Below, piece by piece: positions 1 through 64,000 of a stretch of 64,000 bases of DNA. Position 1 is the stretch's first letter. Each line of letters begins with the position of its first letter. The stretch is from positions 372,001-436,000 of the forward strand of contig NZ_LR797830.1 in NCBI RefSeq assembly GCF_903064525.1, written 5' to 3'. The position numbers were made by a program, and so were the translations under genes. The stretch is from Methylacidimicrobium sp. AP8 (GTDB lineage: Bacteria; Verrucomicrobiota; Verrucomicrobiia; Methylacidiphilales; Methylacidiphilaceae). Below the pieces are notes generated by a model, which was given only the letters and a program-made list of their open reading frames with translations, searched no databases and was not told where the DNA came from.

Positions 1-1427
1 CCCTGATCGGGCGGGGAAACAACGGGGGCGACGGTCTGGTCATCGCCCGGACGCTGGCCCGAGCCGGCTGGGAGGTGGCCGTATTTCTCTCTGCGGAACG
101 GACGAAGCTCGGGGCACTCTGTGCCCGGAAGCTGGAGGAATGGGAGCGCCAGGGGGGGCGCATTGCGTCGGGAGGGTCCCCTCCGTGGCGGGAGGCCGAC
201 GTCGTGATCGACGCCCTATTGGGCATCGGGATGAGCGGAGAGCTCCGTGGGACTCTGGCCGACCTCGTCTCCGCTTGCAACCGCGAGCGAGCCAGGCGGT
301 TTTTCCGAACGGTCGCCGTGGACACCCCATCGGGTCTTTGGGAAGGGGCGGATGCGGCTTCCACGGCGGTCGAAGCCGACCTCACGCTGACGATCGGCTA
401 CGGCAAGGAGTTCCTCTTCCGGGAAGGACTTTCCCGCTTCGTCGGCCGGATCGAGGTGGTGCCGATCTTTTCGGAGCGTCCGGAGGGCGCCGGGAGCCAG
501 GCGATCGTTCCCGAGGAGCTGGCGCCCTGGCTCCCGAGGCGGAGCGCCCACTGCCACAAGGGCCGTTTCGGCCGGGTCCTCCTTGTCGGAGGGTCCCGCG
601 GATTCAGCGGAGCCGCCGTCCTGGCCGCACAGGCCGCTCACCGGGTCGGCGCCGGACTGGTGAACCTCGGGGTCCGGGAGGAAATTTACCCGATCGTCGC
701 CTCCCGGTGCCCGCCGGAGACGATGGTCTTCCCGATCTCGGACCTTGAGCTCTTCTCCGCGAACCGCAGCCGGGCGACCGTCATCGCGATCGGGCCAGGC
801 CTTGGGTTGGATCGAGCGGCCGAAGAGCTTCTCGCGGATCTGGTCGAACGGGGCGGGCCTCCGATGATCTTCGATGCCGACGCCCTCACCCTCCTGGCGA
901 GAAATCCTGCGCTTTTTGAGCGATTCCGCTTTCCGGCGGTCCTCACCCCCCACCCCGGGGAGTTGCGCCGCCTTCTCGGCCGGGAGATTCCCGATGCGCA
1001 GAGAGAAGAAGCGGCGCGCGAGTTTGTGGAGCGGGTTCCGGCGACCCTCATCCTCAAGGGCACCCGGACGCTCGTCGCCCGGAAGGGAGAGCCCCTCTGG
1101 TACAACACTACCGGCAATCCCGGTCTGGCCGCCGGGGGATCAGGAGACACCCTCCTGGGCGTACTGGCCGGGCTGGTCGCGCAGGGAATCCCTCCCTGGG
1201 AGGCGGCCAAGCTCGGAGTCTGGCTTCATGGGCGCGCCGCCGACCTGCTCCTCCGGAGTCGGGGTGTGGAGGAGGGGATATTGGCTACCGAGGTGGCCGA
1301 GGGACTGGGCCCGGCTCTGCGAAGCCTTCGCGAGGCGGCGGCCCGCGCTTTGTGCGAACAGGAGGAGTGGACCGGCAAGGGTTTCCGGCCGCCTGCGGCT
1401 ACCACCAGCCCTCGGTCCCCATCGTGA
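1..1427 (+). CDS. nnr: Bifunctional NAD(P)HX epimerase/dehydratase (5' end outside window)
   Basis: Repairs hydrated NAD(P)H: the N-terminal YjeF_N domain epimerises R-NAD(P)HX and the C-terminal ribokinase-like domain dehydrates S-NAD(P)HX using ADP. The reading frame is already open at base 3 and encodes the diagnostic GRGNNGGDGLVIAR motif at about nt 9-50, so the true start lies upstream; a GTG at 75 is not the real start. The C-terminal domain begins near HKGRFGRVLLVGGSRG (about nt 553) and carries the nucleotide-binding GGSGDTLLGVLAGL (about nt 1135). Only a few N-terminal residues seem to be missing. The 3' end overlaps the convergent lipoprotein gene by 29 nt. Confidence 0.93.
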   Translation, partial: LIGRGNNGGDGLVIARTLARAGWEVAVFLSAERTKLGALCARKLEEWERQGGRIASGGSPPWREADVVIDALLGIGMSGELRGTLADLVSACNRERARRFFRTVAVDTPSGLWEGADAASTAVEADLTLTIGYGKEFLFREGLSRFVGRIEVVPIFSERPEGAGSQAIVPEELAPWLPRRSAHCHKGRFGRVLLVGGSRGFSGAAVLAAQAAHRVGAGLVNLGVREEIYPIVASRCPPETMVFPISDLELFSANRSRATVIAIGPGLGLDRAAEELLADLVERGGPPMIFDADALTLLARNPALFERFRFPAVLTPHPGELRRLLGREIPDAQREEAAREFVERVPATLILKGTRTLVARKGEPLWYNTTGNPGLAAGGSGDTLLGVLAGLVAQGIPPWEAAKLGVWLHGRAADLLLRSRGVEEGILATEVAEGLGPALRSLREAAARALCEQEEWTGKGFRPPAATTSPRSPS

Positions 1428-1986
1428 CCGTCGGTTCCCAGCCGACGGAATTCCAGTATTGCTCGGTCGCTCCGTATTCGTCGAGCGCACCGGCGGCGGC
1501 GAGCCCCTGCTGCTGCTCCTCCTCGACGGCCTTCGGCTCATGAGGCCAGAGGCAGAAGTATATCCCTTCGATCCGGATGGTCGGGCCGCGCCTGAGCGGA
1601 GGACCGGCGAGCACCCGCCCGGCCACGGTAATTCTCTTGCCGGGGCTGTACACGGCCGGGTCGAGGCGGCCCCGATATTCGACGAGGATGCGGCCGCCCG
1701 ATTCCGCCGTGCGGGCCGGCCGGTCGTGCCGGGAGAGCGGCCGCTGGGAAATGAGCACGATGCTTCCTTTCTCGTAAACGTGGCTCTCGATGATCCGGCC
1801 CCCGAAGATGACGATTCGTCCCTGATAGGCGGCCGGATCGGCCGCGATCTGCGAAAGAAGGGGCTGGCCCGCGGCCTTCTTGCGCAGGGGTTCGGGAATG
1901 GGGCTGAGGTTCGCGCATCCGGCCAAGGGAAGAAGCGGAAGGGTCCAGAGGCAGAAAAGAGCCAGCCGCTTTGTCCCTGTTCCCAT
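1399..1986 (-). CDS. Slp-family outer membrane lipoprotein
   Basis: About 195 residues. It starts with a basic N-terminus, a hydrophobic stretch (LALFCLWTLPLLPLAGC) and a lipobox LAGC, so it is an exported lipoprotein. The body matches the Slp (starvation lipoprotein) pattern: Pro-rich segment after the Cys, 'DPAAYQGRIVIFGGRI', 'LVEYRGRLDPAVYSPGKRITVAGRVLAGP' split over two conserved blocks, and a C-terminal 'LWP' block. The function of Slp proteins is poorly defined (envelope stress and acid or stationary-phase survival in enterics). The ATG at 1986 directly precedes the signal peptide; an in-frame ATG at 2016 preceded by GGAAGGGG is an alternative. Divergent from aguB; convergent overlap with nnr. 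Confidence 0.75.
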   Translation of the reverse strand: MGTGTKRLALFCLWTLPLLPLAGCANLSPIPEPLRKKAAGQPLLSQIAADPAAYQGRIVIFGGRIIESHVYEKGSIVLISQRPLSRHDRPARTAESGGRILVEYRGRLDPAVYSPGKRITVAGRVLAGPPLRRGPTIRIEGIYFCLWPHEPKAVEEEQQQGLAAAGALDEYGATEQYWNSVGWEPTVTMGTEGWW

Positions 1987-2129
1987 CGCCGGAAGGGAGT
2001 GAACCACCGCCCGCATCCCCTTCCAAGCGCAGAATGCGGATCGGGCTTTCGGGTGAAAAAAAAGGGCTTGGCGGGCCCATGGAAAATCAAGCATGAGAAG
2101 GCAATCTATTCCTTGAGATCCCTCGCAAG

Positions 2130-3029
2130 ATGCTCCGAAAAACGATGCCGGGCCCGCACCGAGTGCGGGTAGCGCTTGTCCAGGCCGAGGCGGAACCGGA
2201 TCGCGACGCCAACCTCCGGCGGCAGGATCGGCTCTTCCGCAAAGCGGCGGAGCAGGGGGCGGAAGTGATCTGCACGCAGGAGCTCTTTGCCACACCCTAC
2301 TTCTGCCAGGAAGAAAGCGTGGCGGCCTTCCGGTGGGCGGAGGAGATCGACGGGCCGACCGTCCGCTTCCTGCAGGATCAGGCGCGGAAGGCCGAGGCGG
2401 TCGTCATCGGCTCCTTTTTCGAGCGGCGCGCCCCCGGCCTCTTCCATAACACGGCGGTGGTGATTGACGCGGCCGGGGAGCTGCTCGGCTGCTACCGGAA
2501 AATGCACATTCCGGACGATCCCGGATATTACGAAAAATACTATTTTGCTCCCGGGGATCTCGGCTTCCGGGTCTGGTCCACCTCGGCAGGGCGTCTGGGC
2601 GTGCTCGTCTGCTGGGATCAATGGTACCCCGAGGCGGCCCGGCTGACCGCGTTGCAAGGGGCGGAGATCCTCTTCTACCCGACGGCGATCGGCTGGCATC
2701 CTCACGAGAAGGAGAGCGAAGGGGCCGCGCAAGCCGACGCCTGGAGGACGATCCAGCGAAGCCATGCCATCGCCAACGGCTGTTTTGTCGCCGCCGTCAA
2801 TCGTGTCGGGGTCGAGAAAGGCCCGGGCGGGCGGGCGATCGAGTTTTGGGGCCGCAGCTTCGTGGCCGATCCGATGGGACGGGTGATCGCGGAAGCCTCG
2901 GCGGAGGAAGAGGTCCTGCTGGCCGACCTCGATCTGGGCTTGATTGAAGAAGTGCGCATCCACTGGCCCTTCCTTCGCGATCGCCGTGTGGATGCGTACG
3001 GAGGGATCGCGGCGCGCTACCTGGGGTGA
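2130..3029 (+). CDS. aguB: N-carbamoylputrescine amidase
   Basis: Nitrilase-superfamily amidohydrolase, 299 residues, which cleaves N-carbamoylputrescine to putrescine, CO2 and ammonia. The Glu-Lys-Cys catalytic triad is visible: Glu in CTQELFATPYFC (about residue 51), Lys in YRKMHIPDDPGYYEKYYF, and Cys in LVCWDQWYPEAARL. The YYEKYYF and CWDQWYPE blocks are typical of AguB rather than other nitrilases. It is the first gene of a two-gene operon: its TGA overlaps the GTG start of aguA, giving the complete two-step agmatine-to-putrescine route. Confidence 0.93.
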   Translation: MLRKTMPGPHRVRVALVQAEAEPDRDANLRRQDRLFRKAAEQGAEVICTQELFATPYFCQEESVAAFRWAEEIDGPTVRFLQDQARKAEAVVIGSFFERRAPGLFHNTAVVIDAAGELLGCYRKMHIPDDPGYYEKYYFAPGDLGFRVWSTSAGRLGVLVCWDQWYPEAARLTALQGAEILFYPTAIGWHPHEKESEGAAQADAWRTIQRSHAIANGCFVAAVNRVGVEKGPGGRAIEFWGRSFVADPMGRVIAEASAEEEVLLADLDLGLIEEVRIHWPFLRDRRVDAYGGIAARYLG

Positions 3030-4117
3030 GTACGAGAGAGGTCCTGGACGCGAACCGTTCCGAGCCCCGGGAGGGATGGCCGGAGTCCCTTCCGCGGACT
3101 TTCGGTTTTCGGATGCCGGCCGAATGGAGTCGGCACCGCGCGACTTGGCTCACATGGCCGCGCGAGGACGGGATCAGCTTCCCGGGGAAGGAGAGGATCA
3201 TGGCCTCCTTTTGGGCCGATCTGGTGCAGCGGCTGTCCTCGGGAGAAATCGTTCGGGTCAACTGTTTTTCGCGGCAGCAGCGGGAGTCGGTCCGGGAGCT
3301 CCTTGAATCCCGGGGGATTGCGGTCGGCAGCCGGGTCCTCCTCTACGAGAACCCCGCCTACGAGCCCTGGTGCCGGGATCACGGACCGCTCTTCGTGCAG
3401 AACCGGAAGGAGACGGCGATCGTAGATTGGGGCTATGACGCCTGGGGGAAGAAGTACCCGCCCTATGACCTGGACGACTTGGTGCCCCGGCGGGCGGCCT
3501 CGTTCCTGGGGATGCGCTGCTTCGAGCCCGGGATCGTCCTCGAAGGCGGGGCGATCGACACCAATGGCGAGGGGCTTTTTCTCGTGGGCACCCGTTGCCT
3601 CCTCGATCCGATCCGCAATCCGGGCATGACCCGGGAGCGGATGGAAGCGGCGCTGCGCGACTATCTCGGCGCCGATCGGATGATTTGGCTCGAGGGGGAG
3701 ATCGCGGGGGACGACACCGACGGGCATGTCGACGAGATCGCCCGGTTCGTCGATCGGTCCACCATCGTCGCGGCGCGCGCCGCGGACCCCGAGGATCCGA
3801 ACCATGCGCCTCTCGAAGAGAACTTCGCCCGCTTGCAGGCGGAGGCGCAGAAGGGTCCCGAAAGGCTGCGCGTGGTCCCGCTGCCGATGCCCGCGCCGCT
3901 TTACGAGGGGGAGACGAGGCTGCCGGCTTCCTACCTGAACTTCTACTTTTCCAACGAGGCTCTCCTCTACCCGGCTTTCGGCGATCCCGCCGACGTCGCC
4001 GCCGGGGAGATTTTCGGCTCGCTGGTGCGCGACCGCCCGGCGATCCCCGTGCCCGCCCGCGACCTCGTATGGGGCTTGGGCGGCCTGCACTGCATCACCC
4101 AGCAGGAGCCGGCGTAA
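3026..4117 (+). CDS. aguA: Agmatine deiminase
   Basis: Peptidyl-arginine-deiminase-family enzyme, 363 residues, converting agmatine to N-carbamoylputrescine and ammonia. Family marks: W(C)RDHGPLF near residue 113, EGGAIDTNGEG, GDDTDGHVDEIARF with the catalytic Asp/His region, and the nucleophilic Cys in GGLHCITQQEP at the extreme C-terminus. The GTG start overlaps the stop of aguB by 4 nt, so the two genes are probably translationally coupled. No arginine decarboxylase is visible in the window, so the agmatine source is elsewhere. Confidence 0.94.
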   Translation: MSTREVLDANRSEPREGWPESLPRTFGFRMPAEWSRHRATWLTWPREDGISFPGKERIMASFWADLVQRLSSGEIVRVNCFSRQQRESVRELLESRGIAVGSRVLLYENPAYEPWCRDHGPLFVQNRKETAIVDWGYDAWGKKYPPYDLDDLVPRRAASFLGMRCFEPGIVLEGGAIDTNGEGLFLVGTRCLLDPIRNPGMTRERMEAALRDYLGADRMIWLEGEIAGDDTDGHVDEIARFVDRSTIVAARAADPEDPNHAPLEENFARLQAEAQKGPERLRVVPLPMPAPLYEGETRLPASYLNFYFSNEALLYPAFGDPADVAAGEIFGSLVRDRPAIPVPARDLVWGLGGLHCITQQEPA

Positions 4118-4124
4118 AACGCCT

Positions 4125-4676
4125 ATGATCTATCACATTTCCTTGAGCCTGACCGCCATGGCTCTCGGCCTGCTCCACGCGCTGGCCGGGGCCCTCGCCC
4201 TCCTCTTTCCGGACCGGGCCCGATCCTTTCTGCTCTGCTTCCCGAGAAACCGCGCCCTCGGCCGGATCCTGCTGGGAGCCGGCACCGCGTGGGCGGCGAT
4301 CCTCTGCGCCACGATCGACCTCGGGGAATACTCCGGGTTCCGTTCCGTCCTCTTTTTTGCCTGCTTGACGCTCGGGGCGCTTTCGGTCTGGCTGCTCGAC
4401 GACTTCCCGTCGGTCCGCGGGCTCTCGATTCTCCTGCTGCTCGGAGCCGACGTGCTGCTCGACGCCGCTTTCCTGAGCGACCGTCCCGGGAAGATCGCGA
4501 TCGTTCTCCTCGCCTACCTTTGGGTGATCGCCGGCATTCTCTTCGTGAGCCTCCCCCACCTTTTCCGGGACCGGATCTGCGAGCCGCTGTCCTATGCGGC
4601 TCCCTTGCGGATCACCGCCTGGGCCGCCGTGGGGATCGGCGCCGGATTGCTCGCCTTCGGCCTCGGAGCCGGATAG
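4125..4676 (+). CDS. Hypothetical integral membrane protein
   Basis: 183 residues and very hydrophobic, with about five to six predicted transmembrane segments (for example ALGLLHALAGALALLF near the N-terminus, then segments around residues 45-62, 70-88, 100-115, 122-142 and 160-180). No recognisable family motif. It begins 7 nt after aguA and is read in the same direction, so it may be co-transcribed with the putrescine genes; a transport or envelope role is possible but nothing in the sequence shows it. Confidence 0.6.
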   Translation: MIYHISLSLTAMALGLLHALAGALALLFPDRARSFLLCFPRNRALGRILLGAGTAWAAILCATIDLGEYSGFRSVLFFACLTLGALSVWLLDDFPSVRGLSILLLLGADVLLDAAFLSDRPGKIAIVLLAYLWVIAGILFVSLPHLFRDRICEPLSYAAPLRITAWAAVGIGAGLLAFGLGAG

Positions 4677-4737
4677 CCGGCTCGAGATCCCGTAGGGAAC
4701 GAGAATTGACAAGTCGAGGCTCTCTTCGGAAAGTGGT

Positions 4738-4753
4738 GCCTCTGGAAAGAGGC
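4738..4753 (+). promoter_or_regulatory. Short leader hairpin before the cysteine desulfurase gene
   Basis: Perfect inverted repeat GCCTCT-ggaa-AGAGGC with a 4-nt loop in the 109-bp gap before the GTG at 4786. A TTGACA box lies upstream at about 4708 but I see no good -10 partner. No U-tract follows, so it is not a classical terminator. It may be a leader structure or chance. Confidence 0.3.
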
Positions 4754-4785
4754 GGCCGCCCGGACAGGAAGGCTAGGAGCAAAAT

Positions 4786-5952
4786 GTGATCAAGCGTTCC
4801 ATCTACTTGGATAACAATGCAACGACAGCGGTGCTTCCGGAGGTGGTTCGGGAGATGGTCCCGTTCCTCTCGGTCTATTACGGAAACCCTTCGAGCGCCT
4901 ATGCTCTCGGACAGGAAGCCAAGGAGGCCGTCCGCTCGGCCCGCCGGCGCGTCGCCCGCCTTTTGGGTTGTCGTGAGGAGGAGATCGTCTTCACGAGCGG
5001 GGGCACCGAGTCCGACAACGCCGCTCTCTGGTCGGCGCTGCGCGCTTCCGGGAAGCGGGAGCTGGTGACGACCATGGTCGAGCATCCGGCCGTCTATCGA
5101 TTGTGCCGGGAGCTCGAGAAAGACGGCTATCGCGTCCGTTGGGTTCCTGTGGGCGCCGACGGGCTTCTCGATCCGGCTGAGGTCGCGCGGGCAATCCGCG
5201 CGGAGACGGCGCTCGTTTCGGTCATGACCGCTAACAACGAGACGGGAGTGCTCTTCCCGATCCGGGAGGTAGCGGAAATCTGCCGGGATCGGGGAGTGCT
5301 CTTCCATACCGACGCCGTCCAGGCGGTCGGCAAAGTGGCGATCGACCTCTCCCGGATCCCGGTCGACTTCCTGTCGGTGTCGGCCCATAAGTTCGGCGGC
5401 CCCAAGGGAGTGGGCGTCCTCTACGTGCGCGACGGCGTCCCCTTCCGCCCGCTGCTGTGGGGAGGATCCCAGGAGAGCGGACGGCGCGCGGGCACCGAAA
5501 ACGTGCCGGGGATCGTCGGCATGGGAAAAGCCGCCGAGCTGGCGGCCGAACGGGTGGGCTCGTTCGCGGATCGGGTCGGGACGCTGCGGGACCGATTCGA
5601 GCGGACGATCCTGGCCGGGCTCGACGACGTCCGGATCAACGGCCATCCGGGGAAGCGGGTGCCGAACACCTCCAATCTCTGCTTCCGGAACGTCGAATCG
5701 GAAGCTCTCCTGCTCGATCTCGACCGCCAAGGCATTCAGGCTTCCGGCGGATCGGCCTGCAGCACCGGGAGCGCGAGGCCCTCTCGCGTTCTCCTGGCGA
5801 TGGGGCTCAGCCCGCAGGAGGCCTTCTCCAGCGTCCGCTTCTCCCTGGGCTGGAATCAGACCGAGGAAGAGATCGACCGGGCGGCGGCCGCGGTGATCGA
5901 AGCGGTGGGCCGGATTCGGGAAAAGCTGCCGTCCGGCCTGGCGATGTCATGA
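4786..5952 (+). CDS. Cysteine desulfurase (IscS/NifS family)
   Basis: PLP enzyme, 388 residues, which removes sulfur from cysteine to form an enzyme persulfide for Fe-S cluster or thiocofactor assembly. Visible marks: YLDNNATT at the N-terminus, the His of the GTESDN region, PLP lysine in SAHKFGGPKGVG, and the mobile catalytic-Cys loop SGGSACSTGS (about residues 322-332), which is the short class-I NifS/IscS type. GTG start with AGGAG eight bases upstream. Its stop overlaps the next gene by ATGA. No iscU or iscR neighbour is present, so its sulfur acceptor cannot be told from context. Confidence 0.9.
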   Translation: MIKRSIYLDNNATTAVLPEVVREMVPFLSVYYGNPSSAYALGQEAKEAVRSARRRVARLLGCREEEIVFTSGGTESDNAALWSALRASGKRELVTTMVEHPAVYRLCRELEKDGYRVRWVPVGADGLLDPAEVARAIRAETALVSVMTANNETGVLFPIREVAEICRDRGVLFHTDAVQAVGKVAIDLSRIPVDFLSVSAHKFGGPKGVGVLYVRDGVPFRPLLWGGSQESGRRAGTENVPGIVGMGKAAELAAERVGSFADRVGTLRDRFERTILAGLDDVRINGHPGKRVPNTSNLCFRNVESEALLLDLDRQGIQASGGSACSTGSARPSRVLLAMGLSPQEAFSSVRFSLGWNQTEEEIDRAAAAVIEAVGRIREKLPSGLAMS

Positions 5953-7118
5953 CCGTCGAACAGATCGTCAACGATCCCGACCTCCGGGCCCAGCTCTTCC
6001 CGGTGACCCGGCGGAAGCACTTTCTGGCCCATGCGGCCGTCGCCCCGATCACGCAGCCGGCCGTCGACCGGATCCGGCGCGCGGCCGAGGAGGGGGCGAG
6101 CCAGGAGCAGGAGACCGAGGTGCTTCTCCAAGAGCTCGACCAATGCCGCCGGACGGCGGCACGGCTCCTGCACGTCGATCCGTCGGAGGTCGCGCTGGTC
6201 GGACCGACCGCCTTCGGTCTGAACCTGGTGGCGCAGGGGATCGACTTCCAGCCGGGAGACGAGGTGGTCTTCTACCCGGACGACTACCCGGCCAACGTCT
6301 ACCCCTGGATGCGGCTGGCCGAGCGCGGCGTCAAGCTCGTCCGGCTCGAGCCCGGCGCCTTGGGCCGACTCACCCCGGAGCTGGTGCTCGATGCGGTCGG
6401 GCCGCGGACACGCCTGGTGGCGCTCGCTTCCTGTCACTTTCTTTCCGGCTACCTTCTCGACTATCGGACGATCGGGGAAGAGCTCCGCCGGCGGGACGTG
6501 CTCTTCTGCCTGGACGGGATTCAATCGCTCGGCGCAGCCCCCATGGACGCAGCCTGCTGCGACTTCCTGAGCGCGGATTCTCACAAGTGGCTCCTCGGTC
6601 CGCTCGGGGCGGGCATCTTTTATGTCCGGAAGGAGCGGCAGGATCTCCTCCGGCCGGCCCTCGTGGGCGCATGGAACATCCGTTCGCCGGGCTTCATCGC
6701 GCAGCCGCAGATCGAGTGCGTGGCGGGTGCGCGGCGCTACGAATGCGGGGCTCTCTATGCCTTGGGTATCCTGGGCATGCGGGCTTCGATGGAGCTCCTG
6801 CTGGAAGTGGGCATCGAGGCGATCCGGGAGCGGCTTCTCTCTCTGCATGCTTTCCTGGCCGATGGCCTGCGCAAGCGGGGATGGAGCCTGCTGGCCGAAG
6901 AGTTTCCCGCGGAGGCGCGTTCCGGGATCGTGACGGCGACCCATGATGGGATCGATCTGGCCGCCGCCGCCGAGCGACTCAAGGAGCAGAACATCGTGGT
7001 CTCGCTCCGGTGGGACCGGCAGGGCAAGAGGTACCTCCGCTTCTCCCCCCATTTTTACAACACGCACGCGGAGCTCGCGCAAGCGGTCGCCGCGCTCGAC
7101 CGCGTGGCTTCGCACTAG
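5949..7118 (+). CDS. Class-V aminotransferase (isopenicillin-N-epimerase / CsdA-like)
   Basis: 389 residues. PLP fold-type I protein with the conserved block CLDGIQSLGAAPMD and the PLP lysine in ADSHKWLLGPLGAG. Unlike its upstream neighbour it lacks a desulfurase Cys loop, so a true cysteine desulfurase role is unlikely; an aminotransferase, lyase or epimerase reaction is more plausible, but the substrate is unknown. The ATG overlaps the preceding stop (ATGA), so it is coupled to the desulfurase. The reading frame continues upstream of this ATG inside the previous gene, but that part is a shadow frame. Confidence 0.8.
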   Translation: MTVEQIVNDPDLRAQLFPVTRRKHFLAHAAVAPITQPAVDRIRRAAEEGASQEQETEVLLQELDQCRRTAARLLHVDPSEVALVGPTAFGLNLVAQGIDFQPGDEVVFYPDDYPANVYPWMRLAERGVKLVRLEPGALGRLTPELVLDAVGPRTRLVALASCHFLSGYLLDYRTIGEELRRRDVLFCLDGIQSLGAAPMDAACCDFLSADSHKWLLGPLGAGIFYVRKERQDLLRPALVGAWNIRSPGFIAQPQIECVAGARRYECGALYALGILGMRASMELLLEVGIEAIRERLLSLHAFLADGLRKRGWSLLAEEFPAEARSGIVTATHDGIDLAAAAERLKEQNIVVSLRWDRQGKRYLRFSPHFYNTHAELAQAVAALDRVASH

Positions 7119-7125
7119 CTTAAGC

Positions 7126-7920
7126 ATGCTCTTCGACTACCACGTTCACACCCCCCTTTGCCGGCACGCTATCGGGAAGCCGGCGGACTATATCCGCCGC
7201 GCCCGGGAGGTCGGCCTGGGCGAGCTGGGATTCAGCGACCACAACCCGATGCCCACCGCCTTCGACGACTGGCGGATGGGGCCGGACGAGCTGCCGCGCT
7301 ATCTCGCGCTCGTGGAGGAGGCGAAGTCCGAGTCCAAAGGCTTTCCGATCCGCCTGGGGCTCGAATGCGACTTCCTGCCGGGCTACGAGGAGCATCTGCG
7401 CTATCTGGCCGGGCAGGCGGACTGGGATTTCCTGATCGGCTCCGTCCACTACGTAGAGCCCCATTGGGACATCGACAACCCGGCGAAGCTGGCCAAGTGG
7501 GAAGAGAGGCCGGTGGAAGAGATCTGGAGCCTCTATTTCGCCGCCTACGCCCGGATGGCCCGCTCCGGACTCTTCGATTTCCTCGCCCATCCTGACCTAG
7601 TGAAGAAGTTCGGGCGGAGGCCCGCCGGTGACCTGACGGACTATTACCGGGAGGCCGTCGACGCGATTGCCGACGCGGGGCTCGCCATCGAGGTGAGCAC
7701 GGCGGGGCTGCGCAAGGAAGCCCAGGAGATCTACCCGGAGAAGCGTTTCCTGGAAATGGCCTTTCGCCGTCATATCCCCGTCCTCCTCAGCTCCGACGCC
7801 CACCGTCCGGAAGAAGTCGGCTACCGGTTCGATCTGGCGCTCGATCTGGTCCGGGAAGTGGGCTACCGGCAGCTCGTCCGCTTCGAGCGGCGGAGGCCGA
7901 TCCCCGTGGCGATCGGTTAA
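7126..7920 (+). CDS. hisK: PHP-family histidinol-phosphatase
   Basis: 264 residues. PHP metallophosphoesterase with the N-terminal metal-binding motif [14 protein letters not shown], the second motif SDHNPMP, an internal [11 protein letters not shown], the GSVHY block and a C-terminal [11 protein letters not shown]. This arrangement is that of HisK-type histidinol-phosphate phosphatase (histidine synthesis) rather than DNA-polymerase PHP domains. Starts 7 nt after the aminotransferase-like gene, in the same run of forward genes. The enzyme assignment is by motif pattern; a related PHP phosphatase activity is possible. Confidence 0.82.
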
Positions 7921-7933
7921 GCGGTCGGGAGCC

Positions 7934-8524
7934 ATGAGCGCGGGCCGGAAGCTGACCCGGGAAGACTTCCTCTCGGACGATCCGGCCGACCGGGCCCGCT
8001 TCTTTCTGGGGAAACGGCTCGTCTGCGCCTCGCCGGAAGGCCGGGTCAGCGGGATCATCTGCGAGACCGAGGCCTACGGCGGGGCGGAGGACAAGGCCTG
8101 CCACGGGTACGGGAACCGCAAGACGCGGCGCACCGAAATGCTCTTCCGCGCCGGGGGGGTGGCCTACGTCTATTTTTGCTACGGGATGCACTATCTCCTC
8201 AATTTCGTGACGGGCCCGGCGGGAGTCCCGCAGGCCGTCTTGATCCGCGGAGTTCGGATCGAAGAAGGCAAGCCCCTGGTGCAAAAGAGAAGGCGGCCGT
8301 TCCCGGAGCGGCAATGGGCCGACGGTCCGGCCAAAGTCTGCGAAGCTTTCGGCATCGACTTGACCTACAACGGCGTCTGCCTGCTCGGCGACACCCTCTG
8401 GGTCGAAGATCCGGGGATCCGTGTTCCGGAGGAGGAGGTCCTGCGCACGCCGCGGATCGGCGTCGCGTACGCGGAGGAGTGGGCCGAAAAACCGCTCCGC
8501 TTCGTCTGGCGGTGCGGGGGTTGA
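7934..8524 (+). CDS. DNA-3-methyladenine glycosylase (AAG/MPG type)
   Basis: 196 residues, matching the usual length of bacterial AAG-family glycosylases, which excise alkylated or deaminated purines from DNA. Typical blocks are [20 protein letters not shown] (catalytic Glu), [19 protein letters not shown] and the substrate pocket block NFVTGP, ending with [18 protein letters not shown]. Last gene of a forward run; convergent with the RND exporter gene with a 20-nt gap. Confidence 0.93.
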
Positions 8525-8544
8525 CCGCGTGTCGCGCCTCCGCC

Positions 8545-11415
8545 TTACACGCTTCCGTTCCGCTCCCGCGCCTCCTGAGCGAGCGCTTCGAGATCGGCGC
8601 CGGCGGACCGGGCGACCTCCGGCGGCGGGACGGCGGCTGACTCCGCCTTCGCCTCGCGACGCCGGCAGACCAGCCAGAAGACCTGCGGCAGCACCACCAG
8701 GCTGGCGATCAGGCAGAAGCCGATCGAGATCGTCATGAGGAGCCCCAAGCTGAAGAGCCCCCGATACGAGCTGATCATGAGCGATCCAAAGCCGATGACC
8801 GCTGTCAAGCCGGAAAGCAGGATCGCCTTTCCGGTGCTGCTGGAAAAGAGCGCGGCATTGCCGCTCTCGCAGAACCGGTCGACGGTGTAGATGCCGTAGG
8901 CCACCCCCGCCCCGATGGCGAGCGGCAGGGTGATGATGTTCGCGGGATTGAACGGCACGTGGAAGAGGGCCATGGCGCCGAGAGTCCAGAGAACGGCCAT
9001 GCCGAGAGGCAGGATCGCCAGCAGGCTGTAGCCCACCTGCTGAAAACGGAGGAAGATGAGGATGACGATGGCGACGAACGCCCATTCGGCGGCCTGCACA
9101 TAGCTCGATCGGAGCAGCTCGATGTATTCGTAGTTCTGGACCGGAGTTCCCGTCACGTTCGGATCGACGGTCCGCAGCTCCCGGACGAAGCGGACGTCCG
9201 CCTCGCGGTTCCAGACGTTTTCCTTGGGAAGGACTTCGATCAGGATCTTGCCGTGGGGCGAAAGGTAGCGGTGAACGATCTCCGGGGGGAGGTCCGCTAT
9301 CGTGACCCCGCGGGTGGCATCCTGGCTCCGGAGCCAGGAGAGCCCGCTCTGCATCGAGCCGAAGACCCGTTGATTGGCGATCCGCAGCCGGGAGTTGAGC
9401 TCGTTCGGGGGGAGGCTCGCCATCACCGCGTCGAGCCGCTCCAGGGCGGGGATCAGCTTGCCGAAGACCTCGACCGCATCGCGGGCCTGCTGGGCCAGAG
9501 CCACGTACCGCTTGGCCACCGCGAACCCCTCGCGAGACTTGGCGAGGAGCTCGGCCACGGCCTTTTGCACCTGCTGCCCGTTGAAGGCCGGCGGCTCGCG
9601 ATCGATCGGAATCGACTGGACCCGCTCGACGATGCGGCGGACGATCGCCTGCTTCTCTCCCTGCTTTTCCGGAAGGATCGACGAGAGCGAGTGGACCTCG
9701 CTCACGGTCGGCAGGGCTTCGAAGGCGGCGATCCGGCTGGCGGCCTGCTTCTGGTCATCGGCGATCGAAAGGGCGAAGAGAAAAGCGCGGGCCGGAGAGT
9801 TGACCAGCGCCTCTTCCTCCTTCACGGACTCGAGCGTCGGATCCTGGAGGTTCAAGAGGTTGTAATCGAAACCGACGCGGGGAGCCAGCCAGGCCCCTCC
9901 GGCGGTCGCCAGCAGCGCGAGGAGCAGGACGGTCCGCGGCGCGCGGAAGAGGGCCCGGTTGAGCCAAGGAGGCGAAGACCAGTGCGATCGGAGGGCGTTT
10001 TCCCGGAGGCGTGCGGGATCGGTGCGTCGATCGATCCAGGCGTAAGCGGCGGGGAGCACCAACAGGCTGCCTGCCAGGCAAAAGAGAATGCCGGAGCCGG
10101 CGATGATCCCGAACTCGCGGAGGCCGATAAAGTCGTTGAAGCACATCGTGAAGAAGGCTGCGGCCGTCGTGCTGCCTCCGGTCACCACGGCGACTCCGGT
10201 ATGGGCGGCGGTGATCTCGAGCGCCTCCGCCACGGAGTGGCCGTGCGCCAGCTCCTCCTCGTATCGGCCCATGATTTGAATGCTGAAATCGATCCCCATG
10301 CCGAGCACCATAGCGACGAAGGCCTGGGAGATGATGTTGAGGTGGCCGACGACGAGAACGCCGAAGGCCAGCGACCAGAGGAGCGCCATGATCAGGACGA
10401 GCAGCCCGAGCCCCGGGCGGCGCAGCGCCCGGTAGCTAAGCACGAAGAGCAGGGCGACTAGCGCCAGGGCCAGCCCGGCCGCATGGAGGCTGTCCTTCGA
10501 GCTCTGCTCGAGTTGATCCTCGTCGAGGACCGGCTCACCGGTCAGCCCGAAGGAGACTTCGGGGAAGTCCGCACCCGTGTACTTGAGGATCTCCCGGATC
10601 TTGCGGACCGTCTCGGTGCGGCCGGCACCTTCGAGCGCGTTGGGTCCGGGCGCCGCGGTCACCAGGAAGAGATGGCCGTCCTCATACGAGATGTACTCAT
10701 GCTCCGCGAGCAGCTTGCCGATGTCCTCGGCTCGCAGCCGGGCCAGATCGGCATCCGGCACGTTCCCCGCCTGCACCTTCTCCTTGGCTTTCGCCGCGGC
10801 GTCCGACGGAGGCGGGTTCTGCGCGAGCGCGTCGGCCATGTCGTTGAGCATCCCGACGAACCGGTCGATGAAAGGCTTGAACTCGGTCCAGTTCTCCTTC
10901 TTCCGCAGGTAGCTCGCCTGGAACTTCTCATTGGCCTGCGAAAGCACCGAGGCGATGTTGAGCTTCATCTTGGGCTGGGCTGCCAGCGCCTTGACGTAGC
11001 CGTCGACCTCCGCCTCGATCTTGGCCAGCTCGTCGAGCTCCAGGAAGAGGAGGACCTTCCTTTCCAAGCCTGAAAAATCGAACCGGTAGGTCACCTCACG
11101 GACCAGCGGCTCGAGCCTCTTTAGCTGCTCCCCGACCGCCTGCGCCGCCCGCCGGTTCATCTCCGGGTCGGGAGAGCGGATCGTGATCAGGTATTCCTCG
11201 GCCGCGCCGAACTCCCGCCGGTAGGCGAGGTAGTTGCGGTGGATCGGAGAATCCGAGCGGATCAGCGCATTGGTATCGTTGATGACCTGCAGACGCGTCG
11301 CCACCACCCAGGCCGAAAGTCCGGTCAGGACCGCGGCGAGGGAAAGCACCGGACCGGGCCGCCCGGCGGCCAACCGCACCATGCGGACCAGGAGCCATAC
11401 CAAGAGCCTCTTCAT
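8545..11415 (-). CDS. MMPL/RND-family exporter, HpnN-like
   Basis: 956 residues. Two MMPL-type halves: a transmembrane helix at residues about 15-35, a large periplasmic domain, a block of helices containing MVLGMGIDFSIQIMGRYEEE, a second periplasmic domain, and a C-terminal helix block with PLGMAVLWTLGAMALF and GLTAVIGFGSLMISSYRGL. The layout and the GMGIDFSI...RYEEE signature fit HpnN, the RND transporter linked to hopanoid delivery to the outer membrane, but no hopanoid genes are next to it, so the cargo is unproven. Start chosen at the ATG preceded by GGAAGAG; an upstream in-frame start adds 57 unlikely residues. Confidence 0.8.
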   Translation of the reverse strand: MKRLLVWLLVRMVRLAAGRPGPVLSLAAVLTGLSAWVVATRLQVINDTNALIRSDSPIHRNYLAYRREFGAAEEYLITIRSPDPEMNRRAAQAVGEQLKRLEPLVREVTYRFDFSGLERKVLLFLELDELAKIEAEVDGYVKALAAQPKMKLNIASVLSQANEKFQASYLRKKENWTEFKPFIDRFVGMLNDMADALAQNPPPSDAAAKAKEKVQAGNVPDADLARLRAEDIGKLLAEHEYISYEDGHLFLVTAAPGPNALEGAGRTETVRKIREILKYTGADFPEVSFGLTGEPVLDEDQLEQSSKDSLHAAGLALALVALLFVLSYRALRRPGLGLLVLIMALLWSLAFGVLVVGHLNIISQAFVAMVLGMGIDFSIQIMGRYEEELAHGHSVAEALEITAAHTGVAVVTGGSTTAAAFFTMCFNDFIGLREFGIIAGSGILFCLAGSLLVLPAAYAWIDRRTDPARLRENALRSHWSSPPWLNRALFRAPRTVLLLALLATAGGAWLAPRVGFDYNLLNLQDPTLESVKEEEALVNSPARAFLFALSIADDQKQAASRIAAFEALPTVSEVHSLSSILPEKQGEKQAIVRRIVERVQSIPIDREPPAFNGQQVQKAVAELLAKSREGFAVAKRYVALAQQARDAVEVFGKLIPALERLDAVMASLPPNELNSRLRIANQRVFGSMQSGLSWLRSQDATRGVTIADLPPEIVHRYLSPHGKILIEVLPKENVWNREADVRFVRELRTVDPNVTGTPVQNYEYIELLRSSYVQAAEWAFVAIVILIFLRFQQVGYSLLAILPLGMAVLWTLGAMALFHVPFNPANIITLPLAIGAGVAYGIYTVDRFCESGNAALFSSSTGKAILLSGLTAVIGFGSLMISSYRGLFSLGLLMTISIGFCLIASLVVLPQVFWLVCRRREAKAESAAVPPPEVARSAGADLEALAQEARERNGSV

Positions 11416-11721
11416 CTCTTCCGGGCGACGCCCGCTCCGCAAGAGTGCTCCAGGGCACAGAATTCCACGTTCGATCGCCTCCTCAAGCAATCTACCGATC
11501 GCCGGTCCCTTTTTCCCGATCTCGCCGTCCGAGCGCGAGTCGATCCCGAAGAACGGCCCGATCCGCGACCCCATGCCAACAACCATCCGGCATGACGCTG
11601 GCTATGGCGGCGAAATGGCACTCTTTCAGATGGCCTCCTTCCAAGCAAGTGCGAAAGGCGCCTTGCACTTGCGGCTTGACACGTCTCTCTCCCCCCGATA
11701 GCACAAAAGAGCGATAGGTCG
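11416..11721. other. Divergent intergenic region without a gene
   Basis: About 300 bp between the RND exporter (reverse) and the HNH gene (forward). I see no credible coding sequence. The right-hand third holds a strong palindrome and a promoter-like pair, listed separately. The AT content is not raised over most of it. Confidence 0.6.
11645..11704 (+). promoter_or_regulatory. 28-nt inverted repeat followed by a promoter-like pair
   Basis: GCAAGTGC (11645-11652) and GCACTTGC (11665-11672) are perfect inverted arms; the 12-nt spacer contains a second palindrome, AAGGCGCCTT. Four bases later lies TTGACA (11676-11681), and 17 nt on TAGCAC (11699-11704), a weak -10. The HNH gene ATG is at 11722. 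The placement just upstream of a -35 box would suit an activator or repressor site for the HNH gene, or a cruciform-type element. Confidence 0.45.
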
Positions 11722-12321
11722 ATGTCGGCCCTGGAAAGACCGGTCCTTGTTCTCAATCGGCTCTGGCAGGCGGTAAACCTCTGCTCCGCCAGGCGCGCCT
11801 TCGGTCTTCTTTATCAAGGGCATGCGCATGTGGTGCATGCGGAGGACAGCGATTTGTATTCTCTGGATTTCGCCCGGTGGGCCGAGCAGTCCCGGGACTA
11901 CAAGGGGGAGGACATCGTGCACACGGTCTCCGCACGGATCCGGATTCCCCGCGTCATCCTCCTTCTCCTCTTCGAAAGGCTTCCCAGCAAAGAGGTCAAG
12001 TTCACCCGCCATAACGTTTTTGAACGGGACAACCACACGTGCCAATATTGTGGTCAGCGCTTCGACAACCGTTTCCTCAACCTCGATCACGTCATTCCGC
12101 GCGAGCGGGGCGGAAGGACCGTTTGGGAGAATATCGTCTGTTCCTGCATCTGGTGCAACAGCCGCAAGGGGAACCGGACGCCGCAGGAGGCGGGAATGCG
12201 GCTCCTGCGGAAGCCCCGCCGTCCCCGGTGGCGCCCCCTGATCGCCCCGGAATCGGCGGACGTCCCCGAGCTTTGGCGGCGCTTCCTCGACGTAGACTGC
12301 TGGAAGGTTGAGCTCAGCTAG
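11722..12321 (+). CDS. HNH endonuclease
   Basis: 199 residues. The C-terminal half has a classical HNH fold: zinc-binding CQYCG, the core LNLDHVIPRERGG, the conserved WENIVCSCIWCN second zinc knuckle and KGNRTP. The N-terminal half (VLVLNRLWQAVNLCSARRAF) is typical of the stand-alone bacterial HNH family found widely in Proteobacteria, Planctomycetes and Verrucomicrobia. The biological target is unknown; it is not next to a restriction or phage gene here. Preceded by a conspicuous palindrome. Confidence 0.88.
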   Translation: MSALERPVLVLNRLWQAVNLCSARRAFGLLYQGHAHVVHAEDSDLYSLDFARWAEQSRDYKGEDIVHTVSARIRIPRVILLLLFERLPSKEVKFTRHNVFERDNHTCQYCGQRFDNRFLNLDHVIPRERGGRTVWENIVCSCIWCNSRKGNRTPQEAGMRLLRKPRRPRWRPLIAPESADVPELWRRFLDVDCWKVELS

Positions 12322-12330
12322 CAGGCCCGC

Positions 12331-13863
12331 TTAATGGCGGAAGTGACGTCGGCCGGTGAAGACGACCGCCAGCCCGCGCTCGTCGGCGGCCGCGATCACC
12401 TCCGCGTCCCGGATGCTTCCCCCCGGTTGGATAACGGCGGACGCTCCAGCCTCGGCGGCGAGGACGACCGAATCGGGGAAGGGAAAATAGGCGTCGGAGG
12501 CGACCACGCTTCCCGCGAGCGAGAGGCCCGCGTGCTTCGCCTTGGCGATCGCCACCCGCACCGCGTCGACCCGGGACATCTGGCCCGCGCCGATCGCCAG
12601 GGTGCGATCCTCCCTCCCGAAGACGATCGCGTTGGAGCGGACGTGCTTGCAGACCCGCCAGGCGAACTCCATCGCCGCCCGCTCCTCCGGAGTCGGAGAG
12701 CGACGGCTGACGACCCGCCTGGGTTCCGACTCTAGGGGGGCGGAGTCCGGCTCCTGCGCGAGGATCGAATCGCCGACCACCGACCGGACCGAGAAGAGGG
12801 GGCTCGGAAGCCGGGCGAAGTCGGCGCACAGCAGCCGCAGGTTCTTCTTTTTCTGCAAGAGCGCGAGCGCTTCCGGCTGGAATCCCGGCGCCAAGACCAC
12901 CTCGGTGAAAATCTCCGAGAGGGCTTCGGCCAGGGGGAGATCGACCGGGCGATTGACCGCGACCACCCCGCCGAAGGGGGCCTCCCGGTCGGTAGCCAGA
13001 GCTTTTTCCCATGCCTCGCGCAGCGTTGCCGCCGAGCCGATTCCGCAAGGGGTGTTATGCTTGAGCACGGCCACCGTGGGGCGCTCCGAAAAATCGGCCA
13101 GCAGGCCGACACCGCTGTCGATATCGAGCAGATTGTTGTAGGAAAGCTCCTTCCCGTGCAGCTGCTGGAAGTGCCGCCAGAACTCTCCGTAGAGCATGGC
13201 CCGCTGGTGGGGGTTTTCCCCGTACCGGAGCCCTTGCCCGTCGAGGAGCGGCAAGCTCCAGACGGAGGGTAGCTCCGCGATGCCGAAGCACTTCTGCAGA
13301 TAGCCGGCGATCACGGCGTCGTACGCGGAAACCCGGGCGAAGGCCTTGACGGCCAAGCGCTGTCGTAGCTCGAGGCTTGTTTCTCCCGACTGGGAAAGCT
13401 CCCGGATGACTTCCGGGTAATCCTGGGGATCGACCAAGACCGTCACATCCCGGTAATTCTTGGCCGCGCTCCGGACCAGGGCGCAGCCTCCGATGTCGAT
13501 CTGCTCGATCGCCTCTTCGGTCGACACGCCCGGCTTCCGAATCGTTTCGTCGAAGGGATAGAAGGTGACCGCGACGAAGCGGATCTCGGGCAGGCCGAAA
13601 TCCCGCCTCTGCCGCTCGTGCTCCTCGTTGCCGCGCAGCCAGAGGATGCCTCCGTGGATCTTGGGATGGAGAGTCTTCACCCGGCCGCCCAGCAGCTCGG
13701 GGAAGCCCGTGAGCTCCCCGACGTCTTGAACCGGGATGCGGGCGTTCCGGAGGGCGGCCGCCGTCCTCCCGGTCGAGAGGATGGTCAGGCCGACATCGAC
13801 CAGAGCCCGCGCCAAGGGGAGGATCCCGGCCTTGTCGGATACGGAGATCAGCGCGGCCTTCAT
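12331..13863 (-). CDS. purH: Bifunctional AICAR formyltransferase / IMP cyclohydrolase
   Basis: 510 residues; carries out the last two steps of de novo IMP synthesis. The N-terminal MGS-like cyclohydrolase domain (about residues 1-145) shows [29 protein letters not shown] and [15 protein letters not shown]; the C-terminal transformylase domain has [35 protein letters not shown] and IQPGGSIRD. Complete, at the normal family length. Its ATG overlaps the stop of the upstream PHP gene (ATGA), so the two are translationally coupled. Confidence 0.96.
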
Positions 13864-14573
13864 TCGGCCCCCTTGGGAGAGGCGGAGAAGCCGCGGTGGC
13901 GCAAGCGGAAGACGTTGTGCCAGGTCTTTCGGAAGGCCTCTTGCGCCTTGATGTAGTGCTCTTCGAGCCTGGCCGACCTCCGGCGCAGGGCGGCGAAGAC
14001 CCCGCCGACCGAGAACTCCTCGACCTCCAGGATCACGTAGGCGGTTCCGACCGCCTCGGCTTCGTGCGCGTCGCTGGCCGCCACCATCGGGAGCCCCCGT
14101 TCCTTGGCGTAGCGGAAGGCCTGCCGGTTGCTCCGGCGCAGCGTGGCCGCCGCGTTGAACACCTCGATCGCGTCCACGGGGAGGGTGTCGAGCGTCCGGC
14201 TCCGGATGCCGGCGCGAAAATAGTCGAAGGGATGCGGCGCGATCGAGAATCCCCCTTGGCTGCGGATCAGCGAGGCCGCATCGGCGGCGGCGATGCCGTG
14301 GAGGTCGGGCAGCCGCAGCCCCAGCGCCAAGAGGTGGCCTTCGTGGGTGCTGATTTCCTGGCCGGGAATGACCAGGAAGCCGTCGACCGGCTTGCCGTCC
14401 CGCCGCAGCAGACCCTTCGCTTCGAGATCGTCCACGCCCGCGCAGCTGTTGTGATCGGTCAGCGCGATCACATTGAGCCCCTTTTTCCGTGCGACGCGGA
14501 TCAGCTCTTCCGGAGGGGAGACCCCGTCGCTCGAAAAGCGGGAATGGCAGTGGAGATCCGCTCGAACTTCCAT
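13860..14573 (-). CDS. PHP-domain metal-dependent phosphoesterase
   Basis: 237 residues with the four PHP metal motifs: ADLHCHSRFSSDG, ALTDHNSCAGV, GQEISTHEGHLLALG and PHPFDYF, and ASDAHEAEAVG near the C-terminus. Members include TrpH/YciV-type 3',5'-nucleoside bisphosphate phosphatases, which hydrolyse pAp-like compounds; the substrate here is unknown. Upstream of and coupled to purH. ATG at 14573 chosen because the DLHCHS motif then lies at residues 6-11, as usual; an in-frame ATG at 14588 adds only five residues. Confidence 0.85.
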   Translation of the reverse strand: MEVRADLHCHSRFSSDGVSPPEELIRVARKKGLNVIALTDHNSCAGVDDLEAKGLLRRDGKPVDGFLVIPGQEISTHEGHLLALGLRLPDLHGIAAADAASLIRSQGGFSIAPHPFDYFRAGIRSRTLDTLPVDAIEVFNAAATLRRSNRQAFRYAKERGLPMVAASDAHEAEAVGTAYVILEVEEFSVGGVFAALRRRSARLEEHYIKAQEAFRKTWHNVFRLRHRGFSASPKGAE

Positions 14574-14702
14574 ACGCAAGCCCAACATATCATAGGGCCG
14601 GAACCGAACTCCAACGTCTTTCGCGTGCGGGCCTCCCCCTTCTCTTCGCTTGCGCTCGGGAATCCGGTGCGCCAGCATGCCTCCGTCCGGGAACCCTCGT
14701 CC

Positions 14703-15467
14703 ATGGCCCCCACTTCCCCCGCTCCTCGGCCCGGCCCGCCTTCCGGGGAGGAGGGCCGGCGATCGGCGGCCTCCTCCATCGGAGAGCTTTTCGATTCGGT
14801 GGCTCCGCGCTACGATTTCCTCAACCACCTTCTGAGCGGCGGGAGCGATTGGCGGTGGCGGGAAAAGGTCGCATCCGCGGTCGCCCGGCGGAGCCCCAAG
14901 CGGCTTCTCGATCTGGCCACCGGCAGCGGAGACCTGCTGCGGCTCCTCGAGCGGCGGATTCCGACCCTCGAGGAGACCTGGGGCGTCGATCTCTCCCCCT
15001 CGATGCTCGCTGTCGCCCGTGCCAAGGGCCTCCGGCGCCTGCTCCAGGCCGACGCCTTGAACCTCCCCTTTCCGGACGGGAGCTTCGATGTCGTGACCGT
15101 CGCCTTCGGGCTGCGCAACTTCGCCGACCGCCTCCGAGGCCTGGCCGAGATGCGGCGCGTCCTCCGTCCGGGAGGAAGCGTCTTCATCCTCGAGTTTTCC
15201 CGCCCGCGGGCCTGGCTCGCCCCCGCCTACTTTTTCTATCTTCAGCGGATCCTGCCGGAAATCGCCCGTCTCTTCGGCGCCCCCCGCGAAGCCTATCGCT
15301 ATCTCGCCTCGTCGATCGCTGCCTTCCCCGGCGCGGAGGAGCTCGCCGAGGAGATGGCGCGCGCCGGCTTCGCCGGGGTCCGCTTTCAACGATGGACCGG
15401 CGGGGTGGTGGCCCTCCATGAGGGAGTGGCGGGGAGCGCGGGAGCCTCGCCCCGATCCGCCGGGTGA
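14703..15467 (+). CDS. ubiE: Ubiquinone/menaquinone biosynthesis C-methyltransferase
   Basis: 254 residues. SAM-dependent C-methyltransferase of quinone synthesis. UbiE/MenG marks: SVAPRYDFLNHLLSGG near the N-terminus, motif I LLDLATGSGDLL, PFPDGSFDVVTVAFGLRNF and EMRRVLRPGGSVFILEFSRP. The start at the ATG gives about 25 residues before the family core; the frame is open further upstream but only as antisense of the PHP gene. Convergent with kup, 20-nt gap. Confidence 0.92.
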   Translation: MAPTSPAPRPGPPSGEEGRRSAASSIGELFDSVAPRYDFLNHLLSGGSDWRWREKVASAVARRSPKRLLDLATGSGDLLRLLERRIPTLEETWGVDLSPSMLAVARAKGLRRLLQADALNLPFPDGSFDVVTVAFGLRNFADRLRGLAEMRRVLRPGGSVFILEFSRPRAWLAPAYFFYLQRILPEIARLFGAPREAYRYLASSIAAFPGAEELAEEMARAGFAGVRFQRWTGGVVALHEGVAGSAGASPRSAG

Positions 15468-15487
15468 GGCCCCGGCGCGCAACCCCT

Positions 15488-17395
15488 TCAGGCGGGTCGC
15501 CGTTTGCGGGGACGGGGCTTCCCCGGCGAAAGCTCGACTACGTTCCCCAGCTCCATGACGCGTGCCGGGGGGAGGCCGAAAAAGTCGCCGCCGCCCGTGG
15601 AGAGCCGGAGCATCGAGGCAAAAAGGCGTTCCCTCCAGAAATCGATGCCCATCTTCTCCGTGGGAATCACCCGCTGCCGGGAGAGGAAGAAGGTGACATC
15701 CGGCAGAGGGGGGAGCAGGCCTTGCCGGACGCAGGCATCCAGCAGCTCTTGGATGTTGGGCTGCTCCATGAACCCGTAGCGGGCGATCAGGCGGACGAAT
15801 CCCTTCGGATATTTTTGGAGCGCCACTCGTTCCGAGGGAGGGAGGCGCGGCGCCTCCTCGAAGAGCACCGTCAGAAGGATGACCTGCTCGTGGAGGACCT
15901 TGTTGTGGGCCAGATTCTGCTGGAGGGCGTGGGGAAGGCCGTGCGCTCCGGAGGTGAGGTAGACGGCGGTGCCGGGAACCCGGATGGGCGAGCCCGGCGC
16001 GAGCGAATCGAGGAAGCCCTCGATCCGGAGCGTTTCCGGGTAGAGCCGGCGGGTGAGGATCTCTCGCTCCCGATGCCAGGTGGACATCAGCACAAAGACG
16101 AGCAGGCCGATCGCCAGAGGGAACCATCCCCCTTCCCGGAATTTCATGAGATTGGCGCCGAAGAATGCGCCGTCGAGCAGGAGAAAGCAGCCAAGGAAGA
16201 GGCCCGCGCCCCAGAGCGGCCATTTCCAGGACCGGCGGGCGACGAAGACGATCAGCAGTGTCGTGACCAGCATCGTGCCGGTGACGGCCGTCCCGTAGGC
16301 GGAGCTGAGGGCGGCGGAGGACCGGAATCCGAGGACCACGGCGACGACCGCCCCCAGCAAGAGCCAGTTAAGGGCGGGCAGGTAGACTTGTCCTCGCTGG
16401 GCCTCCGAGGTGTGCACGACCTTCATGCGGGGCAGGTAGCCGAGGAGGAGGGCTTGGTGCGTGGCGGAGTAGGCTCCGGAGATTACCGCTTGCGAGGCGA
16501 TCACCGTGGCGACGCCCGAAACCGCGACCATAGGCAGCGTTGCCCATGGGGGAAAGAGCTGGAAGAAAGGATTCCGGATCGCGCCGGGATTCCGATCGAG
16601 CAGCGCGCCCTGGCCGAGGTAGTTCATCGTCAAGGCGGGCAGGACCACGGCGAACCAAGCGGCGCGAATCGGCCGGGAACCGAAGTGGCCGATATCGGCG
16701 TACAGGGCTTCTGCGCCGGTGACGGCGAGGACGACCCCTCCGAGGACGAGGAATCCCCCCGGCCCGTGCGTGGCGAGGAAACGGAGGCCGAACCAGGGGT
16801 TGAGGGCGAGCAGGATCCGAGGATCGGCAAGGACCCAGCGGAGGCCGGAGGCGAAGAGGAGGAAAAACCAGATCGCCATGGCGGGCCCGAAAAGGTGGGC
16901 GACGGCCGTAGTGCCGCGGCTCTGGACGGAGAAGAGCCCGATGAGGATTCCCAAGGCCAGCGGAAGGATCCAGGCCTTTCCGGCCGGCGAGGCGACGCCG
17001 ATCCCTTCGACGGCGGACAGGACCGAGATGGCCGGCGTGATGACCCCGTCGCCGTAAAAGAGAGCCGCGCCCAGCAGCCCGAGGGCCAGGATCCTTCGGG
17101 AGATTCGTCCGCTCCTCCGGGCCGCGCGGGAAGCCAGCGCGGTCAACGCCATGACCCCGCCTTCGCCATGGTTGTCCGCCCGCATGACGATCCCGGCGTA
17201 CTTCACACTCACGACCAGCATCAGGGTCCAGAAGAGGAGCGAGAGAATCCCCAGGAGGTTTCCGGTGTCCGCGGGCAGAGAGGTCGCGGCCAGGCACGCG
17301 CCGAGCGTATAGAGGGGGCTGGTCCCGATATCCCCGAAGACGACGCCCAAAGCCGCCATCGTGAGCAGAGGCAGGGATTCCGGGTTCCGATTCAT
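15488..17395 (-). CDS. kup: Kup-type potassium transporter
   Basis: 635 residues, about twelve transmembrane helices followed by a cytosolic C-terminal domain, as in Kup/HAK low-affinity K+ uptake systems (K+/H+ symport). Diagnostic blocks are ALGVVFGDIGTSPLYTLG at the start, HGEGGVMAL, LGAALFYGDGVITPAISVLS, the FLATHGPGGF region, GAEALYADIGHFG and NYLGQGALL. The ATG is preceded by GGGAGG; an upstream open frame is antisense noise. No regulatory trk/ktr genes nearby. Confidence 0.95.
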   Translation of the reverse strand: MNRNPESLPLLTMAALGVVFGDIGTSPLYTLGACLAATSLPADTGNLLGILSLLFWTLMLVVSVKYAGIVMRADNHGEGGVMALTALASRAARRSGRISRRILALGLLGAALFYGDGVITPAISVLSAVEGIGVASPAGKAWILPLALGILIGLFSVQSRGTTAVAHLFGPAMAIWFFLLFASGLRWVLADPRILLALNPWFGLRFLATHGPGGFLVLGGVVLAVTGAEALYADIGHFGSRPIRAAWFAVVLPALTMNYLGQGALLDRNPGAIRNPFFQLFPPWATLPMVAVSGVATVIASQAVISGAYSATHQALLLGYLPRMKVVHTSEAQRGQVYLPALNWLLLGAVVAVVLGFRSSAALSSAYGTAVTGTMLVTTLLIVFVARRSWKWPLWGAGLFLGCFLLLDGAFFGANLMKFREGGWFPLAIGLLVFVLMSTWHREREILTRRLYPETLRIEGFLDSLAPGSPIRVPGTAVYLTSGAHGLPHALQQNLAHNKVLHEQVILLTVLFEEAPRLPPSERVALQKYPKGFVRLIARYGFMEQPNIQELLDACVRQGLLPPLPDVTFFLSRQRVIPTEKMGIDFWRERLFASMLRLSTGGGDFFGLPPARVMELGNVVELSPGKPRPRKRRPA

Positions 17396-17475
17396 GAAGG
17401 CCTCCCGCGGCGCGGAGAAAGAATGTCCAAGCGCCGTGGCGCAGGCACGGGAATTTTTTTCCCGAGGTCGGTTTC

Positions 17476-18879
17476 CTACCGCGAAATGGCCTCGAGCGCC
17501 AAGCCGGGAGGGATGCTCCGGCAGCCTAATAGGAATAGACCCGAGAGAAGAGCCGGGAGAGCCCCGATCCAGAAGCTCGCCCAGACCCCGCTCATCCCCT
17601 GACCGAGGGCGAGGCTGAAGAGCGAGGAGCTGGCGATCGCCCCTAGGGGGCCGATGGCGTTGATCAGGGCTGTGGCGTTGCCTCGAACCCGGGTCGGGAA
17701 CGACTCGGCGATGTATGTGAAGAGGGCTGAATACGCTCCGGCCCTCAAGAAGTCGGCGATCGCATAGAGCGAGGCCACGGGCCAAAACCCCCGAGCGAAG
17801 AAGAGGAGCGCGGCGTAGGCGAGCGCCGAGGCGATCCAAGCAATCGCCACCGTCTCCCGCCGGCCGGCGAGGTCTCCTAAATATCCGTGGAAGACATAAC
17901 CGACGTAGGCGGCGGCACTTCCCGCCCCGAAGGCATAGAGCGCCTCGTTATAGGACAATCCCTTGGCTTGGGTGAAGACCGTGGTCGCCAATACCGTGAA
18001 GATCTGTCCCGCGAACCAGTTGAAGAAGAAGGCGCACACCAGGAACAGAAAGTGGAAGCGCAGATCCGGTCCCAGGAGTTGGATGAGAGAGATCTGCCGG
18101 GATTTTTCCGCATCGATGCCGTTGCGCTGCGCATAGCGGGCCGCCACCTCCGGGGCCCGATGGCGAAGGAGCCGGCGGAATCGCTGGAGCTTGCGGAAGT
18201 GGGGGCTCTCGGGGAGCCAGAGGCGGGCGAGCAAGACGGCGAGGGCGGGAAAGCTGGCGACGAAAAAAACTCCGCGCCAGCCAACCAGAGGAAGGAGCAG
18301 CCCCGTCGCCCCGGTGGCCAAGAGCTGGCCGATCGGCCAGCCTCCTTGCACGAAGCCGTAGATTCTGCCCCGTCTCCCTGCCGGTTCCAGCTCCGAAAGA
18401 TAGACCGTGTTGACCGCCTGTTCGGAATAGCCGAGGCCCGAGAGCGCTCGCGCGAAAATCAGGGAGAGGGGGCCGGCCGCCAGTGCTGTCAGGGCGGAGC
18501 TCAAGGCGGCTCCGCCGACCGTGATGACGAGCGCGTTGCGCCGGCCGAACCGGTCCGCGATCGGGCCGACCAGGAGCGAGCAGAGGAAGCTTGCGATGGC
18601 AACCCGGAACGCGATCGAGACACTTTGCGCGGGGGACCAGCCGAATTCCGTGGCCAGCACGGGCAAGAGCAGGCCGAAGAGCAAAAAATCATAGACCGCG
18701 AACGTCCATGCGAAGAAAGCGACCAGCGAGGGATAGAGGGAAGGAAATGCCTTCGGCGCGGGAAAGGAGGGGGAGGCCCGCTTCCAAACGCCCGCGTCCT
18801 CATCCCTCCGGCCATGGGCATCGCTTGCCGGAACGCCGGGGCGCCAGGCAAGCCCCTCTACCTGGTGATCCTCTTCCAT
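17476..18879 (-). CDS. Major facilitator superfamily carrier
   Basis: 467 residues with twelve predicted helices; the first begins near residue 50 (FAWTFAVYDFLLFGLLLP). The MFS motif between helices 2 and 3 reads GPIADRFGRRNALVI, and the second half repeats it as GYLGDLAGRRETVAI. The pattern resembles the sugar-acid/sialate or aromatic-acid symporter branches. It is the last gene of the reverse gene string that begins with xdhA and includes tonB-exbBD, so a ureide or purine-derived acid is a possible substrate, but this is context only. Confidence 0.85.
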   Translation of the reverse strand: MEEDHQVEGLAWRPGVPASDAHGRRDEDAGVWKRASPSFPAPKAFPSLYPSLVAFFAWTFAVYDFLLFGLLLPVLATEFGWSPAQSVSIAFRVAIASFLCSLLVGPIADRFGRRNALVITVGGAALSSALTALAAGPLSLIFARALSGLGYSEQAVNTVYLSELEPAGRRGRIYGFVQGGWPIGQLLATGATGLLLPLVGWRGVFFVASFPALAVLLARLWLPESPHFRKLQRFRRLLRHRAPEVAARYAQRNGIDAEKSRQISLIQLLGPDLRFHFLFLVCAFFFNWFAGQIFTVLATTVFTQAKGLSYNEALYAFGAGSAAAYVGYVFHGYLGDLAGRRETVAIAWIASALAYAALLFFARGFWPVASLYAIADFLRAGAYSALFTYIAESFPTRVRGNATALINAIGPLGAIASSSLFSLALGQGMSGVWASFWIGALPALLSGLFLLGCRSIPPGLALEAISR

Positions 18880-19415
18880 GTCCTATCCGGGGGGCTCGAG
18901 CGGAACGCCCTTTGGACTCGTGCCATCCCCGTTTTGACGGGTATAGGCTTCGGATCCTCGGCTTGCGGCGGGGCCGCATCGGGCGGCTCCACCGGAGCGG
19001 GAAACTGCCGCTCTTCGGGCAATCCCGCATCCGGATGCTCCTTGGGCTCTTCTTCCCCGTGGAGATCGGTGCTCGCTACCGGAAGGAGCAGAAGAAGGAG
19101 GGAGAGGGTCATCCCCGGGGCGGCAACGGGGAACCTCCGTCGCCGCACCGGCTGCCGATCCCGCGTTCTTCCGGATACTTGCAGAGCGGGCAGCCCGAAA
19201 ACGCGGAAGGGTGTATACAGGCCGGCGGGCCGGCCGAGGTGCATCTTTCGGCCCCAGCTCGACAACGGCGGTTCTCCGTAGGTTGCGGCGGCTTCGGTGG
19301 CCAACGGGAAGCTCGCCGGCTTGCGGCGGAAATGGCGGAAAAGGACAAGCGCGACGATCGCCGGATCCGGCGGCAGCCGGTCGATAGGAGCCGAAACCGT
19401 CTGTCGATCCCTCAT
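18858..19415 (-). CDS. Hypothetical protein, possibly exported
   Basis: 185 residues if read from the ATG that overlaps the exbB stop (ATGA). No family recognised. The second half begins with a signal-peptide-like segment (MTLSLLLLLLPVAST, in-frame ATG at 19112) followed by an acidic Pro/Glu-rich stretch; the first half is Arg/Pro-rich and low in complexity. Either the whole frame is a gene coupled to exbB, or only 19112-18858 is translated as an 84-residue exported peptide. It overlaps the start of the MFS gene by 22 nt. Coding status uncertain. Confidence 0.4.
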   Translation of the reverse strand: MRDRQTVSAPIDRLPPDPAIVALVLFRHFRRKPASFPLATEAAATYGEPPLSSWGRKMHLGRPAGLYTPFRVFGLPALQVSGRTRDRQPVRRRRFPVAAPGMTLSLLLLLLPVASTDLHGEEEPKEHPDAGLPEERQFPAPVEPPDAAPPQAEDPKPIPVKTGMARVQRAFRSSPPDRTWKRITR

Positions 19416-20086
19416 CGTTCCGGGGAGGCAGCTTCCGCATACCGGGCGGTCGGCGGTCCGAGGCGGATCTCCCGGCCGCGGCTTTGGAGGAGGAGCTCGA
19501 CGTTGGTCGCGGCGGTCTCGAGGTCGAACTGGAGATTGGCCAGCTTGCGGCCGAAGTAGTTATAGGGGATGAGCGCGAAGATCGCCAGCGCCAGGCCGGT
19601 GGCGGTGGCGATCAGGGCCTCTGCGATTCCTCCGCTGACCTTGACCGCCGCCAGCTCCTCATTCCCCACGAAGTGGAAGGCATTCATGATGCCGGTTACC
19701 GTTCCCAGAAGCCCCAGAAGGGGGCCGAGGGTGACGATTGTGTCCAAGACCGCGAGTCCCCGGCCGGCTTGCTTGAGCTCGAAGCCCGCAGCCACCTGGA
19801 GAGCGTTCTGCAACGAAGTCTCGTGATGGTTGAGCCCCCACCAGATCATCTTCATGACCGGATCCTTCGAGGCCCGCGCGAGCTTGGCCGCCTCCTCGAT
19901 CCGGCCGTTCTTGAGAAGGCTGTAGACCTCGGAAACCTTACTCTGCTGGCGGCGGAGCCGGATCATCGACCACCAGAAGATCCGTTCAAGCACGGTCACG
20001 ATCGCGACGATCGCGACCAAGAGCAGCGGCCACATGATCGGGCCTCCGCGGGAGAAGGTGTTGAGGACGATATTGGCGAGGATCAT
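19412..20086 (-). CDS. exbB: ExbB/TolQ/MotA-type proton channel
   Basis: 224 residues. Inner-membrane proton channel that, with ExbD, energises TonB. Three transmembrane segments (about residues 15-35, 110-135 and 160-180) and the family blocks KQAGRGLAVLDTIVTLGPLLGLLGTV and GGIAEALIATATGLALAIFALIPYNYF. ATG preceded by AGGAGA. It lies 44 nt after tonB and 100 kb-type stand-alone copies are not visible; in this operon the order is exbD-tonB-exbB, directly downstream of allantoinase. Confidence 0.92.
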   Translation of the reverse strand: MILANIVLNTFSRGGPIMWPLLLVAIVAIVTVLERIFWWSMIRLRRQQSKVSEVYSLLKNGRIEEAAKLARASKDPVMKMIWWGLNHHETSLQNALQVAAGFELKQAGRGLAVLDTIVTLGPLLGLLGTVTGIMNAFHFVGNEELAAVKVSGGIAEALIATATGLALAIFALIPYNYFGRKLANLQFDLETAATNVELLLQSRGREIRLGPPTARYAEAASPER

Positions 20087-20130
20087 CGATTCTCCTGGGT
20101 TGCGGTTGTCATCGAGAGGCCGTTCACCGG

Positions 20131-20868
20131 CTACTGGAGCCGGTAGATAATCGGGATCGTGTAGGTGCCGGAAAGGTTGGCGGGCAAGCGCCAGTGCTGT
20201 CGGATCCACTGACGGGCCGTCGAATCCAGAATGCCGAAGCCCGAGGATCGGACGACCTCCACATCCAGGAGCCTCCCTTGCTGGATCGTGAGCGAAAGCT
20301 CGACCGTACCCTGGTATCGCCGCATAGCGGCCTCGTAGGGGTAGGGGGGCTTGGGCGTGTTTGCGTCGCCTACCCGGGGAGCGGCGGCGGCGTAGCGCTG
20401 GATCGGATGCACCGGAGCGATCGGGGCGGGCTTCTTGGACACGCGCAAAGGTGTGGGCTTCGGCGGCTCCGGCTTGGGCTCGGGCGTCTTCTCCACCGGA
20501 GGAGGAATCGGAAGTGGCTGCTGCTTGGGTTGGATGAACTCGGGATTGGGCTCGGGAGGCGGGGGCGGAGTGAACTCGACTTCGATCGGGGGCGAGGTCG
20601 CTTCCTCTTGCGGAGGAGAAGCGACCGGAGTCACCGCCCCGCGGAGGAGCAGATCAACGATCGATTGATGCTTGTCGAGGGTGCCGACGGCCAGCAGCAA
20701 TCCGAAGAAGAAGAGCACGCAGAGGCAAGCCCAACGCTTGAGACGGAGGCCCTCGTCGATCGGATAAGGGATATGGCCGAGCGGGACGACCTCCCGGCAG
20801 GCGAGGCCGTGCCGGAGGATTCGATAGGGAAACGTTGAGGGATGGCGTGGTTCGGTTCGGGATGTCAT
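20131..20868 (-). CDS. tonB: TonB energy-transducing protein
   Basis: 245 residues. A single N-terminal membrane anchor (ACLCVLFFFGLLLAVG, about residues 46-61), a long Pro/Glu/Lys-rich periplasmic linker starting EFTPPPPPEPNP, and a C-terminal TonB domain with PYEAAMRRYQGTVELSLTI, VVRSSGFGILDSTARQWI and WRLP. It delivers proton-motive energy to TonB-dependent receptors. Start chosen at the ATG with GGAG upstream. Located between exbD and exbB in the purine gene string. Confidence 0.92.
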   Translation of the reverse strand: MTSRTEPRHPSTFPYRILRHGLACREVVPLGHIPYPIDEGLRLKRWACLCVLFFFGLLLAVGTLDKHQSIVDLLLRGAVTPVASPPQEEATSPPIEVEFTPPPPPEPNPEFIQPKQQPLPIPPPVEKTPEPKPEPPKPTPLRVSKKPAPIAPVHPIQRYAAAAPRVGDANTPKPPYPYEAAMRRYQGTVELSLTIQQGRLLDVEVVRSSGFGILDSTARQWIRQHWRLPANLSGTYTIPIIYRLQ

Positions 20869-20908
20869 CGCGTAGCTCCTGTGATTGCCCAAAACCTCCC
20901 TTCTATGC

Positions 20909-21364
20909 TCATGGGTGGGTCGCCGGCGCCGGACCGGCGGAAGCCTTCGGGGCGGACGCTTCCTCCTTGACCTGGAAGCCGATCTTCTGAATTCCCGCCG
21001 CCCGGATCTTGTCGAGAACCCGCACGACATCCCCGTGCCTCGCGTCCATGTCGGCCTGGACGTAAATCCGCAGGTTGGGCTCCTTCTCCTTGCGGCGCTT
21101 GAGCTCCTCGATGAGCGCGCTCCGCTCGATCTCCTCCTTTTCCAGGAAGACCTCTCCGGTCGCGGTAATCGACACGGTGAGGAAGTCGGCTTTGTTTTCG
21201 GGGGTGGCGGTTTGCGCCGTGGGCAGGTTGAGCTTGAGGCCGCGCATCCGGATCATCTCCAGGTTCACCATCATCATGCAGGCCATGAGGAAGACCATGA
21301 TGTCGATGAGCGGGATGATCTCGATCCGACCCTTCTTCACCAGTACCGGGCTAAGAATTTTCAT
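20909..21364 (-). CDS. exbD: ExbD/TolR biopolymer transport protein
   Basis: 151 residues: short cytosolic N-terminus, one transmembrane helix with the conserved Asp in IIPLIDIMVFLMACMMM (about residues 17-33), and a periplasmic domain ending in GIQKIGFQV. The Asp is the proton-carrying residue of the ExbB/ExbD motor. Starts 53 nt after the allantoinase stop in the same direction, so the TonB motor appears to be co-transcribed with purine degradation genes. Confidence 0.9.
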   Translation of the reverse strand: MKILSPVLVKKGRIEIIPLIDIMVFLMACMMMVNLEMIRMRGLKLNLPTAQTATPENKADFLTVSITATGEVFLEKEEIERSALIEELKRRKEKEPNLRIYVQADMDARHGDVVRVLDKIRAAGIQKIGFQVKEEASAPKASAGPAPATHP

Positions 21365-21417
21365 GAGATCCGCTGGACGGAAAGCAGAGAGCGTGCCAAT
21401 CGGCGGCCCGGGAGGCC

Positions 21418-22782
21418 CTAACGGAGCCCGCAGGGGCCGGGCAGGAAGCGGCCGCGGGCGCGGACTGGATGACCGAGACAGGAGAAGGCGACCTCTCCTC
21501 GTACCAGGGTAAGCAGAGGGAAAACCCGATTCGGGAGTCCAACATAGGGGCTCAAGCGGTGACGATAGAGAAGACTCTTGGCCGCAATCGGCTCGGGTTC
21601 CCGCAGATCCACCAAGGTCAGGTCGGCGTGGTTGCCGACCGCGATGGCCCCCTTGTCCCGAATGCCGAAGCGATGGGCGCTGCCTAAGGCGCAGAGTCGG
21701 GCGGCGAGCGGGAAGGCTCGGTCTCCTTCGGCGGCCAGCCGGTCGAGGAGGAGCGGAAGAAGGTGCTGGCAGCCGGAGATCCCTCCCCAAGCGGCGAAGA
21801 AGTCGGTGGTCGCCTTAGCCGCCGGGGGGCAGGGCGAGTGGTCGGAGGCGAGCAGGTCGATCTCCCCGGCGAGAAGAGCCCGCCAGAGCCCTAGCGACTG
21901 CCGCCGGCTGCGGAGAGGGGGAGCGCACTTGGCGATCGTCCCCAGCCGCCTCATGTCCTCGTCGCAAAAGAGGAGGTAGTGGAGACAGGTTTCGACGGTG
22001 ACGTCGACTCCCTGGGCGCGCGCCGTTTGCGCAAGCTCGACGACTTCAGGAGCACTCACGTGGACAAGGTGGAGCGCACAACCGGTTTCCCCGGCGGCGT
22101 CTAGGGCTTCCCGGGCCGCCTCGACCTCCGCGGCCAGCGGCCGCGAGGCCAGATAGTCCCGCCAGCCGCCATCGCCGTGCGCCCGCCAGCGCCGGGTGAG
22201 CTCCGTCACGATTCGTTCCGATTCCGCGTGGACCGCGACCGGGAGATCGAAATCGGCCGCTTGTCGCATGCCTTCGCGGAGGGTACGGCCGTCGACCCAT
22301 CCGAACTCCGGAGTCCCGGTCGGGCAGAGAAAGGCCTTGAAGCCGACCGCCCCCTCCCGCGCCAATCCTTCCCGCTGCTTTTCATTTCCGGGGACGATGC
22401 CACCCCAGAGGGCGAAGTCGGTGACGGAGGCCGCTTCGGCCGCCCGCTTCTTTTGGAGAAGGCTTTCCACGTCGATCGTGGGCGGAAACGAGTTAAGCGG
22501 CATGTCAAAAAAAAGGGTGCCGCCGCCGGCGGCCAGCGCGCGGGAGCCCGTTGCGATGCCCTCCCATTCCTCCCGGCCGGGCTCGTCGAAATGGACATGC
22601 GGGTCGATCGCTCCCGGAAAGAGATAGCGTCCTTGGCCGTCGACCTCTTGACGGCCTCTCCCGTCGATCGTCGCGGCAACGGCCACGACCCGCCCTTCCC
22701 GGACGGCGAGGTCCTGCCGGGCTACGCCCTCGGCCGTCACGACGGCGGCTTGCCGAAAGACCCAGTCAAACTCTTCTCCCAT
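21418..22782 (-). CDS. allB: Allantoinase
   Basis: 454 residues. Zn-dependent cyclic amidohydrolase opening allantoin to allantoate. Motifs: DPHVHFDEPG (metal His pair), the carbamylated-Lys block VGFKAFLCPTGTPEF, HLVHVSAPEVV, ETCLHYLLF (ETCPHYL in most allantoinases, here Leu for Pro) and LASDHSPCPP. The S-D-H-S-P block and ETC.HYL favour allantoinase over dihydroorotase or hydantoinase. Nineteen nt downstream of the allantoate hydrolase gene. Confidence 0.9.
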   Translation of the reverse strand: MGEEFDWVFRQAAVVTAEGVARQDLAVREGRVVAVAATIDGRGRQEVDGQGRYLFPGAIDPHVHFDEPGREEWEGIATGSRALAAGGGTLFFDMPLNSFPPTIDVESLLQKKRAAEAASVTDFALWGGIVPGNEKQREGLAREGAVGFKAFLCPTGTPEFGWVDGRTLREGMRQAADFDLPVAVHAESERIVTELTRRWRAHGDGGWRDYLASRPLAAEVEAAREALDAAGETGCALHLVHVSAPEVVELAQTARAQGVDVTVETCLHYLLFCDEDMRRLGTIAKCAPPLRSRRQSLGLWRALLAGEIDLLASDHSPCPPAAKATTDFFAAWGGISGCQHLLPLLLDRLAAEGDRAFPLAARLCALGSAHRFGIRDKGAIAVGNHADLTLVDLREPEPIAAKSLLYRHRLSPYVGLPNRVFPLLTLVRGEVAFSCLGHPVRARGRFLPGPCGLR

Positions 22783-22801
22783 CCTCGTGCTCCCAAAACG
22801 G

Positions 22802-24055
22802 CTACGGAAGGAAACCCTCCAAGAATCCGACCATCGCTTCGAGCCCGCAGGCGATCTCGGGCACGGAGACAAACTCCGCCGGATCGTGGCTGATCCCGCC
22901 GCGGCAGCGGAGGAAGAGCATCCCCATCGGGACGAAGCGGCCGAGGACTCCCGCATCGTGGCCCGCCCCGCTCCAAAGACGCGGGGCTTCTCCCTGGATC
23001 TCCGCCACCGCCGAGGCGAGCCGGTCCTGCCAGCCCGCATCCGCCCGGGCGGCGGGCAGCCGCTGCGTGCGCCGGCAGCCGACCTCGATCCCCCGGCTCT
23101 TCCCGATCTCCCGCGCCCGCTCCCGGAGCCGGGCGGAAAGCCGATCTAACGTGGCTTCGGCGGGATGGCGCAGGTCGACCGAGAGATCGACCCGTTTCGG
23201 AATCACGTTGACGGCTCCCGGCTGGCAGTGGAGCTCGCCGACGGTGGCGACCGCGCCGGGCTCCCGCCGCGCCGACTCTTCGACGAAGCCGACGAACTCC
23301 GCCGCGGCACAGAGGGCATCGCGGCGCGCATGCATCGGAACGGAGCCGGCGTGGCCGCTCTCCCCCGCGAAGGAAACCAGCAGCCTCTCCTGCGCGACGA
23401 TGCCCGCGACGACCCCAAGCGGCAGGCCGAGGGCTTCGAGCTGCGGACCCTGCTCGATGTGCGCCTCGAGGTAGCCGAAGATTTCGGCGGGCGGATAGGG
23501 CGGGACCCGGGGCCACCCCTCCGTCGAAAACGAGTCGCGAGCCGTTCGGAGGGAGATGCCGCGGGTGTCGGCCAGCTCCCAATCCTCCTCGTCCAAGAGG
23601 CCGAGGAAGGCCCGGCTGCCCAGGCAGCCCGAGCGGAAGCGGACTCCTTCTTCCTCGTGGAATGCGACGACCTCGAGGGCGAAGGGGAGCTCCCGCGCCC
23701 GGGGCCGGAGGAGGCCGGCCGCCGCGATTCCCAACAGGATTCCGAGCGCCCCATCGAACCGGCCGCCGTTGGGAACCGTATCGAGGTGAGAGCCGATGAG
23801 CAGGACGGGTTGCCCGTTCTCCCGCGGGCGGCGGCGGCCGAGGAGGTTGCCGAAGGAATCGACCGCGGGAAGGAGCTCCGCCTCCACCATCCAGCGGGAG
23901 ATCTCCTCCATCGCGCGCCGGAGAGAGGGGGTGAAGGGGGGCCGATCCAACGCATCCTCCCGTTCCGAAATCCGGCTCAAGCGCTCGAGCCGCCGCTCGA
24001 TCCTCTCCGCCTCCGCCCGCCAGTCGATTCGCGTTTGCTTCAAGGGCGGCTCCAT
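22802..24055 (-). CDS. allC: Allantoate amidohydrolase (M20 family)
   Basis: 417 residues. M20/M28-type zinc hydrolase with GSHLDTVPNGGRFDGALG, the catalytic/metal FHEEEGVRFRSGCLGSRA, YLEAHIEQGPQLE, SGHAGSVPM, the GELHCQPGAVNVIP block and GHDAGVLG. This pattern is shared by allantoate amidohydrolases and N-carbamoyl-amino-acid hydrolases; position next to allantoinase points to allantoate to ureidoglycine, ammonia and CO2. ATG lies 16 nt inside the preceding puuD gene. A second M20 enzyme at 31512 probably handles ureidoglycolate. Confidence 0.87.
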   Translation of the reverse strand: MEPPLKQTRIDWRAEAERIERRLERLSRISEREDALDRPPFTPSLRRAMEEISRWMVEAELLPAVDSFGNLLGRRRPRENGQPVLLIGSHLDTVPNGGRFDGALGILLGIAAAGLLRPRARELPFALEVVAFHEEEGVRFRSGCLGSRAFLGLLDEEDWELADTRGISLRTARDSFSTEGWPRVPPYPPAEIFGYLEAHIEQGPQLEALGLPLGVVAGIVAQERLLVSFAGESGHAGSVPMHARRDALCAAAEFVGFVEESARREPGAVATVGELHCQPGAVNVIPKRVDLSVDLRHPAEATLDRLSARLRERAREIGKSRGIEVGCRRTQRLPAARADAGWQDRLASAVAEIQGEAPRLWSGAGHDAGVLGRFVPMGMLFLRCRGGISHDPAEFVSVPEIACGLEAMVGFLEGFLP

Positions 24056-25386
24056 TCCCCTGCTTTGGTTCTCTGTTCCTGCGCCCGGATCCACTGGCCG
24101 AGGATCGCGCGCTCCTCCTCGGTCATCCCGGTAAGATTGCCCGGCGGCATCGCCCGGGCCTCGACCGCCTGCTCCCGGACAGCCAAGAGCGCTCTCTCGA
24201 GTCCTCCCAGAGAGTCGAGGATCACTCCCGCCGGTGGGCTCGGCAGATGCGCGAGCGTGGGCGTTTCTGCGTGGCAGCCCGCGCAACGTCGACGAAGAAT
24301 CGCTTCGACCTCCGCGCCGGTCGCTGTCCGGGGAGGAGGAGTTGGCCGGAGCGGAGAAGCAACCGGCGCCGGCTGTGCGAAGAAGATCGCGGCGAGCAGG
24401 AGCCCTGCCCCGAAGCCGATCCAGGGCAGCCAGGATTTCCGCCTCTGGCGAAGATTGACCGCGTGGCGGACCGTTCCCCCGGCGAGCAGGAGGCAGAAGA
24501 GAACCAGCCAGTTCGCGCGGCCCAGGAAGACAAGTGGGAAATGGCCGCTCATCATCGTGAAGAGGACCGGAAAGGCCAGATAGTTGTTGTGGACAGAGCG
24601 GAGGTGCGTCCGCTCCACCTGCGCCGGGTCCAGCCGTTGGCCTCGCCGGGCGGCTTCCAGAAACCGCCGCTGGGAGGGGATGATCACAAGGAGGACATTG
24701 CTCGCCATGATGGTTCCCAGGACCGCCCCGAGATGGAGAAAGGCGCCTCGGCCGCTGTAGAGGTGCGTAAGCCCGAAGGAGAGAGCGGCGAGGAGCAGGC
24801 AGGAGAAAAGGGCGAAAAGCGGCGGGTGGTGGAGGAGGGGGGTCGCGCAGAGCCCGGAATAGACGAGCCAGCCTCCGGTCAGGATCGCCAAGCTCCAGAG
24901 AACGGCGCTTTCCGGAGAGAGGCGGGCGACCTGCGGGTCGATGAGCGTCGCCTCGGGATGGCTGTAGTAGGAGAACGCGAGCAAGGCGAAGCCCGTCAAC
25001 CAGGTCAGGTAGGCGTCCCAGCGGAACCAGTGGAGAGGTGCGGGAAGCGGATCGGGTGCCGTCCGGTATTTGTCGAGCCGGTAGACCCCTCCGCCGTGGA
25101 CCGTCCAGAGTCGGCCCGCGAGCTGGGATTCTGCCGGGAAACGTTCCAGGCTGTTCTCGACGAAGATGAAGTAGAATGAGGCCCCGATCCAGGCCAACCC
25201 GTAGATCAAGTGGGCCCAGCGGAGGAGAAGAGGAATCCAAAGCGAGAGGAGAGAAGAGCCGACCCCGGGCCGGGAGGCGAACGCGACGAGGGCGAGCAGA
25301 AAGGCTCCGCCGAGCCCGATTCCGAGGAGAAGATGAGTTCCGAGTGCAAATCTCCTTCGGGAAGGAAGAGGGGCCTGCGGTTCCAT
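24040..25386 (-). CDS. puuD: Membrane urate oxidase PuuD with C-terminal cytochrome c domain
   Basis: 448 residues. N-terminal integral-membrane urate oxidase domain (DUF989 type, about eight helices: LRWAHLIYGLAWIGASFYFIF, HGGGVYRLDKYR, HNNYLAFPVLFTMMSGH), then a Pro-rich linker and a C-terminal monohaem cytochrome c with CAGCH and a likely Met ligand in MPPGN. PuuD proteins convert urate to 5-hydroxyisourate and pass electrons to the respiratory chain instead of to O2 directly. Sits between guanine deaminase (9-nt gap) and allC (16-nt overlap). Confidence 0.93.
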   Translation of the reverse strand: MEPQAPLPSRRRFALGTHLLLGIGLGGAFLLALVAFASRPGVGSSLLSLWIPLLLRWAHLIYGLAWIGASFYFIFVENSLERFPAESQLAGRLWTVHGGGVYRLDKYRTAPDPLPAPLHWFRWDAYLTWLTGFALLAFSYYSHPEATLIDPQVARLSPESAVLWSLAILTGGWLVYSGLCATPLLHHPPLFALFSCLLLAALSFGLTHLYSGRGAFLHLGAVLGTIMASNVLLVIIPSQRRFLEAARRGQRLDPAQVERTHLRSVHNNYLAFPVLFTMMSGHFPLVFLGRANWLVLFCLLLAGGTVRHAVNLRQRRKSWLPWIGFGAGLLLAAIFFAQPAPVASPLRPTPPPRTATGAEVEAILRRRCAGCHAETPTLAHLPSPPAGVILDSLGGLERALLAVREQAVEARAMPPGNLTGMTEEERAILGQWIRAQEQRTKAGEWSRP

Positions 25387-25395
25387 CCGTTCTGT

Positions 25396-25917
25396 TTAGT
25401 AGGGGATCTTTTTTTCCGAGCGGTTCCAGAGGGCAAAGACTTCCCGGCAAGCGGGGAGATCGACGTGTTCGACCACCAAGCGCCGTTGTTCCGGAGGGAG
25501 AGCCAGCTCCGCCCAGAGCGAAACGTCCATGAAGCCCGCTTCCGCCGCCAGAGAGGCGGGAGCGCCGCAAACGACTCTCCGGATCCGGGCCCAGTAGACT
25601 GCCGCCAAGCACATCGGGCAGGGGTCGCAGCTGGCGTAGAGAACGCATTCCCCCAGATCGAACCGGCCGATGGTCCGGGCTGCGTCCCGGATCGCTTCGA
25701 TTTCCGCGTGGGCGGTCGGATCGGGCCGGGCGGCCACCCGGTTGACCCCCCGCCCCACGATCGTTCCCCCGCGGACCACGACCGCGCCGAAGGGGCCTCC
25801 GTGCGCTCGAAGCACGTTCTCGGCGGCGAGCCGGGCCGCTTCTTCCAAAAACCGGATCTCCGAAGCGAACCGCTCGGCCGGGCCGCCTCCCGGCGGATCG
25901 GAGATGGGCGGGCTCAT
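25396..25917 (-). CDS. guaD: Guanine deaminase (cytidine-deaminase fold)
   Basis: 173 residues. Zn-dependent deaminase of the CMP/dCMP fold, with THAEIEAI (HAE) and CDPCPMC (PCxxC) zinc motifs and GGPFGAVVVR at the front. The size and the CLAAVYWARI block fit the GuaD/TadA-like guanine deaminases; in this operon it would convert guanine to xanthine for XdhAB. Its ATG overlaps the xdhC stop (ATGA). Confidence 0.88.
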   Translation of the reverse strand: MSPPISDPPGGGPAERFASEIRFLEEAARLAAENVLRAHGGPFGAVVVRGGTIVGRGVNRVAARPDPTAHAEIEAIRDAARTIGRFDLGECVLYASCDPCPMCLAAVYWARIRRVVCGAPASLAAEAGFMDVSLWAELALPPEQRRLVVEHVDLPACREVFALWNRSEKKIPY

Positions 25918-26743
25918 CGCGGGGGAGGCGCTCCGGTCTCCGGAGCGCGCGGAGCCAGCAGGGGGAGCAGCTGGGCGGCGGTGGCGATCGCAATCGCCGC
26001 CGGGCTCTTGTCTCCGGCCCCCGGAACTCCGATGGGGCTTGTGACCCGGTTCCAAGCCTCCTCCCCGAAGCCCGCATCGCGGAGCTCCTTCCGGAAGCGG
26101 GCCCGCTTGGCCTCGCTGCCGATCAGGCCGATGTAGCGGAGATCGGGACGGGCCAGAGCCGCCTCGAGGATCGCCAGATCCTCCGCATGGTCGTGGGTGA
26201 GGATCACCACGCAAGCTCCCGCCGCCAGGGAGGAGATCCACTTCTCGGGGATCGGCCCCGGGCAGAAGTGGAGGTTCGCGGCGGCATCGAAAGGCGGAAG
26301 CCGGCCGGGAAGCAGCATCTCGGGCCGGGAATCGACGAGAAAGAGCTCGAGCGGCAAAAGCGAGAGCACCTGCGCGAGCGCCCGGCCCACATGACCCAGC
26401 CCGAAGATCGCCACTTGCGGCACGTCCCGCGCGACCGGCTCGAGGAAGAGGGAGACCTCCCCGCCGCAGCATTGGGCGCCCCACTCCCCTTTCCCGCCCC
26501 CAGCCGCACCACGATCGAGCGCGGGATCTCCTCCCGGCTCGCGAGCATTTTCCGGGCCTCCGCAAGGGCGGTCATCTCCAGGTTGCCGCCGCCGACCGTT
26601 CCGACGCTCTCCTCCTCGGTCACGACCATCTTGGCGCCGACCGATTGCGGCGCGTGGCCGCGCACGCCGGTGACGGTGACCAGCACCACCCGCGGGTGGC
26701 TGCGCAGCAGCTCGCGGAGCGGATCGATCCAGGCCGTCGTCAT
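25914..26743 (-). pseudogene. xdhC: XdhC molybdenum-cofactor maturation factor, frameshifted
   Basis: XdhC binds and sulfurates molybdenum cofactor and inserts it into xanthine dehydrogenase. The N-terminal part reads MTTAWIDPLRELLRSH... with GVRGHAPQSVGAKM and VGTVGGGNLE; the C-terminal part, in another frame, has WGAQCCGGEVSLFLEP, IFGLGHVGRALAQ, LTHDHAEDL and YIGLIGSEAKRARF. The two halves join perfectly if one G is added in the G-runs near 26485-26505, so a 1-nt deletion has broken the frame. This may be a sequencing error in a homopolymer rather than real decay, because all neighbours are intact. Start overlaps xdhB stop; stop overlaps guaD start. Confidence 0.8.
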
Positions 26744-29127
26744 GGGTGCGCCCTGGCTCCCGGGCGGACCCGCGGGGCGATCCGGGCCGCGGGGCGTGCT
26801 CGCCGCCCCGCCCGGGCCCTCCGGCGGGCGGCCTCGATCGCCCAATAGACCCGCTCCGGTGTGGCGGGAAGCCCGAGCTCGACCGGACCCGGGCCGAAGC
26901 CGGCGATGGCGGCCTTGAGCGCCTCCCGGACCGAGAGGGCCAGAAGGAGCGGGGGCTCGCCGGCCGCCTTGCTCCCCCCGATGGCGGGGCTCTCGGCACC
27001 GCTCGAGAAGAAGCGGACCGCGAAGCGGGGAGGAAGCTCGCTCCAGGAGGGCAGCTTGTAGGTCGAGGCACCCGCCGTCCGGAGCCTTCCTTGCCGATCC
27101 CAGAGGAGCTCTTCGCAGGTGACCCACCCCAGACCCTGGAAGAAGGCCCCTTCCACCTGGCCCCGATCGATCAGCGGGTTGATCGAGCACCCTACGTCGT
27201 GGAGGATGTCGACCGCCCGAATCCGGTACTCTCCGGTAAAACCGTCGACTTCGACCTCCGAGACGGCGGCCCCGATCGCAAAATAGGCGAAGGGGCGGCC
27301 CCGGCCGGTTTCCGGGTCGAAGGAGAGCCCCGGAGTCCGGTAAAACCCCTGGGCGAAGAGCGGGATGCTGCGGCGGTGCGCCTCTTCGGCCAACCGGCGG
27401 AAGGCGAGCTTGCGGATCGGCTCGTATTCACAGAAGACCTGACCCTCCGCGAAGCAGACGAGGAGGGGCGGACAGCCCAGGAGCTCGGCCGCGAGCGGCC
27501 GGAGGCGCTCCCGAAGCTGACGGCAGGCTTCGACCACGGCGGGGCCGTTGAGGTCGCAGCCGCTCGAGGCCGCCGTCGGCGAGGTATTGGGGATCTGGTC
27601 GGTCCGAGTAGCCGCCACCCGGACCCACTCGAGGGGCAAGCCCAGGGTGGCGGCGGCAATCTGGCGGATCTTCGTCTGGAGACCCTGGCCCATCTCGGTG
27701 CCTCCGTGATGGACCTGCGCGCTCCCGTCCCGGTAGAGCAGAACGCTCGCTCCGGCTTGGTTGAAATGGCCCTGGGTGAAGGCGATGCCGAACTTGACCG
27801 GGGTGATCGCGATCCCTCGCTTCCTGTAGGGGTCGGCCCGGTTGGCGGCCGCGATCTCGGCCTCCCGCTCGACGTAGCCCGCTTGCTCGAGGAGCCGGTC
27901 CCAGAGCGTGTGCAGCGATTCGGCCTCGCGGACCGTCTGGCCGTAAGGAGTCGTCTGCCCGGGCCGATAGAGGTTGCGCTTGCGGACCAGCGCGGGAGGC
28001 AGATCGAGGGCCTGGGCGATGTGGGTGAGAACCTCCTCGATGAGCGCCGCCCCCTGCGGGCCGCCGAAGCCGCGGAAGGCGGTCTGCGAGGTCTTATGGG
28101 TCCGGCAGACGAAGCCTGTCGCCTCGATCGCGGGAATCCAGTAGGCGTTATCGAGATGGAGCAGCGCGCGCCAGAGGACGCCCGCCGAGAGGTCCCGGCA
28201 CCAGCCGCCGTCGGCGAAAAGCTCGGCCTGGAGGGCCAGCAGCTTCCCTTCCGCCGTAAAGCCGGCCCGGTATCGGCCCAGAAAGGGATGGCGCTTTCCG
28301 GTGAGGACCATGTCCAGGGCCCGAGGAAGCCGGACGCGGACCGGCCGGCCGGTCCGGCGGCACCCCAGGGCCGCGATCGCGGCGTAGGGAGACGCCTGGA
28401 CCTCCTTGCCGCCGAAGGCTCCGCCCATCCGCGAACACTCGACGACGACCCGGTGCCGGGGAAGGCCGAGCACGCGGGCGACGATTTCCTGCGTCTGGCT
28501 CGGATCCTGGGTCGAGCTGCGGACGATCAGACCCCCGTCGGCATCCTCCCAAGCCAAGGCCGCCTGGGTCTCGAGGTAGAAGTGCTCTTGGCCCCCCATC
28601 GCGAGGGAGCCCTCCGCCCGGTGGGAGCTCGCTTCCCAGGCGCACCGGAAGTCGCCGCGGACGATCCGGAACGGCCCGGCCAGCCAGCTTTGGGCCGCGA
28701 TCGCCTCCTCGAGCCCGACCAAGCCGGGGAGCGGCTCGTACTCCACCGAAACGGCCTCCGCTCCCCGCCGGGCGGCCTCCGGGCTCTCCGCCAGGACCCA
28801 AGCAACCGGCTGGCCGTGGTAGAAGACCTCCGTGGCCGGCAAGAGCGGCTCATCGCCGGCGCCTGAGCTCGTGTCGTTCTCTCCGGGGATGTCGGCCGCG
28901 GTCAAGACGGCTGCGACCCCGGGGAGCGCAAGGGCTTCCTTCCTCTCGATGCGCCGGATGCAGGCATGCGCATGGGGGCTTTGGACCGGCCATGCGTGGA
29001 GGAGGCCGCGGAAGCGCCCGGCGGAGTCGTCCGTGTAGGATGCCCGCCCGGTGACATGGTCGAGCGCGCTCTGGTGGGGCAGCGGCCGGCCGATCGGGCT
29101 CAAGGGGCAAGGAAGCGGGTCTGCCAA
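26740..29127 (-). CDS. xdhB: Xanthine dehydrogenase, molybdopterin-binding subunit
   Basis: About 795 residues. Large subunit of a two-component XDH that oxidises hypoxanthine/xanthine to urate. Visible: HVTGRASYTDD at the N-terminus, GQEHFYLETQAALA, QDPSQTQ, the GGAFGGKE cofactor loop, RFRGFGGPQGA-like TAFRGFGGPQ, GTEMGQGLQTKI and the C-terminal Mo-pocket Glu in IGGSKAAGEPPLLLA (GE). Start uncertain: the TTG at 29127 has GGAGAAG upstream; a TTG at 29103 overlaps the xdhA stop; an ATG at 29253 would overlap xdhA by 150 nt. Its stop overlaps xdhC (ATGA). Confidence 0.92.
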   Translation of the reverse strand: MADPLPCPLSPIGRPLPHQSALDHVTGRASYTDDSAGRFRGLLHAWPVQSPHAHACIRRIERKEALALPGVAAVLTAADIPGENDTSSGAGDEPLLPATEVFYHGQPVAWVLAESPEAARRGAEAVSVEYEPLPGLVGLEEAIAAQSWLAGPFRIVRGDFRCAWEASSHRAEGSLAMGGQEHFYLETQAALAWEDADGGLIVRSSTQDPSQTQEIVARVLGLPRHRVVVECSRMGGAFGGKEVQASPYAAIAALGCRRTGRPVRVRLPRALDMVLTGKRHPFLGRYRAGFTAEGKLLALQAELFADGGWCRDLSAGVLWRALLHLDNAYWIPAIEATGFVCRTHKTSQTAFRGFGGPQGAALIEEVLTHIAQALDLPPALVRKRNLYRPGQTTPYGQTVREAESLHTLWDRLLEQAGYVEREAEIAAANRADPYRKRGIAITPVKFGIAFTQGHFNQAGASVLLYRDGSAQVHHGGTEMGQGLQTKIRQIAAATLGLPLEWVRVAATRTDQIPNTSPTAASSGCDLNGPAVVEACRQLRERLRPLAAELLGCPPLLVCFAEGQVFCEYEPIRKLAFRRLAEEAHRRSIPLFAQGFYRTPGLSFDPETGRGRPFAYFAIGAAVSEVEVDGFTGEYRIRAVDILHDVGCSINPLIDRGQVEGAFFQGLGWVTCEELLWDRQGRLRTAGASTYKLPSWSELPPRFAVRFFSSGAESPAIGGSKAAGEPPLLLALSVREALKAAIAGFGPGPVELGLPATPERVYWAIEAARRRARAGRRARPAARIAPRVRPGARAHP

Positions 29128-30500
29128 TGGAACTTCTCCAGGAGGTTTTGCGCCAGGGCGAGCCGGTAGGCGGCGCTTCCCCGGTGGTCGTCGATCGGGG
29201 AAAGGGATCCGGCCAGGGCTTCCCGGGCGCGCTCGACCGCTGGAAGCTCCCACGGCCGGCCCGCGAGCGCCTCCTCCGCCGCCGTGGAACGGAGCGGGCG
29301 GTCGGCGACGCCGCCGAAGGCCAAGCGGATCCGCGCGGCCCGGCGGTTCGCGTCGAGGTCAAGGGCGGCACCCAGGGAGACCGTGGCGATGTCGTCGCTC
29401 GGCCGCTTGGCGACCTTGTAGAAGCGGACGATCGCAGGGTAGGGCTTGGGAATCCGGACGGAGGCGATCAGCTCCCCGGGGCGGAGGGCCGTTTTCCGAT
29501 AGCCGTGGAAAAACGACGACAAGGGAAGCTCGCGGCTCCCTTCGGAGGAGAGGAGTCTGAGCCGGGCGTCTAGGGCGAGGAGGAGGGGAGCCGCATCTCC
29601 CACCGGGGAAGCGGTCGCCAGATTGCCCCCCAGGGTCGCCCGGTTCCGGATCAGCGGGGAGGCGAACAGGGGGAACCACTCCCGCAGTCCGGGCGGCGGA
29701 TTGGGGGTCTCCGCAAGCCGCTCCTCGACTTCGCGCAGCGAGAGGGCCGCTCCGATCTCGATCCCTTGGGGCCCTTCCCGGAAGCCGCGCAGCTCGGGGA
29801 TCCCCTCCAAGCTGACCAGGCAGGGAAAGCGCCGGAACCGGAGGTTGCGCTCGACCGAAAGGTCGGTCATCCCGGCCGCCCACTCCGCCTCCGGACGGCG
29901 GGCGGCGATCTCCCAGAGCCCTTCCAGCCGGGTCGGCCGCAGGAACGTCTCGGAGCCCGATTGCCAGGAGAGCGGAGCGAGCCGAGGCGCCGGTTGCGAA
30001 AGCCGGCGGAAGAGAGGATGCTCGGGGCCGAGCGGGGGAAGCCGGAGGGCCGCATCCCGGATCGGCCGATAACCGGTGCAGCGGCAGAGATTGCCCGAAA
30101 GCGCGTCGAGCGCGGCCGGGCCGCCTTTCCGGTCGCTCTGCTCGGCGAAGAGCGAGATCACGAAGCCGGGGGTGCAATAGCCGCATTGCGAGCCGCCCTC
30201 CTCCGCCAGCGCCTGCTGCGCGGGGCAGAGCCGCTCCCCTTGAGCGAGCGCTTCGACCGTGTAGATCTCCCGGTCGGCCGCGGCGGCCAGGGGGACCAGG
30301 CAGCTATTGATCGCGCGCAGCCGGGAACGGCCGCCCTCCTCCTCGAGCCAGAGGAGCGCGCAGGCGCCGCACTCCCCTTCGGCGCAGCCCTCCTTGGCTC
30401 CCGTCAAGCCGAGCGACCGGACATAGTCAAGGAGGGTCTCCCCCGGGTCGCTCGACGCGACCGTTCGCCGCATCCCGTTGACCGATAAGGCAAAGCTCAT
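29100..30500 (-). CDS. xdhA: Xanthine dehydrogenase, 2Fe-2S and FAD subunit
   Basis: 466 residues. N-terminal plant-type ferredoxin domain with CAEGECGACALL, then the second Fe-S domain QCGYCTPGF...NLCRCTGYRPI (about residues 105-150), followed by a CO-dehydrogenase-flavoprotein-like FAD domain with ATLGGNLATASPVGD and a C-terminal FAD domain with ATVSLGAAL. This fused small-plus-medium architecture is the XdhA type. First gene of the long reverse purine string; divergent from the ureidoglycine gene with a 202-bp gap that should hold its promoter. Confidence 0.94.
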   Translation of the reverse strand: MSFALSVNGMRRTVASSDPGETLLDYVRSLGLTGAKEGCAEGECGACALLWLEEEGGRSRLRAINSCLVPLAAAADREIYTVEALAQGERLCPAQQALAEEGGSQCGYCTPGFVISLFAEQSDRKGGPAALDALSGNLCRCTGYRPIRDAALRLPPLGPEHPLFRRLSQPAPRLAPLSWQSGSETFLRPTRLEGLWEIAARRPEAEWAAGMTDLSVERNLRFRRFPCLVSLEGIPELRGFREGPQGIEIGAALSLREVEERLAETPNPPPGLREWFPLFASPLIRNRATLGGNLATASPVGDAAPLLLALDARLRLLSSEGSRELPLSSFFHGYRKTALRPGELIASVRIPKPYPAIVRFYKVAKRPSDDIATVSLGAALDLDANRRAARIRLAFGGVADRPLRSTAAEEALAGRPWELPAVERAREALAGSLSPIDDHRGSAAYRLALAQNLLEKFHWQTRFLAP

Positions 30501-30702
30501 TCGATGCTATCGGCCCCTTTCTTTCCGGAAGCCGCCGCTGGTTCTTCTCTTCTGCTCGCTTAGACAAGCAGGAGGCGTGCCATCGGAGGAATGTACTCCA
30601 GATCTTTGGCATGCGAAAACGGGCAGTCGCCGGAAAACGATCCTGCGGCACGCGGGCGAACCGGCCTGGCGGCACGAAAGCTGCTATTGGTTAGCCCGAG
30701 AC

Positions 30703-31515
30703 GTGAGGGCGGGGACCGTCAGGAAAGAATTCATTGCGGGGAGGCCATCGCCCCCCGGCAGCACGCGGACCGTGCTCGGCCTGCGGCACGCGCTGCTCGA
30801 CCCGGTCGGCCACGTTCGCGGCGGAGTGCCGGGCTTTGCGCCCGAGGCCGCCGTCGTGCTGATTTCCCCCCGGCTGGGGGCGGGCTTCGTCCAATTCCTG
30901 GTCGACCTCCGGCCGGGCGAGGCGGGCGGATCGGGTCTTCCCGGCGTCGAGGGCTTCCTCTACCTGCTCGCGGGAGAAGCCGCGGCGGAGCTGGGGGGAC
31001 AACCGGTTCTGCTCGCCGCCGGCGACTTCTTCTTTACCCCGCCGGGCATGGCCTGGCGCCTGCGGGCAGGCGCATGCGGCGCCCGTGCCGTCGTCTTCGA
31101 GAAGCCCTATGCCCGCCGGCCGGGCATCTCGGAACCGCCGCTTCTCGTCGGGCGGACCGGGGAGGTGGCGGGTCTGCCGTTCCTCGGCGATCCGGACGCG
31201 CTCCTCCGGACCTTCCTGCCCGAGGACCCCTCCTTCGATATGGCGGTGAACCTCTTCGAGTTCCGTCCGGGCGCCTCCCTCCCCTTCGTCGAGGCGCACG
31301 TGATGGAGCACGGGCTGCTCATGCTCGAAGGACGGGGGATCTACCGCCTCGAGGATGCGTGGTATCCGGTCGCGGCCGGGGATGCGATCTGGATGGCCCC
31401 CTACTGCCCGCAGTGGTTCGCGGCCCTCGGTCCGACCCCGGCGCGCTATCTTTATTATAAGGATGTGGGTCGCCATCCCCTGGAGGACGGCCGCGGGGAA
31501 GGGAAGATCGCGTGA
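30703..31515 (+). CDS. allE: (S)-ureidoglycine aminohydrolase
   Basis: 270 residues, a bicupin Mn-dependent enzyme turning ureidoglycine into ureidoglycolate plus ammonia. Blocks shared with E. coli YlbA/AllE and plant UGlyAH: the front segment with ALLDPVGHVRGGVPGF, LGAGFVQFLVDL, GVEGFLYLLAGEAAAELGG, FDMAVNLFEFRPGASLPFVE, HVMEHGLLMLEGRGIYRLED and the C-terminal YLYYKDVGRHPL. The frame is open further upstream to 30478, but the family core needs only about 25 residues before STRTVLGL, so the GTG at 30703 is chosen; no clear SD, so the start is tentative. Coupled to the next gene by GTGA. Confidence 0.87.
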   Translation: MRAGTVRKEFIAGRPSPPGSTRTVLGLRHALLDPVGHVRGGVPGFAPEAAVVLISPRLGAGFVQFLVDLRPGEAGGSGLPGVEGFLYLLAGEAAAELGGQPVLLAAGDFFFTPPGMAWRLRAGACGARAVVFEKPYARRPGISEPPLLVGRTGEVAGLPFLGDPDALLRTFLPEDPSFDMAVNLFEFRPGASLPFVEAHVMEHGLLMLEGRGIYRLEDAWYPVAAGDAIWMAPYCPQWFAALGPTPARYLYYKDVGRHPLEDGRGEGKIA

Positions 31516-32756
31516 GTCCTCTCCCTCTCCCGATTCGCTGCGATCGGGTCGAGGCGGAGCTCGCCGAGCTGGCGACCTTCTCCGACCCCCCGTTCCCAGG
31601 GGTCACCCGCGTGCTCTTCTCCGCCCCGGATCTGGCTGCCCGCCGGTGGCTCCAGGGACGCTTCCGCGCTGCGGGGCTCGAGGTCCGGGCGGATGCGGTC
31701 GGCAACCTCTTTGCCCGCTGGCTCGGCGAGGACCCCGGCCCGCTGGCCGTGGCGACCGGCTCCCACATCGACGCCGTCCCCCATTCGGGCCGCTATGACG
31801 GCACGGTCGGCGTCCTGGGGGCTCTTGAGGCTTTCCGTGCGCTGCGGGAGTCGGGATTCCGGCCGAAGCGCTCCCTCGAAATCGTCGTCTTCTCCGCCGA
31901 AGAGCCGACCCGCTTCGGGGTCAGCTGCCTGGGCAGCCGGGCGCTGGCGGGGCGGATTGGCCCCGAGGAGCTCGCGGCGCTGCGGGATGAAGCGGGGAGG
32001 AGCTTTGCCGAGCTGCGCGAGGCCGCGGGCCTAGGTCACCTCCCTCTCGCCGAACTCGCTCCCCCCCGCTACGCCGCCTTCGTCGAGCTCCACATCGAGC
32101 AGGGTCCGCTCCTCGAGCGGGAGGGAGCGGCGATCGGGGCCGTCGAGGCGATCGCGGCGCCGGCCGCCTACCGGATCCGTTGGCTCGGGGAAGCCGGCCA
32201 TGCGGGTACGCTGCTCCTGGCCGATCGGCGGGATGCCCTGGCGGGGGCAGCCGAGGGAATCCTGGCGGTCGAGCGCGCCGCTCGGGAGTCGGGATCCGCC
32301 GACACCGTCGCCACGGTGGGGCAGATCGCCGTGAGCCCGGGGGCTCTCAACTCGGTTGCGGGCTTCGCCTCCCTCGGCCTCGACCTGCGGGACATCAATC
32401 CGGAGCGGCGGGAGCGGGTGGCGAGCGCGATCCGGGAGGCGTTCGTGGAGATCGCCGGGCGCAGGCGCCTGGAGCTTTCCTGGGAGAGGATCTATGAGGA
32501 TCCGCCGGCCGCCTGCGATCCGGGGCTGGTGGCGCAGATCCTGGCAAGCGCCGATCGGCTCGGCCTGCGCGCCCGCAGAATGATCAGCCGGGCCTATCAC
32601 GACTCCCTTTTCCTGGCCAGGCTCTGTCCGACCGCGATGATCTTTATCCCCTGCCGCGCAGGGAAGAGCCATTGCCCGGAAGAGCACGCCTCGCCCGCGG
32701 CGATCGAAGCCGGGGTGCGCGTGCTTGCCGACTGCCTCCGGGCGCTGGCGGGTTAG
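31512..32756 (+). CDS. M20 amidohydrolase, probable ureidoglycolate amidohydrolase
   Basis: 414 residues. M20 zinc hydrolase with GSHIDAVPHSGRYDGTVGVL, SAEEPTRFGVSCLGSRAL, FVELHIEQGPLLE, AGHAGTLLL, TVGQIAVSPGALNSV and the YHDSLFLARL block. The IDAxPHSGxYDGxVGVLGA version of the metal loop is that of plant and bacterial ureidoglycolate amidohydrolase (UAH) rather than allantoate hydrolase, and the gene is coupled to ureidoglycine aminohydrolase, the preceding step. Products would be glyoxylate, CO2 and ammonia. Convergent with the NCS1 permease, stops overlapping by 4 nt. Confidence 0.83.
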   Translation: MSPLPLPIRCDRVEAELAELATFSDPPFPGVTRVLFSAPDLAARRWLQGRFRAAGLEVRADAVGNLFARWLGEDPGPLAVATGSHIDAVPHSGRYDGTVGVLGALEAFRALRESGFRPKRSLEIVVFSAEEPTRFGVSCLGSRALAGRIGPEELAALRDEAGRSFAELREAAGLGHLPLAELAPPRYAAFVELHIEQGPLLEREGAAIGAVEAIAAPAAYRIRWLGEAGHAGTLLLADRRDALAGAAEGILAVERAARESGSADTVATVGQIAVSPGALNSVAGFASLGLDLRDINPERRERVASAIREAFVEIAGRRRLELSWERIYEDPPAACDPGLVAQILASADRLGLRARRMISRAYHDSLFLARLCPTAMIFIPCRAGKSHCPEEHASPAAIEAGVRVLADCLRALAG

Positions 32757-34117
32757 CCGGCGGCCTCCGACCTCTCCCGCCGCGTGAGGCTCACGTAGAG
32801 CAGCGCCGAGACGGCGCTTCCTACCGGAAACGCCAGATCGCCCCATTCCGGATGCGTGGCCGCCAGGGCTCCGAGGACCCAAGGCTCTTGGCGGATCCAG
32901 GGGAGGGAGGCGAGCACACCGCCCAGCCAACAGAGGAAGCCGATCGAGCCCGTGTCGAGCCTCGCGAGGCGGGAAACCCGCGGTCCAAGGTGAGCGATCA
33001 CCAGGATCGGGAGGCGCGGGAAGATCAGGTAGGCGAGCAGGAAGAGGAGACCTTCGTAGCGCTGGTAGAATTCCCGGCGGCCGAGGAGAGCCACCGCTAA
33101 GCCGGCGACGCCGACCAGGAGCGAGGCCTGGTATCGGGGGAGGCCGAATCCCGCGCCCAAAAGGGAGAGGCCGGCCGAGTAGAGATTGAGCATGTTGGCG
33201 CTGATCGTTCCGATCACGATGGCTCCCGCGAGCAGGAGGTGGAGGGAGCCCGGCAGCAAGGGGAAGAGCAGATCGGTCGGGTTTTCCGAGCGGATCGTTC
33301 CCCCCAGGAAGGCGCCGAGGATTTCGATCCAGGTGGTCGAGAGAAAGGCGCCCCAGAACGTGTGCCGGAAGACCTGCCGTTCGAGCGAAGCGGCCTCGCG
33401 CTCGTAGCGGAGATAGCGGGAGTAGTCGGGGGCGAAGAGCATCCACCCTCCTAGGTAGGAAAGAGCGAGGCTTCCGGCGAGGAGCCATCCTCCGGGGACC
33501 GTCCCCCCGAGTGCCGCCTTCGGCGGCGGCGCAGCGCCGACCGGGAGCGGCAGCAGCGAAAGGGCCGAGACCACCGAAAAGAGGAAGACTAAGACCAGGA
33601 AGCAGACATCCCCCGCCCGGAGGATCAGCTTATGGCCGGCCGCGGCCAGCAGGATCTGGACGGCGGCCAGCAGAAAGATCGCCGGAGCGGGAGGGATCGA
33701 GACGACATGCTCGAGGGCGTAGGCCGCGACCACCGTGTTGACGGCAAACCAGGAGACGCCGTTCAAGAAGTTGATCCCGGAGAGCACACGGTTTCCCCAG
33801 CGGCCGAACCACGGCGCGCAGAGCGCCATCATCGGAAGGCCGTAGCGGACGCCGTAGGTGGAAAAGAGGCCGAGGAGAAGAGAGCCCAGGCAGTTGGCGG
33901 CCGCAAGGGCCAGCGCGGCCTTCCAGAGGGGGAGGCCGAGGAGAGAGGTGGCGATCGCTCCCGTGCCCAAGGTGGCGAGGTTGACGTTGGCGGCCATCCA
34001 GAGGCGGAAGAGGCTTTCGGGCTGGCCGTGGGCTTCTTGCGGGCAGACCTGCTCGATTCCCTTGGCCTCGAATAAGAAGCGGCAGGACCGGACGGGATCC
34101 GCCAGCGTCTTCTTCAT
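32753..34117 (-). CDS. NCS1-family nucleobase/allantoin permease
   Basis: 454 residues, twelve predicted helices. NCS1 marks: FRLWMAANVNLATLGTG after a short N-terminus (substrate-helix Trp/Asn region), GLPMMALCAPWFGRWGN, FLNGVSWFAVNT, GGWMLFAPDYSRYLR and TISANMLNLYSAGLSLL. Family substrates are purines, cytosine, uracil, allantoin and hydantoins, carried by Na+ or H+ symport. Its ATG overlaps the 5-hydroxyisourate hydrolase stop (ATGA), so it follows the TonB receptor and UraH in one operon; a purine, urate or allantoin substrate is the natural inference. Confidence 0.9.
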   Translation of the reverse strand: MKKTLADPVRSCRFLFEAKGIEQVCPQEAHGQPESLFRLWMAANVNLATLGTGAIATSLLGLPLWKAALALAAANCLGSLLLGLFSTYGVRYGLPMMALCAPWFGRWGNRVLSGINFLNGVSWFAVNTVVAAYALEHVVSIPPAPAIFLLAAVQILLAAAGHKLILRAGDVCFLVLVFLFSVVSALSLLPLPVGAAPPPKAALGGTVPGGWLLAGSLALSYLGGWMLFAPDYSRYLRYEREAASLERQVFRHTFWGAFLSTTWIEILGAFLGGTIRSENPTDLLFPLLPGSLHLLLAGAIVIGTISANMLNLYSAGLSLLGAGFGLPRYQASLLVGVAGLAVALLGRREFYQRYEGLLFLLAYLIFPRLPILVIAHLGPRVSRLARLDTGSIGFLCWLGGVLASLPWIRQEPWVLGALAATHPEWGDLAFPVGSAVSALLYVSLTRRERSEAAG

Positions 34118-34461
34118 CGGCCCCTGTAGGTTGTGTAGCTCCATGGGGTCACCAGGAGCGGCAGGTGGTAGGGGGTCGCTTCCCCGCTCATGCCGAAGCG
34201 GATCACGATCTCCTCGAGGAATGGCGGATCGTCCTGGCGCACTCCGGCCCGGGCGAAGTAACTGCCGATCGCAAAGAGAAGCTCGTAGCGGCCGGCGGGG
34301 AGATCCGGCCGGCCGGAAGAGGCGCAAGCCGCCCTTCCGTCGGCGTCGGTGCGGCCTTCGAAGAGGATCTCCTTCGATTCGGGCCGGCAGAGGCGCAAGA
34401 GCACGCCCTGGGCGGGCTTCCCATGGAAAAGATCGAGCACATGCGTGGTCAATCGGCTCAT
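34114..34461 (-). CDS. uraH: 5-hydroxyisourate hydrolase (transthyretin-like)
   Basis: 115 residues, the usual size for HIUase, which hydrolyses the PuuD product to OHCU. N-terminal SRLTTHVLDLFHGKPAQGV contains the catalytic His; GRTDADGR and the FEEIVIRF-like FLEEIVIRFG block, then HLPLLVTPWSYTTYRGR at the C-terminus. The canonical C-terminal YRGS tetrapeptide is YRGR here: the catalytic Arg is kept but the final Ser is changed. Located 15 nt after the TonB receptor gene and overlapping the permease start. Confidence 0.92.
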   Translation of the reverse strand: MSRLTTHVLDLFHGKPAQGVLLRLCRPESKEILFEGRTDADGRAACASSGRPDLPAGRYELLFAIGSYFARAGVRQDDPPFLEEIVIRFGMSGEATPYHLPLLVTPWSYTTYRGR

Positions 34462-34476
34462 CGGCTCGGGTTGGCC

Positions 34477-37074
34477 TTAGAATTTATAAGCGACCGTACC
34501 CTGCACCCAGAACGGCAAGCCGGCCACGATCTGCTCGGTGTTGAACTCTCGGCCGAAGGTTACCCCCGGCCCGTAGGGAAACCAGAGATGCCGGTTGTCG
34601 GTCAGGTTGTAGATGTTCACCGCGAAATCCCATCGGGGTGTGGTGTAGTAGAGGCGGGCGTTAATCACATATTCGGTGGGGATCTCGAGGTTGTACGAAT
34701 AGTCGAGATACTGGTTGCTCAGGACGAGCGCCGAGAGGGTCGCGCCCAGGCCCCCGTCGGTCTGGTAGGTGACCATGGCGCTCAAGGTCTGGTCGGGCCA
34801 CCCGACGAAGGCGTACTTTCCGGGCGGATAGTTGGCGGCGTTGTTGAGCGGAAGCCCCTGGGCGAGGGCCGTAGAGGTCGAATAGGTCTGAAACTGGAAG
34901 GGGCCGACGGGCATTCCCGACCAGTTCTCCGTGCCGTTGGCGAGCATGTATTGGACCCGCGCCCAGAAGTTCTTGCTCGGCTGATACGTGAGCGCTAGCT
35001 CGAACCCCTTGATGTAGGAAGGGGTGGGAGGCATCCCCATGTTGGCGATGTAGAAATCCTGGCTGAAGCCTGCGGTCGTCATGTAGAGCTTGTCGGCCAG
35101 CAGGCTGAACTTGAGCCCTCCTTCGATGAGCTGGTTGACGAGCCGGAACTCCGCCCCATCGTAGAAGGGAGTATAGCCTCCCATCACCCCCACCGCACTC
35201 GTATAGCCCCAGTTGTAGTCGAAATAGACGGTCATCCAAGGGAAGGGCTTGTAGACCGGGCTCACGTTGACCATCGGCATGAGCACGGCCGCGTCGTAGC
35301 CCATCGAGAGGAAGGCCGGGGTGCCGGGAGGGGTTTGCGCCGTGAGGAAGAGAGTGGTCGCCCGGGCGCCGACCAGGAGGGTCAGCTGATCGGTGAAGTG
35401 GATGTTGTGCTGGTAGAAGGGGGCTACCTCCCAGAACTGCGAATCCTCGGTGAGCGAATAGCCGTTTAGGGGCTCGAAGTACCACCCGGGGGGAGCCGAC
35501 GGGATCGGCCAGTCACCGCCGCCGAAGGCGAGGGGGTTTCCGATCCCGGCCGCAAAGGAGCTCGAGAGCTCGGCGTTCCAGAGGTAGGGATTGGCAAGGG
35601 CGGGATTGTTCGGGTTGGCGATGCTCCAGGCGTTCTGGATGCCGAAGAAGGAGACCCCCTCGTAGTCGAGGTTGCGTTGGAAGCCGAGCTCGACTCCGGC
35701 GTCGATATGCTGCTCAAAGAGCGCCTCTTCCGGGTGGAGGGCGGCCAGAACTTCCGTCCGGTTGAAGACCTCGTAGTCGCCCGTGATGTCGATGTCCTCC
35801 CACTGGGCATAGTCGATGAGCGAGCTGCGGATGTAGAAGGCGAAGGTGTTGTTCCGGATCCGCAGGTCGTCGTCGATCACCGCGTTCTGGACCAGCTGGA
35901 GCATGCCGCTCATCCCCAGTGCGCCCGAGGCCGGGTTCATCGCGGTCGACCGGAGGCTGATCGGCACGAGCGGCCCCGCGTAGGTGTTGAAGTTGGGAAA
36001 GCCGAAAGTGACTTGCGCGGGCGGCAGAGCACCGGTCTGGTAGAGGTCGTTATCGATGAGCTGATTGGTCGGCCGGTTCAGGAAGTCCAGAATGTTGAAG
36101 TTGTAGGTGCCGAAGTCGGAGTAGAAGTCGACCGAGTAGTTGTCGGTGGGACGGGCGCTCAGCGCTAAATAGAAGTTCTGCTGGTCGTTGTACTGATACT
36201 GGTAGTAGCTGCCGTTCTCCATTCCCATGTAGCTGAAGCGGTAGGCGAGCTTCTTCTCCTTACCGATCGGCCCGCCGATATCGGCCCCCCAAAGGTAGTT
36301 CTGGTACATGCCGGTCGTGTCCCAGACATAGCCCCGGAACCGGTCGAAGTAGGGCTGCTTGGTGATGTAGTTGACGGCACCCCCGTTGGCCTGCAGCTCG
36401 CCATAGACCGCGTTGGGCGGCCCCTCGATCACGTCCATCGACTCGACCATGTTGTAGTTCCAGGGAAGGTTCCACCAGCCGGCGTCCTGCATCGTCATCT
36501 GCATCCCGTTGATGAAACCCAGAGGCGGCATGCCGCGGATCATCGGAGCGAAGACGAGGTTGTTCCCGGCGGCGGCCGTCGAGCCGGGCGAGAGGAAGGC
36601 GGTGCTCACCGCGTCGAAGAATCCCTGGGTACCGGCCCCTTCGGTCTGCAGGATCGTTTTGTTGACCGGAAAGATCTGGCGCGGGGTGTCGAGGACGTTC
36701 ATCGGCTCCCCGTAGGCCCCCGATTCGATCGGGGTGGCCGTCGGCAGCATCGATTCTCCGGGAGCCGTCGTCGTCACCTCCATGGCGGAGAGGGAGCCGC
36801 TCTTCCCGGCCTTCGGCGAGCCGGCCGGTGCCGAAACGGGCACCGGCGGGTCGGCCGGGACGGCAACCGGATCGCCGGGAAGGGCGCCTGCCGGAGGATC
36901 GGAGTCGGGAGAGGCAGGTTCCGGAGCGCTCCCTGGGGCAGCGAGAAGCGCCTCCGGAGCGATCAGCCAGAGGAGCAAGGGGAGCAGGTGCGTACCCGCC
37001 GGAGGCAGTGTTGCCGCGGCGGGCCCGAGATCTTCCGCCGGAATGCCCGGTTGGGCCTGCTTTTTCCGTCCCAT
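34477..37074 (-). CDS. TonB-dependent outer membrane receptor, predicted purine/ureide uptake
   Basis: About 865 residues. An N-terminal hydrophobic export signal (HLLPLLLWLIAPEALLA) is followed by a Pro/Ala-rich stretch, then a plug domain (VLDTPRQIFPVNKTIL, MVESMDVIEGPPNAVYGE, GGAVNYITK) and a 22-strand-type beta barrel rich in aromatic residues that ends in ...TVAYKF with the terminal Phe of outer membrane barrels. The plug resembles FhuA/FcuA-like siderophore receptors, but it heads an operon with uraH and an NCS1 permease and the window has its own tonB-exbBD among purine genes, so a purine or ureide ligand is inferred. Start: ATG at 37074 (no good SD); TTG at 37107 is possible. Confidence 0.88.
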   Translation of the reverse strand: MGRKKQAQPGIPAEDLGPAAATLPPAGTHLLPLLLWLIAPEALLAAPGSAPEPASPDSDPPAGALPGDPVAVPADPPVPVSAPAGSPKAGKSGSLSAMEVTTTAPGESMLPTATPIESGAYGEPMNVLDTPRQIFPVNKTILQTEGAGTQGFFDAVSTAFLSPGSTAAAGNNLVFAPMIRGMPPLGFINGMQMTMQDAGWWNLPWNYNMVESMDVIEGPPNAVYGELQANGGAVNYITKQPYFDRFRGYVWDTTGMYQNYLWGADIGGPIGKEKKLAYRFSYMGMENGSYYQYQYNDQQNFYLALSARPTDNYSVDFYSDFGTYNFNILDFLNRPTNQLIDNDLYQTGALPPAQVTFGFPNFNTYAGPLVPISLRSTAMNPASGALGMSGMLQLVQNAVIDDDLRIRNNTFAFYIRSSLIDYAQWEDIDITGDYEVFNRTEVLAALHPEEALFEQHIDAGVELGFQRNLDYEGVSFFGIQNAWSIANPNNPALANPYLWNAELSSSFAAGIGNPLAFGGGDWPIPSAPPGWYFEPLNGYSLTEDSQFWEVAPFYQHNIHFTDQLTLLVGARATTLFLTAQTPPGTPAFLSMGYDAAVLMPMVNVSPVYKPFPWMTVYFDYNWGYTSAVGVMGGYTPFYDGAEFRLVNQLIEGGLKFSLLADKLYMTTAGFSQDFYIANMGMPPTPSYIKGFELALTYQPSKNFWARVQYMLANGTENWSGMPVGPFQFQTYSTSTALAQGLPLNNAANYPPGKYAFVGWPDQTLSAMVTYQTDGGLGATLSALVLSNQYLDYSYNLEIPTEYVINARLYYTTPRWDFAVNIYNLTDNRHLWFPYGPGVTFGREFNTEQIVAGLPFWVQGTVAYKF

Positions 37075-37126
37075 TCCGAAGGGCACGTTAAGCAGTTCGC
37101 ATGCCAAGCAGTGGCTTTTTCCGGCG

Positions 37127-37290
37127 TCCGTCGATGACCGAGAAAAGGGGGAACGGCGGGGAATGCTTCGGCCGATGTCCGGCGCGATCGGTCCCGATCT
37201 TCGGTTGGGATGCCCGGAGCCTGGCGGATTCTTGGCATTTCGGAAACGAATCCCGGCAGCAGAGGAGCGGCGCGCTTGCCGTCGGCGCTT
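37127..37290 (-). promoter_or_regulatory. Conserved leader of the TonB-receptor operon (copy 1)
   Basis: Transcribed-strand upstream region of the receptor gene that is related to the region before the nucleoside hydrolase (42449-42607). Shared: an identical 20-mer TCCGTCGATGACCGAGAAAA (forward strand, 37127-37146 and 42449-42468) and a 60-nt block, 37182-37241 versus 42481-42540, which aligns without gaps at about 44 of 60 positions. The 20-mer begins 52 nt upstream of this start codon. Both copies stand in front of predicted purine-uptake genes on the same strand, so a common regulatory RNA or operator is possible. Confidence 0.45.
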
Positions 37291-37402
37291 TGGACCGCAA
37301 CCGGCACCCCTGTTTTTTCGGCGAAGCGGAAGCTCCGCACGGTCTCCTACTCGAGATCGAAGGTCCGGTATTCGGAGATTCCCGCCTTCCGATAGATCTT
37401 AA

Positions 37403-37580
37403 GGGCCATTTCCCACAAGCGTTCTCCTACGGCTGGCAAAACGGGCTCGTCTGCTTCGCTCCCGCTTGGTTTTCCCTCCTCGCAGAATGTCTTCCGACAG
37501 CTCCGGTGGAAAACCTGCGCCCGCCTCGCACCCAAGCCCATTTGCGGCGCCTCGGCTACGAAATTTGTGAGGAATGGCCG
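37403..37580 (+). repeat. 178-bp MITE-like repeat, copy 1
   Basis: Flanked by TTAA on both sides (37399-37402 and 37581-37584), with imperfect terminal inverted repeats: left GGGCCATTTCCCACAAGC, right end reading inward CGGCCATTCCTCACAAAT. The interior matches copies 2 and 3 closely (CTCCTACGGCTGGCAAAA, GACAGCTCCGGTGGAAAACC and GCGCCTCGGCTA are shared). It has no coding capacity for a transposase. TA-centred duplicated flanks suggest mobilisation by an IS630/Tc1-mariner-type enzyme. Confidence 0.75.
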
Positions 37581-37719
37581 TTAACAAACCGATCTTCCGA
37601 TCGGTTTCCGCAACAGGATCGCGCCCCCATCGCTGGAGATCCGACCCGCGGTAAATCCCGCTTCCACCCGTCGCGAAAAATGCGCTGTAAACGCAAAAGT
37701 CTCTTGGCTACCCTCTGTC

Positions 37720-37793
37720 AGGGAAGGCCGTTTCTTTTTTCTGGTTGTAGTAACGTGTTGTTAACGCACTACCAGGGAAAGACGGCCTTTCCT
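37720..37793. repeat. Long imperfect stem-loop
   Basis: AGGGAAGGCCGTTTC (37720-37734) pairs with GGAAAGACGGCCTTTCCT (37776-37793), and an inner pair CTGGTTGTAG / CACTACCAG encloses a loop containing GTTGTTAAC. A U-rich bulge lies in the left arm. The structure is about 74 nt and much stronger than chance for this region. It lies between the two 178-bp repeats in non-coding DNA. It could be a transposon end, a bidirectional terminator or a small structured RNA; nothing decides between these. Confidence 0.5.
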
Positions 37794-38267
37794 ATGCCCT
37801 TTTGCCGGATTTTTTGCCTTCCGCTATGCCCGCTCTCGGTGAGATATGGCGGGTAAGGGAGTCTTCCTGGCCCTGGAGGCTTCCTGCGCGACCCGCAAGG
37901 ACGATGTGGAAAGGGCAAGAGCCCGATGGGCGATCCAGGCGAAGTCCGTAGCGGTGAATCCGAGGCTTGCGCGCGTTCCCGTTCTGCCGGTGGTGATCGG
38001 AAAGACCATCACCCAGGATGCACGGGAAGCGGCTAGGGGCCGCAAGATCTGGAGCGTAATCGGAGACGATCGGGAAACCACGCCCGAAGGCCGTTGAGCC
38101 CTCGCAGGGCGGGACGGCCGACCGCTCCCTCGGCGGCTCGCTTGGCTTGATTGTCGGCAGGGACTCTTTTGGCATGTATGTTGCTTGATCCGCTGGATAA
38201 ATGCGTAGGAAAGGAGTGCGGTCCCCCCAGCCGGATGGAACGCCTTGACGGTGGCGGGCATGTCTAG

Positions 38268-38445
38268 CGACCATTGCTCACAAGCTTTCTCCTACGGCTG
38301 GCAAAACCGGCTCGTCTGCTTTGTAGGGCTTGGTTTTCCCTCCTCGGCAGTATGTCTTCCGACAGCTCCGGTGGAAAACCTGCGCCCGCCTCGCACCCAA
38401 GCCCATTTGCGGCGCCTCGGCTAGGAAATTCGTGAGAAATGGCCG
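38268..38445 (+). repeat. 178-bp MITE-like repeat, copy 2
   Basis: Same length and orientation as copy 1, flanked by CTAG on both sides (38264-38267 and 38446-38449). Left end CGACCATTGCTCACAAGC, right end reading inward CGGCCATTTCTCACGAAT. Its right end supplies an in-frame ATG (38439) that would prolong adenine deaminase by 20 residues, so it has changed the 5' region of that gene. The distance from repeat end to the chosen ade ATG is 53 nt. Confidence 0.75.
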
Positions 38446-38498
38446 CTAGTCCCACCGTTTGTGGGAAGAAGCCCTTTGCCGTTCCGCCGCTTTCGCGG

Positions 38499-40322
38499 AT
38501 GACCCGCGCGCTCGCGCTGGTCGCTTCGGGCCGGCGGCCTCCCGATCTGATCGTGCGCGGCGCCCGGCTCCTTTGCCCCTATACGGAAGCGATCCTTCCG
38601 AATCGGGAAATCTGGATCTACGGCGGGCGGATCGCCGCGGTGCGCCCACAGGGATCGGCCCCGCCCCGTTGGGGCAAGCGGGAATATGACGTTCGCGGAG
38701 GGATCGTGGCCCCCGGCCTGATCGATCCCCACGTCCACATCGAGAGCAGCATGGTCGGGGCCTGCGCCTATGCCGAGGCGGCCCTGCGCAACGGGACCAC
38801 CACGGTCTTCTGCGACAGCCACGAGATTGCCAACGTGCTCGGCCGAAAGGGAATCGAATGGATGCTCGAGGATGCCCGCCGCTCGCCCCTTTCGATCTTT
38901 CTCACGATCCCGAGCACGGTTCCCGCGACCGAGGACCGGCTCGAGACCGCCGGCGGCCGGATCGCTCCCGAGGATGTGGCTCGCCTCTTCGAGCGCTTTC
39001 CGGAAGCGGTGGCCCTGGGGGAAAAAATGGACTTCGTCGCGGTCGCCGCGGGCCATTCGCGCACCCATGCGATCTTGCGGGAAGCGCTCCGCCGGGGGCG
39101 GCCCGTCTGCGGCCATGTCTACGGAGAGGGGTTCGTGGCGGCTTACGCTGCCAGCGGGGTGACCGACACGCACGAAGCGTCGGACGGAGAGATTGCGCTG
39201 CAGATGCTCCAGTCGGGCATGTGGATCTTCCTGCGCGGAGGTCCTCCGCTCACCCCATGGCACAGCCTCCCCAAGGCGATCGAGGCGGTGACTCGGCTGG
39301 GAGCCGCTCCCAAACGCCTCTGCGTGTGCACCGACGACCGCGATCCCGACGATCTGCTTCTCTTCGGGCTGGACTGGGTGGTCCGGGAGGCTTGGCGTCA
39401 CGGGCTCGGCCTTCCTCTCAGCTGGAGCTTGGGCTCGCTTCATCCGGCCCTCCGCTTCGGGCTGGACCACGAAGCGGGAGGGCTCGCTCCCGCGCGGCGC
39501 GCCGATCTGGTGTTGCTCGACGACCAGGGGCGGGTGCGGAACACCTGGCTCGGCGGGGAGCTCCTAGTCGAGGATGGAGAGATCACCCCGCAGCTCGAGG
39601 AAGTCCTTGGCGCGCCCTACCGCTATCCGCCCCGGGCCTACCGGACGGTCCGCTTGCCCGAGCGCAAGCTCTCCTCTCCTCCATTGCCGGAAGAACCGAG
39701 CCGCTTCCACCTGCTCGGGATCGACCCGCCGGGCATCCTCGTCCGCCACCGGACCGTCGTGGCTCCGGGGCGCGAGATCCTCCGGCGGGTGAGGGAGGAG
39801 GACCTCTGTTGGCTTGCGGTTCTCGAGCGGCACGGGAAAACCGGCGAGATCGCTTGGGGCTTGGTCGAAGGATTCGGCCTGCGGCAGGGGGCCGTGGCCT
39901 CGACCGTCGGCCACGATGCGCACAACCTCCTGGTCGCCGGGAAGCGGGTGGAGGAGATGGAATTTGCCGCCCGCACTTTGGAGAGCGTCCAGGGCGGAGT
40001 CTGCGTGGTCGCCGAAGAGCGGGTCATCGCGCTGGTCGAGCTGCCCGTCGCAGGGCTCCTCTCCGACCGGAGGATCGGCGAGGTCGCCGAGGCGATGCGG
40101 GCGCTGAAGGCCGCTTGGGACAAGGCGGGCTGCCGGCTCCCCTTCATGGGCTTCAACCTGCTCCCGCTCTCGGTGATTCCCGAGATCCGGCTGACCAACA
40201 AGGGGCTGGTGTTGGTCCCCGAAATGCGGCTGGTCCCCCTGTGGGAGAAGGCCCGCGGGAAACGTCGGAACGGTCAGCCGGTACCGAAGCCGACGCCCAG
40301 CTCGGCGAGCCAGCGCCGGTAG
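38499..40322 (+). CDS. ade: Adenine deaminase
   Basis: 607 residues, normal length for the AdeC amidohydrolase, converting adenine to hypoxanthine and ammonia. Motifs: [15 protein letters not shown] (metal His pair), [59 protein letters not shown] and [11 protein letters not shown] (catalytic Asp); the C-terminal domain has [14 protein letters not shown]. The ATG at 38499 begins just before the family core; an in-frame ATG at 38439 lies inside the upstream 178-bp repeat. The last 49 nt overlap the convergent Rieske gene. Confidence 0.93.
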
Positions 40323-41239
40323 GCGATGGCCAGGCGATCGGAAGGAAGATGGAGCTCCGCCTGGAGGTCGAGCGGCAGAAGCTCGGGCCGCTGCGATTCG
40401 ACGATCGGCCGGTCCTGCGCGAAGATCCGCTCCTGGTGCGCCCGGACCTCCTCGGGCCGGACTCCTTGCTGCGGATCCCAAAAGTTCCACATCCAGAAAG
40501 CGCTTTCGCGCGGGCTGATCGGGTGGACCGCGGCGAGGATGCCGTACCGCTTCCCCTCCCCGGTCTTCCGGAAGCGGGCCACCAGAGGCCGCAGGATCTC
40601 ATAGGTGTAAGAGACCGTCTGCGCCCGGCCGCTTCCATCGGGATCGGGCTGCCAGATGGCGATGCCGGCGGCGACCCATCCGCCATCCGGCCTCCGCTCG
40701 ACGCGGTACGCGGGGATCTCCGGCCGGCTCGGGTCGCCCAGGATGCCCGCGTGGGCGATCGGCAGGTGGGCCACGTCGAGAAAATTTTCCAGGAGGCGAG
40801 GGGCGGACGCGTTCACCCGGTAGGGGCCGCACCGGGTTTTGGCCAGAGAGCCCTCTTCCCACTCCGGAAAGGGCGGAGGATTTCCGGAAGGAGAGCCTAA
40901 GGAAACCCAAACCACCCCGTAGCACTCCCGAGCCGGGAAGGGGAGGAGGTGAGCTCGCCGCGGCGGGCGGACTCCCGGGTGGGCCGGGATCGCGACGCAG
41001 CGGCCCTCTTCGGAGTAGGTCCAGCCGTGGTAGGGGCAGCGGAGGCAGTTCCGCGCGACCTTCCCCAGCGAAAGACGCGCACCCCGGTGGAGGCAGAGAT
41101 CGGGCCAGGCATGGACGCCACGCTCTCCGCGCCAGAGCACGATCTGCTGTCCCAGCAGGGTTGCACCAAAAACCCCTCCCGCGGGCAGCTCCTCCGAGGC
41201 CGCGATCGGGTGCCACTCGTCCAGAAGAGGATCTCGCAT
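40274..41239 (-). CDS. Rieske non-haem iron oxygenase, HpxD-like
   Basis: 321 residues. N-terminal Rieske domain with [11 protein letters not shown]...[11 protein letters not shown] (about residues 48-73), followed by the mononuclear iron site [14 protein letters not shown] with the usual Asp/His ligands. The size and domain order fit HpxD, the oxygenase that turns hypoxanthine into xanthine in Klebsiella, and other ring hydroxylases or demethylases. Its neighbours are adenine deaminase (makes hypoxanthine) and a nucleoside hydrolase, which supports hypoxanthine as substrate. The reductase partner (HpxE) is not in the window. ATG preceded by GGAGGG; an upstream in-frame start adds ten residues. 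Confidence 0.78.
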
Positions 41240-41292
41240 CGCACCCTCCGAAAGCAGCTCGCGTGCCACGGAGCGAGGCTCCGCTCGAGAGG

Positions 41293-42414
41293 TTATTCCG
41301 CCGTTCTCCGCTCGGAGGGCGTCTGGGAAATGCGCTCCCGGAAGAAGCGATAGAAGCGCTTGGGGTCGATCTGCCGGATCACCTCGACCCGCTGCTGCCC
41401 GAGTCCAGGCTCGCTCCCCGGCTTCCAGGTCAAGGTGTTCCCGTAGCCCGGGCCGTGGGAGACGTCGACGTCCAGGAAGAGGGTCTCCTTTTGGAGAATC
41501 AGGGAAGGATCGAGCCAGCCTGCGACCGCGACCTCATCCCACATCGGCAGCCCGATCCAGGCATATTGATTGAGGTAGCGGCCGACCGCCGAATTCCCTT
41601 CGCTCACCGCGGAGAGAAGCTCCCGGCGCATGACCGCTTGGATCCCGGCATCGACCGGATAGGCTTCCAGCCGCTTCCAGGGTGAGGTCAAGACGATGTG
41701 GGCGCCTTCGGGATCCCAGAAGAAGTTGAACTCGAACCGAGGATTGGTGCTCCATTCGGGATCGCTCGTCCGCGGATCGATGCTTGCGCCCATGAGCACG
41801 AGCTTCTTGATCCGTTGCGAAAATTCGGGATCGAGCCGACAGGCGAGCGCGATGTCGGTCAAGGGCCCCAGTGCCAGAAGGGTCACTTCTCCCGGGTGGT
41901 TTCGCGCCGTCTCGATGAGGAAGTCGGCTGCGAACCGGGGACTGGGCCGAAGCGCCGGCTCTCCTTCCACCGGCGCGGGAGGGCGGAAGGGATCCTCGGG
42001 AAACGAGAGGGGCGGGTGAAGCTCCTTGCCGAGGTAGGCCTTGTTCCAGGCTCCCTTGTAGAAGAGCTTCCCGAAGAGCTCTTCCCAGATCTCGGTCTCC
42101 TTGCGGGTCCGCAAGAGAGGATAGACGGCCCCTCCGACGACCGGAACCTCCCGCCGTCCGGCGATTTCCAAGAGCCGGAGCGTGTGCGCGATCCCCTCCT
42201 CCCGCCAGCAGTCCCCGCTGACCACGGTGATGCCCAAGAGCTCGACCTCCGGGGAGTGGAGAGCCAACAGGAGCGACTGCATGTCGCTCCCTCCCGGGCC
42301 CGCTCCGTCCTGGTCGATGACGACGAGCTCCTTGGCCTTCCCCTCCGCGCACGGGAAAAGCCAAGAGATCAGGAGAAGGAGAGGCAAGCCGGGAAAGAAG
42401 AGGAATCGATCCAT
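41293..42414 (-). CDS. Exported nucleoside hydrolase
   Basis: 373 residues. Starts with a clear signal peptide (FFPGLPLLLLISWLFPCAEG, about residues 6-25), so it probably works in the periplasm. The body is IUNH-like: LLGITVVSGDCWREE, LLALGPLTDIALACRLDPEF, KKLVLMGASIDPR, EFNFFWDPEGAHIVL and MWDEVAVAGWLDPSL. The Ca-binding N-terminal motif is VIDQDGAGPGGSDMQSLL, not the usual DTDPGIDDA, so the spacing of the aspartates differs from classical enzymes. It would release free purines from nucleosides. Upstream of the Rieske gene by 53 nt and likely co-transcribed. Confidence 0.83.
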   Translation of the reverse strand: MDRFLFFPGLPLLLLISWLFPCAEGKAKELVVIDQDGAGPGGSDMQSLLLALHSPEVELLGITVVSGDCWREEGIAHTLRLLEIAGRREVPVVGGAVYPLLRTRKETEIWEELFGKLFYKGAWNKAYLGKELHPPLSFPEDPFRPPAPVEGEPALRPSPRFAADFLIETARNHPGEVTLLALGPLTDIALACRLDPEFSQRIKKLVLMGASIDPRTSDPEWSTNPRFEFNFFWDPEGAHIVLTSPWKRLEAYPVDAGIQAVMRRELLSAVSEGNSAVGRYLNQYAWIGLPMWDEVAVAGWLDPSLILQKETLFLDVDVSHGPGYGNTLTWKPGSEPGLGQQRVEVIRQIDPKRFYRFFRERISQTPSERRTAE

Positions 42415-42448
42415 CGCGGGGCGGCTGAAGAGTTGTTCAGGAAAGCAA

Positions 42449-42607
42449 TCCGTCGATGACCGAGAAAAAGCGGGCGCCTAGCGCGATAGGCCCGGACCTT
42501 TCGGCGGGCTCCCCGGCGCCTTTGGCATTCTCGGCATTTCCCTGGTCGAAGGAAAGAGCATTCGGGCCGCCGGAGCGGGGATCGCCCCTTTTCGGGCGTC
42601 GGCTTTC
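42449..42607 (-). promoter_or_regulatory. Conserved leader of the nucleoside hydrolase gene (copy 2)
   Basis: Counterpart of the leader at 37127-37290. The shared 20-mer is at 42449-42468, 34 nt upstream of the start codon, and the 60-nt related block is at 42481-42540 with the same internal spacing as in copy 1; further similarity (CGTCGGC about 42597-42603) is patchy. No known riboswitch was recognised from the sequence. The spacing between the 20-mer and the 60-nt block differs (12 versus 35 nt). Confidence 0.45.
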
Positions 42608-43070
42608 CAATCGACATTGGCGAACTCGCCCTTCGGGAGGGAGCAGAGACCGGGCACTGCTCCCTTCCGCTCGCCGTCCGCCAATGCGGGAAAGCGGAAG
42701 GCGATGCCGGAGGAGCCTTCCCGAAGAAAGCGCGCTTGCTCGACCTCGATTTCCCGGGCCGACCCGCTATTCGCGAAGCTTTCCTCCGTTATGGCGGGAT
42801 TCCCGTGGATGCGCTCCCGATGTTCCTCCTCGGGGGTCGGGAGCCGATCCGCTCCCGTGCACGGACCGAGGGCGGTCGCGGGCATGGGAAGCTCCTTACC
42901 TCGATTTCGAAGTTACGCCGGAGCCTGGAGCAAGGCAACAACCGGCGTGGGCCGTCGGATCAGCAAGGGAACCGATTCCCTCGCGAGCCTTCCCGAAAGG
43001 CGGGGAGCAGCCGTCCGGGGCCGGAGAACAAGGACTCCTGGAACCGGGCGGCCACCGGGAACCTCGGATC
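42608..43070. other. Non-coding stretch between the nucleoside hydrolase leader and the mocA-like gene
   Basis: About 460 bp with no gene I can support. Open frames on both strands exist but lack start signals and recognisable composition. Nothing repeated or palindromic stood out beyond the leader described separately. The promoter of the nucleoside hydrolase operon should lie in its left part. Confidence 0.5.
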
Positions 43071-43763
43071 TTACCCTGCCGGATAGCGGTTCCCGCCGGC
43101 CGGAGGCAAGAGCAATTGGCTTTCCTCGGCTGCCACCCCCGCGACAGCCGCTCGCCCCGCCTCCCGAGCGAACTCCTCCGGAGCATCGAGGTCGAGGAGG
43201 ACGCCATCATCCGGCATCGGCACCTCCCGGATCCAGGGGCCGAGCCGGGGGGCCAGCGCGCTGCCCCCGCAGTCTCCGACGAGGGCCGCCAGGGCCGCAA
43301 AGAGGCGCCGGCTCCATACCCAAGGGTTCCCCCGCCGCCCGCGATAGGTCGGGATCAGGATTCCGGCATCCCCGCCCGCGGCGAAGGCGCGGGCGAGCCG
43401 CCGCAGGTGGCCCGCGTCCACCCGCGGCATGTCGGCCAAGAGGATCGCCGTCGCCGGGCAGCCGTCCGGCAGCGCCGCAAGGCCGGCGCGGATCGAGGAG
43501 GCGATGCCTGTTCCCCACTCCGGATTCGGCCGGCAGGCGGCCCCGAGGTCGGCCACCGCCGCCGCGACTTCCTCCCCGCGGTATCCGGTCACGACGACGA
43601 TCGGAAAGAGCCCGGCTTCGAGCGCCGCGCGTACCGGCCGGCGGACCATCGCTTCCCCGATGGGCAGCAGCAGCTTGTGCGCGGGCCGCATCCGCCTCGA
43701 TCCGCCCGCGGCCAGCATGAGGGCGGCGATCCCCGCGTCCGTCCCCGCTTCTACCTTGGGCAT
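43071..43763 (-). CDS. MocA-like molybdenum cofactor nucleotidyltransferase
   Basis: 230 residues. Nucleotidyltransferase of the MobA/MocA type: ALMLAAGGSRRM (NTP-binding loop), LPIGEAMVRRPVRAA, VVVTGYRGEEV, GTGIASSIRAGLAAL, AILLADMPRVD and DAPEEFARE at the C-terminus. MocA-type enzymes add CMP to molybdopterin for xanthine-dehydrogenase-family enzymes. It is the last gene of the operon with the iorAB-like subunits and an XdhC-like factor, which fits. A perfect AAGAGGCGCCTCTT palindrome (43767-43780) covers the end of the upstream iorA-like gene. Confidence 0.85.
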   Translation of the reverse strand: MPKVEAGTDAGIAALMLAAGGSRRMRPAHKLLLPIGEAMVRRPVRAALEAGLFPIVVVTGYRGEEVAAAVADLGAACRPNPEWGTGIASSIRAGLAALPDGCPATAILLADMPRVDAGHLRRLARAFAAGGDAGILIPTYRGRRGNPWVWSRRLFAALAALVGDCGGSALAPRLGPWIREVPMPDDGVLLDLDAPEEFAREAGRAAVAGVAAEESQLLLPPAGGNRYPAG

Positions 43764-43778
43764 GCCAAGAGGCGCCTC

Positions 43779-44249
43779 TTAGGTCGAGGCGCCGGCCAGC
43801 TCCTGGATCGCGCGGAGGATCCGGGGATAGGTTCCGCACCGGCAGAGGTTGCCGTTCATCGCGGCGAGGATCTCCTCGGTGCCCGGATGAGGCCGGGCCG
43901 AGAGCAGCGCGGCCGCCTGCATGATCTGGCCCGGCTGGCAGTAGCCGCACTGCGGCACCTGGTGGCGGATCCAGGCGCGCTTGACCGGGTGATCTTCCGG
44001 CAACCCCTCGATCGTCGTGATCTTGCCTTGGACCGAGCCCAGGGGGATCTGGCAGGAGCGGACGGCCTTCCCATCGAGGTGGACGGTGCAGGCGCCGCAG
44101 GCCCCGATCCCGCACCCGAACTTGGTGCCGGTCAGATGGAGATGCTCCCGGAGGACCCAGACCAGCTTGAGATCCTCGGGCGCGTCGACCGAATAACTCT
44201 TTTCGTTGATGACCAGGTGCATCGGATGGCTCGACCGTCCGGCTCCCAT
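43779..44249 (-). CDS. Molybdenum hydroxylase 2Fe-2S subunit (IorA/CoxS-like)
   Basis: 156 residues. Two 2Fe-2S clusters: [21 protein letters not shown] and CGYCQPGQ...[11 protein letters not shown]. This is the small subunit of IorAB-type (isoquinoline 1-oxidoreductase) or aldehyde-oxidase-type hydroxylases. Intact, although its large-subunit partner upstream is disrupted, so the enzyme should be inactive. It starts 3 nt after the iorB-like stop; a second in-frame ATG at 44222 begins the conserved core. Confidence 0.9.
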
Positions 44250-44966
44250 CTCCTAGGACAACCGCAAGGGGAGGCTCTCCGCCCGCCGCCCGGTCGCGGC
44301 GAAGAGCGCGTTGGCCAGCGCGGGCGCGGCCGGGGGAGTTCCCGGCTCCCCGACCCCTCCCAGCTCCTTCTGCCCTTGGATGAGAAAGACGTCGATCCGC
44401 CGCGGGGCCTCCCCCATCCGCAGGATCGGGTAGCTGTCGAAATTGTTCGAGACGACCCTCCCTTCCTCCAGGAGGATCCGCTCCTTGAGCGCGGCCGAAA
44501 GGCCCATCACGATCCCCGACTCCATCTGCGCCTTGACCGTGTCGGGGTTGACGAGCGGGCCGCAGTCGACGGCGCAGACGACCCGGTGGAGGATCAGCCC
44601 CTTGGGCTCGACGGAGATCTCGACGCATTGGGCGACATGCGATCCGAAGCAGCGGTGGTAGGCGAATCCGAGCTGCCTTCCGGGTCGAGGGCGGCCCCAG
44701 CCGGCCTTCTCGGCCGCGGCCGCCACGACCCGCTTGGCGTCGGGGTCGGAGAGCAGGGCGAGCCGGTAGTCGACCGGGTCCTTTCCGGCCAGCCGGGCCA
44801 GCTCGTCCAGGAAGGTTGCGACGGTGAAGGCGTTGTGGGTCGATCCGACCGACCGCCAGAACCAGACGGGGACCGCGAAGTCCTTCCGGATCCATTCGAC
44901 CCGCAGGTTGGGGACCGCATACGGCAGGTTGACCAGCCGTTCCTAAAACCATAGACAACCATTCCC

Positions 44967-46595
44967 CTACCAGGGAAGATCGTCCACGACGTCGGCCGAA
45001 CAGTGCTGCCGACGATTCGCGTGCCGGGGTTTCGCCGGCAAAGCCCGGGTAGCGCCCAATGCCCGCGATTTCGGGAGCAGAGGCGCGGGAGGCAAGCGGT
45101 TGCCTCCCGACCGGGCATGCGCTGCATGCGCCGCTTTGAGTCTCTTCCGAACGCCCGCCCAGAACGACCATACATGCCTCGTCCGATTCCTCGCGGGTAG
45201 GACGAAGGTGACATAGCCGCCATTGCGGGTCGGCACGACCGCCTCCCGCACGGACGGGCGTTCGGATAGACCCAATCCTCTCCGGGCGATGGCGTAGGCC
45301 GCGCCCTGGTGAGAGCTGATGCCATGACGGCGCGCGTGGTTGACCGCGCCGATCACGGAAGTGTAGGCCGGGTCGACTTCGATCCGTTCGACTCCGGCAC
45401 GAAAGGAAGCCGCCTTGAGCATCGCGATCGTCTTGGCGTAGGCGAAGGAAGAGAGCGAGCGAGCCCGGACGCAATCGACCGCCTCCAGCTCGGCCCTCCG
45501 CTTGCGAAGATCCAATCGCTCGATCACGAGCGGCTTGCCCGATTCGGCGCAGGCCCGGGCGATCTGCCGGCACGCATCGCCGATCGCGGCTTTCGCTTGC
45601 TCCTCGCTCTTCCCATAGAGATGCAATCCGATCCTGCGGATTTCCACGAGATTCCCGAAGCGATCCGTTTCGGCCAAGGCAAGATGATCCGGGTTGCTGT
45701 CAACGCCGATCGCTCCGGCAAGGCGGCGTGTCACCAGGGCAACCGGTTGCGCCTCGACGCTTGCGAATACCCGCCACCCCTTCCGGTCCCGCACGAAGCG
45801 GTAGCTTACGGCAGCTCCCTCCCGCTTGCGGACGAGCTTCCCCGTCTTGGTTTGTGCGATCACGACCCGGCCGGCGGAGAGGGCCTGGAGGATTTCCTCC
45901 TGGCCGTAGGCCAAGCGCACGCCCTCGAGCACCAGGTGTTTGCTCGTGCTTCCCAATCCGTTCGGCAGCCGCAACCGCAGCCGCAGGCCGCCGTCCGGAG
46001 CGACCGTGGCTTGGCAGGACTGGTTGCCCGATGTCTCGTCCTTCGATCCGAGCACAAAGAACTGGCTGCTCCGCTCCGCCTGCCAATCCTTCTTCCATGC
46101 GGCATGGTCCGCATAGCCGTTCTCTTCCCGGGAAAACTGCTTGCGGAAGAGGCGTCGGGAACCGAAACAGAGCCGGACCCGGCCGGACTCCTGATCGGCC
46201 AGAAGCGCCTCGAGCTTCGCCCGCAGGACGGCAAGCCGCCGCTTTTTCTGGTGCACGACATTCGATCCCGGATGCTTCTCCTCCAGCCGGCCGACCGCCT
46301 CTTCCGCTTTCCGGATCCGCCATTTGGCTTCCTCGATCAACTCGGGCCGCCTTTCCCGGATCGAGGCGATCTTGCCTTCGAGCTCGACCCGAATGGCGTT
46401 GAACTTCCGGGAGGTGAGGCCGAATCGGCGCAGGAACGACCGCTTGAGCTCGTTCAGGGGAACGCCCGCCCGCATCCTGGCCAAAAGAGTCCGCTGCGCC
46501 CGCCCGTAGAGCGCCGCATAGGCGTCAAGACACGAAGTCTGCTCATGCGTCAACCTCAACCGGGTCTGGTAGGTGAAAACAGGAAGCTTACTCAT
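44967..46595 (-). CDS. tnpB: TnpB-related RNA-guided nuclease of the IS607 element
   Basis: 542 residues. RuvC-like motifs: GAIGVDSNPDHLALAE (Asp), KPLVIERLDLRKRR (Glu) and ERIEVDPAYTSVIGA (Asp), followed by ISSHQGAAYAIARRGLG. No CxxC zinc ribbon lies between the Glu and last Asp, which puts it with the 'TnpB-related' group rather than classical zinc-ribbon TnpBs. The N-terminal domain begins LPVFTYQTRLRLTHEQ and has a long Lys/Arg/Glu-rich helical part. The frame is intact. ATG overlaps the end of tnpA; a longer in-frame start at 46679 lies inside tnpA. Confidence 0.88.
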   Translation of the reverse strand: MSKLPVFTYQTRLRLTHEQTSCLDAYAALYGRAQRTLLARMRAGVPLNELKRSFLRRFGLTSRKFNAIRVELEGKIASIRERRPELIEEAKWRIRKAEEAVGRLEEKHPGSNVVHQKKRRLAVLRAKLEALLADQESGRVRLCFGSRRLFRKQFSREENGYADHAAWKKDWQAERSSQFFVLGSKDETSGNQSCQATVAPDGGLRLRLRLPNGLGSTSKHLVLEGVRLAYGQEEILQALSAGRVVIAQTKTGKLVRKREGAAVSYRFVRDRKGWRVFASVEAQPVALVTRRLAGAIGVDSNPDHLALAETDRFGNLVEIRRIGLHLYGKSEEQAKAAIGDACRQIARACAESGKPLVIERLDLRKRRAELEAVDCVRARSLSSFAYAKTIAMLKAASFRAGVERIEVDPAYTSVIGAVNHARRHGISSHQGAAYAIARRGLGLSERPSVREAVVPTRNGGYVTFVLPARNRTRHVWSFWAGVRKRLKAAHAAHARSGGNRLPPAPLLPKSRALGATRALPAKPRHANRRQHCSADVVDDLPW

Positions 46596-47149
46596 GGATC
46601 GCTTTGAGCGCCTTCTCGGCGCGGTTCCGGGCGGATCGCTTTCCGTAAAGCCTGGCACACATCGAAACGATGACCTCATGCAGGTCGCGCACGATATCGT
46701 CGGTCATCTCGTCCGGATCGACCACTAGAACCGATCGGCTCTGCGCGGCCAATGCCGCTTCCACGTACTCCAAGCCGAAGCGCATCAGCCGGTCGCGATG
46801 CTCGACCAGGATGACGCCGATATTGGGATCACGGAGCAGCTCGATCATGCCCTTCCGATGGCCGTTCATTCCGGAGCCGACCTCCTTGACGGCCTTGATG
46901 ATCGGCAACCGTTTGCTTGAGCGCAAATTCGGTCAGCCGAGCCAATTGCCGGTCCAGATCCGCTTTCTGATCGGAGCTGGATACCCGTGCGTAAAGGGCG
47001 ACCCCATTGGGTTGCGAGGGCTCCGCATGCACGATCACCGTTCCGGTCGGCAACTGCTCGGCCGGGACGGGCAAACGCCCTTCCTTCCACATCCGCCAAG
47101 CTGTCTTGTAGCAAATGCCCTGCCGCTTGGCCCAGACACTCAACTTCAC
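46588..47149 (-). pseudogene. tnpA: IS607 serine recombinase tnpA, frameshifted
   Basis: N-terminal part (GTG start, 47149) has a MerR-like helix-turn-helix, MKLSVWAKRQGICYKTAWRMWKEG, and the resolvase catalytic start GVALYARVSSSDQKADLDRQL with the active Ser. Around 46905-46920 the frame changes: the continuing part reads LPIIKAVKEVGSGMNGHRKG, then LLRDPNIGVILVEHRDRLMRFG and ends KALKAIHE. Joined length is about 187 residues, close to normal. The frameshift makes the transposase inactive unless it is a sequencing error or recoding site. Confidence 0.83.
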
Positions 47150-48679
47150 TTGAACAACATGCCATATTCAGCCACTTATGTCTAGAGTTTATTTAGCTGT
47201 TGTCAACCCTTCGACCGCCGCCGGATCGATGCCGTTCTTCATCCGCGCCGGGAAGGACTTGGCGAAGACGGAGGGAACCGCGATCCGGTGGATCCAGGCC
47301 GAGGGCATCCCCCGCTCGTCGAGGACCGCCTGCACCCGGCTCGCGTTCGCCGGCCGGTAGAACCCGGCAGCGAAGTCCTCTTCCCGCGAATAGAGCACCT
47401 TGACCGGGCGCCCGACCGCTTTCGCGGCCTCGACCGCGTCGACGACGAAATCGAGGGCCGACCGCCTTCCGAACCCTCCTCCCAGATATTGGGTATGGAC
47501 GGCTACACGCGACTCGGGAAGGCCGCAGATCCGGGCGGCCGCCTGAGCCGCCCCCGTGGGGAACTGCGTCCCGGTCCATATCTCGCACCCCCCGTCTTTC
47601 ACCCAGGCCGTGGCGTTCATCGGCTCGAGGGTCCCGTGGGCCAAAAAGGGGAGCCGGTAGGTCCGCTCGAGCCTTCGGGATCCCGACGCCCAGAGCTCTC
47701 GGGGGCGTCCCTCCTCGCGGGCCACGATCCCTTCGCCTTGGAGAGCGTCCACCAGCGCGGCCTCGGCCGAGGCGCTGCTCAGCTTCTCCTCGCCCCCCTC
47801 CCACTCGACCCGGAGCGCCTCCCTACCCCGGAAGGCCGCGCCGATCGTTTCGGCGATCACCGCGACCCCTTGGGAGAGGGTCGGGACGGCGATCACCCCG
47901 GGAAGCGCCTTGGCGGCCCGCGTGTCGACCGCCTTCGGCCGCGCCCCGAAGCGGGGCGGACGGAGGAACACGGCGTAGGCCAGCCCCGGCAAGCAGACGT
48001 CGATCCCGAATTGCGCCTTGCCGGCGACCTTTTCGGGGATGTCGAGCCGCGGGACCGGAGTGCCGATGTAGACGAACTCCCGCGGATCCTTGAGAGCCGG
48101 GCGGGCCGGGGGCCGTTCCCTCCGGGCGTGCCGCGCCATCTCGCCGAAGGAGACCGCATGGCCTCGGCCTTCGACTCTCCCCTCCCGGCACCGGATCCCG
48201 GCGGCGGGCTCCTTCCAGAGCTTGGCCGCCGCGGCGACCAGCATCTCCCGGGCGGCCGCTCCGGCCGTCCGCAGGCAAGCGTACATATGCCGGACGCTCG
48301 TGCTCCCGCCGGTCAGCAGCATCCCCCCCCATTTCGGGATCCCCGTAGCCGGGAAGGGCCGGCGCCGGCCGGACCTCGACTTGGCGGAGCGAGGCTCCCA
48401 GCTCATCGGCCAGAATCATCGGCAGGGAGGTGTAGACCCCTTGGCCCATTTCCGACTTGTTGATCCAGCAGAGCACCCGATCCCCGGGGGTGATCGTCAG
48501 CCAGAGATTCGGTCGGAAGTCGGCCGCCGGCTCCGCGGCGCGGAGCGCGATCGCCCCCAGCGGGGTGAGACCGACCGCCCGGCTGAGCCCGCAGCCTTTG
48601 AGGAATTCCCTCCGGTTCATGAGCCTCTTTCCCGCGCGGGCCCGCAGCCCGCTTCCCGGCGCCTCCGGAACGCAAAAGA

Positions 48680-49693
48680 CTACGCCGGATCGGGACAAAC
48701 GCCAAGCTCGCGTGCAGCCGCCCGGGAAGGAGTTCGGTGGGTGCCGTTCCCCGAAAGCCGCCCGTTCTTGACCGCGATCAGCTCCGCCAGAATCGCCGCC
48801 GCGATCTCCCCCGGCTGGCGGCCGCCGAGGTCGAGCCCGACCGGGCTTGAAAGCCGATCGAGCTCCCCGGGCAAAAAGTAAGGGGCGAGCCGTCGCCTCC
48901 GCCTTTCGGCATGCGCGCGGGAGCCGAGCGCCCCGACGTAGAACGCTGCCGAGGGAAGGGCGGCCAAGAGCGCCATGTCGTCGAGGGCCGGGTCGTGGCT
49001 CAAGGCGACGACGGCGGTCCGCGGATCGGGCCGCACCGCCGCCACGGCCTCGTCGGGAAGGCCGGGAAGGCGGCGGACGCCCGGCAGCAGGGAGGCCGAA
49101 GGCGCCAGCGCCTCCCGGGGCTCGCAGAGGAGCACCTCGTAGCCGAGTGGCTGCGCCATCGCGGCCAGGCAGCGGGCGATCTCCCCCGCCCCGATCAGCA
49201 GCAGCCGCAATGGAGGGCCGAAGATCGTGACGAGCCGTCCTTCCTCCAGGCGGGTCGTTTCGGCGGGACCCGCCTCCCGCCATCCGACGGCACCGTCGGC
49301 CAGCTCGAGGGAGCGCGCTACCGGCCGCCGGTCGGCCGTCCGGGCCAGGACCTCCTCGATCCAATCGCCGGAGCCGATCCGCTCGAAGACGACGCGGAGC
49401 GTCCCTCCGCAGGGCAGGCGAGGGGATCCGGCTTCCGCGGATCCCGGGCCGAACTCGACGACCGCCGGACGGGGGAGCGCTTCTCCGGCGCGGACCCGCC
49501 CGATCCATTCCTCCTCCACGCAGCCGCCGCCGACCGAGCCGGCCGAGAGGCCGTCGGAGCGGACCGCCCAAAGAGCCCCGGGCGGCCGCGGAGCCGGACC
49601 CGCGCTGTGCGCAATGGTGGCGAGGACCACCCCGAAGCCGGCCCGATGCCACTCAAGAGCCTGCCGCAACACCGCCAAGTTGGCCGAGTCCAC
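48680..49693 (-). CDS. XdhC/CoxI-family molybdenum cofactor maturation protein
   Basis: 337 residues. N-terminal XdhC_CoxI block (VLATIAHSAGPAPRPPGALW, SAGSVGGGCVEEEW) and C-terminal NAD-like Rossmann domain (LLLIGAGEIARCLAAMA, VALSHDPALDDMALL, YVGALGSRAHAERRRR, SPVGLDLGGRQPGEIAAAI). Proteins of this family insert or sulfurate the cofactor of XDH/aldehyde-oxidase-like enzymes. Heads the operon that continues into the disrupted iorB-like gene, so its original client is dead; it is intact and could serve XdhAB, whose own xdhC carries a frameshift. Confidence 0.88.
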   Translation of the reverse strand: MDSANLAVLRQALEWHRAGFGVVLATIAHSAGPAPRPPGALWAVRSDGLSAGSVGGGCVEEEWIGRVRAGEALPRPAVVEFGPGSAEAGSPRLPCGGTLRVVFERIGSGDWIEEVLARTADRRPVARSLELADGAVGWREAGPAETTRLEEGRLVTIFGPPLRLLLIGAGEIARCLAAMAQPLGYEVLLCEPREALAPSASLLPGVRRLPGLPDEAVAAVRPDPRTAVVALSHDPALDDMALLAALPSAAFYVGALGSRAHAERRRRRLAPYFLPGELDRLSSPVGLDLGGRQPGEIAAAILAELIAVKNGRLSGNGTHRTPSRAAARELGVCPDPA

Positions 49694-49761
49694 GGAAGCG
49701 TTCCCTTTTCCTCACCTTTTATTAACGGAACTCCGTCCGCCCCCGCAAGCCGGGCGCCCGG

Positions 49762-50591
49762 CTACGCCAGATCGGCCGCATACCAGGCGCCGCGCCGCCG
49801 GACGCGGACCGGCATGCCGAAGGCCGCGCTGAGCGCGGGGCCGGTGAGCGTCCGCTCCTTCGCCCCCTCCGCGAGCGGCCGGCCGTCCCGGAGCAGGAGG
49901 ACGTGCCCGATTTCAGGCAGGATCTCCTCGACGTGGTGGGTGACGAGCAGGAGGGTCGTGCCCGATTGCGCCAGGGCCCGGAGGCTTTCGAGGAAGCGGC
50001 GGCGGCTAGCCAGGTCGAGGCCTTCGCAGGGCTCGTCGAGCAGCAGGGCCCGGGGGCGGTGCACCAGGGCGCGGGCGATCACCACCTTTCTGGCCTCTCC
50101 GCCCGAGAGGCTGTCCATCTCCCGGCCGGCCAGGTGGGCCGCGCCGAGCCGCTCGAGCGCTTCCCTCGCCCGCCGGCGCATCTCCGCGGTCGCCCGGTGG
50201 CCCGGGCCCAAGCCCCGGGACGCGAAAAAGCCCGAGACCACCGCTTCGAAGGCTTCCAGCGGCGGCTCGCCCAGCAGCTCGCGCTCTTGCGCGGGCGAGA
50301 CGATGCCCAGCAGGCTCCGGAGCTCGGAAAGCTGCCAATGGTTCCGGCCGAAGATCCGGACCTCGCCGGCGCTCTCCGCCCCCACCGAGGGATAGAGCTC
50401 GCGCGCGATCAGCTTCACCAGGGTCGATTTGCCCGAGCCGTTAGGCCCGAGGATCGCCGTGTGCCGGCCGGCCGGCAGCCGGAGGCTGAGCCGGTCGAGG
50501 ATCCAGCGCCCGCCGCGCCGGACGCCGGCCCGGTCGATCTCGAGCAGCGGGCTCTCGGAGGCCGCGCCGCGGGAGGGGAATGGGTGCTCAT
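49762..50591 (-). CDS. ABC transporter ATP-binding protein, probable frameshift near its 5' end
   Basis: ATPase with ILGPNGSGKSTLVKL (Walker A), the signature DSLSGGEARKVVIARAL, LLLDEPCEGLDLASRR (Walker B) and LLLVTHHVEEI (switch His). The arrangement resembles the ModF/YnjD-like stand-alone ATPases. In the frame that holds Walker A there is no ATG, GTG or TTG upstream; the only start is a GTG after Walker A (50418). An ATG with a sensible N-terminus (MSTHSPPA) lies at 50591 in another frame and would join after a 1-nt change near 50560-50580, so a frameshift or sequencing error is likely. No permease gene is adjacent. Confidence 0.72.
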
Positions 50592-50690
50592 GCCGAGGAT
50601 CCTCCCGGCGGAAGGGAAGGCTGGCAAGCCTGGGAGCGCGGTCCGGGCGCCGCCCTTCCCGGCAGCCGGGCCGACCCTCCGGAGGAGCGA

Positions 50691-51116
50691 TCAGCCGCCG
50701 GCGGGGGGCCGGGGGACCGCCTCCCGGGCCTTGGCGACCACGAAGCCCGCCTCGCGCAGCGCTTGGGCGGCGTCCTCCCGGCTGTAGCTCTCGGTCGGAA
50801 TGAAGTCGATATCCCCGTAGAAGGAAAGCTCCCGCTCCTTCCGCAGCCGGGCGGAGATCCGGGCGAGCTCCTCGACGTGCGCGCGGACGGGCGGGGCCAG
50901 CAAGTCCCGGTGCGCCCGCAGGAGTGCCGAGACATCGTGGACGTGGGGCGGCTCGATCCCCGCCTGGCGGAGGACCGCCTTCAAGGCGAGCTCGACGGCT
51001 TCCTGCGCCTCCCGGATCACATCGGAGTAATCCCCGCCCTCGAGGAGGTGGGCGAGGAAGCCCAGTCGCGCCTCGGCCTTCCGCAGGTAGCTCTGCGCCA
51101 ACGATTCGGCCGTCAT
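50691..51116 (-). CDS. HEPN-domain protein (putative toxin of MNT/HEPN pair)
   Basis: 141 residues, all-helical HEPN pattern: YLRKAEARLGFLAHLLEGG, AQEAVELALKAVLRQAGIEPPHVHDV (the Arg...His region around residues 50-60 corresponds to the RNase-type motif) and a C-terminal YSREDAAQALREA segment. In MNT/HEPN modules the HEPN protein is an RNase toxin that the MNT partner blocks by AMPylation. It lies 20 nt downstream of the MNT gene on the same strand. Confidence 0.78.
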   Translation of the reverse strand: MTAESLAQSYLRKAEARLGFLAHLLEGGDYSDVIREAQEAVELALKAVLRQAGIEPPHVHDVSALLRAHRDLLAPPVRAHVEELARISARLRKERELSFYGDIDFIPTESYSREDAAQALREAGFVVAKAREAVPRPPAGG

Positions 51117-51136
51117 CGCCTTGCGCCCCGGCTCCG

Positions 51137-51649
51137 TTAGATCTCGATCGGTTCCCCCGGGAGGCGGCCGGGCCGGAGCACCCAGTACCAGGCGTTCCCG
51201 CTCCAGATCCGCCGCGCCCCGTGGCGGGCCAGCCGCTCGCGCATCCGCCGCAGGGCCTCCGCGAGCACCCCCTGCGGATCCCAGAGGATCCGGGCGTCCT
51301 CGGTCATGTCGAAGAGGATCGGGCTTCCGGCCGCCAGCTCCGCCGGCGTCTTGAAGAGCGGCGACCATTCGGTGGAGATTCCCAAGGCCCGCGCCTCCTC
51401 AAGCGCGGGGGCGAGCTCCCGTTCGACCGGCTCCCATTCGGCGACCCGGGCCATCCTTCCGCGGGGGAGGGGATCGGCGACCAGCAGGAAATCGATGTCC
51501 GAATCGGGCCGCATCCTGCCCCGGCCGACCGATCCATAGACCGCCAGAGCCGAGAGCCGCGGTCCGTAGGCGCGCCGGACGGCCGCCGTCAGCCGCCGCA
51601 GGAGCTCCTCGAAGCCTTGCGGGAAGCGGGGATCGAAGTTCCCCTCCAT
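51137..51649 (-). CDS. Minimal nucleotidyltransferase (putative antitoxin of MNT/HEPN pair)
   Basis: 170 residues with the nucleotidyltransferase core YGSVGRGRMRPDSDIDFLLV (Gly-Ser at 39-40, metal Asp at 51 and 53) as in MNT antitoxins and kanamycin-type transferases. It is longer than the 100-residue minimal form, with a C-terminal extension of unknown function (SPLFKTPAELAAG, YWVLRPGRLPGEP). ATG preceded by GGAG. Together with the downstream HEPN gene it makes a plausible toxin-antitoxin or defence module. Confidence 0.78.
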   Translation of the reverse strand: MEGNFDPRFPQGFEELLRRLTAAVRRAYGPRLSALAVYGSVGRGRMRPDSDIDFLLVADPLPRGRMARVAEWEPVERELAPALEEARALGISTEWSPLFKTPAELAAGSPILFDMTEDARILWDPQGVLAEALRRMRERLARHGARRIWSGNAWYWVLRPGRLPGEPIEI

Positions 51650-51781
51650 GGCTCCGATCCTCGCACAGCCGCTCCGGGTTGGCGAGGAGATCCGGTCCGG
51701 GCGCCTTCCGGCCGGAGAGCGGGCGGATCCCCGGGCTCGACAACGAGTTGAGGAAAGGCCAAGATCGGAAGCTTCCCGCCG

Positions 51782-52573
51782 ATGAATGCCTCCGACGCGA
51801 CGATGGCCGTCTTCCTCGACCTGGAAAACATCGCGCTGGGCGCCCGGGAAGCGGCCTATCCCCGGTTCGACATCCGGAAGGTGCTCGAGCGGCTCCTCCT
51901 CAAGGGGCACATCGTCGTCAAGAAGGCCTACTGCGACTTCGAGCGCTACAAGGAGTTCAAGCGCGACCTCCACGAGGCGGCCTTCGAGCTGATCGAGATC
52001 CCGCACCTGAGCCAAGCGGGCAAGAACTCGGCCGACATCCGGATGGTCGTCGACGCGCTCGACCTCTGCTACACCAAGGGCCACGTCGACACCTTCGTGA
52101 TCATCAGCGGGGATTCCGACTTCTCCCCCCTGGTCAGCAAGCTGCGGGAAAACGCCAAGACCGTGATCGGGGTCGGCGTCAAGAACTCGACCTCCGACCT
52201 CTTCCTCAACAACTGCGACGAGTTCCTCTACTACGACGACCTGGTCCGCGACGCGAAGGAAGCGCAGGAGGTCGCCGAGCCCCGGGGGAAGAAGCCGAAG
52301 GGGAAGACCGCCAAGCTCTCGGCCGACAAGGCGCTGCGGATGGTCGTCGAAACCCTCGAGGCCCTGGTCCAGGAGAGGGGCGAGGACGAGCGGATCTGGG
52401 GTTCGATGATCAAGCAGGCGCTCAAGCGGCGCAATCCGGGGTTCAACGAGCGGGCCTTCGGCTACCGCTCCTTCAACGATCTTCTGCTCGAGGCCCAAAA
52501 GAAGGGGCTCCTTCACCTTGAGCCCGATGAAAAATCGGGAGGCTATCTGGTCTCCCCCTCCGGGGCCGCTTAA
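51782..52573 (+). CDS. NYN-domain ribonuclease-like protein with OST-HTH (LOTUS) domain
   Basis: 263 residues. N-terminal NYN/PIN-like domain (LabA/DUF88) with acidic residues D13, D85 and D111/D113 in AVFLDLENIA, SADIRMVVDALDL and IISGDSDFSPLVSKL; a short basic linker (GKKPKGKTAK); and a C-terminal OST-HTH fold (about residues 185-260, IWGSMIKQALKRRNPGFNE, YRSFNDLLLEAQKKGL). Such proteins are thought to bind and cut RNA. It is divergent from the MNT gene, 130 bp apart, and convergent with pntB across the third 178-bp repeat. Confidence 0.88.
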   Translation: MNASDATMAVFLDLENIALGAREAAYPRFDIRKVLERLLLKGHIVVKKAYCDFERYKEFKRDLHEAAFELIEIPHLSQAGKNSADIRMVVDALDLCYTKGHVDTFVIISGDSDFSPLVSKLRENAKTVIGVGVKNSTSDLFLNNCDEFLYYDDLVRDAKEAQEVAEPRGKKPKGKTAKLSADKALRMVVETLEALVQERGEDERIWGSMIKQALKRRNPGFNERAFGYRSFNDLLLEAQKKGLLHLEPDEKSGGYLVSPSGAA

Positions 52574-52653
52574 CGCGGCCCGCGCCGTCGCGGAGGAAAA
52601 GAGCGGGCGTTTTCCGGGCCGCGATTGACGGGCAGGGGCCGCGCGCGCTGATG

Positions 52654-52831
52654 CGACCATTTCTCACAAATTTCGTAGCCGAGGCGCCGCAAATGGGCTT
52701 GGGTGCGAGGCGGGCGCAGGTTTTCCACCGGAGCTGTATGAAGACATACTGCGAGCATGGAAAACCAAGCGGGAGCGAAGCAGACGAGCCCGTTTTGCCA
52801 GCCGTAGGAGAAAGCTTGCGAGAAATGGCCG
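52654..52831 (-). repeat. 178-bp MITE-like repeat, copy 3 (inverted)
   Basis: Opposite orientation to copies 1 and 2 and exactly the same length. One flank is CTAG (52832-52835), the other GATG (52650-52653), so a clean target duplication is not seen here. Interior blocks match the other copies (TTTTGCCAGCCGTAGGAG, GGTTTTCCACCGGAGCTG). The CTAG flank supplies the TAG stop of pntB. Confidence 0.75.
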
Positions 52832-54235
52832 CTAGTGTTGGCCGACTAGCTCCTTGATCGATTGGAGCATCTGGGCGAGGACCTCCTGGGCGTCCCCGTA
52901 GATCATCCGGCAGTTGTCGGCGGTAAAGAGGGCGTTCTCGATGCCCGCGTAGCCCTTTCCCTGGCCGCGCTTGATCACGTAGACCTGGCGGGCCTTGTCG
53001 ACGTCGAGGATCGGCATCCCGTAGATCGGAGAGCCCTTGCTCGTCCGGGCCGCCGGATTGACGATGTCGTTGGCCCCGACCACCAGCGCGACGTCGGTCG
53101 ACGGGAACTCTGCGTTGATCTCGTCGAGGCCGACGATCATCTCGTAGGGGACCCCCGCCTCGGCCAGCAGCACGTCCATATGCCCCGGCATCCGGCCGGC
53201 GACCGGGTGGATCGCGAACTTGACCTCCACCCCCTCCTCCTGCAGCCGCTTGGCCAGCTCGTAGAGCTTCTGCTGGGCGCGGGCCGCGGCCAGGCCGTAG
53301 CCCGGAACGAAGATCACCTTGCGGGCGTAGCAGAGCGTGGCCGCCGCGTCCTCGGGGCTGATCGGCTTGAGCTGGCCGGTCACCTGGACCTCCTCCTTGC
53401 CTCCCTCGCCGAAGTTGCTGAAGAGGATGTTCCCGAGCGAGCGGTTCATCGCGCGCGCCATCAGCAGGGTGAGCAGGCTGCCCGCGGCGCCCACGACCGT
53501 TCCGGCGATCATGAGGGCCGGATGGTTGAGGACGTACCCCTCGAACCCGACGGCGATCCCCGTGCACGCGTTGCAGAGCGAGATCACCACGGGCATGTCG
53601 GCCCCGCCGATGGGGAGCGTGATCAGGGCCCCGAAGGCCAGCGAGCAGAGGAAGAAGAGAGAGAGAAGGCTCCCGTTGGGGAGGAGGGCGGGCAGGGCCG
53701 TGGCCGAGGCGACCGCCGTCAGGAGCACGAGCCCGTTTCCGATCTGGAGGAAGGGCGGTCGCCAGGGCTTCGGCAGCTTCCCGTCGAGCTTCGCCCAGGC
53801 GATGAGCGATCCCGAGAACGAGAAGGAGCCGATGAAGCCGCCGGCGATGGCGACGGCCAGCCGGAAGTTGCTCGCTTCGGGGTGGGCCAGCAGCTCGATC
53901 GCCGAGATCGCCGCGGCCGCCGCCCCGCCCATCCCGTTGTAGAGGGCGACCATCTGCGGCATTGCGGTCAGCGGGACCCGCTCCCCCTGCCACCACGACC
54001 AGCCGACCCCCAGGGCGAGGGCCAGCGCGCCCAGCAGCAGGTTGACCGGCAGGCGGGGCCGGGCCTCCGCGCCCACGCCGAAGACGTAGAGGAAGCTCGC
54101 CAGCACCACCACCAGCATGCCGATCCCGGCGAGGACGATCCCCGAGCGGGCCGTGGCCGGCGAGGACATCCGCTTGAGGCCGTAGATGAGCAGGAAGGCC
54201 GTGGCCAGATCGCAGGATTGGAGGAGCCAGTCCAT
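52832..54235 (-). CDS. pntB: NAD(P) transhydrogenase beta subunit
   Basis: 467 residues. Membrane subunit of proton-translocating transhydrogenase: about eight or nine N-terminal helices (SGIVLAGIGMLVVVLASFLYVF and onward), IGGADMPVVISLCNACTG, and the C-terminal NADP(H)-binding domain with YGLAAARAQQKLYELA, FAIHPVAGRMPGHMDVLLAEA, INAEFPSTDVALVVGANDIVNPAA and MLQSIKEL at the end. Complete. The stop codon TAG lies in the flank of the 178-bp repeat. Preceded 2 nt by pntA2. Confidence 0.95.
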   Translation of the reverse strand: MDWLLQSCDLATAFLLIYGLKRMSSPATARSGIVLAGIGMLVVVLASFLYVFGVGAEARPRLPVNLLLGALALALGVGWSWWQGERVPLTAMPQMVALYNGMGGAAAAAISAIELLAHPEASNFRLAVAIAGGFIGSFSFSGSLIAWAKLDGKLPKPWRPPFLQIGNGLVLLTAVASATALPALLPNGSLLSLFFLCSLAFGALITLPIGGADMPVVISLCNACTGIAVGFEGYVLNHPALMIAGTVVGAAGSLLTLLMARAMNRSLGNILFSNFGEGGKEEVQVTGQLKPISPEDAAATLCYARKVIFVPGYGLAAARAQQKLYELAKRLQEEGVEVKFAIHPVAGRMPGHMDVLLAEAGVPYEMIVGLDEINAEFPSTDVALVVGANDIVNPAARTSKGSPIYGMPILDVDKARQVYVIKRGQGKGYAGIENALFTADNCRMIYGDAQEVLAQMLQSIKELVGQH

Positions 54236-54237
54236 CG

Positions 54238-54561
54238 CTACCTCCGCCGCTCCGCCGCCTTGGACGGCTTTTCCGAGCGGAACATCCGGAGCATCCGGAC
54301 CGTCACCACGTATCCGCCGGCGGCGTTGGCCGCGCCGAAGAGCACGCCGAGGAAGCCGATCGCCTGCTGGGTCACCGTCGTCGCGTGGAGCAGCGTGTAG
54401 AGCGCGCCGACGACCACGATGCCGTGGATGAAGTTGGAGCCCGACATGAGCGGGGTGTGGAGGATCGCGGGCACCCGCGAGATCACCTCGTAGCCCGTGA
54501 AGGCCGCCAGGAGGAAGAGATAGATGGCCAGGAAGCCGGTGAGGGTGGTTTGTCCTTCCAT
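54238..54561 (-). CDS. NAD(P) transhydrogenase alpha-2 (membrane) subunit
   Basis: 107 residues, three helices: LTGFLAIYLFLLAAFTGYEV, the loop SRVPAILHTPLMSGSNFIHGI and IGFLGVLFGAANAAGGYVVT. This is the PntAB/alpha-2 type found where PntA is split in two. The partner alpha-1 (NAD-binding) subunit, usually just upstream, is not here: the next gene upstream is a methyltransferase-like gene. SD AAGGACAA precedes the ATG. Co-transcribed with pntB. Confidence 0.92.
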   Translation of the reverse strand: MEGQTTLTGFLAIYLFLLAAFTGYEVISRVPAILHTPLMSGSNFIHGIVVVGALYTLLHATTVTQQAIGFLGVLFGAANAAGGYVVTVRMLRMFRSEKPSKAAERRR

Positions 54562-54592
54562 TGGAAAATTCTCCGGTCGAAGCTTGCGATCC

Positions 54593-55255
54593 TCAACCCA
54601 CGCGGAGCAGATATCCGCGCGGATTCCAGGTGATGCCGAAGCTCTCCCGGCTCCGATCCGCCACGAAGCGGCGGTCTTCGGCCAGGAAGTCCGCCACCGC
54701 CTCGTAGGGGCCCGGGAAGGGGCCGTCGGCGATCCCGTGGTGGCAGTTGGTATCCTCGACGATCAGGTAGCTCCCCGGGCTGACCAGGTCGGCGTAGGCG
54801 CGGAGGACCCCGAGGGTGTTCTCGCGGGTGTGGTCGCTGTCCTCGATGAGGAGAACCGGCCCGGATGCTCCGATCCGGGCGGCGACCTCTCCGGCCAGCC
54901 GCTTGGCGTCCCCTTGGATCCAGGCGATTCGCGGATGCCGGCGGGCGCGCGGGTCGATCTTGCGCTGGTCGATGTCGATGGCGAGGATCCGCCCTTTGCC
55001 GAGCGCGTCCAGGACGTGGGCAAGGGCGAGCGTGCTCCCGCCGCGGTAGTTGCCGATCTCGACGACGACCTCCGGCTGGATCTCGTAGAGGAGCTCCTGG
55101 TAGACCCAGAAATCGAGCGGGCATTTGAAGGTGTGGACGCCGAAGTAGGTCGTTCCGACCAGGATCCGTGCCTGCATCCGCTCGAGGACCCTCCGGAGCG
55201 GCTCCTCGAGCCGTTCCTCCATGGGCGGCCACGAGAGTGGTGGCGTTGGCGTCAT
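54593..55255 (-). CDS. CmcI-family methyltransferase-like protein
   Basis: 220 residues. Rossmann-type protein of the cephalosporin-hydroxylase (CmcI)/rhamnosyl O-methyltransferase family: TYFGVHTFKCPLDFWVYQELL, VVVEIGNYRGGSTLALAHVLDAL (SAM motif I), ILAIDIDQRKID, VLLIEDSDHTRENTL and YLIVEDTNCHHG. CmcI-like proteins are likely SAM-dependent O-methyltransferases of sugar or lipid substrates. No cluster partner is recognisable, so the substrate is unknown. Ends 32 nt before pntA2. Confidence 0.8.
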   Translation of the reverse strand: MTPTPPLSWPPMEERLEEPLRRVLERMQARILVGTTYFGVHTFKCPLDFWVYQELLYEIQPEVVVEIGNYRGGSTLALAHVLDALGKGRILAIDIDQRKIDPRARRHPRIAWIQGDAKRLAGEVAARIGASGPVLLIEDSDHTRENTLGVLRAYADLVSPGSYLIVEDTNCHHGIADGPFPGPYEAVADFLAEDRRFVADRSRESFGITWNPRGYLLRVG

Positions 55256-55330
55256 GCGCGCGAGTCTAGTGGAAGCGGCTTCCTTTCGCCAATGGCAAAG
55301 AGCGGGTCGGGATCCGGCCGCGAAATTCCC

Positions 55331-56362
55331 TCAGGCCGGCTCGCCCGGCTTCTCGGCCTCGATCCACTTCACGATATCAAGGTAGACGTTCTCCTCGCCG
55401 GCGATCCGGAACCCCGCCGCCTTCACGTTGCCGACCGTCTCCCGGTTGAGGGCGGGGCCGATCCGCCGCGAGAGCGGGGTCATCACGTCGAGGAGGACGC
55501 CCACCGGGCCGATCCGGCTCCGGACGTGCTCGAAGAGGAAGAAGCGGCCGCCGGGCCGGAGCACCCGGTAGACCTCCCGGAGCCCCCGCAGCGGATCGGG
55601 GACCGAGCAGAAGGTGCAGACCGAGAGCGCCTGGTCGAAGGAGCCGTCGGGGAAGGGGAGCCGCTGGACGTCGGCCTGGCGAAGCTCGATGCCCGCGGGG
55701 TGGCCGGCGGCCTTGGCGGCCGCCCGGGCCAGCATCTCCGGGCTTAGATCGATCGCCGTCATCGCCAGGTCGGGCGGGAGGTAGCGGAAGTCGTTTCCGG
55801 TCCCCGCCCCGATGAAGAGGAGCTTGCCCCGGCCCCGGAGCCGGCCGAAGAGCCTCCGCTTCTCCGGGCCGAAGCGCCGGTCGTCGGCCCAGGTGAGCCG
55901 GTCGAAGAACCGGCTGGCCGCGTCCCATTTCCGGCGGGCCGAGCCGGCGGCCTCGGCCGGCTCTTCGCCCGGCCCGTTGACCGGCCCGCGCAGGATCCGG
56001 TCGTAGAGGCGGAAGCCGGCCACCGAGGCCGCCCCGAAGAGGGCGCCGACGCCCAGGGCCTTCGCCCAGCCGGGAGAGCCCGCGCCCATCGAGTCGCGCA
56101 TGGCGAAGAGCATGCCCCCGTACATGCCGATCCAGGCTCCGGGAACCATCGTCTGGAACATGCCCAGGAGGGGGCCGAGCAGGGCGCCGAGCAGCAGGTG
56201 GATCCCCATGCCCAGGGCCATGCCCAGGAGCATCGCAAGCACCATGTCGAACCCGGGGGAGATCAGGCTGCGCACCGCGCCGGCGACCAGGACCCCGGTC
56301 GCCATCCCCGCCAGGTAGTCGCCCAGCGTGAAGAGCGGGGAAGGGACGGGAGGGGTTTCCAT
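55331..56362 (-). CDS. Membrane-anchored SAM-dependent methyltransferase
   Basis: 343 residues. N-terminal region has Met/Gly-rich transmembrane segments (LGDYLAGMATGVLVAGAV; VLAMLLGMALGMGIHLLLGALLG; LGVGALFGAASVAG) and the rest is a class-I methyltransferase: LLFIGAGTGNDFRYLP (motif I), AIDLSPEMLARAAAK, LPFPDGSFDQALSVCTFCSV and RVLRPGGRFFLFEHVR. The methyltransferase half resembles UbiE/phospholipid N-methyltransferase-like enzymes, so a lipid or quinone substrate at the membrane is plausible. The fusion is unusual. ATG at 56362 gives the shortest N-terminus consistent with the membrane part. Confidence 0.75.
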   Translation of the reverse strand: METPPVPSPLFTLGDYLAGMATGVLVAGAVRSLISPGFDMVLAMLLGMALGMGIHLLLGALLGPLLGMFQTMVPGAWIGMYGGMLFAMRDSMGAGSPGWAKALGVGALFGAASVAGFRLYDRILRGPVNGPGEEPAEAAGSARRKWDAASRFFDRLTWADDRRFGPEKRRLFGRLRGRGKLLFIGAGTGNDFRYLPPDLAMTAIDLSPEMLARAAAKAAGHPAGIELRQADVQRLPFPDGSFDQALSVCTFCSVPDPLRGLREVYRVLRPGGRFFLFEHVRSRIGPVGVLLDVMTPLSRRIGPALNRETVGNVKAAGFRIAGEENVYLDIVKWIEAEKPGEPA

Positions 56363-56545
56363 CGGCCTGCCGGCCGGCCGCGCGCCGGTCGCCGGACCAT
56401 TCTCTCTCCGGGGCCCGCTCCCCTCAAGGCCGAAAAAGGCGGATCGCCGGCGGCGCGGCCGGCGAGAGGATCTGCTTGTCTCGGCCGCGCCTTCCCCGGC
56501 ATGATGGCGGCTCCGCACCGGAAACACCCGCGCAAGGAGCTATCC

Positions 56546-56998
56546 ATGAACCCGTTTTCCGGCATTCTTTCGACGCGGCGCTCGATCGGCCCCTTCTTCC
56601 TGCGGCTGGGCCTGGCCGTCGTCTTCTTCCCCCACGGGGCCCAGAACGTCCTCGGCTGGTTCGGCGGCAAGGGATTAGCCGGCGCCACGGGCTTCCTCCA
56701 TGGCTCGCTCCACATTCCGGTCGTGCTGGCCCAAGCCGCCCTCTGGACCGAGCTGCTCGCCCCGCTGGCGCTCCTGGTCGGGCTCTTCACACGCCCGGCC
56801 GCCTTCGCGCTAGGCATGACCATGGCGGTGGCCGCGGTCCTGGTCCACCTCCGCTACGGGCTCTTCATGAACTGGTACGGCACCCAGGCCGGGGAGGGCG
56901 TCGAGTTCCACATCCTGGCGGTCGCCGGCTGCCTCTGCCTGCTCTTCACCGGGGGAGGCTCCTTCTCCCTCGATCACCGGATCTCGGGGGAGATCTGA
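56546..56998 (+). CDS. DoxX-family membrane protein
   Basis: 150 residues, four helices: GPFFLRLGLAVVFFPHGAQNVLGWFGG, FLHGSLHIPVVLAQAALWTELLAPLALL in two parts, FALGMTMAVAAVLVHL and a C-terminal helix around CLCLLFTGGG. DoxX-like proteins are small quinone- or thiol-linked membrane proteins. Good SD (AAGGAG) 8 nt before the ATG. Its 3' 189 nt overlap the antisense end of the cation-diffusion gene. Confidence 0.87.
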   Translation: MNPFSGILSTRRSIGPFFLRLGLAVVFFPHGAQNVLGWFGGKGLAGATGFLHGSLHIPVVLAQAALWTELLAPLALLVGLFTRPAAFALGMTMAVAAVLVHLRYGLFMNWYGTQAGEGVEFHILAVAGCLCLLFTGGGSFSLDHRISGEI

Positions 56999-57871
56999 AG
57001 GCCCCGGGGGCCGGCTCTCCTCGACCGGCTCGACGTGAACCGTGACCGAGGCCTCGGGCACCGCCCGCCGGACCGCCTCCTCCATCCGGTCGCAGAGCCT
57101 GTGCGCTTCCCGGACGGCCAGCGATCCGGGAAGGCCCAAGGTAAGGTCGACGAAGACCGCCCGGCCCGCCCTCCGGCTGCGCAGCCGCAGCACGCGGGCG
57201 AACGCGGGCCCCTCCCGGGCGAGGTTCTCCTCGATCGCGGCCACCGTCGCGGGGGCCAGCCCCTCGTCGATCAGCCCGCCGAGCGCGTCGCGGACGATCC
57301 GGTAGCCGGTCCAGAGAATGTTCCCCGCCAGGAGCAGCCCGAGCAGCGGATCGAGCAGCCAGAGGCCGGTCAGCTGGGCCGCGGCCAGGCCCGCGGCCAT
57401 CCCGAGCGAGGTGATCCCGTCGGTCCGGAGGTGGAGCCCGTCTGCCGAAAGAGCGGGGGAGCTCTCCTTCCGCGCCCGGGCCAGCAGGTAGGATCCCAGC
57501 AGCCCGTTGACCAGCGTCGAGGAGACCGAAAGGACGATCCCCTCGGCCAGCCGGGGGAGCGGCTCGGGCGCAAAGAGGTGGCGGAGCGCGGCGGCCAGGA
57601 TCAGCACCGCCGCCACCGCGATCAGCCCTCCCTCGAAGCCTGCGGAGAGGTACTCGGCCTTCGTGTGGCCGTAAGGGTGGTTGCGGTCCGGAGGGGCAGC
57701 GGAGACCCGGAGGGCGAGCAGGGCCGCCGCCGCTCCCGCGACGTTGACGACCGACTCGAGGGCGTCGGAGTAGAGGGCGACCGAGCCCGTCAGCCGGTAG
57801 GCCAGGAACTTGGCGGCGAGGACGAGCAGCCCGATCCCCAGGCTGAGGGCGCCGGCTCCCGTTGCCGTCAT
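56810..57871 (-). CDS. Cation diffusion facilitator (CDF) transporter
   Basis: 353 residues from this ATG. Six-helix CDF exporter of divalent metals: LSLGIGLLVLAAKFLAY, SVALYSDALESVVNVAG (helix 2 Asp), PDRNHPYGHTKAEYLSAGFEG and SADGLHLRTDGITSLGM (helix 5), then a cytosolic domain through VTVHVEPVEE. After this the frame continues for about 60 residues inside the antisense of DoxX, ending in an acidic, His-containing tail (HRHGHA), so the normal stop may have been lost. Downstream of the MsbA-like exporter by 52 nt. Confidence 0.85.
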   Translation of the reverse strand: MTATGAGALSLGIGLLVLAAKFLAYRLTGSVALYSDALESVVNVAGAAAALLALRVSAAPPDRNHPYGHTKAEYLSAGFEGGLIAVAAVLILAAALRHLFAPEPLPRLAEGIVLSVSSTLVNGLLGSYLLARARKESSPALSADGLHLRTDGITSLGMAAGLAAAQLTGLWLLDPLLGLLLAGNILWTGYRIVRDALGGLIDEGLAPATVAAIEENLAREGPAFARVLRLRSRRAGRAVFVDLTLGLPGSLAVREAHRLCDRMEEAVRRAVPEASVTVHVEPVEESRPPGPSDLPRDPVIEGEGASPGEEQAEAAGDRQDVELDALPGLGAVPVHEEPVAEVDQDRGHRHGHA

Positions 57872-57923
57872 GATTCGGAGGCTAGCCCTCCCCGGGCGAT
57901 CCGGCAAGCCGGGCGGAGGCCGG

Positions 57924-59741
57924 TCAGGCGGCGGCGGCGCAGAGGCCCTGCTTCTCGGCCAGCCGCCGGAAGGGGCCCTCCCTTTCCAGGAGCTCGGCGT
58001 AGGTCCCGGTCTGGACGATCCGGCCGTGCTCGAGCACCAGGATCCAGTCCGAGGAGGCCAGGGTCGAGAGCCGGTGGGCGATCAGGATGACGGTCCGCCC
58101 CTTCTCCAGCGATTCGATCGAGCTTTGGATCTGGGTCTCGCTGTGGGAGTCGAGGTTCGAGGTCGCCTCGTCGAGGATCAGGATGGGCGCGTTGCGGATG
58201 AAGGCGCGGGCGATGGAAAGGCGCTGGCGCTGGCCGCCGGAGAGCCGGACCCCCCGCTCGCCGATCTTGGTCTGGTAGCCGTTGGGCAGCTGCAGGATAA
58301 AGTCGTGCGCGCCCGCCATCCGGGCCGCGGCCTCGACGTCCGCCGCGGTGGCGTGGGGGTTGCCGATCGCGATGTTCTCGGCCGCGGTCAGGTTGAAGAT
58401 CACGACGTCCTGGCTCACCAGGGAAAAGAGCCCCCGGGCGTCCTGGAGCTTGAGCTGCCGCAGGTCGTGGCCGTCGATCCGGATCGCCCCCGCGACCGGA
58501 TCGTAGAACCGGAGCAGGAGGCTTGTGATCGTCGACTTCCCCGCTCCGCTCGGCCCCGCGATCCCCACCTTGGCCCCCCGCGGGACGGTGAAGGAGATGT
58601 CGTCGAGCACCAGCCGGTTGCCGTAGTGGAAGCTGACGTGGTCGAAGACGATCCCCTCCCGGAACTCCCGGATCGGAACCGGATGGTCCGCCTCCCGGAC
58701 GGTCGCCGGGGTCTCCAGGAGCTCCGTCAGCCGCTGGGCGCTCATCGCCCCTTCCTGGATCTTCACGTTGGCGTCGGCCAGCCGCCGGATCGGGGCGAAG
58801 AAGAGGAGGGCTCCGTTGGCGACCACCGCCATGTTGGCGATGCTCACGTGCTGCCAGACGACCACCAGGATGAGCAGGGAGAGGGCGAAGCTGGCGATCA
58901 CGTCGATCGAAGGGCTCACCAGTGAGCTCGAGGTGTTCATCTTGGCACTCTGCCGTGCCAGGTCGTTCGCCTGCTTCCGGAACCGGTCGGCGTTCCGCCG
59001 CTCGAGCGAAAAGGCCTTGATCACGTGGACCCCCGCCACCGACTCCAAGAGCAGGTTGTTCTGCTCGACCGCGGTGGAGACGATCTTGGCCGCGCTCCGG
59101 CGGATCTTCCCCGAGAGCATGACTGCGGGGATGATGCAGACCGGGATCAGCAGGCCCGCGACCAGGGTGAGCCGCCAGTCGATCGCCGCGCAGGAGACGA
59201 GGATGGCCAGCAGGGTGAAGGGATCCTTGGTGACGTCGGTGAAGAGGATGCTGATCGACTGGTAGAAGCCCTGGGTGTCGTTGAGGATCCGCACCGAGAG
59301 GTCCCCCGTCGTCGAGCGGTGGTAGAAATCCATCGAGAGCTCGTGGAGCTTCTCGAGCACCGCCGTCTGGAGATCGGCGACGATCCGGCCGGCGGCCAGG
59401 TTCATGAAGTAGGCGTTGGCCAGCCGGAAGCAGCCGCGGACGAGCGCGACCGCCGGAAGGAGCAGGAGCCCTCCGACAACCCGCTTGGCGTCGAGCGGGG
59501 CGCCCATCATCGGCATCCACTGCCGGAGCGCCTCGAGCATCGTGGCCCGGGAATGGTGGGAGGAGCCGGCCGCCGGGACGGGGTTGCCGAGGAAGTTGTC
59601 GATCGCCGCCTTGAGCACGAAGAGGTAGGTCCCGTTGATCGAGGCGAAGATCAGGCCGGTGAGCACCCCCGCCGCCAGGATCTTCCAGTGCCGGCGCAGG
59701 AAGGGCGTGGAGAATCGCAAGACCTTCCAGAGCTCCCGCAT
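57924..59741 (-). CDS. MsbA-like ABC exporter (fused permease and ATPase)
   Basis: 605 residues. N-terminal six-helix exporter domain (residues about 1-320) with YHRSTTGDLSVRILND, SGKIRRSAAK and the LESVAGVHVIKAFSLE block; ATPase with Walker A GIAGPSGAGKSTI, SIARAFIRNAPILILDEATSNLDSH and signature LSGGQRQRLS. Typical of lipid A/phospholipid or polysaccharide exporters of the MsbA type. It lies between manC and CDF in one reverse run, and with manC suggests export of a mannose-containing glycolipid or capsule part, but this is inference. Confidence 0.9.
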   Translation of the reverse strand: MRELWKVLRFSTPFLRRHWKILAAGVLTGLIFASINGTYLFVLKAAIDNFLGNPVPAAGSSHHSRATMLEALRQWMPMMGAPLDAKRVVGGLLLLPAVALVRGCFRLANAYFMNLAAGRIVADLQTAVLEKLHELSMDFYHRSTTGDLSVRILNDTQGFYQSISILFTDVTKDPFTLLAILVSCAAIDWRLTLVAGLLIPVCIIPAVMLSGKIRRSAAKIVSTAVEQNNLLLESVAGVHVIKAFSLERRNADRFRKQANDLARQSAKMNTSSSLVSPSIDVIASFALSLLILVVVWQHVSIANMAVVANGALLFFAPIRRLADANVKIQEGAMSAQRLTELLETPATVREADHPVPIREFREGIVFDHVSFHYGNRLVLDDISFTVPRGAKVGIAGPSGAGKSTITSLLLRFYDPVAGAIRIDGHDLRQLKLQDARGLFSLVSQDVVIFNLTAAENIAIGNPHATAADVEAAARMAGAHDFILQLPNGYQTKIGERGVRLSGGQRQRLSIARAFIRNAPILILDEATSNLDSHSETQIQSSIESLEKGRTVILIAHRLSTLASSDWILVLEHGRIVQTGTYAELLEREGPFRRLAEKQGLCAAAA

Positions 59742-59808
59742 TTCCTTCCTTTATCAAGTCCCGCCCATGGCGAAGCAAGCGGGATTTCTCCGGGGGGGCC
59801 CGCCCCCC

Positions 59809-61230
59809 TCACGCCCGGCCGTAGCGGTCCTCGAACCGGACGATGTCGTCCTCGCCCACGTAGTCCCCGCACTGGACCTCGATGATCACCAGGTCGATCA
59901 ATCCGGGGTTCTCCAGCCGGTGGACGATGCCCGCCGGGATGTAGGTCGACTCGTTGGGCCGGACCAGCCGCTCGCTCTCCCCTTGGGTCACCTTGGCCGT
60001 GCCCGACACGACGACCCAGTGCTCGCTCCGGTGGTGGTGCATCTGGAGCGAGAGCGCCCTCCCCGGCCGGACGACGATCCGCTTGATCGCGAAGCGCGGG
60101 CCCTCTTCGAGGACGGTATACGTCCCCCAGGGCCGGTGGACCGTCCGGTGGAGCAGGTGAGCCGGGTGTCCCTCTTTCCGCAGCTCGGCCACCACGGCTT
60201 CGACCTCCTGGTCCCGCTCCTTGTTGGCGATCAAGAGGGCATCGGGCGTATCGACCACCAGCAGATCCCGCACCCCCAGCAGGGCGGTCAGCCGGTCCGG
60301 CGCATGGACCACGCAGCCTTCGGCATCCCGAAGACGAGCCTCCCCCGCCACCCGATTCCCCCGGCCGTCGGCCGGCAAAAGCTCGGCATAGCTCGACCAG
60401 GAGCCGACGTCGCTCCAGGAAAACGGAGCGGGAACGACCGCCACCTTCCGGGCCTTTTCCAGCACCGCGTAGTCCAAGGAGACCGCTGGCAGGGAGCCGA
60501 ACTCGGGCGGCAGCTCGCCGACCCCGTCCCTTTCCCGGATCCCCGCCACGCACCGCTCGACCCCCCGGTCGATCTCGGGCGCCCATTCGGCCAGGGCCGC
60601 CATGAGCGCATCGGCCCGGAAGCAGAAGATCCCCGCATTCCAGAAGTGGCGGCCGGAAGCCGCGAAGGCTTCCGCCCGCCCCCGGTCCGGCTTCTCGATG
60701 AAGCGGGCGACCGCGTGGCCCAAAAAAGTCTCCTCCCCGATCGCCTCCCCCCGCTCGATGTAGCCGTATCCGGTATGGGCGCTTCGGGGCACGATCCCGA
60801 AAGTGACCAGATACCCCCGCCGCGCCAGCTCGACCGCCTGGCCCACCGCCCGGCCGAAGGCGGGTCCTTCCTCGATCCGGTGATCGGCGGGAAGGACCAG
60901 GAGAACGGTTTGGGGGCCGGCCCGCTCGCGCAGCCAGCAAGCCGCCGCGCCGATGGCCGGGGCCGTGTTCCGCGCGATCGGCTCCAAAAGATAGCGGAGC
61001 GCCCCCTCCCCGGCCGCGTCCCGGGCCTGGAAGAGGTAGTCCCGGTGGAGGACCGCCACGGGCGCGGCCGCCCCGGGCAGCGACCGGGCCTGGGCGAGCG
61101 CCCGTGCAAAGAGGGAGCGGCCGTCGGGCAGCTCGAGAAAAGGCTTGGGCCTCCCCCTCCGGGAAAGGGGCCAGAGGCGGGTTCCCGCTCCCCCCGCCAG
61201 GATGACCGGAACCAGAGAGTCGGTGTCCAT
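59809..61230 (-). CDS. manC: Mannose-1-phosphate guanylyltransferase / mannose-6-phosphate isomerase
   Basis: 473 residues. Bifunctional type-II PMI: N-terminal nucleotidyltransferase with PVILAGGAGTRLWPLSRRGRP (GTP loop), LVLPADHRI, GYGYIERGE, FIEKPD and WNAGIFCFRADALM; then the linker and a C-terminal cupin with MHHHRSEHWVVVSGTAKV and NESTYIPAGIVHRLENPG. Makes GDP-mannose for LPS, capsule or exopolysaccharide. First gene of the reverse run manC-MsbA-like-CDF. Confidence 0.94.
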   Translation of the reverse strand: MDTDSLVPVILAGGAGTRLWPLSRRGRPKPFLELPDGRSLFARALAQARSLPGAAAPVAVLHRDYLFQARDAAGEGALRYLLEPIARNTAPAIGAAACWLRERAGPQTVLLVLPADHRIEEGPAFGRAVGQAVELARRGYLVTFGIVPRSAHTGYGYIERGEAIGEETFLGHAVARFIEKPDRGRAEAFAASGRHFWNAGIFCFRADALMAALAEWAPEIDRGVERCVAGIRERDGVGELPPEFGSLPAVSLDYAVLEKARKVAVVPAPFSWSDVGSWSSYAELLPADGRGNRVAGEARLRDAEGCVVHAPDRLTALLGVRDLLVVDTPDALLIANKERDQEVEAVVAELRKEGHPAHLLHRTVHRPWGTYTVLEEGPRFAIKRIVVRPGRALSLQMHHHRSEHWVVVSGTAKVTQGESERLVRPNESTYIPAGIVHRLENPGLIDLVIIEVQCGDYVGEDDIVRFEDRYGRA

Positions 61231-61379
61231 GAAATTGCTGCTTTCCGGCTACCCGAAGGCCGAGCCTTCCGGCCACCCGCGGCGACTCCTTGTAAGAGAT
61301 TTCCCAAGCAAAGGCAATCCGGATCCCCGGACGGCCTTGCCGGTTGGGCCGCGCGGGATCTATCGTCCCACCGGAAAGG

Positions 61380-61679
61380 ATGCCCACCGACGCCATAGAG
61401 ACGCGGATGGCCCGTTTGGAAGGGGCCTATGAGCACATCGACAAGCGGCTGGGGACGGTCGAGCAGCGGTTGACCCTGGTGGAGACCAAGCTCGACGGCC
61501 TCCGCCGGGACATCGACCAGCGCTTCGAGCGCGTCGACCAGCGCTTCGAACGGATGGAAGGTCGCTTCGAACGGATGGAAGGTCGCTTCGAGCGGCTGGA
61601 GCAGTCGCTGCGGACGCAGTTTTACTGGGTGATGGGGTTGATGCTTTCCCTTTTGGCGCTGGGGCTCTTTCGGCATTAG
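61380..61679 (+). CDS. Small coiled-coil membrane protein, copy A
   Basis: 99 residues. N-terminal coiled coil (residues about 10-70) with four successive heptads RFERVDQ, RFERMEG, RFERMEG, RFERLEQ and a C-terminal helix FYWVMGLMLSLLALGLF that could insert in the membrane. No catalytic motif; similar small coiled-coil proteins are widespread. The ATG follows GGAAAGG; upstream CTATCGTCCCAC is shared with copy B. The repeated 21-bp heptad units (about 61546-61590) are nearly identical. Confidence 0.72.
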   Translation: MPTDAIETRMARLEGAYEHIDKRLGTVEQRLTLVETKLDGLRRDIDQRFERVDQRFERMEGRFERMEGRFERLEQSLRTQFYWVMGLMLSLLALGLFRH

Positions 61680-61758
61680 GGCGGCCCTCTGGGCCGTCTG
61701 TTCTCCAGGAGCGTAGTTGCCGGTTGCGCGGGGCTGATCTATCGTCCCACGGGAAGGC

Positions 61759-62037
61759 ATGCCCACCGATACCATAGAGACGCGGATGGCCCACTTGGAA
61801 GGGGCCTACGAACAGATCGATAAGCGGCTGGGGACGGTCGAGCAGCGGCTCACCCTGGTGGAGACCAAGCTCGACGGGCTGCGCCGCGATATCGACCAGC
61901 GCTTCGAGCGCGTCGACCAGCGCTTCGAACGGGTGGAAGCTCGCTTCGAGCGGCTGGAGCAGTCGCTGCGGACGCAGTTTTATTGGATTGTGGGGCTCAT
62001 GGTATCGCTCCTGGCGGTCGGCCTCTTCCGGCACTAG
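61759..62037 (+). CDS. Small coiled-coil membrane protein, copy B
   Basis: 92 residues, clearly a tandem duplicate of the preceding gene: same start (MPTDTIETRMAHLEGAYEQ), same core (KRLGTVEQRLTLVETKLDG) and same C-terminal helix, but one heptad shorter (RFERVDQ, RFERVEA, RFERLEQ) because one 21-bp unit is missing. Its leader shares CTATCGTCCCAC with copy A. It ends 98 bp before the truncated csb2. Confidence 0.72.
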   Translation: MPTDTIETRMAHLEGAYEQIDKRLGTVEQRLTLVETKLDGLRRDIDQRFERVDQRFERVEARFERLEQSLRTQFYWIVGLMVSLLAVGLFRH

Positions 62038-62135
62038 CAGCCTGTCGTTCCGTGAACTCCGCCGGACCTTCGAGGAAGGGCGAAGACCGCTTCCCGGCGC
62101 GCGCGTTGTGTCCGTAATGGAGGCAAAGCCGCATC

Positions 62136-62978
62136 GTGCCAGCCTCTTCGGCAACCGCTGGGCTACTCCTCGAGCATGTCGCGGGCCGGATGCCGGACCT
62201 GCGGGCTTGCGCCTTCCTGGCCAAGACCGCGCGGGATGCGCTGCTTAGCGGCTATCAACGAATCGGCCTTGGAAAGGAAATCCCGGAAGTGATCAGCGGC
62301 CATGCCGCAGACGGGAATCCCACGCGCGCGCCGCATCTGGCCATCATTCCCTTATCCTTCACGGGCTTTCCTTATGCGGATGGCCACGTGCTGGGCCTTG
62401 CGTTCGTCCCGCCGCGCCACAGCGCAATCCTGGAGGAGGAGAGCTTCCGCAAGGTGCTGAGAACGCTTGCGCCGATGGATGAAACGCGCGGGCGGCGGGT
62501 CTTGACGCTCAGGACCAAAGAAGGGACGCCCTCCGGCCGGGCCTTTTCCATCGGCCTTTCTCCGACCTTCGAGCCGCCCGCAGGCAAACGCTCCCTCGAC
62601 CCGGCGTGGTACACCCGCCCGTCGCAAACGTTCGCCACGGTCACGCCGATTGCGGCGGACCGGCATCTCAAGGAAGAAGGAAAGGCGCGCCCGGAGGAAC
62701 TCGCGGCGCAGATCGCCAGCGCCTGCCGCAACATCAATCTGCCCGAGCCGGAAGCGATCGTCACCGACAACCATTCGGCCATAGAGGGGGCGCCTCCGGC
62801 CTATCCATCGGGGAAATCGCCGGCCTGGATGCGATGGGGTCTGCCCCGATCGCTGGCCAGTCGTCCACTCACCCATGCGGTCATCCGCTTCGCTCAGCCC
62901 ATCGAAGGTCCGGTGATTCTCGGAGCGGGACGTTTCCTGGGACTGGGGCTCTTCCGTCCTCTCGATCCGGAGGAATGA
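62136..62978 (+). pseudogene. csb2: Type I-G CRISPR protein Csb2, 5'-truncated
   Basis: 280 residues covering only the C-terminal half of a Csb2/Cas5-type protein (full length about 450-550). Family blocks: ALLSGYQRIGLGKEIPEVIS, GHAADGNPTRAPHLAIIPL, FPYADGHVLGLAFVPPR, SPAWMRWGLPRSLASRPL and PVILGAGRFLGLGLF at the end. The open frame begins only at 62119 after a stop, so the N-terminal Cas5-like half is missing, probably deleted next to the coiled-coil genes. The GTG at 62136 is the first usable start. The stop overlaps cas3 (ATGA). An active complex would need an intact copy elsewhere. Confidence 0.8.
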
Positions 62979-64000
62979 TCGTGGCATCGCCGGACGATTT
63001 TGCGGCCTTCTTTGAAGAGGTTCACGGCTACCGGCCTTTCCCTTGGCAAACGCGCCTCCAGCGTCTGGTGGCCGAAAGCGGCCGATGGCCGAGGGTACTC
63101 GATTTGCCGACCGGCTCGGGCAAGACGGCGGCGATCGATATCGCCATCTATCATCTTTCGCTCGAAGCGGATCGCGGGAAGGGGCGGCGTGCTCCCGTCT
63201 GCATCGCCTTCGTGGTGGACCGGAGGCTGGTGGTGGACGACGCCTTCCTACGCGCGCAGAAGCTGCAAAAAGCACTCGCCGCTCCGCAAGGTCCCGTCAC
63301 CGCGCGCGTGGCGCAACGCCTGAAAACCCTCTCCGGTGAGGGCCCGCCTCTGATCGCACGCCGCCTGCGCGGCGGCATCCCGCGCGAGGACAATTGGGCG
63401 CGTACCCCTTCCCAACCGACGATACTCTGCTCGACCGTCGACCAGATCGGCTCGCCCCTGCTCTTTCGCGGCTATGGGGTTTCCGATTCCATGAAGCCGG
63501 TTCATGCCGGCCTCATCGGGTCGGACTGTCTGATCCTGCTCGATGAGGCGCATCTGGCCGAGCCCTTTCGGCAAACGCTGGAATGGGTGCACGGATATCG
63601 GGGGAAAAACTGGCGGGAGGCGGAATACGCCGCACCCTGGGGAGTCGCCCTTCTTACCGCAACGGCCGGCCAGACACCGCAAGAGGTCTTCCCGCTTGAG
63701 GATGAGGACAGGGTGCACCCGGTTTTGGGGAGGCGTTTGAATGTTTCCAAGCCTGCGCGTCTTGTGGAAGCGGCAAAGGGAACAGCAAAGGGGGAAGAAG
63801 CTGCTAGCCCCGCGGGTGACGAGGCGGAAGAAGGCGACAGTGACCTTGGCCGCCGCATCGCGGCCATCCTCAAAGAAGTTCATGCCTCCATCGATCGCTT
63901 CCGCGGCGCTCCTCCCCCCGCCATCGGCGTGGTGGTCAATCGCGTCGTCCGTGCGCGGGAGGTCTTTCGGCAATTGCGGGAAGAGATTGGCGCGGAAGAA
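62975..64000 (+). CDS. cas3: Type I-G CRISPR-associated helicase Cas3 (runs off the window)
   Basis: At least 342 residues visible, with no stop before the window end. DEAD/DEAH helicase: YRPFPWQTRLQRLVAES, Walker A VLDLPTGSGKTA (residues 42-52), FVVDRRLVVDDAF, LCSTVDQIGSPLLFRGYGVS, LILLDEAHLAEPF (DEAH 190-193) and ALLTATAG (motif III). The N-terminus has no HD nuclease, which in type I-G Cas3 is expected at the C-terminus beyond the window. The coupled ATGA start with csb2 supports this order. This is the GSU0051-type Cas3. Confidence 0.88.
   Translation, partial: MIVASPDDFAAFFEEVHGYRPFPWQTRLQRLVAESGRWPRVLDLPTGSGKTAAIDIAIYHLSLEADRGKGRRAPVCIAFVVDRRLVVDDAFLRAQKLQKALAAPQGPVTARVAQRLKTLSGEGPPLIARRLRGGIPREDNWARTPSQPTILCSTVDQIGSPLLFRGYGVSDSMKPVHAGLIGSDCLILLDEAHLAEPFRQTLEWVHGYRGKNWREAEYAAPWGVALLTATAGQTPQEVFPLEDEDRVHPVLGRRLNVSKPARLVEAAKGTAKGEEAASPAGDEAEEGDSDLGRRIAAILKEVHASIDRFRGAPPPAIGVVVNRVVRAREVFRQLREEIGAEE

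Follow-up and report, generated by a model that had tools for sequence, protein, structure and literature searches.

A candidate purine uptake system: a TonB-dependent receptor and TonB-ExbB-ExbD genes within the purine-degradation locus of a verrucomicrobial methanotroph

The window (the whole 64-kb stretch of DNA analysed) comprises bases 372001-436000 of the 2.30-Mb single-contig genome of a verrucomicrobial methanotroph (Methylacidiphilaceae), with a G+C content of about 67%. We observed that a minus-strand gene string runs xdhA, xdhB, xdhC, guaD, puuD, allC, allB, exbD, tonB, exbB and an MFS carrier, while a second minus-strand unit contains a TonB-dependent receptor (TBDR), uraH and an NCS1 permease. 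Between these two units, on the plus strand, lie the genes for ureidoglycine aminohydrolase and a second M20 enzyme (Table 1). The initial annotation had placed exbD, tonB and exbB after allantoinase in a reverse string with the purine genes, with gaps mostly below 55 nt or overlaps. The gene identities and order held when examined with Pfam and NCBIfam models, and so did the gaps (allB-exbD 53 nt, exbD-tonB 40 nt, tonB-exbB 44 nt). As a correction to the single string, exbD-tonB-exbB has a promoter-like site of its own within the 53-nt gap. The TBDR was indeed found 15 nt before uraH, and the NCS1 gene begins within or right at the end of uraH, as had been described. Two boundaries were also corrected. 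The locus, which had been ended at 37107, reaches rightward to about 42.4 kb and takes in adenine deaminase, a Rieske oxygenase and a nucleoside hydrolase. The receptor had also been started at 37107; this TTG coincides with a sigma-54-like promoter, and the start is therefore probably the ATG at 37074.

Table 1. Positions of the genes and promoter-like sites of the locus, in window coordinates
Feature	Position	Strand	Basis
TBDR, TonB-dependent outer-membrane receptor	34477..37074	-	fold; family ortholog; clade support 100/100; heads TBDR-uraH-NCS1
uraH, 5-hydroxyisourate hydrolase	34114..34461	-	recognised by reading the sequence only; C-terminal YRGR
NCS1-family nucleobase permease	32753..34144	-	PF02133 above cut-off; TIGR00800 below cut-off
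exbD	20909..21364	-	ExbD PF02472
tonB	20131..20868	-	TonB_C PF03544; counterpart in 6/6 purine genomes
exbB	19412..20086	-	MotA_ExbB PF01618; 84-89% ortholog in the 6 purine genomes only
MFS transporter, candidate inner-membrane carrier	17476..18879	-	PF07690; adjoins exbB in relatives too
allB, allantoinase	21418..22782	-	TIGR03178 above cut-off
allC-like M20 amidohydrolase	22802..24055	-	PF01546
puuD, membrane urate oxidase	24040..25386	-	Urate_ox_N PF06181, 350 bits; CAGCH
guaD, guanine-deaminase-type zinc deaminase	25396..25917	-	PF00383
xdhC (start approximate)	25914..26760	-	PF13478
xdhB, molybdenum-binding subunit	26740..29127	-	PF02738, PF20256, PF01315
xdhA, FeS/FAD subunit	29100..30500	-	PF00941, PF01799, PF03450
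ylbA, (S)-ureidoglycine aminohydrolase	30577..31515	+	cupin; approximate start, probably past 30686
second M20 amidohydrolase, probably ureidoglycolate amidohydrolase	31512..32756	+	PF01546; TIGR01879 above cut-off
ade, adenine deaminase	38439..40322	+	PF13382, PF01979
Rieske oxygenase, VanA_C type	40274..41239	-	PF00355, PF19112; PDB matches
inosine-uridine-type nucleoside hydrolase, N-terminal signal sequence MDRFLFFPGLPLLLLISWLFPC	41293..42414	-	PF01156
sigma-54-like promoter TGGCATGCGAACTGCTT of TBDR	37090..37106	-	pattern match
sigma-54-like promoter TGGCACGCTCTCTGCTT of exbD-tonB-exbB	21382..21398	-	inside the allB-exbD gap
sigma-54-like promoter TGGCACGCCTCCTGCTT of xdhA operon	30566..30582	-	pattern match
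weaker sigma-54-like site CGGCACGAAAGCTGCT of ylbA	30670..30686	+	weaker pattern match
sigma-54-like promoter TGGCATGTATGTTGCTT of ade	38170..38186	+	pattern match
sigma-54-like promoter TGGCACGCGAGCTGCTT of Rieske gene	41252..41268	-	pattern match

The encoded pathway, as inferred from sequence alone, covers the route from purine bases to glyoxylate and ammonia. The urate oxidase has both features of the PuuD type, a cytochrome c haem motif (CAGCH at 368) and a membrane domain; its closest match in a species-level genome collection was a Candidatus Methylacidiphilaceae MAG (83%). The ylbA product matched the solved ureidoglycine aminohydrolase 4e2q (E 6e-47), and the closest solved relatives of the Rieske oxygenase were SxtT/SxtDIOX and the methylxanthine demethylases NdmA/NdmB. 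No OHCU decarboxylase (UraD) was recognised among the ORFs of the locus, the only part of the genome scanned for it.

We evaluated the receptor by sequence models and by structure prediction. It scored 21.5 bits against Pfam Plug, just under the cut-off of 23.9, and 57.4 bits against the NCBIfam siderophore-receptor model TIGR01783, whose cut-off of 223.5 was not met. An AlphaFold2 model (m5eb03b4b1809, built from 31 homologs; pLDDT 63, pTM 0.67) matched structures of TonB-dependent transporters with E-values down to 8e-26, and by its predicted plug-and-barrel fold the protein belongs to this transporter class. The confidence of the model was too low for a binding pocket to be named. The closest solved sequences and folds were mostly siderophore receptors, the sequence relation being weak and mainly over the plug. 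The host genome has about ten paralogs of this receptor. In a tree of 31 family receptors, those from purine loci formed a single clade (support 100/100), and 29 residues were specific to it.

We compared 13 genomes of the family, including Methylacidiphilum infernorum V4 (G009). Urate oxidase was present in six. Orthologs of the TBDR (81-93% identical) and of exbB (84-89%) were found in exactly these six, the window's own copies counting as 100%. The seven genomes without urate oxidase, all estimated to be 99% complete, had only paralogs of the two. As the receptor, the TonB system and the enzymes are physically linked, this co-occurrence represents few independent events. The gene order of the locus, including uraH after the TBDR, was kept in five relatives spanning two genera (in G004 and G005 on short contigs or fragments). 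With such conservation in five relatives, one of them from another genus, the arrangement is not due to chance. In G002, about 4.8 kb lie between allB and exbD, and exbD retains its own promoter-like site. In M. infernorum the locus is rearranged and sits at another chromosomal place, beside what appear to be purB and purQ (judged by eye). In this genome the TBDR is present twice, before uraH-NCS1 and again before xdhB; the two copies have a DNA identity of 90.5% and a dN/dS of 0.14. Few proteins of the locus are as well conserved between the genera as the receptor, with 84% identity against 53-75% for the enzymes. M. infernorum also has an extra ExbD-like frame right after exbB (L137, 9235-9564), whose window counterpart is an unnamed, weakly conserved ORF (18858-19415).

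The sigma-54 (-24/-12) pattern TGGCAYNNNNNYTGCTT matched five times in the window, against 0.01 matches expected from dinucleotide shuffles, and all five strict matches were upstream of units of the locus (exbD, xdhA, TBDR, ade and the Rieske gene). The pattern was written after viewing the TBDR-ade and xdhA-ylbA intergenic sequences and was prompted by the sites in them. Independent of that origin are the sites of exbD and the Rieske gene, and the agreement with the textbook -24/-12 consensus. No strict match occurred in the 110 kb that surround six other TBDR loci of the host genome. As far as the available sequence of the relatives reaches, the TBDR site was kept in G002, G003, G005 and both M. 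infernorum copies (one copy with a change), and the exbD site in G002, G003 and M. infernorum. The xdhA site was kept in G002 and G003, with one change in M. infernorum, and the ade site in G002, G005 and M. infernorum, with one change in G003. The Rieske site had counterparts in G002, G003, G005 and M. infernorum. The sites have been kept in M. infernorum although its G+C content is 45.5% (PMC2474590), against about 67% in the window. From the predicted transcription start to the receptor's ATG, the distance is 6 nt in the window and 18-20 nt in the other four of five genomes. For an NtrC-type enhancer, no match to the NtrC consensus was better than those in shuffled sequence.

Genes for nitrogen limitation typically have sigma-54 promoters, and nif genes are present in verrucomicrobial methanotrophs (PMC8498564). 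The promoter sites thus probably point to control of the locus by nitrogen rather than by iron, an inference made without expression data. Sigma-54-like sites were also seen upstream of another Methylacidiphilum TBDR clade that has no recognised purine neighbours (L218 8477, L219 9314, L114 1171), so that purine receptors are not alone in having such control. The member of this clade in the window's genome adjoins sufS-sufU-like genes. Another TonB_C domain of the host genome also has a sigma-54-like site, some 470 nt upstream (L006 2142-2158, in the region of genome position 803527).

We also searched 241 Verrucomicrobiota genomes with the window TBDR (E <= 1e-60). Outside the Methylacidiphilaceae, matches came from seven genomes, all belonging to a single further family of the class, coded f12, which we take to be, as a guess, the Opitutaceae. 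These seven loci were retrieved without regard to their neighbours, and all seven receptors were found to sit in purine loci. The receptor directly follows ade on the same strand in five, and in the sixth ade is 5.6 kb away; the ade of these six loci is 58-61% identical to that of the window. The seventh (L211) has two Xan_ur permeases, a Rieske gene 37% identical to that of the window and, adjoining the TBDR, a PF06516 gene (purine nucleoside permease). Sigma-54-like sites occur just before the receptor in four of the loci and before the ade-TBDR pair in a fifth. In all, the f12 loci hold seven such sites against 0.5 expected. No homolog of the window's xanthine dehydrogenase genes was found within about 10 kb in any of the seven.

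A receptor directly after puuD was also seen in a Caulobacteraceae MAG (L084), whose locus includes AMP nucleosidase and adenosine deaminase. Within the set compared, this receptor was the best match of all seven f12 receptors. A crude screen (large ORFs ending in an aromatic residue, together with a search with two TBDR sequences) of 79 puuD loci from other phyla, some of them on short contigs, recognised a TBDR nearby only in L084. Fourteen further Caulobacterales loci had no relative of the two TBDR queries, although TBDRs of other types may have been missed, and the L084 receptor (P0009) had no other match at E 1e-60 in 120 Caulobacterales genomes or in 398 genomes of its phylum. The f12 receptors were as near or nearer to non-purine paralogs than to the window's purine clade. 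Direct orthology of the L084 or f12 receptors with this clade was considered and is not supported, since their distance to it is no smaller than that to its paralogs. The purine linkage, which is shown for two other families, is thus claimed for the wider receptor family and not as strict orthology. It could be ancestral to the whole receptor family, or it could have been regained.

Together, the best reading is that of a sigma-54-controlled TonB system importing purines for nitrogen, which we consider likely (probability about 0.72). Under nitrogen limitation, sigma-54 RNA polymerase would transcribe the five or six units together. At the cell surface the TBDR would bind its purine, be it a free base, a nucleoside or urate, and a dedicated ExbB-ExbD-TonB complex would couple the proton-motive force to its passage through the receptor into the periplasm. 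Transfer over the inner membrane would then fall to the NCS1 permease and probably also to the MFS carrier. Adenine deaminase, guanine deaminase and xanthine dehydrogenase would convert the bases to urate, and PuuD, UraH, AllB, AllC, ureidoglycine aminohydrolase and the second M20 enzyme would free the nitrogen as ammonia. The ligand, the direction of transport and the regulation are inferred. That this TonB serves this receptor is inferred also, no interaction having been shown; the tonB, exbB and exbD genes lie in the locus of the TBDR and have the same promoter type.

The initial annotation had proposed energised uptake of purines across the outer and then the inner membrane by a candidate new transport system. 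Both parts are supported, with ligand binding and transport remaining unshown. It had named urate or allantoin as likely ligands, and this we modify. Of all the neighbours, adenine deaminase is conserved best, which makes purine bases or nucleosides more plausible than urate or allantoin alone; we place free bases first and nucleosides second, with urate or allantoin as the sole ligand less likely. It had also suggested a check of synteny with the purine and tonB-exbBD genes in relatives. Every family genome with the locus passed this check. In the wider receptor family, purine genes neighbour the receptor in the seven f12 genomes and the one Caulobacteraceae MAG. A firm place in a siderophore clade, iron-regulated expression and the absence of purine synteny would have refuted the proposal. 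On sequence evidence alone this condition is not fulfilled, as the receptors form their own 100/100 clade and are preceded by sigma-54-like sites, which point to nitrogen rather than to iron.

Several points weigh against the main reading. Its support lacks ligand, expression or mutant data, and ordinary porins could pass molecules as small as purines. Xanthine dehydrogenase requires molybdenum and iron, TBDRs are known chiefly for metal chelates, and the host has its ten or so TBDR paralogs, of the kind read in the M. infernorum genome paper as organometallic importers. The chief rival is that the TBDR imports not a purine but a metal chelate (iron or molybdenum) for xanthine dehydrogenase and the other metalloenzymes of the pathway. 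In its favour are the weak, mainly plug-based sequence relation to siderophore receptors, which are also nearest in fold, and the non-purine TBDR of the same family beside sufS-sufU-like genes, with the sigma-54-like sites of its clade in Methylacidiphilum. However, the partners of the receptor in the f12 loci are adenine deaminase and purine permeases, with no xanthine dehydrogenase homolog of the window type nearby (0/7 within about 10 kb). The window TBDR also shares its unit with uraH and a nucleobase permease, and none of the window genes examined was recognised as serving siderophore or metallophore biosynthesis. We regard the chelate explanation as unlikely.

A variant of the main reading, which remains possible, is that the TBDR imports purine nucleosides or larger pieces of nucleic acid, from which a periplasmic nucleoside hydrolase frees the base. 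The signal sequence of the window hydrolase, the PF06516 gene of L211 and the AMP nucleosidase and adenosine deaminase of the Caulobacteraceae locus would fit with this. However, the hydrolase adjoins the locus in some relatives only, being absent beside it in G003 and M. infernorum, and the commonest neighbour, adenine deaminase, works on the free base. It could also be argued that the TBDR and TonB genes are mere passengers, unrelated to purines, on a mobile degradation locus, since all the parts are physically linked and the locus lies at different chromosomal places in two genera. We consider this very unlikely. The TBDR is better conserved between genera than the enzymes, M. infernorum has retained two copies under purifying selection, both transport units share their promoter type with the enzymes, and related receptors occur in purine loci made of other genes.

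Known substrates of TonB-dependent transport are iron chelates, B12, haem, some sugars, nickel and PQQ. Among the closest known systems is PqqU (YncD), a TBDR for a small N-heterocycle other than a metal chelate (PMC12124388), whose structures 9c4o and 6v81 are among the fold matches of the window model. PqqU is evidence that import of a small N-heterocycle is possible for a TonB-dependent transporter. It differs in taking up a redox cofactor (pyrroloquinoline quinone) in trace amounts, and it is not known to be linked to a TonB-ExbBD or a catabolic operon. Siderophore receptors (FoxA, FetA/FptA type, PiuA, FhuA) share the plug-and-barrel fold and the weak plug relation, whereas the window TBDR falls far below their model cut-off and sits in a purine operon with sigma-54-like promoters. 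The PuuD-type clusters for aerobic purine breakdown in other phyla have the same core enzymes and the cytochrome c membrane urate oxidase (Doniselli 2015, PMC4562309), and differ in that a TBDR was recognised nearby in only one of 79. SuxA, MalA and SusC-type TBDRs, like that of the window, adjoin a permease and catabolic enzymes for their own substrate. They import sugars or oligosaccharides, unlike the proposed purine TBDR. To our knowledge, no purine substrate has been established for a TBDR linked to catabolic genes.

No TonB-dependent uptake of urate, xanthine, allantoin or purines was described in the open-access literature searched (subscription papers were mostly outside its scope). 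The M. infernorum genome paper, which reports at least 19 TonB receptor paralogs (PMC2474590), did not mention urate, xanthine, allantoin or adenine deaminase in the terms searched. What is new is thus likely to be a purine substrate class, with the ligand inferred, for a known kind of transporter, together with an unusual dedicated energy complex, probably nitrogen-controlled. By a narrow margin we also favour a bolder reading, in which a purine TBDR family across the Verrucomicrobiota and at least one alphaproteobacterium forms the outer-membrane step of nitrogen-regulated purine use, its methanotroph members coming with a dedicated sigma-54-controlled TonB-ExbB-ExbD. Other paralogs of the receptor family might import further nitrogen heterocycles. 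If the main reading is true, verrucomicrobial methanotrophs would be able to use organic nitrogen in addition to ammonium, nitrate and N2, and would have a new route of nitrogen capture in acid, nutrient-poor geothermal habitats. It would also suggest candidate functions for an expanded set of receptors that have until now been taken for organometallic importers. The hypothesis is directly testable in the cultured strain M. infernorum V4.

We observed some further features of the window around these genes. The TBDR-ade intergenic region contains a 175-bp direct repeat (92% identical, about 37405-37580 and 38270-38445). As the TBDR-ade spacing is only about 60-150 nt in relatives, the window has an insertion between the two genes. 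On the left, a gene for a Kup-type K+ transporter adjoins the locus (15488-17839, minus strand). On the right lies a second molybdenum-hydroxylase cluster (43071-49693, minus strand) with a MobA-like gene, a small FeS subunit, pieces of the large subunit and an XdhC-like gene, which looks interrupted by a transposase-like ORF (44967-46679).
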